DNA of 38,026 nt from Arthrobacter wenxiniae (GTDB lineage Bacteria > Actinomycetota > Actinomycetes > Actinomycetales > Micrococcaceae), in NCBI RefSeq assembly GCF_013376105.1, contig NZ_JAAMFM010000038.1, forward strand, positions 1 to 38,026, read 5' to 3'. Shown here one piece after another: positions 1 through 38,026 of this stretch. Each line of letters starts with the position of its first letter. Position 1 is the stretch's first letter. Position numbers and translations under genes: made by a program. The notes under the pieces are model-generated. The model had not been told where the DNA came from. It worked only from the letters and a program-made list of their open reading frames with translations, and made no database searches.

Positions 1-67
1 GACCAGCGGGGACTCCGTCAGGCTGACCCAGGCCCTGGCAGGGAAAGGAGTAGCACAACTAAGCTAA
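1..67 (+). CDS. C-terminal fragment, possibly IstB (IS21 helper ATPase)
   Basis: An open frame (codons starting at base 2) enters from outside the window and ends at TAA 65-67, giving about 21 residues that begin TSGDSVRLTQALAG. The short GDS-x-R-L motif close to the stop resembles the C-terminus of IstB-type ATPases of actinobacterial IS21 elements. That comparison is from memory and rests on few residues. The multiple short repeats that follow directly (about 109-201) fit an IS21-type end, which strengthens the call. It could be another protein tail. Confidence 0.4.
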   Translation, partial: TSGDSVRLTQALAGKGVAQLS

Positions 68-108
68 AACACCGGACCAGAATGGCCAACCACAAACCTG
101 TAATTGCG

Positions 109-201
109 GACAGATCTCATGGCCATATCCGGGCATTCATACTGGCCACCAGCGGGCAGAAAACCTGGCCGCTGGTGGGCAGAAGCTCATGGCCCTTGAC
201 A
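109..201. mobile_element. Putative right end of an IS21-like element with multiple terminal repeats
   Basis: Three related blocks follow each other: GGACAGATCTCATGGCC near 109, GGGCAGAAAACCTGGCC near 155 and GGGCAGAAGCTCATGGCC near 177. The last runs into CCCTTGACA, ending in CA at about 201. IS21 elements have multiple related terminal repeats and end in TG...CA, so this is read as the end that goes with the fragment at 1-67. CCACCAGC and GCTGGTGG also form an inverted pair here. The left end lies outside the window, so the assignment is not proven. Confidence 0.4.
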
Positions 202-398
202 TTCTGGCGCGGGTGCGGTCAAGTACGTGTTCCTAGAAGCGGCTGATGCAGGGGCTCAATTCACCTTTCCCCCCGTCTGGGTGGAAGCAGCAGCTCCGTC
301 TGCTCCCCAGTTAATTATTCGCTAGGGTCGTTACACGAACGATCAGGCTACGATAGGGTCACAGGTCTGAACAAGATGCTCGAGCGAGGCGGGTCGGT

Positions 399-614
399 AT
401 GAGTTTCAAGGTGGTCATGACGTACTCAGATGGGGATCGAGAGGAGCTCGATGAGGTCTTCGAGACAGAGAGCGAAGCCGAGGAGTTCGGGTTAGAGCAA
501 GTTAGCAACTTCGGCGCCGGCGGTGAAGTTCTTCATTTGTCAAATCCAGGTGATTACCCAGCGTCCAGTGAAGGGGTAGAGGCAGACTACGAGGTGCTCG
601 AAGTCGAGGACTAA
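399..614 (+). CDS. Small acidic hypothetical protein (71 aa)
   Basis: A 71-residue, strongly acidic protein (many Asp and Glu, ending EVLEVED) with an amphipathic pattern and no signal peptide or membrane segment. The ATG at 399 is the first start in the frame; the upstream bases (GCGAGGCGGGTCGGT) hold only a weak ribosome site. I do not recognise the family. Its frame is clean and its codon use looks actinobacterial, so it is probably real. It lies in the leftmost partial unit, between the IS21-like end and the first tRNA-derived att module. Confidence 0.6.
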   Translation: MSFKVVMTYSDGDREELDEVFETESEAEEFGLEQVSNFGAGGEVLHLSNPGDYPASSEGVEADYEVLEVED

Positions 615-809
615 TTCCGACGACGACGTACCCCGCACCTCACCGCAGGAGCCGAGCGGCGGGCATGGCGTCGTTTCTGCGTGTCCTTCCACTTCCATGG
701 CAAGCTATTCGACTACCCGGGCCGCAGTAGGTTAGTGTGACATTTCGCGGCGCCGTGCCGAGAAGTACGAGGCCCTTCGCGAAGCCAAGGGCAAGGGGAG
801 GTTCATTTC

Positions 810-992
810 GTGGCAAAGAACAAGCTGGATGGGGTCACATTCAACAAGCTGATGGATGAGTTTGGTGAGGCTGCCGCAGTGGAGACCCTCAACGATGTCA
901 ACGCGGGGAGAATACGCGCTGAGACTGTGGAGAAGTACCTCTACACAGACGAGACAAAGGAAGATTACGCTGAGCGCCTACGCAGTGAATAG
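810..992 (+). CDS. Small hypothetical protein (60 aa)
   Basis: GTG start at 810 preceded by the purine-rich AAGGGGAGG (792-800) at suitable spacing, which decides the start. The 60-residue product is predicted helical, with an alternating charged and hydrophobic pattern (MAKNKLDGVTFNKLMDEF...), and ends with an acidic helix. No catalytic motif is visible and I do not recognise the family. It resembles small soluble accessory proteins of unknown role. Function unknown. Confidence 0.6.
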   Translation: MAKNKLDGVTFNKLMDEFGEAAAVETLNDVNAGRIRAETVEKYLYTDETKEDYAERLRSE

Positions 993-1708
993 CGACTAGT
1001 CACACGTTTGCGGGTGTGTCGATGGGGCCGAATATCGCACTGCCTGCACGAGATGCGGGGATAGCGATAAGTGCCTCGTTCTTGAGGCCAGTGACACACA
1101 GCCCCCGCACCATTGCGGGCAATTTCATCGCGCGGGGTAAACGGGCATCCCGCCAACGGCGCGGGCACAGAACTCAAGGCCGGCGTCGCACGAATATGCC
1201 ATGACCCTGAGCTCCAACCACTCAAGAACGTCACGACCCAAATGGGTCGTCCCTATGAATCCGTCGGGGCCGCCGCGGAACCCATAAAGGAATCTTCACT
1301 GCCTGACTGGCGTCGGACTGCCCTCCGCGAGCAAATCAACCTTGGCCAGGAAGAGAGCTCTAAAATATCAGAGCAAAAGTGACAAAATCTGCTGATGGAA
1401 TTCTGGTCCAGCAGCCAGACACCCTAAATTACAGGGCAAAGGTCACACGCGCGCGAGAGGCCGCTCACTGTCCCCGGCCGTTAGCCAACCGGCAATCTGA
1501 ACCAAAAAATGCCACGAGGTCGCCCGCAACGAGCACCGACTAGTGTTTCGCATTCCCGAAGAGCGGGCATCTCCTCGATCGACGCCCGAGGCGTAAAATG
1601 GTAAGAACAGCTGAGGGCATGCGTTGCTCCATGGCAAATTGCTGGCAAGCCTGTTCGTTGCGGGAATGGACGTACAAGCCAAAATTACATCGGGAGCGGA
1701 AAGCATCC
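993..1708. other. Gene-poor stretch, no supported gene
   Basis: Several overlapping open frames of 60-130 codons occur on both strands, but none has a convincing ribosome site, a coding-like third-base pattern or a recognisable protein. It is probably the degenerated right part of the leftmost integrated unit, which ends at the att module starting at 1709. Confidence 0.5.
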
Positions 1709-2053
1709 ACTCCCCTTTTACTTCCCCTTTTCAATCTAGAACTACGCCAATGCACGACATGCCACAGCCTTCGGAACCAACGAAGTACCGCCAAAACACG
1801 CCGATTTTGGCAGTCAACGACACCATGCAAAAGCCAGATGACTAGATTCTCTTGGCCGTCGGTTCGAGTCCGACCCGGGGCACCAATGTGGCCCTGACCT
1901 GCGGTTATGTCCCGCAGAGGCAGCATATTTCAGGCCAACTCCCCTTTTACTCCCCCAATTCAGCGAAAGATTCTTCCGATTTGACTCCCCCTTTTGCGCA
2001 GGACGGACTTCCTCTTTTCAACGCACGGACGCCGAGGCCGCGAGATTCCACGG
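1709..2053 (+). repeat. att-like module 1 (tRNA 3' remnant with arm repeats)
   Basis: The core starts at GATTCTC (1845) and contains a complete tRNA T-arm (GTCGG, loop TTCGAGT, CCGAC), then acceptor strand CCGGGGC, discriminator A and CCA (to about 1884). Upstream, ACTCCCCTTTT at 1709 and ACTTCCCCTTTT at 1720 form a tandem arm pair exactly 136 bp before the core. Downstream, CCCTGACCTGCGGTT (1892) and more arm repeats occur at 1938 (ACTCCCCTTTT), 1949, 1984 and 2007. GATTCCACGG at 2044 also recurs in the other modules. Relative to modules 2 and 3 the T-stem has a paired change (C to T, G to A) that keeps the stem intact. There is no D-arm or anticodon arm, so this is a remnant, not a tRNA gene. 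Confidence 0.8.
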
Positions 2054-2276
2054 ATTTGACACTCCTGGACGAGTGAGATTTGGAGCCGGGAGCGTTCGCC
2101 CTCCGAGCCCGGCGTTACGAAGTTGGTCGTGGATCCTTCGATGGCCGCGTCAGATTCATCTCACTGGAATCGTAAGTCAGGAATGGATTCGATCCTGATT
2201 CGAAGCTCATGGAGATCGTTGCAGCCTCCAACAACCACCCCGACCGCAGCGACTGAGAGCCCCAGCGCTTCTCCCC

Positions 2277-2450
2277 CTGGCAACGCCGCTCGTCAAAGTT
2301 GGCGAGCTCCACGGCGCCGCCGTTGCGTACACGCGCTCCTATGAGCTCGTTGCCTGGTATGACGACGACGGAGCCTACCGGCTCGAATGGTTCCCTGCAG
2401 TCCAAGTCAACCGCCTGGAGAAAAAGGACTGGCACGGCAAATACTCATAA
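2277..2450 (+). CDS. Small hypothetical ORF without a standard start (57 aa)
   Basis: An open frame ending at TAA 2448-2450 has a good coding third-base pattern and a plausible protein (VKVGELHGAAVAYTRSYELV, then an acidic-aromatic stretch and LEKKDWHGKYS). No ATG, GTG or TTG lies at a sensible place; CTG at 2277 is the most likely start if the gene is alive. It may instead be the 3' part of a truncated gene at the edge of island A. A strong hairpin follows at 2481. Family not recognised. Confidence 0.35.
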   Translation: MATPLVKVGELHGAAVAYTRSYELVAWYDDDGAYRLEWFPAVQVNRLEKKDWHGKYS

Positions 2451-2480
2451 CCGACTGCCGACCGCCGCCCCTTAAAAGGC

Positions 2481-2521
2481 GGGTGCCGCCGTCGTACGGT
2501 ATACGTTCGACGGCGGCACCC
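2481..2521 (+). terminator. Strong hairpin terminator
   Basis: A perfect 14-bp stem (GGGTGCCGCCGTCG at 2481-2494 paired with CGACGGCGGCACCC at 2508-2521) with a 13-base loop. It stands 30 bp after the stop of the small + strand frame and also beyond the 3' end of the minus-strand isomerase operon, so it could stop transcription from either side. No long T-run follows. Confidence 0.65.
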
Positions 2522-2840
2522 CCTTACGAGATCGGCCCGGCACCCGCCTCGGCTTGTTCAACCGAAACGTAATTCGTCTCCTGGCCCGATGCACCCCAGA
2601 CCAATAGCAGCAATGAAATATGCCAATGCTGCTCGCCATTGTTTGGGCGTCTGATCGACATCCTCCGCGCGAACTCCGCACAGCTCTGCATGCGTGGGTG
2701 CGTCGTTGTTTCCGCAATTGTGTGCCGGGCTGCTTACTGCGAGGTGCACCGGTGGAAACTTCTTGCAGGTGGAGTTGACGCTTCAAGTGCACAAGGGTGG
2801 CAAGTTTTGGGCGGGAGCGAGGCTGGCGATCGCATAGAGG
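2522..2840. other. Intergenic stretch, no supported gene
   Basis: Between the hairpin and the 3' end of the isomerase gene. A minus-strand frame around 2558-2749 has moderately coding-like residues but no ribosome site or known family, so it is not called. Confidence 0.45.
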
Positions 2841-3890
2841 CTAGAGAGATGTCCGGGATCGTGCTCCGGAGGTTGAGGACACCGAATGCTCCGGCCCTGG
2901 CATCGGCGGCCTGCACCAGATGAAGTCCATGGAGCCGCCCGCCAACACGCGTCCCGCACCGAACGGAACCAGGAGCGTGTCACCGGCGGCGACGGCCAAA
3001 CGCTGGCCATCGGCAGTTTCGAGGCTCCCCTCCCCCACCGTCACAACAATGACGCCGAACCCAGCGTCGAGCTCGATCCGCCCGGAAGCTGTCAGGCGTT
3101 CGACCCGGAAGAACACTTCACTGCCGGCTGCAAGGGTCGACGCTCCGGCCCGCGTTATCAGCGCACCGATCTTGGCTTCGGAGCGACCCCGGTGATCGAT
3201 GGCTGACAGAGCGGTCCTAAAACCCAATCCCAAGTGTCCTTTCGAGGTGCCGTCCAGAGCGTATCCGTCCCATTCCAGCAGGATAGACAAGTCCTCCGGC
3301 TCCTGGACCTCGACCAGGAAGACGCCTTCGCCGATGGCGTGGGGCATTCCCGGCGGCACAAAAACACTGTCGCCGGGGAAAACTTCGATCGCATGCATGG
3401 CGTCCAGCATCGCCGAAGTGTCCTGCGTCCTGACCCATTCGGCAAGCTCGTAAGCAAGCACGTCATGCCGGAATCCGAGGTGGACGATGCCGCCTTCCAG
3501 GACCAGCCACGCTTCCGCCTTGCCGTGGTGCCGCCCCAGATGCGTGGCGGCAAAGTGCCGCGTCGGGTGGAGATGGACGGGCAGGCGCTGGCCGGCGTCG
3601 AGCATCTTCACCAATACCATTGTGTCCGCACCAAAGGCGATCACGTGCTCCTCACCCAGCCAGTGGACGGGGTCCTCAGCCACAGCATCCCGGAGGGATT
3701 GACCACCGGCCACACGACTCAAGCCAAGGGATGCTTCCCCGAAAATGGTTGTCGTCGAACCCACCCAGTCCTCGGGAACATGGCTGCCTGAGGCCGCAGC
3801 ACCTTTCCCTGCCCTGAAGGCCCTGATCTTGGCCCCGCCGCGATAGAACCGGTTGGCGGGCTGGTTGCCGGACAGCCGCAATATGGACAT
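2841..3890 (-). CDS. manA: Class I phosphomannose-isomerase-like enzyme
   Basis: A 349-residue cupin-fold protein of the type I mannose-6-phosphate isomerase family, which interconverts an aldose phosphate and a ketose phosphate in the cytosol with zinc. Likely metal ligands are H106 and H108 (in VHLHPT), E126 (in KAEAW) and H184 (in GMPHAIGEG), in the family order. The second cupin half (about 220-330) is present. The ATG at 3890 is 10 bp after the DeoR gene and AGGAG lies in that gap, so the two form one transcript. The context (sugar importer, kinase, aldolase) suggests isomerisation of the imported sugar rather than cell-wall mannose supply. The true substrate is unknown. Confidence 0.85.
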   Translation of the reverse strand: MSILRLSGNQPANRFYRGGAKIRAFRAGKGAAASGSHVPEDWVGSTTTIFGEASLGLSRVAGGQSLRDAVAEDPVHWLGEEHVIAFGADTMVLVKMLDAGQRLPVHLHPTRHFAATHLGRHHGKAEAWLVLEGGIVHLGFRHDVLAYELAEWVRTQDTSAMLDAMHAIEVFPGDSVFVPPGMPHAIGEGVFLVEVQEPEDLSILLEWDGYALDGTSKGHLGLGFRTALSAIDHRGRSEAKIGALITRAGASTLAAGSEVFFRVERLTASGRIELDAGFGVIVVTVGEGSLETADGQRLAVAAGDTLLVPFGAGRVLAGGSMDFIWCRPPMPGPEHSVSSTSGARSRTSL

Positions 3891-3900
3891 GCGCCGGCTC

Positions 3901-4743
3901 CTAGCTGGCCACCGCGGGTGGATACATGACTTCGACCTCGTTGGCTACCAGCAACGCGGCAATCTCATCCGGAGGCGCACAGTCAGTGACGAAGTAGTCC
4001 GCTCGGCCCAGTTCGGCCACCTGCGCAAACAGTCGCCGGCCGAACTTGGAGGAATCGGCCAGGAAGGCCACCCGGGACGCGTTCGCCATCATCTCACTCA
4101 TCATGACAGCCTCGGCGACGTTACTGGTGGAGTAACCGCCCTCAACTGAGACGGCGCCCACAGCCAGCAGCGCCAGATCGCACTGGACGCCGAGTTCCTT
4201 CCCCCCAATGGCTGCCTGGAAACTCACAGGCCCAATAGTCGCCTGGGCCACCTGGTGATAGGTCCCGCCAAAAACGTACAGGTCGCGGTAAGCCTTGGAG
4301 GACAGCTCCGCAGGAAGACGCAGGCTGTTCGTGGCCACCGTGAGCCCGCGGCACTCACCCATGTGGCGAGCCACGGCTAGGTTGGTCGTTCCTGCGTTAA
4401 TCATGACGACGGAGTCGTCCTGGATCAGAGTGGCGGCCAAGGCACCTATGGTTTCCTTGGCAGACGCCTGCAGGCGCAGGCGCACGTCAATGCCGGTATC
4501 GGCCTGCGGTAGCGAGGACAGGCTGACGGCGCCGCCATGAGTGCGGATGAGGACGCCGTCGCGGTCCAAGCGGTCAAGGTCTCGGCGGATGGTGTCGGTG
4601 GATACATCCAGGCGCGCAGCCAGTTCGGCTACAGTCACTTCCCCGGCTTCCTGCACGTAGGCCGCCAGCACGGCCTTGCGCCCCGCCGGCAGGTGGCGGG
4701 TTGATCCATCTCGGTCTGTAGCGGACGCCATGTTCGTAGTCAT
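3901..4743 (-). CDS. DeoR/GlpR-family transcriptional regulator
   Basis: About 280 residues. The N-terminal DeoR helix-turn-helix reads GEVTVAELAARLDVSTDTIRRDLDRL followed by the family signature GVLIRTHGGAV. The C-terminal part is the sugar-phosphate sensing DeoRC fold (INAGTTNLAVARHM, then FGGTYHQ). It lies upstream of, and probably cotranscribed with, the isomerase gene, and is divergent from the ABC-aldolase-kinase operon that it probably represses until a phosphorylated sugar is bound. Starts are ambiguous (TTG 4749, ATG 4743, ATG 4731). None has a clear ribosome site, so 4743 is a choice. Confidence 0.9.
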   Translation of the reverse strand: MTTNMASATDRDGSTRHLPAGRKAVLAAYVQEAGEVTVAELAARLDVSTDTIRRDLDRLDRDGVLIRTHGGAVSLSSLPQADTGIDVRLRLQASAKETIGALAATLIQDDSVVMINAGTTNLAVARHMGECRGLTVATNSLRLPAELSSKAYRDLYVFGGTYHQVAQATIGPVSFQAAIGGKELGVQCDLALLAVGAVSVEGGYSTSNVAEAVMMSEMMANASRVAFLADSSKFGRRLFAQVAELGRADYFVTDCAPPDEIAALLVANEVEVMYPPAVAS

Positions 4744-4760
4744 AAGCAATTATTACAACT

Positions 4761-4806
4761 TTTTGCGGAATTTTGCTTGACGTCTGCTGTTTTTTGCAGA
4801 TATGGT
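4761..4806 (+). promoter_or_regulatory. Divergent control region: phased TTTTGC repeats and a sigma-70-type promoter
   Basis: TTTTGC occurs at 4761, 4771 and 4792, spaced 10 and 21 bp, so all three face the same side of the helix. They overlap a promoter for the ABC operon, TTGACG (4777-4782), an 18-bp spacer and TATGGT (4801-4806). Their position between divergent genes makes them candidate operator half-sites for the adjacent DeoR protein. Binding is inferred. Confidence 0.5.
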
Positions 4807-4873
4807 CGAGAGAATCGTGCATCAGGACGCATAAATGGGCGTATATCAGCACGTCTGAGATGGGAGTGGCAAA

Positions 4874-6157
4874 ATGGGCAACGATGCTCTGTCAAGGCGA
4901 AATGTCCTTGGATACTTTGGAATGGCGGCCGCGGTCGCGATGACGGCAAGCTGTGGCACGGCCAATGCGGGCAAGTCTGCTGATGGAACGGTCACCCTGG
5001 AATTCGCCCAGTGGTGGGAGCCCGAATTGCCCAAGGGCTCGCTGCGCACTTTGATGGACACCTTTGAGGCGAAGAACCCCGGCATCAAGGTCAAGCTCCT
5101 GAGCGGGCCCTACGCCTCCACGAAGGAACAGGTCATCGCCGGTGCGGCTGCAGGCACCATGTCTGACGTCGTCGGCCTGGACGGCGCCTGGATCAACGAC
5201 TTCTCCAAGCAGGGCTCGCTCGCCGATCTGTCAGCCCTGATGAAGGAATCCAAGTACGACCAAAGCCAGCTGGCCAGCCAGGTCAAGATCGACGGCACCA
5301 CGCTGATGATCCCGGCCGTGAACTTCGTCTACCCGATGTTCACCAACGACGATCTGCTGGCCAAGGCCGGGGTGTCCAAGCCCCCGTCAACTCGGAGCGA
5401 ATTCACCGCGGCCGCCGTCGCCATTAGCAAGGTCGACTCCAACGTCAAGGGCTGGGTGCTCCCGTTGTCCCAGGAAGCCCCGAACGGCATCCAAAACGAT
5501 GTCATGTCCTGGGTGTGGGCCTCCGGCGGCAGCATGCTCAAGGACGGCAAGCCCGATCTCACGAACGACGCCGTCCATAGCGCCGTCAACTTTGTCCAGG
5601 ATCTTTGGGACAAGAAGGTAGTGTCCCCCGGCGCCCTGACCATGAAGGAACAGGACAAGGTGGAGGAGTTCACAAACGCCCGGGTGGGTATGATGATCGA
5701 CTCCCTGGCCCACATCAAGCTGATCAGGGAGAACAACCCGAAGCTGAAGTTCAGCATCTCCGCCGTTCCCGCCGTCGACGGCTTCACGGGGAAGAGGGGC
5801 ATCCCCTACGCAGCCTGGGGCATCGGCATTGCGGACAACTCGCCCAACAAGGCCGAGGCTTGGAAGCTGGTGGACTTCCTGATGAGCGAGGAAACCAACG
5901 CCAAGCTGTCCTCGCTGTCCAATTCCTTCCCCGGCAACACCAAGGCTGTGCCCGACTTTGTGGACAGCGATGCCTTGTTCAAGAAGGCATTCGAGATCTA
6001 CAAGGGCGGCTACCCGGCCAACGAGTTCGTGGGCCTGCCCGTGGCGGAGCAGCTGATGCGCAGCTTCGACGAGGAACTCCAAAAGACCCTCAGCGGCCAG
6101 CAGAACGTCGACAAACTGCTCGCCAACGCCCAAGCCACCTGGATGAAATCGTTCTAG
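4874..6157 (+). CDS. ABC sugar transporter, substrate-binding lipoprotein (family 1)
   Basis: A 427-residue extracellular solute-binding protein of the MalE/family 1 type. The N-terminus has a twin-arginine motif (SRRNVL, residues 7-12), a hydrophobic stretch and a lipobox ending TASC, so it is probably exported folded by Tat and anchored as a lipoprotein. The mature part has the usual family pattern (FAQWWEPELP, VVGLDGAWINDF, then a helical C-terminal lobe). It is the first gene of the operon with two permeases, an aldolase and a kinase. GGGAG lies just before the ATG. No ATPase subunit is encoded here, so a shared MsiK-type ATPase elsewhere probably powers import. Substrate unknown. Confidence 0.92.
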   Translation: MGNDALSRRNVLGYFGMAAAVAMTASCGTANAGKSADGTVTLEFAQWWEPELPKGSLRTLMDTFEAKNPGIKVKLLSGPYASTKEQVIAGAAAGTMSDVVGLDGAWINDFSKQGSLADLSALMKESKYDQSQLASQVKIDGTTLMIPAVNFVYPMFTNDDLLAKAGVSKPPSTRSEFTAAAVAISKVDSNVKGWVLPLSQEAPNGIQNDVMSWVWASGGSMLKDGKPDLTNDAVHSAVNFVQDLWDKKVVSPGALTMKEQDKVEEFTNARVGMMIDSLAHIKLIRENNPKLKFSISAVPAVDGFTGKRGIPYAAWGIGIADNSPNKAEAWKLVDFLMSEETNAKLSSLSNSFPGNTKAVPDFVDSDALFKKAFEIYKGGYPANEFVGLPVAEQLMRSFDEELQKTLSGQQNVDKLLANAQATWMKSF

Positions 6158-6169
6158 GAGCCCTCCCCC

Positions 6170-7129
6170 ATGAAATCCACTCTCAAAGATCCCGAGCCGC
6201 TGCTGGAAACGCAGTGGCCGGCTGACCCGGTCAAACCAAGGAAGGCCGGCTGGGGCGGCCTGAAGCGCCGGCTGGCCCCGTACGGGTTCGTTTCGCCTAC
6301 CGTCATCCTGATGTTCGTGCTCATGCTGGTGCCGATCGTCATGGTCATCGGGTATTCGTTCATGAACAACGTCATCATGACCAAGCACCCGAAGTTCGTG
6401 GGCCTGGACAACTACGTCACGATCCTGACGGATAGCGTGTTCCACACAGCCCTGGCCAATACTTTGGCCTTCACCTTCGCCAGCGTGGCGGCCCACATCG
6501 TGCTGGGCCTGCTGTTCGCCATGCTGCTGAACTCCCCGCTCCTGGGCACTCGTTTCAAGGCCCTGTTCCGAGCGGTCTATGTGCTCCCTTGGCTGTTCAC
6601 GGTGGCCATCATCGCTGTGCTGTGGCGGCTGCTCCTTGACCCCAACGGCGTCATCAACTTCCTGCTGATGAATGCCGGCATCATCGATTCCAAGATTGAA
6701 TGGCTGTCCTCCCCGGGCACGGCACTGTTCGCGGTCACGTTCATCAACATCTGGGCGGGGTACCCGTTCTACATGGTGAGCATCCTGGCCGGCCTGCAGG
6801 GCATCCCCAAGGACCTGTACGAGGCGGCCACCGTCGACGGCGCCAACAACTTCCAGAGGTTCCTGCATGTCACACTGCCCCAGCTCAAGCCGATCATCAT
6901 CAGCATGGCGATGCTCGATCTGATCTGGACCTCGCAACAGTTCGCATTGATCTGGATGACCACCGGCGGCGGACCCATCAACGTCACCGAGATGCTCAGC
7001 ACCTACACCTACAAGTTGGCGTTCAGCCAGTACCAGTTCTCGCTGGCCTCCGCTGCCGCCGTCGTCATTCTTCTGCTGTCGATGATCCTGGCCTTCTTCT
7101 ACATCCGGCACCAGAAGGCGAGGGATTGA
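6170..7129 (+). CDS. ABC sugar transporter permease (MalF type)
   Basis: A 319-residue membrane protein with about six transmembrane segments and a cytosolic N-terminal tail. The EAA loop that contacts the ATPase is EAATVDGANNFQRFLHVTLP. The ribosome site AGGAG overlaps the stop of the binding-protein gene. It pairs with the next permease to form the channel of a carbohydrate uptake (CUT1) transporter. Confidence 0.93.
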   Translation: MKSTLKDPEPLLETQWPADPVKPRKAGWGGLKRRLAPYGFVSPTVILMFVLMLVPIVMVIGYSFMNNVIMTKHPKFVGLDNYVTILTDSVFHTALANTLAFTFASVAAHIVLGLLFAMLLNSPLLGTRFKALFRAVYVLPWLFTVAIIAVLWRLLLDPNGVINFLLMNAGIIDSKIEWLSSPGTALFAVTFINIWAGYPFYMVSILAGLQGIPKDLYEAATVDGANNFQRFLHVTLPQLKPIIISMAMLDLIWTSQQFALIWMTTGGGPINVTEMLSTYTYKLAFSQYQFSLASAAAVVILLLSMILAFFYIRHQKARD

Positions 7130-7130
7130 G

Positions 7131-7976
7131 ATGACCATGACGAAGGCGCAGAAGAGGGTGGCCAGCAAGGCCGGCATCATCATCGCCCTGCTCACGGGGG
7201 CCGTATTCGCCGCGTTCCCGGTGTTCTGGATGGCGGTCAGCTCATTCAAGGCAAACTCCGAAATCTTCGAATTCCCGCCCCGGATCATCACGGAGAACTT
7301 CTCCCTGACGGCGTACACCACCATCCTGACGGACCCCGCCAAGGTGCGGTTCTTCATCAACAGCTATGTCGTGTCGATCGGGGTGACCATCCTGACGCTG
7401 ATCGTGGCCATCCTGGCCGCCTATGCGTTCAGCCGCTACCAATTCAAGGGCAAACACCCGCTGAACATGATCATCGTCAGCGTCCAGGCGGTGCCGCCCA
7501 TCACGCTGCTCATCCCGTTCTTCGGCCTGATGGTGGTGCTGCGGCTCTACAACACGTACCAGGGCCTGATCCTGACGTACATGGTGTTCACGCTCCCCTA
7601 CGCCATCATCATGATGACCGGCTACTTCAACACCATCCCCAAGGAGCTCGACGAGGCCGCCAAAGTGGATGGGGCAAGCTCGTTCGCGGCCCTGTGGCGG
7701 GTCCTGGTACCGGTGTCCATCCCGGGCATCGTGTCGGTGGGCATCTACACGTTCATGATCGCGTGGAATGAATACCTGTTCGCGCTGACCCTGACCCGTT
7801 CCGTGGACATGCGGACCGTGCCCGTGGGCATCCAATTGCTCATGGGCCAGCACTCCTACCAGTGGAACGAAATGATGGCCATGAGCATCCTCGGCTGCAT
7901 CCCCGTTCTGATCTTCTTCCTGTTCTTCCAGCGGTACTTCATCGGCGGGCTGACCGCCGGCGGAGTCAAGAGTTAA
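7131..7976 (+). CDS. ABC sugar transporter permease (MalG type)
   Basis: A 281-residue inner-membrane permease with six predicted segments and the EAA motif DEAAKVDGASSFAALWRVLV. The ATG lies one base after the TGA of the previous gene (ATTGAGATG), implying translational coupling. It ends with the long C-terminal segment and ...GGLTAGGVKS tail usual for CUT1 MalG-type subunits. Together with the preceding MalF-type protein it forms the translocation pore. Confidence 0.93.
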   Translation: MTMTKAQKRVASKAGIIIALLTGAVFAAFPVFWMAVSSFKANSEIFEFPPRIITENFSLTAYTTILTDPAKVRFFINSYVVSIGVTILTLIVAILAAYAFSRYQFKGKHPLNMIIVSVQAVPPITLLIPFFGLMVVLRLYNTYQGLILTYMVFTLPYAIIMMTGYFNTIPKELDEAAKVDGASSFAALWRVLVPVSIPGIVSVGIYTFMIAWNEYLFALTLTRSVDMRTVPVGIQLLMGQHSYQWNEMMAMSILGCIPVLIFFLFFQRYFIGGLTAGGVKS

Positions 7977-8021
7977 CCCCCAATTTTCCATTAGCCCAAC
8001 AACAATCCCAGGAGAATCACC

Positions 8022-8885
8022 ATGTTGATGAACGGCATCGATCTGCTCGACGTAGCAAACAAGAACAACTTCGCCGTCCCGGCGTTTAACGTCAGCGACT
8101 ACGCCATGATGAACGGTCTATTTGAAGTCAGTGAGGAGAAGGACTCACCGCTCATCGTCGCCATCCACCCGGACGAACTCAGCCACATCGGCGTCGACAT
8201 GCTGCCGGCCATCATCGCCAGGGCGCACCGGTCCACCGTCCCCGTCACCATCCACCTGGACCACGGCGCCAGCTACGAGCAAGTGCTGCTGGCCATCAAG
8301 AGCGGCTTCACCTCCGTCATGATCGACGGCTCCCTGCTCCCCTTCGATGAGAATGTGGCCATCACCAAGAAGGTGGTGGACGCTGCACACGCAGTGGGCA
8401 TCTCCGTCGAGGGCGAGCTGGGCACCATTGGGAAGACTGACGGCAACGCCGAGGCCGGCACCGACACCATCATCTACACGGACCCCGACGACGCCGTACG
8501 GTTCATTGCAGAAACCGGCGTGGACAGTCTGGCCATCGCCATCGGCACCTGCCACGGTCTGTACCCGCAGGGTGTCACCCCTGAGCTGAAACTCGACTTG
8601 CTCCAGCAGATTCAAGAGAAGGTCTGCATCCCTCTGGTGCTGCACGGCGGCTCCAACAACCCGGACGAGGAGATCGGCAAGTCGGTGTCTCTGGGCGTCA
8701 ACAAGATCAACATCTCCAGCGATATAAAGACCGCCTATCATGACAAGATGCGCGAGATTCTGGCCACAGATGCCTCGGTGCGCGAGCCGAACACCATCCA
8801 GCCGCCTTGCATCGCCGCCATGAAAGTGACGGCCGCGCAGAAGATCGACCTGTTCAACGCCGCCGGCAAGGCAGCGCTTTACTAA
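8022..8885 (+). CDS. Class II ketose-bisphosphate aldolase (Fba/GatY/KbaY type)
   Basis: A 287-residue zinc-dependent aldolase that cleaves a ketose 1,6-bisphosphate to dihydroxyacetone phosphate and an aldehyde. Visible key residues are D80 (catalytic) and H81 (zinc) in IHLDHGAS, H179 (zinc) in GTCHGLYP and H208 (zinc) in VLHGGSN. The length and the KINISSDIKTAYH block fit the short fructose/tagatose-bisphosphate group. CAGGAG precedes the ATG at 8022; a second ATG follows two codons later. It sits between the importer and an ADP-dependent kinase homologue, so the product of that kinase is the likely substrate. Fructose versus tagatose stereochemistry cannot be told by eye. Confidence 0.9.
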   Translation: MLMNGIDLLDVANKNNFAVPAFNVSDYAMMNGLFEVSEEKDSPLIVAIHPDELSHIGVDMLPAIIARAHRSTVPVTIHLDHGASYEQVLLAIKSGFTSVMIDGSLLPFDENVAITKKVVDAAHAVGISVEGELGTIGKTDGNAEAGTDTIIYTDPDDAVRFIAETGVDSLAIAIGTCHGLYPQGVTPELKLDLLQQIQEKVCIPLVLHGGSNNPDEEIGKSVSLGVNKINISSDIKTAYHDKMREILATDASVREPNTIQPPCIAAMKVTAAQKIDLFNAAGKAALY

Positions 8886-8904
8886 GAGAAGGAACCGTTC
8901 CACT

Positions 8905-10104
8905 ATGAATAACAAACTCGTACTCGGGCTGGGCGGTACGGTCGACTACGAGATCGTGTGGGACTCCTCGGTGATTGAAGGGCTGATTTCGGAGTACCGC
9001 GTCAGCGCCTCCGAACTCAGCGCTTCAATCCCGGTCGACAGCGAGCGAGCCCTGCTCCTCACCCTGCTGGCATTCCTGCGCGACGGCGTGGGCGGGGAAC
9101 GGTTCGTGACGTCCTCGGACATCGTCGAGCAGTTCGCGAGCCGGTTCGATCGCAGGTTGACGCTCGGCGGCACCTGCGTGCGGGCAGCACTGGCGATGCG
9201 TGCTCTCGGCGTGGACAGCACCGTGCACCTGGTGAGCATTGACGACACCGTCCGGGAGCTGTTGCCGGCCGGCGTTGACTACCTGTGCAGCGCATCGGAG
9301 GACACCACCGACCCGCACCTGATTGTGCAGTACCCGGAGGGCGAACGGATCCGCAGCGGCGACATCGACCTGGTGATGCCGCACCCGAACCGGGTCATCT
9401 ACGCCAATGACCCTCCCAATCGCGAGCTCCAACTCAGCGCCGGGCTGGGGGCGGCGCTTGCCGAGGCCGAGGTGTTTATGGTCTCCGGCTTCAACTCCAT
9501 CCAGGAACCGGACGTGCTGGAACAGCGGTTGGTGAGCCTGAAGGAACACATGGCGCAGCTGCCTGCTTCCGCGGTGGTTTTCTACGAGGATGCCGGCTTC
9601 CATGTTCCTGAGATGAGCCAGCAGGTCCGTGACTCGATTGTAGGCGCGGTGGATATTTACAGCATGAACGAGGACGAAATGCAGGCCTACGTGGGCCGGC
9701 CTCTGGACCTGCTGGACGTGGGCGGCATGTGCGATGCTCTGGCGGAACTGCAGGACCTCATTCCGGCGGACGCTTTGGTGGTGCACAGCAAGTATTGGTC
9801 GCTGGCGTATGGTGCCGACGCCGCTAAGCACGACGCTGGCCTGCGGGGCGGGATCACCATGGCCAGCACCAGGTACCGTCACGGCGACGGCTTCACGGCA
9901 GCGGATTACGAGTCTGTGGCCGAGCTCAGCCCCAACGCCTTGGGAGCAGAGTTTGCCGAGTCGATCAACACGAAGCTGGGCGACTCAGTCCACTGCCTCC
10001 CAGGCATCACGATCGACGTAGAGCATCCCACCACGATCGGCCTGGGCGACACCTTCGTGGGCGGCTTTGTGGCGGCCCTGCACCGCCATTCGATAGCACA
10101 TTGA
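8905..10104 (+). CDS. ADP-dependent sugar kinase family protein (ADPGK/ADP-PFK-like)
   Basis: A 399-residue ribokinase-fold protein most like the ADP-dependent glucokinase/phosphofructokinase family (PF04587), best known from archaea and animals. Supporting blocks are GLGGTVDYE near the N-terminus, the substrate-handling stretch VIYANDPPNREL, VFMVSGFNSIQ, VDIYSMNEDEMQAYVG and the catalytic GLGDTFVGG at the C-terminus, where the Asp is the expected base. AGAAGGA precedes the ATG. As the last gene of the operon after a class II aldolase, it probably makes the bisphosphate that the aldolase splits. Use of ADP rather than ATP, and the sugar, are inferred from family only. Confidence 0.75.
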   Translation: MNNKLVLGLGGTVDYEIVWDSSVIEGLISEYRVSASELSASIPVDSERALLLTLLAFLRDGVGGERFVTSSDIVEQFASRFDRRLTLGGTCVRAALAMRALGVDSTVHLVSIDDTVRELLPAGVDYLCSASEDTTDPHLIVQYPEGERIRSGDIDLVMPHPNRVIYANDPPNRELQLSAGLGAALAEAEVFMVSGFNSIQEPDVLEQRLVSLKEHMAQLPASAVVFYEDAGFHVPEMSQQVRDSIVGAVDIYSMNEDEMQAYVGRPLDLLDVGGMCDALAELQDLIPADALVVHSKYWSLAYGADAAKHDAGLRGGITMASTRYRHGDGFTAADYESVAELSPNALGAEFAESINTKLGDSVHCLPGITIDVEHPTTIGLGDTFVGGFVAALHRHSIAH

Positions 10105-10539
10105 TGCAGGTATCACGTCGACTCGATAGAGAACCAAGGTCCTCGTTCGAGATTCTTGATGGCAGCTGAACGAAAACGGGCCGAGACAGCTATTCGACGC
10201 ACTTGATTTCGACGAAGTTATTACAGGACCGCATACATTGCCTCGCTGCGTCCTGGCCGTCAACGTCTCGCTGACCAACGTGGAGACTCTCCCCTGGAGG
10301 TGAGTTCAATACTGGCAGCCTCCTGCTCAGCACGAGCGCAATGAGGCTTTCAAAGTGTCAGGACGGAAAAACACGTTGGAGATTGAACGAATGCGCCGGA
10401 TGGCAGCCGGCACCCGGCGGAGAGTCACTCACGGCACGCAAGATGCACGGCGGAGACAAACCCAGTGGCAAAGGCGGAGCCGCTACCGCAAGGGAATAGC
10501 CGCAGGCGGGATGGCCCCGTTCGGTTGGCCTTGGACGGG
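10105..10539. other. Gene-free stretch with a possible coding remnant at 10160-10303
   Basis: A + strand frame from 10160 to TGA 10303 reads about 47 plausible residues (starting WQLNENGPRQLFDALDFDEV) with coding-like third bases but no start. It may be the tail of a decayed gene. The frame at 10355-10543 is Arg-rich and unconvincing. No terminator with a good stem is visible after the kinase gene. Confidence 0.35.
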
Positions 10540-10962
10540 CTAATTGTTGCGCTGTCTTTCCATCCAGCGCGAGGGGGCGGCTAACGGTTCGAACCCGAAC
10601 TTTGCGTAAAGACCCTGGGCGTCCTCCGTAGCCAGAAGCATGCGCTTCAAGTTCAGCGGCTCGAATACATCCATTACCCCGTTAATGAGGGCGACGCCGA
10701 TACCCTGCCCCCGGACCTCTGCAGCGACAAACACATCGCAAAGCCAGGCAAAAGTGACGCCGTCCGTGACTACACGTGCGTAAGCGAGCTGCCGGCCCGA
10801 CCCTGTCTCATAAACGCCGAAATTTCGGGATCCTTCAATCGCCCGGTCTTGCGTTGCACGGGACCTTCCCTCCGCCCAGTAGCTCTCCTCGCTGAGCCAC
10901 TGATGCACTTGTTCCCGATCGATATCGGCATCATCTGCAGAGAAACGGTAGATCGAATTCAT
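10540..10962 (-). CDS. GNAT-family N-acetyltransferase
   Basis: With the start at 10962 the product is 140 residues and begins MNSIYRFSADDAD. The acetyl-CoA binding motif A is visible as DVFVAAEVRGQGIGVALI (Q/RxxGxG/A), followed by an ALYAKFGFEPL-type motif B (QGLYAKFGFEPL). Residues upstream of this Met lack family features, and GGTGGG lies just before it, so I chose it over the longer frame to 11073. It transfers an acetyl group from acetyl-CoA to an amine; the substrate is unknown. It is not in an obvious operon. Confidence 0.85.
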   Translation of the reverse strand: MNSIYRFSADDADIDREQVHQWLSEESYWAEGRSRATQDRAIEGSRNFGVYETGSGRQLAYARVVTDGVTFAWLCDVFVAAEVRGQGIGVALINGVMDVFEPLNLKRMLLATEDAQGLYAKFGFEPLAAPSRWMERQRNN

Positions 10963-11209
10963 CCCACCATCCAACCACAACTCATGCACCCCCCTTCGGC
11001 CCGTCATGTTCCCCTCCATTGGCGGCCGAATCGACGCTTCGCTTCCCGACCGTAGCGCCCCCCCACGTGCCACTACCGGGACGAGTCGTCCGTGTTCTGC
11101 CGGGCGGCCTGATTTGCCAGCAAGGCGAGGGCTTTCTCACTCGCATCGCGAATCCGATGCAACGCACCAACAACGCTGATGCTGGCAAACAGTGGCTTGG
11201 ACGGCGGGC

Positions 11210-12307
11210 TTAGGCCGTGGGCTTGGAGCGGAGGTAGTCGCGCAGGCCCGGTATGGCGAAATCCACCTTGCCGTGCCCTGCGGGTTCGATGAGTCCTTCC
11301 TCGATGAGTCGGAGGCGGTAGTTGGCGACAAGGTTTGATTTGGCCCCGAGCCTTCTGCCAATGTCGCTGGCCGTTGCCGCACTGTCGTCTTGGGCCATGG
11401 CATGAAGGAATTCAAGGTCCTTGGGCGATGCCGTGGACAGTGCCGCCTCGACCACGGTGCGTGCATTGCGGCGGTTGGCTGCCTCGATGGCCCGGCCGAC
11501 AGCCGGACCGTCCAGTACGCCGTCATGGTTTTCGGCTTCCCGCCACAGGAAGTAGCCGACTAGCTGGATGAGGAAGGGGTAGCCGCCTGTAGCCTCCGCA
11601 GCCCGGCGCAGCAGGGCCGGAGCAATGCTGAAGGTCGCTTCCTGGAATGTTTCGGTGAAGGATGTTTCCACTTCATGGATCGCGGCGGCATGCAGGTCGA
11701 TCTTGTCAGCGCGGCGCAAAAAGGTTGCCACACCTTCGTTGAGCAGATCTGAGACGGCAGCTGGCAGCCCCGCGAAGACCAGGGCGACTGGCAGCCGGTC
11801 CTGGATGAAGTGCTGGACGCTGGCGGCCAGTTGGGCCAGTTCGGTTCGATTGGCGGCGTGGATCTCATCAACCGTGATGACCAACCCGGTGCCGTGCGTA
11901 TCCAGGAGGGCAAGCAGCTGTTCGCCGATATTCCGCCAGGCAACCTGGCGTTCGGGCGGCAGTTGGGTGGTGATGCTGAATCCGGCAGCGGCGATGGCGG
12001 TGATACGGCGGGTTCGCGGACCATCACCCAGTTCCTCGGAGATCTGGAGCATGGCTTCACCGATCCTGGCCATGAAACCATCCGTCGCCGTTTCCGCGAT
12101 CACGGCCCATCCATGCTCCCGGGCCAGGTCATGGGTCTCCCCAAGCATGACCGTCTTGCCGATGCCGCGGGCCCCGGTAAAGATGGCCAACAGGCCCGGA
12201 GCGCCGGACCCCAGACTCAGGCCATAGCTAAATTCATCCAAAAGTCCCTCGCGGCCAATAATGTGCGGTGGGGTGGCGCCAGCCGAAGGGCGAAAAGGGT
12301 TGTCCAC
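11210..12307 (-). CDS. AAA/STAND-like ATPase with C-terminal winged helix
   Basis: A 365-residue protein. Walker A is GARGIGKT (45-52), Walker B LVITVDEIH (142-150), and a sensor-like region follows. A C-terminal winged-helix segment (about 285-360, ASDIGRRLGAKSNLVANYRLRLIEEGLI) could bind DNA. The architecture resembles the Orc1/Cdc6-like and archaeal-ATPase AAA_16 proteins common on mobile elements; its role here is unknown. The GTG start at 12307 is preceded by AAAGGA. A cluster of TGAGT iterons lies directly upstream, suggesting autoregulation. It stands alone between the two catabolic clusters, so it may serve the island rather than metabolism. Confidence 0.85.
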   Translation of the reverse strand: MDNPFRPSAGATPPHIIGREGLLDEFSYGLSLGSGAPGLLAIFTGARGIGKTVMLGETHDLAREHGWAVIAETATDGFMARIGEAMLQISEELGDGPRTRRITAIAAAGFSITTQLPPERQVAWRNIGEQLLALLDTHGTGLVITVDEIHAANRTELAQLAASVQHFIQDRLPVALVFAGLPAAVSDLLNEGVATFLRRADKIDLHAAAIHEVETSFTETFQEATFSIAPALLRRAAEATGGYPFLIQLVGYFLWREAENHDGVLDGPAVGRAIEAANRRNARTVVEAALSTASPKDLEFLHAMAQDDSAATASDIGRRLGAKSNLVANYRLRLIEEGLIEPAGHGKVDFAIPGLRDYLRSKPTA

Positions 12308-12321
12308 GCGGGCATCCTTTG

Positions 12322-12372
12322 TGAGTTCTTATGAGTTCTATGAGTATGACACTCCATATGAGTTCTGTGAGT
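12322..12372. promoter_or_regulatory. Iteron-like operator of five TGAGT units
   Basis: TGAGT occurs at 12322, 12332, 12341, 12359 and 12368, that is at 9-10 bp steps with one 18-bp step. Four copies extend toward TGAGTTCT or TGAGTAC. They lie 15-65 bp upstream of the GTG start of the ATPase gene, between its ribosome site and probable promoter. The helical phasing suggests binding of a multimer, possibly the ATPase itself. Confidence 0.5.
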
Positions 12373-12379
12373 ACATATT

Positions 12380-12569
12380 CCTGGAAAGGACTCGCTCCCA
12401 GTAGATTTATTCCGAAAACTCCGGCCCCGTTCGCCTGCCGCCGCCGGCAGTCCCCATGAGCCTAATCAGGTGGCGCCACCGGCCGCACTTTGCAGACTCG
12501 GCATGCCGTGCCCCGTTCGGAAACCACAGGGAACCGCCGTGCTGGCGACCGACCTGCCGGGCCACGCTT
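12380..12569. other. Intergenic stretch with short palindromes
   Basis: No gene is supported. CTGCCG/CGGCAG forms a 6-bp stem with a 4-base loop at 12435-12450, and GGTGGCGCCACC is a 12-bp palindrome at 12469-12480. These may end transcription of the LacI-family gene, which reads toward them, but neither has a T-run. Confidence 0.4.
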
Positions 12570-13595
12570 TTAGTCAAATTGCCTTGGGGGGCCGCTCGAT
12601 GCCCTGGGAATTAGGGTGGGCATGGCTTTGCGTATGCGGGGTCCCATGTCCGGGTTGAAAACGAGGTCGATTGCGGTTCCGGCGATTTGAGCCAGGGGAA
12701 CGTGGACCGATGACAGGGGCGTGGAGAGCCTGGCTGAGAGGGGTATGTCGTTGTATCCGACGAGGGCCAGGTCCTCGCCGATGGCGACGCCGAAGCGGTG
12801 TGCCGCCGCGATCACTCCCAAAGCGATGTTGTCGTTGGCTGCGAACACTGCGGTTGGGCGGTTCGCGGCGTGCCCGCCGAGGATTGTTTCTCCGGCGGTG
12901 TACCCGTTTTCAATGCCGTAACCGGCGGCGAGCAGCCATTTTGCGGGCGCGTCGATGCCGGCCTCGGCAAAAGCCCTGCGTGCGCCCGCGAGCCGGCCGA
13001 CGGCACTGGAGGTAAAGGAAGGCCCGGTCACTACCGCGATGTCACGGTGGCCCAAATCGATAAGATGGCGGACCGCCAAATAGCCGCCGACTTCGTCGTC
13101 ACCTAGTGAGGAGGGACTTACGCCGTCGGTGCGCAGGACCAGGGCGTGCGCCACGCCGCGTTTGCGAAGCCGCCGGGGCAGTTCGTCATCGAGTCGGGCC
13201 GTTGCGAGGATCAGGCCGTCGACGTTGCGGTCCAAAAGCGTTTCGGCGGCACGTTGTTCGTCGTCGGGATCGTCCCCGCTTGTGGCGACCATGGCGAAGT
13301 ATCCCCGGCTGGATGCGGCGCGCTCGAGTTCCTCGAACATCAGCGCCATGACGGTATCACTGAGGCGTGGAACGAGCACTCCCAACGTTCGGGTTTCCCC
13401 CCGCCGGAGACTGGACGCGAAGGAGTTTCGACGGTAGCCGAGCCGTTCTGCAACTTCCCGGACATGCTCGGCCGCCGCTGAACGCGAAGCTGTGCCCCGA
13501 TCATCCAAGGCGCGGCTGGCAGTGGAAAGACTGACCCCGCTGGCCGCGGCCACGTCCTTGAGGGTGATACTTGCGCCGGCGGCAGTGGGTTCCAT
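12570..13595 (-). CDS. LacI-family transcriptional regulator
   Basis: About 341 residues from the ATG at 13595. The N-terminal LacI helix-turn-helix is ITLKDVAAASGVSLSTASRALDD with the hinge region NSFASSLRRGETRTLGVLVP, followed by a periplasmic-binding-protein-like sensor (DGLILATARL, VFAANDNIALGV, LVGYNDIPLSARLSTPLSSV). The longer frame to 13706 adds a Cys/Arg-rich N-terminus that no family member has, so the internal Met is used. It is divergent from the DHDPS-family gene, whose promoter overlaps a typical LacI palindrome at 13690, so it most likely represses that operon. Confidence 0.9.
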   Translation of the reverse strand: MEPTAAGASITLKDVAAASGVSLSTASRALDDRGTASRSAAAEHVREVAERLGYRRNSFASSLRRGETRTLGVLVPRLSDTVMALMFEELERAASSRGYFAMVATSGDDPDDEQRAAETLLDRNVDGLILATARLDDELPRRLRKRGVAHALVLRTDGVSPSSLGDDEVGGYLAVRHLIDLGHRDIAVVTGPSFTSSAVGRLAGARRAFAEAGIDAPAKWLLAAGYGIENGYTAGETILGGHAANRPTAVFAANDNIALGVIAAAHRFGVAIGEDLALVGYNDIPLSARLSTPLSSVHVPLAQIAGTAIDLVFNPDMGPRIRKAMPTLIPRASSGPPRQFD

Positions 13596-13660
13596 GCGAA
13601 TTCTCCCATTCACGAATGTCCTACACGACACTCTATTTCGTTCTAGTGAACAACTGGCCC

Positions 13661-13715
13661 TTGACAGTGAGATGAGACACGTTGCAAAATGAAAACGTTC
13701 CCGCAATCGTTTTCA
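13661..13715 (+). promoter_or_regulatory. Promoter with adjoining LacI-type operator
   Basis: TTGACA (13661-13666), an 18-bp spacer and CAAAAT (13685-13690) form a promoter. Directly downstream TGAAAACG (13690-13697) and CGTTTTCA (13708-13715) form an inverted repeat with a 10-bp spacer. TGAAAACG-type half-sites are typical for LacI-family proteins. Binding there would block transcription of the aldolase-MFS operon, which starts at 13758. Confidence 0.65.
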
Positions 13716-13757
13716 CAGTCTAGCGGGATTACGATCAACAAGACAGAGGTAGTTCTG

Positions 13758-14693
13758 ATGACCATCGATCTTCGCGGGCTTGTTCCCGCACCGGTAACAC
13801 CGTTCAACCGTGACGGCAGCGTTGACGTCGACTCAATCCACCGCCTCGGTGGCTGGCTGGCTGGCGTCGAGGGTGTCAAGGGCCTGGTTGTCCTTGGCCA
13901 TGCGGGCGAAGGAACATTCCTTACCCAGGACGAGCAGGCACTCGTCATCCGTTCTTTCAGGGAGGCAGTCAATGACTCTTTGCCGATCATTGCCGGCATC
14001 ACCGGCGAGGGGAACATGGTCGCGGCCGTAGAAGCGAAGCGTGCCGTCGACGCCGGTGCCGCCGCCGGCCTGGTCTACCCATCCCACGGATGGCTTCGCT
14101 TCGGCTACCAAAAAGGCGCCCCCCAGACCCGCTACAAGGAAATCTACGAGACATCCGGCCTGCCGCTGATTCTCTTCCAGTACCCGGACGCCACCAAGGC
14201 GAGCTACGATCTCGAGACCCAGCTGGAGATCGCGGGCCAGGAGGGGGTGTTCGCCACCAAAAATGGTGTCCGGAACATGAAGCGGTGGGACACCGAAATT
14301 CCCGTGCTGCGCGCCACCTACCCGGACCTGCAGATCCTCACCTGCCATGACGAGTACCTTCTGCACACCATGTTCGATGTCGATGGCGCCCTGGTCGGCT
14401 ACGGCGGGCTCGCCCCCGAGCCCCTCGTGGAGCTGATCGCAGCCGGCAAGGCCAAGAACTATGCGGCCGCCCGCGCCATCCACGACCGCCTCTTGCCGGT
14501 AACCAAAACGGTCTACCACCGCGGATCACACATGGAGGGCACCGTCGCCCTGAAGGAAGGACTTGTCGCCCGCGGAATTCTCGAGCACGCCACAGTCCGG
14601 CGCCCGCTGCTGCCCCTGGCCGACGGTGCCGGCGATGAAATCGCCCAGGCTCTGAAGTCAGCGAATCTCGGCAGCGTCACCGTCCCGGCCTGA
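13758..14693 (+). CDS. Dihydrodipicolinate synthase/N-acetylneuraminate lyase family aldolase
   Basis: A 311-residue class I, Schiff-base aldolase/dehydratase of the DapA superfamily. It starts MTIDLRGLVPAPVTPF, with the catalytic tyrosine Y142 in FQYPD and the Schiff-base lysine K168 in FATKNG. The usual GTTGE block is GHAGEG (48-53), so it is probably not a true DapA. The ATG at 13758 follows AGAGG; a longer frame from 13689 would start inside the operator. It lies between a LacI regulator and an MFS carboxylate/sugar-type transporter, so cleavage or dehydration of an imported sugar acid or keto-acid is likely. The substrate cannot be read from the sequence. Confidence 0.85.
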   Translation: MTIDLRGLVPAPVTPFNRDGSVDVDSIHRLGGWLAGVEGVKGLVVLGHAGEGTFLTQDEQALVIRSFREAVNDSLPIIAGITGEGNMVAAVEAKRAVDAGAAAGLVYPSHGWLRFGYQKGAPQTRYKEIYETSGLPLILFQYPDATKASYDLETQLEIAGQEGVFATKNGVRNMKRWDTEIPVLRATYPDLQILTCHDEYLLHTMFDVDGALVGYGGLAPEPLVELIAAGKAKNYAAARAIHDRLLPVTKTVYHRGSHMEGTVALKEGLVARGILEHATVRRPLLPLADGAGDEIAQALKSANLGSVTVPA

Positions 14694-14706
14694 TCCCCGA
14701 TTTCCA

Positions 14707-14735
14707 GGGATGGCGGGCTGACCGCCCGCCATCCC
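14707..14735 (+). terminator. Perfect hairpin between the aldolase and MFS genes
   Basis: GGGATGGCGGGC (14707-14718) pairs with GCCCGCCATCCC (14724-14735) around a 5-base loop, a 12-bp GC-rich stem 14 bp after the aldolase stop. No T-run follows. It may terminate some transcripts or stabilise the upstream message, lowering the level of transporter mRNA. Confidence 0.65.
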
Positions 14736-14808
14736 TCCTCCCAACTTCTTTACTCTCCACCTTGGTCAACGACGACCCCAGCGCGCAGCTGGAGAAGGAG
14801 GCATCGCA

Positions 14809-16176
14809 ATGAGCGAGCCACAAACGACCTCCCATGCCCTCACGCACCACCGAGGTCCCATGGCCGACCGTGCAGGAACCGCCCAGTCAAGCGGACTCTC
14901 AATGCTCTACACACGCAGGGAGATCCGGTTCATCCTGGCCTTTGCCCTGCTCGGAACACTCTTTGACGGCGCTGAGCTGAACTTGATCGGCTACCCCCTC
15001 GCCTACGTCTCCGCCAGCCTCCACGTCTCCACACTGGCCCTGATCAAGGTCGCCACAGTACAAGGCTTCGCGTCCATCCTTGGCGGCTTTGTCTTCGGCT
15101 CACTCGGGGACATCCTAGGCCGCCGCCGGACCTTCGCCATCTCCGTCATAGCATTCGGCATCGCCGCCACATGGGGAGGCCTGGCCACAGGCTACGATTC
15201 CTTCCTCCTCTCCAGGCTGCTGGCCGGAGTCGGCATGGGCGGGCTGTTCGGGCTCTCATTCTCCATGTTCACCGAATGCTGGCAAACAAAAAAACGTGGC
15301 ACCATGGGCGGAATCATTCAATCGATGTATTTCGTCGGCGAAATCCTCACCGAAGGCATCCTCTTCTTTTTCCTGACCACGCTGGGCCACGACCTCGGCT
15401 GGCGCGCCGGGTACATCACCGTCGGCCTGACCAGCCTCGTCATCGGAATCGCGTCCCTGAAACTCCTGCCCGAGTCCAAACAATGGCTGGTCTACCAGGA
15501 ACACCGCAAGGCCGGAACCCTTCCCGACGAGCTGCGCCGCTCCAAGGTCCCCGTGTTCGACATCTTCCGCCCCCGATTCGTGTACGGCACCGTGGTCTTC
15601 ATGGTCCTCTCCACAGCGATGTTCCTGACAACCAACTCAGTCGGCGCCTACCTGTCCACGTACCTGCTCAAAACCCAAAAACTAAACCTGCCCACAGTCA
15701 GCCTCATCGTCCTCCTTGGCTACATCGCCACCATCATCACCTACTCAGTCACGGGCATCATCTCCGACCGGGTCCGCCGCAAGTACGCCTTCACCCTGGC
15801 ATCCGTCTTCGGCACCATCGGATTTACCTGGTTCCTCTGGCTGCTGACCACCGGCAATGCGCACATCACCGCCAACTTCTGGAGCGCACCCACCTTCTGG
15901 GCCCTCATGATGTGCACCGGGGCCGCCGGTGGATTCGGCGTACTCGGGGTCTGGATGTCCGAATTCTTCCCAACCCGCATCCGATCCACCGGAGCCAGCG
16001 CCAGCTACTACGTCGGACGCGGCCTCGGAGCCGGAATTTTCCCCCTCTTCGCACTCACCATCGCCGGCGCCGTCCCATTCGCCCTCGCCCTCGGCATTAT
16101 CGGTCCCCTCGCCGGCGTCTTGTTCTCGGTCTTTGCCCCCGACCGCACCGGACGAACCATCGCTGACCTCGAATAA
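14809..16176 (+). CDS. MFS transporter (sugar acid/carboxylate-type)
   Basis: A 455-residue major facilitator with about 12 transmembrane segments and a cytosolic N-terminal tail of about 45 residues. The loop 2-3 signature is GSLGDILGRRRTF and its second-half relative GIISDRVRRKYAF. An acidic-aromatic first helix (LLGTLFDGAELNLIGYPL) and WMSEFFPTRIRSTGASASYYVGR resemble the metabolite:proton symporter and sialate/aromatic acid branches. GGAGAAGGAGG precedes the ATG. It is the second gene of the LacI-controlled operon and probably imports the substrate of the aldolase-family enzyme. Confidence 0.9.
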   Translation: MSEPQTTSHALTHHRGPMADRAGTAQSSGLSMLYTRREIRFILAFALLGTLFDGAELNLIGYPLAYVSASLHVSTLALIKVATVQGFASILGGFVFGSLGDILGRRRTFAISVIAFGIAATWGGLATGYDSFLLSRLLAGVGMGGLFGLSFSMFTECWQTKKRGTMGGIIQSMYFVGEILTEGILFFFLTTLGHDLGWRAGYITVGLTSLVIGIASLKLLPESKQWLVYQEHRKAGTLPDELRRSKVPVFDIFRPRFVYGTVVFMVLSTAMFLTTNSVGAYLSTYLLKTQKLNLPTVSLIVLLGYIATIITYSVTGIISDRVRRKYAFTLASVFGTIGFTWFLWLLTTGNAHITANFWSAPTFWALMMCTGAAGGFGVLGVWMSEFFPTRIRSTGASASYYVGRGLGAGIFPLFALTIAGAVPFALALGIIGPLAGVLFSVFAPDRTGRTIADLE

Positions 16177-16201
16177 AACGAGTCAAACCATATCGACCAC
16201 C

Positions 16202-16245
16202 CGGTTGCCTGTCCCCCACAAATTAATGAGGGGAACAGGCAACCG
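16202..16245 (+). terminator. Terminator hairpin after the MFS gene
   Basis: CGGTTGCCTGT (16202-16212) pairs with ACAGGCAACCG (16235-16245). After one mismatch the stem continues with four more C-G pairs, enclosing an AT-rich loop. It stands 25 bp beyond the MFS stop codon. A clear T-tract is absent. Confidence 0.65.
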
Positions 16246-16479
16246 ACACAGTCCGCAAGCGGGCGGTCGCACCGCAACCCCTCGCCCGGAATGCGATCAA
16301 ATGATTGCCACGGCGAACCCGTCAAATCGGCTAACCGTAAGTGCCGCAAAGAAGTGTGCATGCAGCGAAGCCCTCAACGAGGACCATACAGTCGTGGCTA
16401 GTGCCGACCCCATTCCCCGTTACCTTTTTAGTAGCCCCTCTAGTTGAGTAAGAATTGGGGTGGTTGGCCTGTCGGTCCC
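16246..16479. other. Intergenic stretch before the IS110 element
   Basis: Low-information DNA with no supported gene. The left boundary of the IS110-type element probably lies near 16440-16490, but IS110 elements lack terminal inverted repeats, so it cannot be fixed here. Confidence 0.4.
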
Positions 16480-16678
16480 GGCATGATTAAATCCCCCAGT
16501 CATTGATGATCCGGGGGGTGTTGTCACCGGGGTCCGATAGGCGCCAGGGGATCGCTAATGGGGACCGGACCAGCACAGGACACCAGCGTGTAGGTCAGCC
16601 GTAACGTGGATGCCGAGCCTTGCCGCCGCAGGACATGCCAACACCGAGTTGCACAACACAATTTCTGGGAGGTTTGCG
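16480..16678 (+). ncRNA. Putative bridge-RNA (seekRNA) region of the IS110-type element
   Basis: About 200 bases of structured noncoding DNA precede the transposase. GGTCCG (16531-16536) and CGGACC (16566-16571) close a 29-base loop, and GGTG-TTGT-CACC (16517-16528) forms a small hairpin just before it. IS110-family recombinases use an RNA from a noncoding end of the element, with internal loops that pair to donor and target. The size, position and stem-with-large-loop fit that. A -10-like GATTAA near 16485 could form the known circle-junction promoter with TTGACG at 17977. Loop pairings were not shown. Confidence 0.35.
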
Positions 16679-17878
16679 TTGATCAAGAGCCATGAATCCG
16701 TCGATATCTTCATAGGCGTGGACGTCGGCAAGAGCAATCACCACGCGGTCGCGATCGACCGGCAGGGTAAGAAGCTCCTGGATCGGGCCCTGTCCCAGGA
16801 CGAGGGGAAACTCCGGGCGATCATCAAGGCCGTCGCCGACAAGGGCACCGTGTTGCTTGTCGTGGACCAGCCCTCAACGATCGGAGCCCTGCCGGTCGCC
16901 GTGGCCCAGGCCGAGGGCATCCTGGTCGGCTACATTCCGGGCCTGGCGATGCGCCGCATCGCGGACCTGCACCCGGGCGAGGCCAAAACCGACGCGAGAG
17001 ACGCTGCCATCATTGCTGAGGCGGCACGGTCCCTGCCGCACACCCTGCGCTCCATCGTGGTCGCCGACGAGCAGGCAGCGGAGCTGTCGATGCTGTGCGG
17101 TTTCGATGACGACCTGGCCAAGCAGGCCACGGCCGCTTCCAACCGGATCCGGGGCCTGCTCACCCAGATCCACCCCGCCTTGGAACGGGTCATCGGCCCC
17201 CACCTGGACCACCCGGCGATGCCCGAGCTGCTGATCAAATATCCCTCGCCCCAGGCGCTGCGCAAGGCAGGCCGGGCCCGGGTCGCCACACTGCTGGCCA
17301 GGCATGCCCCGCGGGCCGGGAAACGCTGGGCTGCAGAGATTTTCACCGCCTTGGGCGAGCAGAGCGTGGTCGTCGCCGGAACCGGCGCCGCAGGCATTGT
17401 GCTGGCCCAGCTGGCGGCCATGCTCAAACATCTGCGCGGCGCCCGCGACGAGCTCCTGACAAAGGTCGAGGCCCTCGTGGAGGCCCACCCTCTTCACGAG
17501 GTCCTGACCTCGATGCCGGCAGTAGGGGTCAGGACCGCAGCACGGATCATCACAGAGGTTGCCGGCAAGGAATTCCAATCCTCCGGGCACCTGGCCTCCT
17601 ACGCCGGTCTGGCCCCGGTGACGTGGCGGTCAGGGACTTCGATCCGTGGGGACCACCCCTCGAAAAAGGGCAACAAGACCCTGAAACGGGCGTTCTTCCT
17701 CTCCGCCTTCGCGGCCCTGAAGGACCCGCTCTCACGCGCCTACTACGACCGGAAACGGGCCGAGGGGAAACGGCACAACCAGGCCCTGATCGCCCTCGCC
17801 CGGCGCCGCTGCGACGTCCTGTTCGCCATGCTCCGCGACGGCACGCTCTACGACGTACCGGAACCCAGAACCACATAA
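16679..17878 (+). CDS. IS110-family DEDD transposase
   Basis: A 399-residue transposase from the TTG at 16679, chosen because GGGAGG lies 7 bp before it and the length fits the family. The N-terminal RuvC-like DEDD domain shows D15 (IGVDVGKS), D63 (VVDQPS, replacing the common Glu) and D105/D108 (KTDARDA). A middle coiled region follows. The C-terminal Transposase_20 part has LTSMPAVGVRTAARIITEVAG and YAGLAP...SG, where the catalytic serine is expected. It appears intact and may be active. It lies just inside the right end of island A. Confidence 0.93.
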   Translation: MIKSHESVDIFIGVDVGKSNHHAVAIDRQGKKLLDRALSQDEGKLRAIIKAVADKGTVLLVVDQPSTIGALPVAVAQAEGILVGYIPGLAMRRIADLHPGEAKTDARDAAIIAEAARSLPHTLRSIVVADEQAAELSMLCGFDDDLAKQATAASNRIRGLLTQIHPALERVIGPHLDHPAMPELLIKYPSPQALRKAGRARVATLLARHAPRAGKRWAAEIFTALGEQSVVVAGTGAAGIVLAQLAAMLKHLRGARDELLTKVEALVEAHPLHEVLTSMPAVGVRTAARIITEVAGKEFQSSGHLASYAGLAPVTWRSGTSIRGDHPSKKGNKTLKRAFFLSAFAALKDPLSRAYYDRKRAEGKRHNQALIALARRRCDVLFAMLRDGTLYDVPEPRTT

Positions 17879-18267
17879 CACCCAGCAGCTGCCAGCCGGC
17901 GGGCCACCCACCGCCGGCCATCCCGCCCTGCCCAAAACGGCTCCCAAAAACTTTCAAAAAAGTCCCCCCAAACCCCTTGACGAAAAACATAGGGACACCC
18001 CCCAGACACCAGCCGCTTTATTGGCACCCACCAGGAAGGACAGGCGTGCGGCCACTCGAGGCAACCCATCGGACGGGCCGCTGCACCTGTTGAAACAGCC
18101 ACGAAATCTCCAACGACCGCACACCAACAGGCAATTCGGCGGCGGCTCAGGAGTAAAATATTGCACATCCGCGGCGGCCAACCGCAAACAACAACAGGCC
18201 CTGCATGAACCTGTTCCACAGTAATCGGCACCGACGGCCAAATTAAGCCACCAGGCCTGATGGGGGA
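17879..18267. other. IS110 right noncoding end and spacer
   Basis: No gene. CTTGACGAAAAACATAGGGAC at about 17976 resembles right ends of actinobacterial IS110 elements, where the -35-like TTGACG (17977-17982) is joined to the left end on circularisation. The element probably ends near 18000. The remainder to the att arm at 18268 shows nothing recognisable. Confidence 0.4.
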
Positions 18268-18700
18268 ACTCCCCTTTTACTCCCCCTTTTCAAGCAACAA
18301 CTACCGCATTCGTCGGTATGCCATCGTATATAGAATCGGCAAAAAGTCCCGGAATTACGCGCTAGTTGATAGTCAGCGACACCTCCCAGAATCCAGATAT
18401 TGAGATTCTCTTGGCCGCCGGTTCGAGTCCGGCCCGGGGCACCAATGATGCCCTGACCTGCGGTTATGTCCCTCAGGCCAGCGGGAGCAAGGGCTAAAAT
18501 TGCCGCAACTCACCTCTTACTCATCTTATTCAGCAAAATTTTCTTGAACTTGCACTCATCTATTTGAAGACTGCCACTCATCTCTTTCGATATCCGGACG
18601 CAAAAAGTGGCAAGATTCCGCGGTTTCTCCGAGCCGGACCGACTCGGAGCTGTGGCTGCCATGAATTGGCCTTCCGATCGCCGTTTCCCGGCACCGGTCA
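18268..18700 (+). repeat. att-like module 2 (tRNA 3' remnant with arm repeats)
   Basis: Upstream arm pair ACTCCCCTTTT (18268) and ACTCCCCCTTTT (18279), then the core at GATTCTC (18404), 136 bp away as in the other modules. The core has T-arm GCCGG, TTCGAGT, CCGGC, acceptor CCGGGGC, A and CCA (to about 18443). CCCTGACCTGCGGTT follows at 18451. Downstream arms of a different variant are ACTCACCTCTT (18508), ACTCATCTTATT (18519), ACTCATCTATTT (18554) and ACTCATCTCTTT (18576). GATTCCGCGGTT (18614), GAATTGGCC (18663) and CCCGGCAC (18687) recur in module 3 at nearly the same spacing. CTCCGAG/CTCGGAG at 18627-18649 is a 7-bp inverted repeat. Upstream arms belong to island A and downstream arms to island B. 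Confidence 0.8.
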
Positions 18701-19071
18701 ACGTCAATGGGCAACGAACTTGCCTGCAAGACAGCAAGCAATTCGGCGCGGCAGCTTCGACCGTCCAGCTCACGTCATTCGGCAATCGTGGCCCGAACTG
18801 CCGTGCCGGGGAAGCAATCTGCGGCATGTCCACAAAACCTGACGCTTGACAGATAGCCGGACCGATACGGCCGGGGCCCGGCACTGCCGACCCAAGGCGG
18901 CCCTAAAGACTCCGACTGGACGCTTACCCAAACTGAGCACCGGAGGCCGGCTGAATCTCGCATTGGCATGCACCATCCGCAGTGGCCCCGGTCCTCCAGG
19001 CCCCCAGTTGGGAAGGACCGCGTGCCCTAGCGTTATGGGGCGTCGAAATCTGAGCCTTCGGGCGTGCCTAC
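18701..19071. other. Gene-free stretch inside the left end of island B
   Basis: Only short, unconvincing frames occur. Composition is similar to the right-hand counterpart after module 3 (about 37205-37440), so this may be further degenerate island-end sequence. Confidence 0.4.
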
Positions 19072-19278
19072 TTGAATGATCTTGCCGTCGCTCATTCAGC
19101 CCGCTCGGCAGGCCGGCGCGCCGCGCTGCTGGTGGACGGCCTGCAATGGCTGGGCCTTGACGTGTGGGGCCCGGGCGGGCGACGCCGGACCCCGCTCGAC
19201 TCCGCGTCCTTCGCCACGCTGCTGGTCACCGAGGCGGCGGACGGGACGGCCGTCCAGCCCAACCGGCTGGCCATGTGA
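19072..19278 (+). pseudogene. Possible 3' remnant of an unidentified gene
   Basis: A frame ending at TGA 19276-19278 reads ARSAGRRAALLVDGLQWLGL and continues to a PNRLAM C-terminus, with strongly GC-rich third positions typical of coding DNA. The only start (TTG 19072) lacks a ribosome site. The family was not recognised. It looks like the tail of a gene cut off at its 5' side, next to the left end of island B. Confidence 0.35.
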
Positions 19279-19429
19279 AACACCATCGATCACACATGGG
19301 GGATGCCGCCGAAGGCGCTCTTCCTCTCCGAAAATCAGTGCCACGGGGCCGCCGGGATCAAGAGAATTATTCGTCGTCGGCGGTTCATAGACGAGCCAAG
19401 AGCCCTTGTATTGAATTTTCAGCTGCTGA

Positions 19430-20209
19430 TTACGTCATCCTGCTGTGCAGCCTGCCGGTGATCTGGTGTGCTTCTTCGAGCAGGAACCGGCCGAGGAAGT
19501 CCTGGCGGTCTTTCCGGAACCGGGGTTCAATGCCGGTCAGTGACAGGGCCCAGGCCGGCTTTCCCTGGGTGTCGAAGACGGCGGCGCCCATGCCCCAGCT
19601 GCCTTCCAGGACGAGGCCGGGATTGACGGAGTACCCGTCGTGGTGGGTCCGGGCCAGGTTGTCCCTGACCAGGGCCACGGGGTGTGTGGGGGCGAAGGTG
19701 CCGGCGTGGTCGTCCCAGCGGGCCAGTATCTGTTCCTGTTCCTCCGCGGGCAGGAAGGCCATGATCGCGTTTCCGGCCGAGGCGACGCCGAGGGGGAAGC
19801 GCACGCCCTCGTGGAGCACGAAGGAACGGATGGGGAAGGGCCCTTCCTCCCGCAGGAGGCACACGGTCTCCCCTCCCCGGCGCACGGAGAAGAACGCACT
19901 CTCCCCCGTTTCCTCCGCCAGCCGGCGCAGGCTGGGCCGGGCAATGTCCTCCACGGGGAACCGTGCGGCCGCGACGGAACCCATCAGCAGCGCCTCGGTC
20001 CCCAGCACCCAGTTCCCGGTGGTGCCGTCGTGCTCCAGCAGCCCTTCGGCCGCAAGCGAGGTCAACAGCCGGTGGACCGTGGGCCGGGTCAGCCCGGACT
20101 CCCGGACCACCTCCACCAGGGCTGCGCCCTTTGGGTTTCTGCTGACAATGCGAAGCAAGGCCGCGACCCGCCCGACGACCTGCGCGCCCTGCACCGTTGC
20201 CTGAACCAT
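19430..20209 (-). CDS. IclR-family transcriptional regulator
   Basis: A 259-residue regulator. The N-terminal winged helix-turn-helix reads VVGRVAALLRIVSRNPKGAA followed by GLTRPTVHRLLTSLAAEGLLEHD, and the C-terminal IclR effector domain carries LGVASAGNAIMAFLP and GYSVNPGLVLEGSWGMGAAVFD. It is divergent from the CoA-transferase/thiolase operon, and three IclR-type palindromes lie in the shared control region. It likely responds to an acidic pathway intermediate such as acetoacetate; the effector is inferred. Repressor or activator action cannot be told from sequence. Confidence 0.92.
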   Translation of the reverse strand: MVQATVQGAQVVGRVAALLRIVSRNPKGAALVEVVRESGLTRPTVHRLLTSLAAEGLLEHDGTTGNWVLGTEALLMGSVAAARFPVEDIARPSLRRLAEETGESAFFSVRRGGETVCLLREEGPFPIRSFVLHEGVRFPLGVASAGNAIMAFLPAEEQEQILARWDDHAGTFAPTHPVALVRDNLARTHHDGYSVNPGLVLEGSWGMGAAVFDTQGKPAWALSLTGIEPRFRKDRQDFLGRFLLEEAHQITGRLHSRMT

Positions 20210-20226
20210 AAAAATGTCCTCATTTC

Positions 20227-20361
20227 ATCCATATTGTGGATAGGAAACAGCCTACCGTCCACACTGTAGAAATCCAGGGATGCGCCCTGATTCCATACCT
20301 TGACAGCGCATTTGCCACCGCCCTATGCTCAAAGCCACACCCCAAAGTCCATAACATGGAC
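20227..20361 (+). promoter_or_regulatory. Divergent control region with three IclR-type boxes and a promoter
   Basis: Three 15-bp boxes of the form NTCCAY-N3-RTGGAN occur at 20227-20241 (ATCCATATTGTGGAT), 20257-20271 (GTCCACACTGTAGAA, degenerate) and 20347-20361 (GTCCATAACATGGAC, perfect). The first two are exactly 30 bp apart. TTGACA (20300-20305), an 18-bp spacer and TATGCT (20324-20329) form the promoter of the CoA-transferase operon, with the perfect box just past the expected transcription start, as for repression. Confidence 0.65.
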
Positions 20362-20393
20362 AACCCCACAATCAGCCCAACGAGGAGATCTTC

Positions 20394-21134
20394 ATGACCA
20401 AGGTACGCAGCAGTGCCGCCCAGGCACTGGCCGGCACCGTCCGGGACGGCATGACGCTGGCCGTGGGCGGTTTCGGGCTCAGCGGCATCCCGGCGGAGCT
20501 GATCGAGGCCGTCCGCGACTCGGGCGTTCGCGGTTTGACGGTGGTCTCGAACAACATGGGCGTCGACGGCAAGGGCCTGGGCGTGCTCATCGAGGCCGGC
20601 CAGGTCGCCAAGGTCATTGCGTCCTATGTGGGCGAGAACAAGCTCTTCGCCGAGCAGTACCTCGCCGGGAAACTCGAGGTCGAGTTCACCCCGCAGGGCA
20701 CCCTGGCCGAGCGGCTCCGCGCCGGCGGCTCCGGCATCCCCGCGTTCTACACCAAGACCGGGGTCGGCACCCTCGTCGCCGAAGGCAAGCCGCACGAGGT
20801 GTTCGACGGCGAGACGTACGTCTTGGAGCGCGCCATCACCGCCGACCTCGCCCTCGTCCACGCCCACACCGCCGACACCGACGGAAACCTCATCTACCGA
20901 TACACGGCACGGAACTTCAACCCCGTCGTCGCCACCGCCGGCCGGATCACCATTGCCGAAGCCGAGAACATCGTCGACCCCGGCAGCCTGGACCCGAACC
21001 ACGTCATCACCCCCGGCGTGTACGTCCAGCGCCTCGTCCAGGCCACGGCACGCATCAAGGACATTGAGCAACGCACCGTCCGCACCCGGATTGAAGCCCG
21101 CCCCGAAACCCTGTCCGCCGCCGTCCCGGCCTAA
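20394..21134 (+). CDS. 3-oxoacid CoA-transferase, subunit A
   Basis: A 246-residue alpha subunit of the class I CoA-transferase family (SCOT/3-oxoadipate CoA-transferase). The glycine-rich start [21 protein letters not shown] and the blocks [18 protein letters not shown] and FYTKTGVGT are diagnostic. With subunit B it would transfer CoA from succinyl-CoA to a 3-oxoacid. Next to acetone carboxylase genes the expected substrate is acetoacetate. A good ribosome site (GAGGAG) precedes the ATG. Naming it for acetoacetate rather than 3-oxoadipate is inference from context. Confidence 0.9.
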
Positions 21135-21163
21135 ACCACCCCCTATTCAAGGAGCACACCATC

Positions 21164-21877
21164 ATGGCCTGGACCCGCAATGAAATGGCCGCCATCGCGG
21201 CCGCGGAACTCACCGACGGCGACTACGTCAACCTCGGCATCGGCATCCCCACCCTGGTTGCCAACAACCTCCCCGACGGCGTCCGCGTCACCCTCCAATC
21301 CGAGAACGGGATCCTGGGCATGGGCCCCTTCCCCTTCGAAGGCGAGGAGGACGCGGACCTGATCAACGCCGGCAAGCAAACCGTCACCCTCCTGCCCGGC
21401 GCCAGCATCTTCGACTCGGCCACCTCCTTCGGCATGATCCGCGGCGGCCACGTCAAGGTCGCGATCCTGGGCGCCATGGAAGTCTCCGGCACCGGCGACC
21501 TCGCGAACTGGACGATCCCCGGCAAAATGGTCAAAGGCATGGGAGGCGCCATGGACCTGGTCGCCGGAACCCCACGCGTCATCGTCCTCACCGACCACAC
21601 CGCCAAGGACGGCACCCCCAAAATCGTCAACGAATGCTCCCTGCCCCTGACCGGGCGCCGCGTCGTGGACCGCATCATCACCAACCTCGCCGTCTTCGAC
21701 ATCGAGGCACCGGCCCCTGGGACGGACGACGGCGGCACGCCGGCGCTCGTCCTGACGCGCCTTGCGCCTGGGGTCACCCTGGCAGACATCCAAGCTGCCA
21801 CCGAGCCCGCGTTCACCACCCGCTTCGAAGCCACCACCAACGATCCTGCAACCGCTCTCGAAGGAGCCGCCGCATGA
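21164..21877 (+). CDS. 3-oxoacid CoA-transferase, subunit B
   Basis: A 237-residue beta subunit. The catalytic glutamate is E47 in [11 protein letters not shown], and [17 protein letters not shown] and [25 protein letters not shown] are family landmarks. AAGGAGC precedes the ATG. It ends in an ATGA overlap with the thiolase gene, so the two are translationally coupled. Together with subunit A it activates the 3-oxoacid that the thiolase then cleaves. Confidence 0.92.
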
Positions 21878-23058
21878 GCCTGCAAGAACAGTTCGGCAAG
21901 GACATCCTGCTCACCGGCTGGGGCCACAGCACGTTCGGCAAGCTCACCGAGGAAACCCTGGAATCCCTGATCACCCAAGTCGCCACCGACGCCATCACCA
22001 CCGCCGGCATCGAACCCGGACAAATCGACGAAATCTACCTGGGCCAATTCAACGCCGGCATGATGCCCCTGGCCTTCCCCTCCTCCCTGGCCCTGCAAGT
22101 CTCCGAGGACCTCGCCAACGTCCCCGCCACCCGGGTGGAAAACGCCTGCGCGTCCGGCTCCGCCGCCGTCCAGCAAGGCGCCAAGGCCCTGCTCGCCGGC
22201 ACCGCAAAAACCGTGCTCGTCATCGGCGCCGAGAAAATGACCCACGCCGGGGCCGACACCGTCGGAGCCGCCCTGCTCGGCGCCGACTACGACATGGCCG
22301 GGCAAACCTCCACCACCGGCTTCACCGGACTCTTCGCCGAGGTCGCGAAACACTACGAAAAACGCTACGGTGCCGTCGGTGACGTGCTGGGTTCCATCGC
22401 GGCCAAGAACCACCGCAACGGCGTCGACAACCCCTACGCGCAGTTGCGCAAGGATCTCGGCGAGGACTTCTGCCGCACCGTCTCGGAGAAGAACCCCATG
22501 GTCGCGGACCCGCTGCGCCGCACCGACTGCTCCCCCGTCTCCGACGGCGCCGCCGCCCTCATCCTCACCACCGGCCCCACCGGCGGGACCACCGATCCCG
22601 TCCGGCTCGCCGGCTTCGGCCACGCCAACGACTTCCTCCCCGCCGCACGCAGGGACCCCACAGCGTTCGCCGCCACCCGGGTCTCCTGGCAGCGCGCCCT
22701 GGGCATGGCCGGCGTCGAACTGGCAGACCTGGACTTCGCCGAAGTCCACGACTGCTTCACCATCGCCGAACTGCTCATGTACGAAGCCATGGGCCTCACC
22801 CAACCCGGCCACGGCTCACGCGCCCTCGAGGAAGGCTGGGTGTATAAGGACGGCAAGCTCCCCATCAACGCCTCCGGCGGCCTCAAGGCCAAAGGCCACC
22901 CCGTCGGTGCGACCGGCGTCTCCCAACACGTCATCGCCGCCATGCAACTCACCGGCACCGCAGGCGCCATGCAACTACACAACCCCCACCGCGCCGCAGT
23001 CCAAAACATGGGCGGCGTCGGGATCGCCAACTACGTCAGCATCCTCGAAACGCTCTAG
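21874..23058 (+). CDS. Thiolase (SCP-x/lipid-transfer type acetyl-CoA acyltransferase)
   Basis: A 394-residue thiolase starting [10 protein letters not shown] at the ATG that overlaps the previous stop (ATGA). The nucleophile is C92 ([10 protein letters not shown]); H292 and C294 lie in [11 protein letters not shown] and H342 in [14 protein letters not shown]. The HDCF motif points to the SCP2-thiolase-like branch rather than PhaA. In context it would split acetoacetyl-CoA into two acetyl-CoA, ending acetone breakdown. A longer frame begins at 21634 but lies inside subunit B and lacks family residues. Chain-length preference is uncertain because this branch often handles branched or sterol substrates. 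Confidence 0.9.
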
Positions 23059-23096
23059 GCTGCCACGTTGAACACTCCCCAGAAAGGGCGGAACCG

Positions 23097-23495
23097 GTGA
23101 CCACCTCAGCAACGCACCAAGATGGCCATGACGCAGGCCTGCGTATTCGCAAGGCCGTCATGGGTGGGGCTCATGTTGACAGCACTTTTGAGGGGTTGAG
23201 CGATTTCTGCCGACCAGTCCAGGAGTTGGTGACCGAGTACGCTTGGGGGAAAGTGTGGTCCCGGCCTGGGCTGGACCACAAGACACGGAGCATGCTGAAT
23301 CTGACGATGCTCACTGCGCTGAATCGTCCCCAGGAATTGGCAGGACACGTAAGGGGCGCCATGAATAATGGTGTGACGGAATTGCAGATACAGGAAGTAC
23401 TGTTGCAGACGTTGACCTATTGTGGTGCGCCTGCTGCCCTTGAGTCGTTTCGAGTCGCCGAGTCAGTGCTCCAAGAGATCCGGAGTCAACACTAG
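23097..23495 (+). CDS. Carboxymuconolactone decarboxylase family protein
   Basis: A 132-residue alpha-helical protein of the CMD/AhpD family, close to PcaC in length. It starts at GTG 23097. The blocks TYAWGKVWSRPGLD-like (TEYAWGKVWSRPGLDHKTR), NRPQELAGHVRGAMNNGVT and EVLLQTLTYCGAPAALE are those of 4-carboxymuconolactone decarboxylase. There are no other beta-ketoadipate genes nearby, so that reaction is doubtful here. It may act on another lactone or keto acid of the ketone pathway. It lies 38 bp after the thiolase, in the same operon. Confidence 0.85.
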   Translation: MTTSATHQDGHDAGLRIRKAVMGGAHVDSTFEGLSDFCRPVQELVTEYAWGKVWSRPGLDHKTRSMLNLTMLTALNRPQELAGHVRGAMNNGVTELQIQEVLLQTLTYCGAPAALESFRVAESVLQEIRSQH

Positions 23496-23533
23496 GTCTT
23501 CCCGGCATTCGCCGGTCCACAAGGAGGTGGCAG

Positions 23534-26329
23534 ATGGCGGCGGTTCCCCGCGGAGCGTCCAGTAAGTTTAATGCCCCGCGCCCTGTCGGCAAATGGGTGC
23601 CCCGAACGCGCCTGACGGAATTCCTCACCGCTGGGCAGAACTGGCGTCTGGCCCTGATCCATGCACCGGCAGGTTTCGGCAAATCCACCCTTGCCGCCCA
23701 ATGGATGGATCTGCTCGCCGCCCAAGGCCGCACCAGGGTGTGGCTCTCCCTGGACCGCGATGACAACAACACCATCTGGTTTCTCTCCCACTTGCTCGAA
23801 GCCATCGGTCGCGCCATGCCCGGGTTCGACGACGACCTTCAGCAGCTGCTCGAGGAACGTCCCGACGACGCGGAAAGCTACGTCATCCCGGCGCTCATTA
23901 ACGCCATCGACGAAGGCGGGGCCGACGTCGTCGTCGCCTTGGATGACTGGCATCTGGTCACCGACAAACGCACGATGGCGGTAGTGGAACGACTGCTGGA
24001 CTCTGGGGGGACACACTTGTCCTTCATCATCACCAGCCGTACCCGCGCAGGTCTGCCCCTGGGACGACTGATGGTCCGCGGACAGCTCGTCGAGGTCGAT
24101 GCCGTCGCGTTGCGCTTTGACCAGCAGGAATCCCAATCCTTCCTCGTAGAGATCAACCGACTGGATCTTGATAGCGGGGACGTGGCCAGTCTGCACCGGA
24201 CCACAGAGGGGTGGATCGCCGCCCTGCAGCTTGTCTCGCTATCCCTGCGAGATCATCGCGAAGCGTCGGCCTTGATCGAGAGGCTGTCCGGCGGCCACCA
24301 GTCCATTGGCGAGTACCTGGCGGAAAATGTCCTTAACGCCCTCGAGCCCGAGGTCCTCAATTTTCTGCTGGCCACTTCCGTTCCGGAAAGGTTGTGCGCC
24401 GGACTCGCCTCGGCGCTCTCCGGCGTGCAGCAGGGCCAAGCCATGCTGGAACAGATTCAAGCACAAGACCTTTTCCTCCAGCCCCTTGACGAAGATGGGG
24501 ACTGGTTCCGCTATCACCACCTGTTTGAGGATTACCTGCGTCGCCGGTTGGCGCGGGACTACCCCGGTCGAATACAGTCGCTTCACCTCACGGCAGCGCA
24601 CTGGTATGCGGAGAACGGCTTCCCCAGCGACGCGGTCGACCATGCCCTGAGCGCCGGTGACATCGACTTCGCTGTGGAAATCGTCGAGTCCCGGGCCATG
24701 TGGCTGGTGGAGCACTCCAGCATGGCGACGTTGCTGGCCCTGGTAGGCAAGATCCCGGCCGCACGGGTGGCAGGCCAGGCCCGTCTGCAGATGGCCATCG
24801 CCTGGGCGAATACGCTCCTCCACCTCGCCCCCGAAGCACAGGCGGCCCTGAACCGTGCCAGTGCAGTGATGCCAACCGATAAAACACTGAACGATGACGA
24901 CCGCTTTGAATTCGGAGTCGAGAGCCTGGTGGTGCAGAGCTGCATTGACATGTACGGGGACAACGTCAGCCGCGTCCATGAATTGGACGAGAAGTGTTTT
25001 GCCCACACCGACCGGCTGCGCCCATGGATTGTCTCCGTCGCGGCGAACCTCTCAACGTTCAAGAAGATTCACGACGGCGACTACGACCTTGCGCTCAAAC
25101 AGCAGGAATGGGCCAACGCGTTTCACGACCAAACTTCCGGCCCCTTCAGCAATGTCTATGGCCACTGCTTCGCCGGCCTTGCCGCCTATGCCCTGCTGGA
25201 CATGCAGGAAGTTGAAGACCAATTTTCCCTGGCCGTCGATTTGGGCCGAAGCCATGCGGGCAGGCAGTCCCACGCTGCCAGATTGGCAGGGGCCTTGATG
25301 GGCCAGCTTCTCTACGAACGCGGTGCCCTCGACAAGGCCGAAAGACTCCTGGAAGAAACCCACGAACTCGGCTCTGAGGGCGGCGTGGTGGACTTCATGA
25401 TTTCCACGTACTCCACGCTGGCGCGTATCAAGGAACTACGTGGAGACACTGCTGGCGCAGCCGACATCCTCAACGAGGGTGCCGCCGTCGCCGACAGTCT
25501 GGGTCTCAGCCGACTCACACTCGTCATCAATCTGGAACGGGTGCAACTGGGAATCGATACACATCCGTTCAATCCCGATGGCTCCCCCGCATGTGCCGAG
25601 GGAACCGATGCGCTCGAGGAACGTCGTCCGGGACTGGCTGAAACCAACTACCAGATCCTCCTCGCCACACTGATCCGTTCCGAACTGGCCTCAACACTTC
25701 CCGCAACCCGGGATTCCGGGCAGTCATCCACCGTCAATGCTGCCCGCCTCCTTTGGCAACGCGCCGCAGCGTATTCCGGACCGCGCGCAGAGTTGCACGC
25801 CCGCATCCTGTTGGCTGAAGCGCTGCACCATGCGGGCTGGCAGGCCGACGCCGAAGAGACCCTTCTGCCAGCGTTGGACACGTGCTGCCGTTTGGCCCTG
25901 GTGCGGCCTGTCCTTGACGGTGGCCCGGGCTGCTCCGAACTCGTGAAGACCATCTCCGACAAACTCAGACTGGGTGCGACAACATACACGCGCACTCCCG
26001 AGCTGGGGCCTTTCCTCAGCCTGTTGATTCGGCTGGACTCAAATACGGCTGTTGACCGGGGCCAGTCCCCCGCCCGCACGCTTGGCGGAGCCCAGTTCGG
26101 GCGCCCACAGCAGGCCGGCATTGCGGAGCCGGGCCTTACAGGGCGTGAACAGGCGATTTTGCAGCTGGTCGGTCAGGGCCGTTCCAACCGTGAAATTGCC
26201 CGAGAGCTGCACCTGGGGATCAACACGGTGAAGTGGTATCTGAAGAACCTGTTCAGCAGCCTTGGCGTGGACAACCGCCAAGGCTGCGTGGCAGAGGCGC
26301 GCCGCCGACACTTGCTGGACCTTGAATAG
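23534..26329 (+). CDS. MalT-like (LAL) LuxR-family ATP-binding transcriptional activator
   Basis: A 931-residue regulator. An N-terminal STAND NTPase has Walker A APAGFGKS (44-51), a Walker B in the VVVALDDWHLV region and TSRTRAGLPLGRLMVRGQL. A long TPR-like helical region follows (about 330-830). The LuxR helix-turn-helix at about 865-925 includes LTGREQAILQLVGQGRSNREIARELHLGINTVKWYLKNLF. The ribosome site AAGGAGGTGG precedes the ATG. MalT-type proteins bind an inducer and ATP, oligomerise and activate transcription. Its place between the two acetone operons suggests it activates the acx genes, replacing the sigma-54-dependent AcxR of proteobacteria. Confidence 0.92.
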   Translation: MAAVPRGASSKFNAPRPVGKWVPRTRLTEFLTAGQNWRLALIHAPAGFGKSTLAAQWMDLLAAQGRTRVWLSLDRDDNNTIWFLSHLLEAIGRAMPGFDDDLQQLLEERPDDAESYVIPALINAIDEGGADVVVALDDWHLVTDKRTMAVVERLLDSGGTHLSFIITSRTRAGLPLGRLMVRGQLVEVDAVALRFDQQESQSFLVEINRLDLDSGDVASLHRTTEGWIAALQLVSLSLRDHREASALIERLSGGHQSIGEYLAENVLNALEPEVLNFLLATSVPERLCAGLASALSGVQQGQAMLEQIQAQDLFLQPLDEDGDWFRYHHLFEDYLRRRLARDYPGRIQSLHLTAAHWYAENGFPSDAVDHALSAGDIDFAVEIVESRAMWLVEHSSMATLLALVGKIPAARVAGQARLQMAIAWANTLLHLAPEAQAALNRASAVMPTDKTLNDDDRFEFGVESLVVQSCIDMYGDNVSRVHELDEKCFAHTDRLRPWIVSVAANLSTFKKIHDGDYDLALKQQEWANAFHDQTSGPFSNVYGHCFAGLAAYALLDMQEVEDQFSLAVDLGRSHAGRQSHAARLAGALMGQLLYERGALDKAERLLEETHELGSEGGVVDFMISTYSTLARIKELRGDTAGAADILNEGAAVADSLGLSRLTLVINLERVQLGIDTHPFNPDGSPACAEGTDALEERRPGLAETNYQILLATLIRSELASTLPATRDSGQSSTVNAARLLWQRAAAYSGPRAELHARILLAEALHHAGWQADAEETLLPALDTCCRLALVRPVLDGGPGCSELVKTISDKLRLGATTYTRTPELGPFLSLLIRLDSNTAVDRGQSPARTLGGAQFGRPQQAGIAEPGLTGREQAILQLVGQGRSNREIARELHLGINTVKWYLKNLFSSLGVDNRQGCVAEARRRHLLDLE

Positions 26330-26341
26330 CCGGTACCGGCC
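26330..26341. terminator. Palindrome between convergent genes
   Basis: GCCGGTACCGGC is a perfect 12-bp palindrome directly after the LuxR-gene stop and just before the 3' end of the convergent minus-strand gene. It could act as a weak bidirectional terminator; it has no real loop and no T-run. Confidence 0.35.
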
Positions 26342-26344
26342 CGA

Positions 26345-27166
26345 TTATTTGAGCGATTCCAGCCGCGCGAGGACTTCTTCGGGCCGAGCAGAAACCGGAA
26401 CTTCCGCGTAGAAGAAGTCCGTATCCGGCAGTGCGATCTGAGCCCCGTGCCAGAACGTGTCAGGGATGTATCCGCCTGCGGCGGTTTCGGCGTGCAGCTT
26501 GACTTGACGCCCTTCGAGCTGGCCTAAAGTCCACCGGTAGTTCGCGGTCACATTGGCGATGGGCGTGTACGTCTCCAACGGCACCGAAACGTGCGCTCCG
26601 CCGTCCTTGTGGCAACGATCGTCGAGTAATACGCCGGCGATGGGGAGGTTGGTGAAGGAACGCAGCCAATCGCTGACATACATGGAGGCGTTTTCGGCGT
26701 CATCGGCGCTCAACTCGGCCACGCCGGCGGCGCCGCCAAATGCGTGGGTGGCCAGGAGCCAGTTCATCGGCGACGGGATGCGCAGCACCACTGGTTGGCG
26801 GGCTGTCTGGGCGAAGACCGTGGCGAATTCGTGCACTGTCTTGTTCGTTCCTTCGTCCGCCAAGAGCGTCCGCAGTGCGTACCCCGTCCGGGATTTGCCA
26901 GCCATGGCAGCCTCAAGCCTTGTGTTGCCGGTGGTCAGGTGCCCGTAAAGCCTGCTCAGGTCCAACAGTGCGGCGTCGGGGCTCAGCAGACCTTGGGCCT
27001 GCGAGAAATAGGCGCAGTATTCGACGGGGTTGTCCCATGGAACCGCGCGGCCTCGAAGAATGACGGACGAGGCGTAATCGTGGTGATCCAACACCACGGC
27101 TTTGGTCCTGCCCGAAGGGGGCGCGGCAACAATGCTGATCAGTGAGGTGGACGTTGACGTGGTCAT
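26345..27166 (-). CDS. Hypothetical protein linked to acetone carboxylase genes (273 aa)
   Basis: A 273-residue soluble protein downstream of acxB in the same direction, with GGAGATACC before its ATG. Not firmly recognised. The stretches HAFGGAAGVAELSADDAENA, YVSDWLRSFTNLPIAGVLLDD and ANYRWTLGQLEGRQVKLHAE recall the C-terminal barrel of UroD/MetE-like proteins. That is weak and from memory. No zinc-binding Cys/His set of MetE is evident. A 15-bp hairpin separates it from acxB. It may be an accessory or maturation protein for the carboxylase or act on a related substrate. Confidence 0.75.
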   Translation of the reverse strand: MTTSTSTSLISIVAAPPSGRTKAVVLDHHDYASSVILRGRAVPWDNPVEYCAYFSQAQGLLSPDAALLDLSRLYGHLTTGNTRLEAAMAGKSRTGYALRTLLADEGTNKTVHEFATVFAQTARQPVVLRIPSPMNWLLATHAFGGAAGVAELSADDAENASMYVSDWLRSFTNLPIAGVLLDDRCHKDGGAHVSVPLETYTPIANVTANYRWTLGQLEGRQVKLHAETAAGGYIPDTFWHGAQIALPDTDFFYAEVPVSARPEEVLARLESLK

Positions 27167-27193
27167 GGTATCTCCAGGTTTCTGCTGTCTAGT

Positions 27194-27245
27194 GCCCTCA
27201 GCACCGCACCGTCCCGTGAATTGTGGAGGATGCGGCGCTGAGGGC
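27194..27245 (-). terminator. 15-bp hairpin between acxB and the next gene
   Basis: GCCCTCAGCaCCGCA (27194-27208) pairs with TGCGGcGCTGAGGGC (27231-27245), one mismatch, 22-base loop. It lies 43 bp beyond the acxB stop in the direction of transcription and 28 bp before the start of the 273-residue gene. It may terminate part of the acx transcript or protect its 3' end. Confidence 0.65.
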
Positions 27246-27287
27246 GGTCGTGACTTGGTAGGTGGTGACCAGCGGATGCTGCAGGGC

Positions 27288-29618
27288 CTAAGCCCGGCGC
27301 TGGACGACTTCGTTGTGCTTGGTCTCCAGTTCGCGGATGCGCTCCTCGAGCTTCTCGATCTTCACTTCCCGGCGGTCCGGAATCATGATCAGGGGCAGCT
27401 TGTCCACCGTCGCCTTGACCCGCTCCGGGCCACTGCTGGTGAAGTGCGTGGCCGTCAGTTCGTCCGTGTCATCCCCCCAGGAACCGTAGTAGAGCAGGTC
27501 CTTCGGAGGCTCGGCTTGGACATAGGACTCTAGGAACTCCTTGTACGGCTTGCCGCGGGAGAGTCGCGCCTGGCGTGCATCGTGGCGGAGCTGGCGCGTG
27601 GCCTCTTCGTCGACAACAAACGTCTCAGGGTCCCAGACCACACCATAGATGGTGGTGGCCACGTGAGCGGAAATACGTCCCAGTTCCAGGTCCTTGGCCA
27701 CGGATTCCGGATCGCGCTCCAGCACGTCACCGTACCCGCCACCGGAACCCTGAGCGATCATGTACAGCTCACCGTCCTTGGCGACGTCGAACTGCAAGCC
27801 CATGTGCGCCGTCGTATATTTACCGCCCTCATAAGGCCGGTCATTCATGATCCGCTCCATGGACAAGTCAAACTGGCTGGAATCCTTGCGGATGATGTCA
27901 TAGATGTTGATGCCCTTGACCATGGCCAACGGGTTGGTGCTGCAACCGTAGCCACCAAACATGCCCGTGACCGAGGAGAACTTCGAGCCCGAGGTCACCG
28001 TCATGAAGCCCCACATGGGAGTTCCCTCGGCGGCCACGATCATCTCGTACCCCATGCCACCGCTGTTCTTGCCGAAGCCCTGGTTGTCACGAACGATCCG
28101 CTTGCTCACCAACTGCATGAAGGGAACCTCCTCCTCCATGACCTCCTGCTCAGCGGTGTCCGCCATCGCACAGAACAACGGCGAGACGGCATCCTCACCG
28201 TCGCGGAAGGCCTTGGCACCACCACCCATCCCATTAAGGTCAGCACACAAGTTGCCCACCTGATCCCCATGTTGGGTCAACCCGCCCCAAAGGAACGTGT
28301 TGATCTGGTTGAACCAAGGAGCCAAAACGTTGGAGAACTTCTCCGGGTTGGAGAACTGCATCTTCGCAAACGCCGTCTGCAGAGCCGAGAAACCACGAAA
28401 CGACGCCTGCAGGGACTGCCCCATGGGCGCGTCATATCCGGCGTCGGCCCACGTATGTTCATCAGAGACGATGTCAATCGGAGACATGGCCGAGGTACAC
28501 CGTGGCAAATCCGGCCACCAGAACGCGAGGATCGCCTGCATCATCATCGACTTGACCGAACACAAGGGTGAGTTGATGGCGCGGTTGAGGATTTCCGGTC
28601 CCGTCCCCCGCAGGTCAACCGTCATGTTCTCACCCTTGACGGTCACCTTGCAGGCAAACTTGATCAAGATGTTTTCCTTCAGCGTCGAGTCCATGAACTG
28701 GTTGAACGTCACGGTGCCGTCGGGCAGTTCACTGATGCGCCGTTTGACTTCTTGTTCGACGTCTTCGACCGTGACGCGCAGGGCAGCAACGAAGGTCTCG
28801 ATCCCGACCTCATCGATGATGCTGTCCACACGTTCCTGGATCCGCTGCACCGCACCGATCTTGACCTTCAAATCGGCCAGCTGCAGTTTGGGGTCGCGGA
28901 CCGAGTGCTGCAGGAAGGTCAGCAGGTCACGGCGCAACTCTCCCTTCTCAACGATCTTGAACGGGGACATCCGCAGTCCGTCATCGAACGGGGTTTCTGA
29001 ACCGGACGGCATGCCCCCGGGCTCGCAGGCACCGTTCTCCCCTTCGTGGATGGTGGCAGCCACCCACGCGATGATCTGCCCGTCGCGCATGATCGGCGTG
29101 ATCATCGACTGGTCCGTGTTGTGGACGTTACCGTACCGGGCATCGTTGTGAATGAATCCGTCGCCGGGGTTGATTCCGACGGTCGGCTCGTCCTTCCAGT
29201 ACTTCATGATGTACCGGATCGGGTGGTGCAAGATTGCCGAGAACGCGATCACGCCGTGACAAGAGAGGTAGGTGACGTCGCCCTCCGCGGTGTAGATCGC
29301 CGTCGTCAGGTCCCCCCATTTGGCCCCGGGTGCTGCGCCCATCGCCTCGCACATTTCGTAACCCTCGTCCAGCGCGCCAGCAAGGCGCTTGCGGATCCGG
29401 TCAATCTGAATCGGGTCAATGCCTTTGGCGATGCACTCTTCCTCGTAGGCCGATCGGGAGGTGATCTGGTGGCTGCGCATGATGGCAGGATCGGGCCCCA
29501 GGAAAAGGGTGGTTTCGTCCATGAACTGGTCGACCCATTCCTGTTCCTGGTCAGTGAGCGGCTGCGACGTTCCGTCGCCGCCGCTGGCGTTGCTGGTTTC
29601 ATTTACTGTAAGCGTCAT
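27288..29618 (-). CDS. acxB: Acetone carboxylase alpha subunit (HyuB family)
   Basis: A 776-residue HyuB/hydantoinase-B family protein; as I recall, the characterised acetone carboxylase alpha subunit has the same length. It forms the site where acetone and bicarbonate, activated by ATP, give acetoacetate. H166, D169 and H191 (VHNTDQ and ATIHEGE) match the spacing of the manganese ligands known for that enzyme, recalled from the literature. The C-terminal coiled segment (EKLEERIRELETKHNEV) is also present. It lies 58 bp after acxA in the acx operon. Acetophenone carboxylase is related but needs more subunits. Confidence 0.9.
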   Translation of the reverse strand: MTLTVNETSNASGGDGTSQPLTDQEQEWVDQFMDETTLFLGPDPAIMRSHQITSRSAYEEECIAKGIDPIQIDRIRKRLAGALDEGYEMCEAMGAAPGAKWGDLTTAIYTAEGDVTYLSCHGVIAFSAILHHPIRYIMKYWKDEPTVGINPGDGFIHNDARYGNVHNTDQSMITPIMRDGQIIAWVAATIHEGENGACEPGGMPSGSETPFDDGLRMSPFKIVEKGELRRDLLTFLQHSVRDPKLQLADLKVKIGAVQRIQERVDSIIDEVGIETFVAALRVTVEDVEQEVKRRISELPDGTVTFNQFMDSTLKENILIKFACKVTVKGENMTVDLRGTGPEILNRAINSPLCSVKSMMMQAILAFWWPDLPRCTSAMSPIDIVSDEHTWADAGYDAPMGQSLQASFRGFSALQTAFAKMQFSNPEKFSNVLAPWFNQINTFLWGGLTQHGDQVGNLCADLNGMGGGAKAFRDGEDAVSPLFCAMADTAEQEVMEEEVPFMQLVSKRIVRDNQGFGKNSGGMGYEMIVAAEGTPMWGFMTVTSGSKFSSVTGMFGGYGCSTNPLAMVKGINIYDIIRKDSSQFDLSMERIMNDRPYEGGKYTTAHMGLQFDVAKDGELYMIAQGSGGGYGDVLERDPESVAKDLELGRISAHVATTIYGVVWDPETFVVDEEATRQLRHDARQARLSRGKPYKEFLESYVQAEPPKDLLYYGSWGDDTDELTATHFTSSGPERVKATVDKLPLIMIPDRREVKIEKLEERIRELETKHNEVVQRRA

Positions 29619-29676
29619 TGCTATCAGGCTCCTTCAATGGTCAGTGCTGGAAGGTTGTGGGATGGTGTGCTCATGG

Positions 29677-31803
29677 TCAGTCCTTGAGGAACCAAACGGC
29701 ACCTTGCGGCGTCGGTTCAAGACGCCACGACGGCTCCACCAGGAAGGTGGTGTTTTCCGTGGTCACGATGGCTGGGCCGTGGATGACGTGCTGGTGGTGC
29801 AACGACTCCTCGTCGTAGACCGGCGTGTCAACGGCACCGTCGATCTTCACGAAATGCACCTGTCGAGTGCCCACTGGCTTCGGCATGGTCCTGTCATGGC
29901 CGGATTCGATTGAATCGAATTTCACCACGTCCCCATCCACGTAAGAGGACACTCGAACGGTCTGCGCCCTGATGCCGGCCTCCGGTGCCTGGCTGCCGAC
30001 GCCATAGCGTTGGCCGTAGATGTCCGAGAAGGTGCGGATGAGGTGAAGAACGTCGGCGACGCCGTTGACTCGGTTGATGTCGAAGACGACAGCCGTGGTG
30101 ACCAGCTGATTGCCGTAGCGCAGATCCATTTCCAGGCTGTGACGGATGTCGGCGGGGTTGTAACCCTGCCGGACCAGGTCCCCTTTGCCCCTGGCCTCCA
30201 GATCCTCGATGACCTGGTTCAGCTCGTCGTAGGTGTTGTACAGGCTGCGGTCCGTGGGGTTGTAAAGGACCACGTGGGAGCCGCGCTCATGGATGTGAAG
30301 CGGCTTCATGTTGCCTGCACCACACGCCGAAAATACCGAGGAAAAGGGCGGGGCAAGGATCCGTTTGATTCCGGCGTGATCGGCGATCCCGCAAGCGTGG
30401 AGCGGGCCGTTGCCGCCGTAGGCCAGCATGGTGAAGTCTTCCGGCAAGTACCCGCGCACGCGCAGTTCCTTCGACATGCCGATGGCCATCTGCTCATCCA
30501 CGGCGTTCTTGACGATCTTGGCCACCTCAATGGTGTCCAAATCCAGCTCATCGGAAAGGACCTCATCGAGGGCGTACACGGAGCGCTTCTTGTTCAACGT
30601 GATGAAGCCGTTGGCGTAGTTGTCCGGGTCCAGGTAGCCCAGCACCAAGTCCGCGTCGGTGACCGTCGGGCGCAGCCCGCCTCGGTCATAACATGCCGGC
30701 CCTGGATCCGAACCCGCCGATTCTGGCCCAATCTGCACCGAATGGTGGATCCTGTCATAACTGGCGATCGAGCCACCCCCGGCGCCGAGTGTCAGCAGGT
30801 GGATCATCGGCACAGACACCAGCCAGCGGCCGATGGTCGGCTGGAAGTCGTAGTGCTTTACACCGCCCTCGGGGACAAGTCCAATGTCAAAGGACGTTCC
30901 GCCCATGTCCGTGGAGATCACGTTCCCCAACCCGGTGCTGTCGGCCAGGTGCTGGGCTGCACCTACGCCGGCAATTGGGCCGGAGTGAATGGTCTGCAGT
31001 GCGTCGGTGGAATTCGACTGCGCCATGCCGCCAGAGTTGTGGATGACCAGCATGGGCTTGTCATAACCGGAACCCCTCAGGTTATTGGACAGCTGCCCCA
31101 GCGCGTGGAACATGATCTCGTGCAGAAAAGCGTCAACTATGGTTGAGGTCGCTCGAACATATTCGCCTTTCCGCCCCGAAACCTGGCTGCCCAGCAGAAC
31201 CGGGATGGCGCCCAGTTCATGAGCGGGGTACTCGTCCAGAATGATGTCCAGAATCTGCTGTTCGTGGATCGGGTTTTCGGTGGAGTTGACCAACGAAACG
31301 ACCAGCGCTTCCGCCCCGGCGTCGACCAATTCGCGGACCTGCATGCGAACGTCTTCTTCCATCAGTCCCACCACGACTTTGCCCGCAGAGTTGATTCTTT
31401 CCTTCACTGAGCGAATCAGCGCACGGGGAACCAGCGGATCGGGGCGTGTGGCGTCGGGCATGTTCTGCTGCTTGGACGGGTCCAGCCCTTCACCGTAGCC
31501 CCGACCGCGAGACAGGGGGATGGTGTCCTCAAAACCGTGGGTGACCAGGGCGCCGACACGCGGACCCTTGCCTTCAATGAGGGCATTGGTACCCAGCGTT
31601 GTGGCGTAACGTACCGAATCAACCTCGGCCAGCACCAGGTCTCGGTCCAGGCCGGCCCGAGAGCAGGCAAGATCCAGGGCTTCGTTAAATCCTTGGGCCA
31701 GATTGTGGTGGGTTGTCAGCGCTTTCGCTTCGACATACACATCATCCCAGGCGAAAAAACAGTCGGTAAATGTACCGCCGATGTCAACGGAAATTCGTTT
31801 CAT
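29677..31803 (-). CDS. acxA: Acetone carboxylase beta subunit (HyuA family)
   Basis: A 708-residue HyuA/ASKHA-fold ATPase that phosphorylates acetone and bicarbonate. Phosphate motifs are SVDIGGTFTDCF (residues 5-16), STDMGGTSFDIG (second phosphate loop) and MLAYGGNGPLHACG. The blocks LGAGGGSIASYD and GPESAGSDPGPACYDRGG are typical of the hydantoinase/oxoprolinase A group. The ATG at 31803 is 15 bp after acxC, so the genes are one operon. Gene order here is paralogue-acxC-acxA-acxB, unlike the acxABC order of well-studied proteobacteria. Confidence 0.9.
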   Translation of the reverse strand: MKRISVDIGGTFTDCFFAWDDVYVEAKALTTHHNLAQGFNEALDLACSRAGLDRDLVLAEVDSVRYATTLGTNALIEGKGPRVGALVTHGFEDTIPLSRGRGYGEGLDPSKQQNMPDATRPDPLVPRALIRSVKERINSAGKVVVGLMEEDVRMQVRELVDAGAEALVVSLVNSTENPIHEQQILDIILDEYPAHELGAIPVLLGSQVSGRKGEYVRATSTIVDAFLHEIMFHALGQLSNNLRGSGYDKPMLVIHNSGGMAQSNSTDALQTIHSGPIAGVGAAQHLADSTGLGNVISTDMGGTSFDIGLVPEGGVKHYDFQPTIGRWLVSVPMIHLLTLGAGGGSIASYDRIHHSVQIGPESAGSDPGPACYDRGGLRPTVTDADLVLGYLDPDNYANGFITLNKKRSVYALDEVLSDELDLDTIEVAKIVKNAVDEQMAIGMSKELRVRGYLPEDFTMLAYGGNGPLHACGIADHAGIKRILAPPFSSVFSACGAGNMKPLHIHERGSHVVLYNPTDRSLYNTYDELNQVIEDLEARGKGDLVRQGYNPADIRHSLEMDLRYGNQLVTTAVVFDINRVNGVADVLHLIRTFSDIYGQRYGVGSQAPEAGIRAQTVRVSSYVDGDVVKFDSIESGHDRTMPKPVGTRQVHFVKIDGAVDTPVYDEESLHHQHVIHGPAIVTTENTTFLVEPSWRLEPTPQGAVWFLKD

Positions 31804-31818
31804 GACCAGGGGTTTCCT

Positions 31819-32274
31819 TTAGCTGTGCGAATGGGGGGCTGACGCGGAAAGACTGTTGTAGGAACCAAGGGCCGGGCTGAAATCGGCAACTGCCTCTTCA
31901 CCTGGTCCGTAGTTGATGACGGACGCAGGGTCCGTTCCACGTTCGGTCCACTTTTCGCGGAGCGAGTCAATGTCCCACAGCATGTCCACTGTCGGCGGGT
32001 GTCCCGGCGGCACGTACTCGGTCTCCAACTGGGTCCCACACCCGGGACAGTAGAACTCCAGGATCCGGCAAAACGTGGGATCCGGCGCAAACGTGAATTC
32101 GTATTTCTCCGGGTCCAAAATGGACTGGTGGATGTCCCTCGGGTCCCTGTCGTAGACGAGGGTCCCTTCCTTGTAGTTGCCTCTCGCATCGCCGAGGTCG
32201 TGGTCGCAGACCTTGCACGTCCAGCGCTCAGTGTCGAGGTCGATGATCAGATATTCCGTCATTGGAATGCGCAT
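31819..32274 (-). CDS. acxC: Acetone carboxylase gamma subunit
   Basis: A 151-residue protein from ATG 32274 (AAGGTGAG about 9 bp before it); the longer frame to 32313 adds a poor N-terminus. Two CxxC pairs, CKVC near residue 20 and CPGC near 74, form a likely zinc site. ILEFYCPGCGTQLETEYVPPGHP and WDIDSLREKW are family landmarks. It completes the three-subunit acetone carboxylase. It lies between the HyuA-like paralogue (42 bp) and acxA (15 bp). Confidence 0.88.
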   Translation of the reverse strand: MRIPMTEYLIIDLDTERWTCKVCDHDLGDARGNYKEGTLVYDRDPRDIHQSILDPEKYEFTFAPDPTFCRILEFYCPGCGTQLETEYVPPGHPPTVDMLWDIDSLREKWTERGTDPASVINYGPGEEAVADFSPALGSYNSLSASAPHSHS

Positions 32275-32316
32275 GCTTTGTCTCACCTTTTCTTCTAACA
32301 AATAGTGGTGCAATGA

Positions 32317-34245
32317 TCAGTTCTCAATGGTGTCCGTGAGCATGAGATCCCCGGCCACCGTCACGTCAAACTTCCATCCCTGCGGCACCCTGGCAGTGAA
32401 GTAGGGGCCCTCAACGATGGCCGGTCCCGCCCCCGCCGCTCCCGCTTTTTGGGTGTCCAGGTCGAAAACGGGAACCTCATCGACCTGCGCGGCCGTGGAA
32501 CGTACGTTGCGGGTTGAGGAAGAGACAGCAGGCGATTTCTCCGTCGCTTCGGCCTGCGGAATACTCGCGTGAGGCAGTTCGAATCGGGCCGTCAGGGTCA
32601 GCATCGCATGATGGGCGCTGGCGCTGGGCTGCGGATCAGATTCGGAGTAGGAATCTTCGGACAACAGCTGACCCTCAGCGTCCTCCTGAACCACACTCCA
32701 CTCGAGACGACACTCGCCAATCTCGTGGCCTTCCTGGAACATGTCCCGAGTGGCCCGCTCCCGCAGCCGCGTCTTGGTCGCGGCAAACTCATTGGCGGAC
32801 AACCCGGCGATGTTGGCCTCATACGTCTGCGCGATGTCCGAAAACCCAATCCCAAAGGCTGAGAACACCGCTGCCATCCTCGGCACGAGCACCCGACGAA
32901 CACCGGCTATCCGGGCAGCACCACAAGCGCTCATGGGGCCGGCACCTCCGAAAGCGGCTACCGTCGTGGTCTCCGCATCGACAACATCATCGGCGAATGA
33001 CGTTGACATGCGCTCGAAGTATGCAGCCTCCATTCTGATCAGAGCCTCTTCAAGTGATATCCCCAACGGCCCGGCAATAACCTCGGTGATCACCGCCCGT
33101 GACCGCTGGGCATCAAGGCTGAATCCGCCGTCAAGATAGGTGTCAGGGTCTAGGACACCCAGCAAAAGATTGACGTCGGTGATGGTTGCCTGTTTGCCGC
33201 CAAAACCAAAACACGCCGGCCCCGGAGCAGCCCCGACGCTTTCCGGCCCCACCGTAATAACGCCGTTGCGCAGGGCAATGACGGAACTACCGCCCACACC
33301 GGAGGAGTGAACGTTGCTCATCGCAAATGAAACCGGGACGCCCCGAATCGAACCCCGGCGGTCTGTCGAAATTGTCGAATTCTTCACCGACCCCACATCG
33401 GTTGTGGTCCCGCCAACGTCGATCATCAAGACATGTTCAAGCCCATAGGCGCTCGAGAGAGCCTTCGTCCCCTCAAGACCACCACGCGGACCCGACGAGT
33501 ATGTCTTCAGTGCAACCGACTTCGCCACTCGCGACGAGGCTCCGTCGTTGCGGTAAATCAGCAGCGGGTTCTTGACCTTGTGGTCGCGGAGCCGGTGCTC
33601 GGCGTTGTAGAGGAACCGCTCCATCGTCGGATGCAGGAAAGAGTTGATAATCCCGGACCACACACGACGACCGCGCACAGCATCAGGAGTGAACTCCCAA
33701 GTGAAAAGAATCGGGACCGAACCCAGGAGATGACGCGGAAACTTCCGCAATAAAACCCCCTTAACGGTGCGCTCCTTCTCCCTGTCCGCCATCGCGATGA
33801 CCAATCGAGCAGCACCGTCAGTGGTCAGTCGGTTGACCTGCCTGACAATGTCTTGGGACAGTTCCTCCAGATCCCGATCCGCATCAATCACCGCAACGCG
33901 CGAACCAACAAGATCATCAAACAACTCAGCCGACGCATCCCCCGTCCGCAGCTCCTCCGCCAGCGTCGGGCTATCAGTGAGAACGCCAATCTGCGGGCCC
34001 TTACGCTCCACCAGCGCATTGGTGCCCTGCGTAGTCGAATACCGGATATGTCGCGTCGAATGCAAAAGCCGCGGAAGATCTTCTTCACCGAAAATGTCCG
34101 TAGAGGCCTTGGCCATCCCATCAAAGAGACACTGCGACAAGTCAAAGGGCGTGGTGAGGGTCTTCGTAAACGAGAACTCCTCACCATCCCAGACACAGAT
34201 GTCAGTCAGCGTCCCACCGTTGTCGATATTAATGAGCCGTTCCAT
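32317..34245 (-). CDS. HyuA-like paralogue (second hydantoinase/oxoprolinase A subunit) in the acx operon
   Basis: A 642-residue protein from ATG 34245, preceded by AAAGGAG; the in-frame ATG at 34320 lies in non-homologous DNA. It keeps the HyuA phosphate motifs LINIDNGGTLTDICVWDG (Asn-Gly-Gly where AcxA has Gly-Gly-Thr), MIDVGGTTTDVGSV and VAAFGGAGPMSACG. SSGVGGSSVIALRNG and GPESVGAAPGPACFGFGG match the same blocks in AcxA. It is first in the operon. No separate HyuB partner is present. It may be an alternative or activating subunit for the carboxylase. Its function is not established here. Confidence 0.85.
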   Translation of the reverse strand: MERLINIDNGGTLTDICVWDGEEFSFTKTLTTPFDLSQCLFDGMAKASTDIFGEEDLPRLLHSTRHIRYSTTQGTNALVERKGPQIGVLTDSPTLAEELRTGDASAELFDDLVGSRVAVIDADRDLEELSQDIVRQVNRLTTDGAARLVIAMADREKERTVKGVLLRKFPRHLLGSVPILFTWEFTPDAVRGRRVWSGIINSFLHPTMERFLYNAEHRLRDHKVKNPLLIYRNDGASSRVAKSVALKTYSSGPRGGLEGTKALSSAYGLEHVLMIDVGGTTTDVGSVKNSTISTDRRGSIRGVPVSFAMSNVHSSGVGGSSVIALRNGVITVGPESVGAAPGPACFGFGGKQATITDVNLLLGVLDPDTYLDGGFSLDAQRSRAVITEVIAGPLGISLEEALIRMEAAYFERMSTSFADDVVDAETTTVAAFGGAGPMSACGAARIAGVRRVLVPRMAAVFSAFGIGFSDIAQTYEANIAGLSANEFAATKTRLRERATRDMFQEGHEIGECRLEWSVVQEDAEGQLLSEDSYSESDPQPSASAHHAMLTLTARFELPHASIPQAEATEKSPAVSSSTRNVRSTAAQVDEVPVFDLDTQKAGAAGAGPAIVEGPYFTARVPQGWKFDVTVAGDLMLTDTIEN

Positions 34246-34369
34246 TGATACTCCTTTGTATGCTGCGGCAAGGTGACACGAGTCGAATGCCTCAGCGACT
34301 AAAAGTGATGCAAGCCACATTGAGGACTGGTGCCAGTTTCGCCCAGCACGCAGGGTGGCCGGCTACTAC

Positions 34370-34414
34370 CCACCCGGGTGGACTATTCAGGGCAAAATAC
34401 GCCCCCCGGGTAGG
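34370..34414 (-). promoter_or_regulatory. Paired CCCGGG palindromes upstream of the acx operon
   Basis: CCACCCGGGTGG at 34370-34381 is a perfect 12-bp palindrome. A degenerate copy, CCCCCCGGGTAGG, is at 34402-34414, with centres 32 bp (three helical turns) apart. They lie 125-170 bp upstream of the first acx gene and are candidate binding sites for the MalT-like activator or another regulator. Confidence 0.4.
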
Positions 34415-35183
34415 CGGACGAGCAGCGGATCCGTGCGTCGACCCGTCACTCACGCAGAGGCACTCCCGCAAAGCTGTGTTTCATCAGTTAATTTCCGACC
34501 ATTTGAGGGCTAAGTATCCTGCTGTCAACAGCACCTTAATGGGCCGGAAATTTGGGTAGCCAAGTATGCGCCAAGGCCACTTACATAGCCCTGCGCCGAT
34601 CGCCCATTTGCATCCTGCAAGGCTCGCCAGACCAGGCCACGCCACGCCTCAGAAGCGGGCATGAAGCCCTTGGTCACGTGGCTCTTCTGGGATGCAGCCG
34701 GAAGGGAGACATGACATCGAAATTCAGCGAAGGCACTCGATCGGAAGGGCCCGTTTCTTTCGGCCCTGGTTCAATACGGCACGGTTCGTGATGCCGACCG
34801 TTTCGTTCTTGAAACAGCATCTTTCAGTTCGCACTCTGGCTACCCAAACAACCGGATTTCATGTCGTCAACGGGCCTGCTACGGTCAGGCGCCCAGCACG
34901 GTAGACCGTTTGCGGTTCTGGGTGGATCCAAGCCGTCCAAGCAGTTGGTGGCCTTCTCGAGCCCAGGCTTAACTATCGAGTCCCGCATATCGCTCTTCAA
35001 CCCCGCCAACGCATCGTTGGCCTTCAATTCAAAGCGGTCAGGTGCGCATACCTCATTCGCTGCCTGCTGAGCATGTCCCGGAGGCAGAATACCTCCAGGG
35101 CCGTGCAGCCGGTAGCGACGCTGGCTCCCCTACGTACGCGCAATGGCCTCCGCGCTTGAATCACGCCGTGGTACACAGGAACC
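34415..35183. other. Gene-free stretch between acx and the Fic gene
   Basis: No supported gene. TGCTGTCAACAGCA (34520-34533) is an inverted repeat and, read on the minus strand, contains TTGACA. AATTTCCG (34490) and CGGAAATT (34545) form a wider inverted pair. The several 60-85 codon frames on both strands lack ribosome sites and known families. Confidence 0.4.
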
Positions 35184-35239
35184 TGGGAAGACAAGGTGTC
35201 TATTTTCCCAGAATCACATAATATTGGGAAAACAAGGCT
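35184..35239 (+). promoter_or_regulatory. Candidate operator before the Fic gene
   Basis: TGGGAAGACAAGG (35184) and TGGGAAAACAAGG (35225) are direct repeats 41 bp (four turns) apart. TTTTCCCA (35203-35210) and TGGGAAAA (35225-35232) form an 8-bp inverted repeat with a 14-bp spacer. The three TGGGAA units directly precede the ribosome site (GGAGG) of the Fic gene, as an autoregulatory site would. Confidence 0.45.
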
Positions 35240-35264
35240 GGTGGATTCCAATGAGGAGGCCGGC

Positions 35265-36476
35265 ATGAACCACCCACGCAAATCAACAGACCAGGTTCAA
35301 GACCCTTGGCCAGCCATAGGTTCCGAGGAAGTCCAATGGGCCGGCGCACCCGACGCCAGCGCTTCCCGGCGTCAGCGACTGATGGCCCGGGGCCCCTACC
35401 AAGCTGCCGTGGTGCCGCCCATTGCCCACAGCCAACCTTTCATCAGTAGTCCCGTGGCAGCATTAGCCGAAGAGGCAACCATCGACATGGTTCGCTTCGA
35501 CCGCGACCTCGGTGAAGATGCTGCACCCTTCGCAGCACTTTTACTACGCAGCGAGTCCGCGGCCAGCTCGGAAATTGAGGATCTCACCGCTGGCGCCAAA
35601 AGGATTGCGCTGGCGCAACTTGGGGATCACTCGAGCACGAACGCATCGCTGATTGCCTCCAATGTCACCGCAATGCGAGCAGCCATCGACCTCTCAGACG
35701 ACATCAGTCTGGACAATATCTTGTCCATGCACCTGGCCCTGCTGGAAGCGACTCATCCCGAAATCGCCGGCCGACTGCGCACCCAGGCTGTCTGGATCGG
35801 CGGAAAATCGCCCCACTCGGCAAGCTTTGTCCCTCCCCGGCATGAAGCCGTCAAAGCATCCATGGCCGATCTGGTGGCGTTCATCCAGCGCGACGATATT
35901 CCCGTCCTGACCCAGGCGGCAATCGCCCATGCACAGTTCGAGACGATCCACCCCTTCCCAGACGGCAATGGCCGTACCGGTCGGGCCATCGTCAGCGCCC
36001 TGCTGCGAAACAAGGGCGTCACCGAGAAGGTCACCATTCCCCTCTCCTCGGGCCTGCTGGCGAACACGAAATCCTACTTTGAAGCGCTGGGCTCGTACCA
36101 GGGCGGCAACCCGGAAGCGATAACCGAGATGTTCGCCGAGTCAACTTTTTCGGCCACGGACAACGGCAGGGCGTTGGCCGCAAGTATCCGCGATGCCCAG
36201 ACAGGCATTTATGCGGCACTGCCGCACAATCCAAGTGAAAGCCTGCGTTGGACGGTTGACCTCTTGATGCGTGAGCCGGCACTGACGGCTGAGATGCTGA
36301 TGGAGCTCACAGGCCAGTCCTCAAGCTCGGCCTATCGAAACATCTCGACTCTGGAATCCCTCGGCGCGCTCAAGCCAAGCAGTCACATCAAGGGACGCAA
36401 AGTATGGATAGCGCCGCCCGTCATCGAGGCCCTGGACGAGTTCGCGCTTCGCGCAGGCAAACGAGTCCGCGGGTAA
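35265..36476 (+). CDS. Fic-family AMPylase-type protein
   Basis: A 403-residue protein from ATG 35265, with GAGGAGG before it. The Fic active-site motif HPFPDGNGRTGR is at 229-240 and complete (catalytic His 229). An N-terminal Fic_N region carries SSEIED (101-106), close to the inhibitory (S/T)xxxE(G/N) motif of class II Fic proteins but with Asp instead of Gly/Asn. A C-terminal winged helix (about 325-375, LTAEMLMELTGQSSSSAYRNISTLESLGAL) suggests DNA binding and autoregulation. Such proteins transfer AMP to a target protein; the target is unknown. It lies just inside the right end of island B and could stabilise the island. Confidence 0.9.
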   Translation: MNHPRKSTDQVQDPWPAIGSEEVQWAGAPDASASRRQRLMARGPYQAAVVPPIAHSQPFISSPVAALAEEATIDMVRFDRDLGEDAAPFAALLLRSESAASSEIEDLTAGAKRIALAQLGDHSSTNASLIASNVTAMRAAIDLSDDISLDNILSMHLALLEATHPEIAGRLRTQAVWIGGKSPHSASFVPPRHEAVKASMADLVAFIQRDDIPVLTQAAIAHAQFETIHPFPDGNGRTGRAIVSALLRNKGVTEKVTIPLSSGLLANTKSYFEALGSYQGGNPEAITEMFAESTFSATDNGRALAASIRDAQTGIYAALPHNPSESLRWTVDLLMREPALTAEMLMELTGQSSSSAYRNISTLESLGALKPSSHIKGRKVWIAPPVIEALDEFALRAGKRVRG

Positions 36477-36777
36477 CCTGTTGATTCTCCCTACCGTCAG
36501 AACATTGCTTACACACATGGAGTGACCCATAGCGGCCATCAAAACCTCCCGTAGGGTGCGAGCCATGAAAGCGCTCATTGCTTGAACTGAAATGACCGCG
36601 GCAATACCCGTGGAATCACCAAAAACCGCGCACCAGCCTCCAATCCAACCAACCCTCAGGCGTAAGCTGGTAATCACGGACGGTAGCTGGCACTGCCTCG
36701 CGGAGGATCACTGATGAACCTGCTTTCACAGATTTCGCACTCAAGCCCCGACAACGTCAAAGGGGCTCAGCAGTGCC
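36477..36777. other. Gene-free stretch before att module 3
   Basis: No gene, RNA or clear terminator seen. A minus-strand frame (36321-36677) overlaps the Fic gene and is not convincing. Confidence 0.45.
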
Positions 36778-37204
36778 ACTCATCTTTTACCCATCTAATT
36801 CAACCGAAAACCACGGCAATCACTGACATGTCGTAGCCGCCAGAAAAGACGAAACTGCCCGAAAACACGCGAACTTTGATAGCCAGCAGCGCCGCTCAGC
36901 ATCCAGATAGTGAGATTCTCTTGGCCGCCGGTTCGAGTCCGGCCCGGGGCACAAAATGTGGCTCTGACCTGCGGTTTTATTGTTTTGGCCGGGTGCGTCG
37001 AGGGGCCAAATCACGGTTTACTCACGTTATTGAACGAAAAGATCACGAAATTGGCTCCAACTCGGCCGAATCAGGTTCAATTGGCTCCCCTATTTCTCGA
37101 CCATTGGACGGAAAAGACCCTCGATTCCGCGGTTGTTCTTGGCTTGGACGATCCGCAAAAGTGACTGCCAAGAATTGGCCCTCCGTTCGACGTACTCCCG
37201 GCAC
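36778..37204 (+). repeat. att-like module 3 (tRNA 3' remnant with arm repeats)
   Basis: Upstream arm pair ACTCATCTTTT (36778) and ACCCATCTAATT (36789), then the core at GATTCTC (36914), again exactly 136 bp away. The T-arm (GCCGG, TTCGAGT, CCGGC) and acceptor strand CCGGGGC equal module 2, but the CCA has decayed to CACAAAA. CTCTGACCTGCGGTT follows at 36962, arm-like TTTACTCACGTTATT near 37017 and GGCTCCCCTATTTC near 37083. GATTCCGCGGTT (37123), GAATTGGCC (37172) and CCCGGCAC (37197) match module 2 in order and spacing. The right-hand arms imply another unit further right. Confidence 0.8.
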
Positions 37205-37441
37205 AGAGTACCGTCCGTGGGTCAAAAACGTCCCTCGAGACTGCCGGCAGCTCGGCCCGGGCGACTCAATCTTCTTGCTCTCGTCAGCCGGCAGTACTGC
37301 CGTGAACCACCACCCAACCATGGACTACGCCAGGTCCATTCCAGCGCATTTACCTTGCGGCCGACAAGACTCTCAGCTTGCCCAGCCCTCGAATCCTTAG
37401 CGCGCGGGCCACGACAGGGGCGTTACTGGCAGACTTAGCCC

Positions 37442-37656
37442 ATGAATCTGAACGAACGCATCACAGTCAAGCTCGACGCAGGTATTGACCCTGACGTGTT
37501 TGAGCGGTGTGCCGTGGCCCTGATGGCGAACCACTACGATGACGTGGTTGGAATTGAAGGCGGCAGTGATGGAGGCCGCGACGGTGACATCATCGCTCCC
37601 ATTGCTGACGATCCCGACTCTCGCGGGCGGATTTCCCTATGCGCCAGCCTTGAGTG
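37442..37656 (+). pseudogene. N-terminal fragment, possible PD-(D/E)XK nuclease-like protein, cut at an IS
   Basis: An ATG at 37442 opens a 71-codon frame with a convincing N-terminus (LNERITVKLDAGIDPDVFERC) and VGIEGGSDGGRDGDIIAP. The GGSDGGRDGD motif resembles the start of restriction-endonuclease-like domains in defence proteins, where the Asp residues bind metal. The last residues (RISLCASLE) look unnatural and coincide with the start of IS-like DNA, so the gene is probably interrupted. Family assignment is tentative. Confidence 0.45.
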
Positions 37657-37678
37657 AGAGAGTTTGGATCACTCAAGG
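37648..37678. repeat. 10-bp perfect inverted repeat at the IS boundary
   Basis: CCTTGAGTGA (37648-37657) and TCACTCAAGG (37669-37678), 11-base spacer. It lies between the truncated nuclease-like frame and the transposase start at 37709, so it is probably part of the left end of the IS or a transcription barrier protecting it. Confidence 0.5.
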
Positions 37679-37708
37679 TTGCCATTGGGCAGGAAGCGAT
37701 AATTGATT

Positions 37709-38026
37709 ATGGAAGTTCCCCAGCGCGCATCCCGCCAAGCTCATTTCACCCCTTTGGAGAAGTGGACCATGTTGCTTGAATATGACAAGTGCTTGGACCG
37801 CGGGTCGAAGACCGCTTTTTACCGGCACATGGGTGTCTCTAAGACTACGGTGCATCATTGGGTCAAGGCCCGGGAAGAGGGCCGGTTGAGAGGGCCGGAC
37901 AAGGGTGAGCCTGCCCGGTCGGAACAGTCGTCACTGTCAATAAAGGAACGCCGCAGGCTGGCACTTTTGGAGCGGGAAAATGAGGCGCTGAAGCTGAAGT
38001 TGGAGCAGTCCGCGGCGACGGTGGAC
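37709..38026 (+). CDS. IS3-like transposase OrfA (partial, runs off window)
   Basis: From the ATG at 37709 the frame stays open for 106 codons to the window edge. It has a helix-turn-helix (about 33-52, SKTAFYRHMGVSKTTVHHWV) and a later coiled-coil/leucine-zipper-like segment LALLERENEALKLKLEQ, the layout of the OrfA protein of IS3-family elements. A catalytic OrfB would follow outside the window. The upstream 10-bp inverted repeat and the truncated gene before it support an insertion here. No strong ribosome site is visible. Confidence 0.7.
   Translation, partial: MEVPQRASRQAHFTPLEKWTMLLEYDKCLDRGSKTAFYRHMGVSKTTVHHWVKAREEGRLRGPDKGEPARSEQSSLSIKERRRLALLERENEALKLKLEQSAATVD

Follow-up and report, generated by a model that had tools for sequence, protein, structure and literature searches.

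Dialect-matched arm repeats at the ends of tandem islands behind tRNA-Arg(UCU) in Arthrobacter

Introduction

How do long chains of genomic islands come to lie behind a single tRNA gene, and what could still move the units that have no integrase of their own? The question is raised by the stretch of Arthrobacter wenxiniae DNA analysed here over its whole length (38,026 nucleotides, contig C32; hereafter the window), in which a tRNA fragment recurs three times between short repeats. A sequence-only reading had attributed this layout to repeated site-specific integration at a single tRNA locus. Following the modules through the same genome and through a sample of 23 Arthrobacter genomes, we conclude that the window is very probably part of an accretion array, in which conjugative elements and integrase-less passengers share the 3′ half of tRNA-Arg(UCU).

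Results

Three homologous modules on a tRNA-Arg 3′ half

The sites are arm-core-arm modules built on the 3′ half of a tRNA. The left arm repeats of the three modules start at 1709, 18268 and 36778 and their cores (GATTCTCTTGG) at 1845, 18404 and 36914, giving an arm-to-core spacing of 136 bp in each case. These positions, the spacing and the homology had already been read from the letters alone; they are confirmed by the coordinates and by matches in the genome itself, where a search with module 1 returns module 2 at E = 1.0e-32 and module 3 at E = 8.6e-23. The module HMM recovers all three at E <= 3.2e-71; since they are among its seeds, the own-genome search with module 1 is the fair measure of homology. 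Six further contigs of this genome (C4, C14, C19, C40, C56 and C67) contain module matches. One of the ten own-genome DNA matches, on C31, was discarded, being the T-arm of a tRNA-Leu only. Of 90 modules, 57 allow the stretch between the second arm base and TCTCTTGG to be measured and 33 do not; in 50 of the 57 it spans 137-139 bp.

The core, proposed to be a tRNA 3′ fragment, is contained in an intact tRNA-Arg(UCU) gene of the same genome (C56:561-636). The existence of such a gene had been anticipated with a 5′ acceptor strand GCCCCGG; the strand found is GCCTCGG. Of 92 cores, 76 show complete pairing of the T-stem, for which there are four main alleles. ARAGORN detects no complete tRNA in the window, and Rfam returns nothing there at gathering scores, in line with the presence of no more than a tRNA 3′ half. 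The TGACCTGCGGTT block noted downstream of the core is real; in many modules, though not in others, an inverted repeat has this block as its left half. Because this hairpin is strong in many modules and absent in others, we assign it no function.

Three arm-repeat dialects occur, TCACGT, TCATCT and TCCCC, and all three are found in the window, where every module part lies on the + strand. In module 1, the left arms (1709..1736), which form the right end of the preceding island, and the right arms (1938..2020), which form the left end of island A, are both of the TCCCC dialect; the core between them (1845..1885) has the T-stem allele GTCGG/CCGAC and a CCA. Module 2 joins TCCCC left arms (18268..18294, the right end of island A) to TCATCT right arms (18508..18589, the left end of island B) across a core (18404..18444) with a CCA and the allele GCCGG/CCGGC, as in the C56 tRNA gene. 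Module 3 has TCATCT left arms (36778..36803, the right end of island B), a core in which CAA replaces CCA (36914..36952) and TCACGT right arms (37011..37037, the left end of the next island). A chain of at least four units, two of them complete, had been proposed and is correct for the window.

Arrays begin at tRNA-Arg(UCU) in 16 of 23 genomes

In 16 of the 23 genomes an intact tRNA-Arg(UCU) heads an array, the ARAGORN tRNA overlapping the first module. At the tRNA side, modules begin at HMM column 121 and lack left arms; most interior modules extend from columns 2-4 to 263-311, and right-end modules from column 2 to 142-196. The largest array, in G021, comprises 12 module matches, some partial, across about 212 kb. 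Presence and absence of islands, which the sequence-only reading had suggested comparing, agree with integration at this locus. G018 has the tRNA with no arms beside it, and in G007 and G020 a single island at the tRNA is followed by sequence like the native flank of G018. In addition, the array of about 124 kb in G003 and the single 3.7-kb island at the tRNA in G017 share a common right flank (84.5% over 2.6 kb). Serial integration at one tRNA locus is supported by the longer assemblies. Some further sites (e.g. G005, G017a, G002b and G020_34) have a first module at which no tRNA was detected. That the module on C67 closes the tRNA-Arg array on the right was considered and discarded: relatives have its flank at a different genomic position (e.g. 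1.85 Mb against 2.80 Mb in G021), so that C67 represents a secondary site, a remnant at an unrelated place.

Island contents are mostly non-homologous, and almost no whole island is common to two genomes (one closed pair is covered over more than 50% in both directions). In sixteen island pairs, G001 and G005 for example, the right ends have a segment in common (1.3-4.6 kb, 81-98.5% identity), which stops at the core. Left ends have little in common beyond the arms, with one pair reaching at least 800 bp at 78% or more. The shortest islands with arms at both ends measure 3.7 kb (G017b) and 3.8 kb (G012a).

Island ends are mostly matched in dialect

The dialects, their link to integrases and the division into passengers and helpers had no part in the sequence-only reading. 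Arms are readable at both facing ends in 56 of 70 consecutive module pairs, the 14 pairs not classified at both ends being dropped. Among these 56 islands, 43 bear the same dialect at both ends, where 21.3 are expected (0 of 100,000 shuffles), and 13 have unlike ends. The match is seen in the first set (37 of 47; shuffle mean 18.6) and in a second, small set of stretches fetched after the classifier was fixed (6 of 9; mean 3.0, p = 0.042). Shuffling within contigs raises the mean to 31.2, and the observed value is reached in 4 of 100,000 trials. The two arm sets on either side of a core show no such agreement (23 of 56 alike; mean 19.3; 8535 of 50,000 shuffles).

Cargo of the window

Island A (1886..18403, + strand) is complete, about 16.5 kb long, bounded by TCCCC at both ends and devoid of integrase. 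Its cargo is one of sugar catabolism: a cupin-domain protein weakly matching the mannose-6-phosphate isomerase cupin domain (2841..3890, −), a DeoR-family regulator (3901..4749, −), a sugar-type ABC transporter made of a solute-binding protein and two permeases (4874..7976, +), a class II aldolase (F_bP_aldolase; 8022..8885, +), a carbohydrate kinase (ADP_PFK_GK match; 8905..10104, +), an AAA ATPase (11210..12307, −), a LacI-family regulator (12570..13706, −), an aldolase of the dihydrodipicolinate-synthase family (13689..14693, +) and an MFS transporter (14809..16176, +). An IS110-family transposase (16610..17878, +) lies just within its right end.

Island B (18445..36913, + strand), also complete and without integrase, is about 18.5 kb long and has TCATCT at both ends. 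It carries an IclR-family regulator (19430..20209, −), 3-oxoacid CoA-transferase subunits A and B with a thiolase (20394..23058, +), a LuxR/MalT-type regulator (23534..26329, +) and a ketone carboxylase made of hydantoinase A/B-type subunits and an acetone-carboxylase gamma subunit (27288..34320, −), which is acetophenone/acetone carboxylase-like with NCBIfam scores under the curated cut-offs. A Fic-domain protein (PADLOC SoFic match; 35196..36476, +) follows, and the right-end 1.75 kb of the island matches, at 90% identity, the corresponding end of another island, in G012.

At the left edge, the incomplete right-hand remainder of the preceding island (203..1708) is preceded by an IS-like end (1..202), whose bases 2-202 occur again, in inverted orientation, at one end of C56 (99% over 201 bp), about 360 bp downstream of tRNA-Arg. 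The IS-like end sits at both contig edges, that of the window and that of the tRNA contig, and no target duplication is obvious by eye in the bases just outside it. For C32 directly following C56, this common end is suggestive only. At the right edge, the start of a 71-codon ORF (37442..37657, +) resembles by eye that of a 1175-aa protein which the conjugative island of G001 encodes at its right end. The next ORF, with a weak helix-turn-helix match, is cut by the contig end (37703..38026, +) and is a transposase by appearance only.

The 25 proteins scanned from islands A and B gave no Pfam match to integrase, relaxase or conjugation functions, and contig C32 matches neither PF00589 nor the relaxase or T4CP of G001. 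The conjugative islands of G001, G007, G010 and G021 are bordered by att modules that modules 1-3 match. By gene content, islands A and B would hence class as CIMEs, having the att flanks of an ICE family and no integrase, relaxase or conjugation genes. In their genome, no integrase of the array family was found at E <= 1e-80, the only relative (38%) lying beside tRNA-Thr. The islands of this genome would accordingly be immobile at present, unless an assembly gap hides the gene.

Conjugative islands adjoin the tRNA

With intervals below 1.5 kb left out, a trace of the array integrase is present in 11 of 67 closed islands and absent from 56 (tblastn E <= 1e-20). A relaxase occurs in 6 of the 13 tRNA-proximal islands and in 0 of the 54 others; for integrase matches the counts are 7 of 13 and 4 of 54. 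The first island of G001 has TrwC, T4CP and TrbL/VirB6 matches in addition to an integrase, and that of G007 has VirB4-like and SCO6880 (NCBIfam) matches, VirB4 scoring far under cut-offs. As judged from these predicted genes, the first island of G001 and its relatives has the gene set of an ICE between att sites. Integrase copies are partial or split in G012b_100813, G002a and G014, the second G021 copy has an in-frame stop, and G020_34 retains a 61-aa remnant, which was excluded from the integrase tree.

Integrase clade tracks two of the dialects

In this tree, eight integrases from TCACGT islands form one clade (support 100/100), and four from TCCCC islands fall within another clade of seven (support 100/97). 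As far as sequence can tell, integrase clade thus tracks dialect for these two dialects. Four of the integrases (G012b_15099, G004_31, G013 and the second G021 copy) come from islands with a single readable end. The G014 integrase, at 60% to the query, might seem a type of its own, but this was rejected: the match is partial, and the protein groups with the TCACGT clade at 83-87%.

Within clades, identity is 87-94%. Between them it amounts to 49.5% for residues 1-75, 66.6% for residues 76-185 and 80.3% for residues 186-399. Hence the clades differ most in the N-terminal, putatively arm-binding part and least in the catalytic part. Residues R234, K277, H344, R347, H369 and Y379 are invariant in 12 integrases, and we take them to be the catalytic RKHRH and Y of a tyrosine integrase. 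A profile search of the PDB matches one integrase and one XerA, in the catalytic part only, and no Pfam arm domain gives a match. In a model with a whole-model pLDDT of 55.5, residues 25-69 are predicted as three strands (25-30, 33-41 and 47-54) and a helix (57-69), the layout given for Tn916-type arm-binding domains in the portion of the literature used here (PMC8138268). Since the same source describes such domains as generally variable, low N-terminal identity alone is no proof of arm specificity.

No integrase can be firmly attached to TCATCT, the dialect of island B. We predict that it is read by an integrase of the G004_28 type, because C19, which has TCATCT left arms, carries a relaxase 72% identical to that of the G004_28 island. 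The left end of the G004_28 island is unreadable and its right arms are degenerate.

Discussion

Each incoming element would carry left arms, a core and right arms, and an arm-bound tyrosine integrase would recombine within TCTCTTGG (3′ stem of the anticodon and variable region), the probable place of strand exchange. The tRNA would gain the 3′ half of the element, displacing rightward the older half and the islands behind it, and repeated integration would yield a chain. The driver would be a conjugative element with a TrwC relaxase, a coupling protein, a VirB4-like ATPase and an integrase, mostly adjoining the tRNA. Most units, islands A and B included, lack this integrase and would behave as passengers with end arms of one dialect, moved only by an integrase of the same dialect, acting in trans or from an adjacent conjugative element. 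It is plausible, and we propose it tentatively, that three private integrase/arm dialects coexist on one tRNA-Arg(UCU), each helper moving the passengers of its own dialect and leaving the others silent.

The passengers might instead be fossils: we regard as possible, though rather doubtful, that all units came as complete conjugative or mobilizable elements, that most lost the integrase, and that nothing moves in trans. The damaged copies among the 11 integrase islands (three partial or split, one remnant, one with a stop) point this way, and so does the position of conjugative islands next to the tRNA with integrase-less ones mostly farther off, the order expected of ageing elements. Yet 56 of 67 closed islands show no integrase trace while 76 of 92 cores keep intact T-stems, both facing ends are readable in 56 of 70 module pairs, and islands as short as those of G017b and G012a are armed at both ends.

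The shared right-end segments ending at the core, as in G001/G005, the resemblance of the right end of island B to a G012 island and the 13 islands with unlike ends would also fit homologous recombination, rather than an integrase, reshuffling islands among arrays through modules and right-end genes. We consider this unlikely, as homologous recombination alone predicts neither matched end dialects nor the link between clade and dialect, and left ends hold little in common beyond the arms. An interspersed repeat, which the sequence-only reading had named among its refutations, or a segmental duplication, in either case without relation to integration, is hardly credible as the origin of the modules. 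Modules do recur within one genome, but the first one lies at tRNA-Arg(UCU) in 16 genomes, those at array ends are one-sided, contents are mostly non-homologous, and the G018-like flank behind single islands and the empty and single-island sites contradict this explanation. We retain the accretion array.

SCC arrays at orfX likewise form a composite chain with recombinase-less units between att sites; unlike the Arthrobacter array, they use serine Ccr recombinases and involve no tRNA and no arm sites. Close precedents exist in the Dehalococcoides ssrA islands and the streptococcal CIMEs. In the streptococcal account, as far as drawn on here (PMC7563491), tandem ICEs and CIMEs accrete at the 3′ end of one gene, units without integrase and conjugation genes keep their att sites, and the least decayed elements lie nearest the target gene, as in Arthrobacter. 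The composites it counts have two (33 cases) or three elements (4 cases), against up to 12 module matches over about 212 kb in G021, and the parts consulted do not describe coexisting arm dialects matched at island ends. The sections used on Dehalococcoides (PMC3146451) also describe many tandem islands behind one RNA gene with 3′-end repeats as borders; 15 of 31 ssrA islands lack an integration module, the cargo is catabolic and mobilisation in cis is proposed. The Arthrobacter array is not an ssrA island of that kind, since there the DsiB serine recombinase targets tmRNA (ssrA), whereas here a tyrosine integrase, arm repeats and tRNA-Arg are involved. Within Actinobacteria, the AICE account, in the portion cited (PMC3218068), has tandem AICEs at tRNA-Arg or tRNA-Lys, two Frankia elements excising singly and together; these are two-element tandems, whereas Arthrobacter combines an ICE of relaxase/VirB4 type with many integrase-less units. 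The best-ranked papers of a literature search gave no earlier account of a dialect-tagged island array, and the dialect code looks new.

A long chain of islands may readily be taken for passive leftovers; here, the unit ends bear a readable tag. Because two of the three tags track integrase clade, predicting which helper moves which passenger becomes possible. The tags also allow one to ask whether arm-binding specificity lets different mobile elements share one target. If the proposal of private dialects is true, the array would be a multi-channel store, an island-scale counterpart of the integron array with the arm-binding domain as address reader. Catabolic routes and defence genes are found in the units examined, and the array could serve a common soil genus as a large reservoir of accessory functions.

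Modules and tRNA-Arg in the A. wenxiniae genome

The three tRNA-derived modules proposed by the sequence-only reading are borne out, with left arm repeats beginning at 1709, 18268 and 36778. The core, GATTCTCTTGG, starts at 1845, 18404 and 36914; it spans the T-arm and the 3' strand of the acceptor and terminates in CCA (modules 1 and 2) or CAA (module 3). Used as a DNA query against its own genome, module 1 gave 10 matches, including itself and modules 2 and 3; others lie on contigs C40, C4, C56, C19, C14 and C67. A match on C31 is merely the T-arm of a tRNA-Leu. The C56 match sits inside an intact tRNA-Arg(TCT) gene (C56:561-636), to whose 3' part the module 2 core is identical.

The window is the entire contig C32 of a draft assembly of 88 contigs. 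The same IS-like 201 bp, in inverted orientation, terminates both the window (1-202) and C56, where it begins about 360 bp past the tRNA-Arg gene; it may either link the two contigs or be present as two separate copies. At the end of C67, a module remnant adjoins a citrate-lyase-beta-like gene (named by eye). In relatives, the corresponding chromosomal place has no relation to the tRNA-Arg locus, so this remnant is a secondary integration site.

Arrays in related genomes

A module search of 58 genomes, including the window's own, gave matches in 27, and its counts are lower bounds as at most 12 candidates per genome were scored. All 23 genomes of the genus match, some barely beyond the tRNA itself (e.g. 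relative G018); the remaining four positives belong to other genera, and their matches are confined to 28-37 bases of the tRNA-like core. An HMM made from the modules and run over selected stretches of the relatives' genomes returned 107 hits, full and partial, across 18 genomes, with 67 closed intervals, bounded by two modules, above 1.5 kb (median 9.3 kb, maximum 65.7 kb). ARAGORN showed the first module to coincide with tRNA-Arg(UCU) in 16 genomes (the window's own, G000, and G001-G004, G006, G007, G010, G013, G014, G016, G017, G019-G022); it is absent from the stretches examined in G005 and G012.

Island presence and absence, which the sequence-only reading had called for as a check, was observed between relatives. 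In G018, tRNA-Arg(UCU) has no adjacent arms in the 3-kb locus examined, and a hairpin flank is present. The right end of the 30-kb island in G020 leads into a flank of the G018 type, with one match of 86 bp at 89.5% that includes 38 bp of tRNA half, and a further match of 38 bp at 87%. The right end in G007 matches the G018 flank more weakly (83 bp at 78%, tRNA half included). In addition, a single 3.7-kb island occupies the tRNA site of G017 and an array of ~124 kb that of G003, and past the right ends the two genomes have like sequence (84.5% over 2.6 kb). In G021, 12 module hits span ~212 kb. Part of the conserved right flank has a 77% match there, ~360 kb from the tRNA. Since that part also matches several further places in the genus, and no module follows the twelfth hit within the ~160 kb examined beyond, the right end of this array is not fixed.

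Arm repeats match at the two ends of most islands

The arm repeats vary in one short block, TCACGT, TCATCT or TCCCC, hereafter named dialects. In the window, both ends of island A (1886..18403) are of the TCCCC dialect and both ends of island B (18445..36913) of the TCATCT dialect; the following island starts with TCACGT. Because the simple dialect classifier was written after viewing a first set of islands, matching was tested twice. In the first set, 37 of 47 classified islands had the same dialect at both ends (expected 18.6), while arms flanking one core agreed in 18/42 cases (expected 14.8, p = 0.18). With the classifier unchanged, the ends matched in 6/9 islands of a second set (expected 3.0, p = 0.042), and arms agreed across 5/14 cores. 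When both sets were pooled, the ends matched in 43/56 islands, a value reached by 0/100,000 global and 4/100,000 within-contig shuffles; agreement across cores was 23/56. Fourteen of the 70 consecutive module pairs, not classifiable at both ends, were excluded. The 13 unlike-ended islands would fit module loss or inter-island recombination, each case being putative.

The T-stem is fully paired in 76/92 cores, with four main paired alleles (GCCGG, GTGGG, GCTGG and GTCGG). Of the 76 non-tRNA cores counted, 63 have an acceptor half that pairs at 7/7 positions with GCCTCGG. Hence, the 3' half supplied by most islands could serve as that of the tRNA.

Integrase clades follow arm dialect for two of the three dialects

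A search of the 23 genus genomes with one integrase query (E <= 1e-80) gave matches in 14, in some of which the matches were limited to relatives of 38-45% identity; the window's genome had no match. In the integrase scan, 11 of 13 loci lie in records named Arthrobacter. Locus L171 (NZ_JADHDY010000014.1), labelled Sporosarcina beigongshangi REN13, falls in the Arthrobacter genus set, and its label looks wrong.

In the integrase tree, the eight TCACGT-island rows group as a single clade (support 100/100), and the four rows from TCCCC islands fall in a second (100/97); for four rows of the tree, a single island end was readable. The TCCCC clade also holds a partial gene, G010_122, without dialect call, and the two pieces of a broken G002 gene, whose island carries TCACGT arms at its left end and TCCCC arms at its right end. 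Between clades, identity is 80.3% over residues 186-399, 66.6% over 76-185 and 49.5% over 1-75; within clades it is 87-94% throughout. Such a drop towards the N-terminus would be expected of a domain there that reads the arms, although arm-binding domains are described as variable in general in PMC8138268. In an AlphaFold model of low confidence (mean pLDDT 55.5), residues 25-69 are predicted as three strands plus a helix, a layout like that given there for Tn916-type arm-binding domains.

The G004_28 integrase, from relative G004, is sister to the TCCCC clade. On C19 of the window's genome, the left-end arms are TCATCT and the relaxase shares 72% identity with the G004_28 relaxase (~50% with the others); we therefore predict that an integrase of the G004_28 type reads the third dialect, TCATCT.

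Related integrases in other elements adjoin tRNA-Met and tRNA-Thr: one lies directly beside tRNA-Thr on C18 of the window's genome (L126), and L176-L182 lie beside tRNA-Met. In L176 and L182, a hairpin between integrase and tRNA resembles that right of the tRNA-Arg core. Three tandem tyrosine recombinases occur on C52 of the window's genome (L071) and in G005 just past the terminal module; they resemble recombinase-in-trio elements.

Putative helpers and passengers, and their cargo

The first island of G001 encodes a TrwC relaxase-helicase, a T4SS coupling protein, TrbL/VirB6 and an integrase, together with an NlpC/P60 protein, ArdC, a sigma factor and MzaB/C/E-like defence genes. The G007 element carries a VirB4-like ATPase and an SCO6880-family protein. 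Relaxase matches occur in 6/13 tRNA-adjacent closed islands versus 0/54 others, and integrase matches in 7/13 versus 4/54. No integrase match was found in 56/67 closed islands, and the window's islands are of this integrase-less, passenger-like kind.

The cargo of island A comprises a transporter of the sugar type, along with aldolases, a kinase and regulators. Island B carries a ketone-carboxylase-like set, a CoA-transferase, a thiolase and, at its right end, a Fic protein; the carboxylases (acetophenone/acetone type) could act together with the thiolase and the 3-oxoacid CoA-transferase to convert a ketone to acetyl-CoA. The Fic protein (35196-36476) is SoFic-like and lies immediately inside the right end. 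At the equivalent position, islands of C4, G017 and G021 encode a 236-aa protein, whose G017 copy weakly matches PD-T4-5.

Islands as mosaics and comparison with known systems

Sixteen island pairs have right-end segments in common (1.3-4.6 kb, 81-98.5%), which extend up to the core, and outside these segments the islands are mostly unlike; the right end of island B is 90% identical to that of a G012 island. A single closed-island pair, the conjugative islands of G007 and G010, shares more than half of both lengths. Islands are therefore mosaics, probably shaped in part by homologous exchange.

Accretion that includes units with att sites but no integrase is already known, as described in three papers: Streptococcus composites contain such units (PMC7563491), 15 of 31 Dehalococcoides ssrA islands have no integration module (PMC3146451), and excision was demonstrated for actinobacterial tandems of two elements (PMC3218068). 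Since neither the matching of arm dialects nor a link between dialect and integrase clade was found in the parts of these papers examined, the Arthrobacter arrays represent, relative to the systems compared, a variant of this known accretion.
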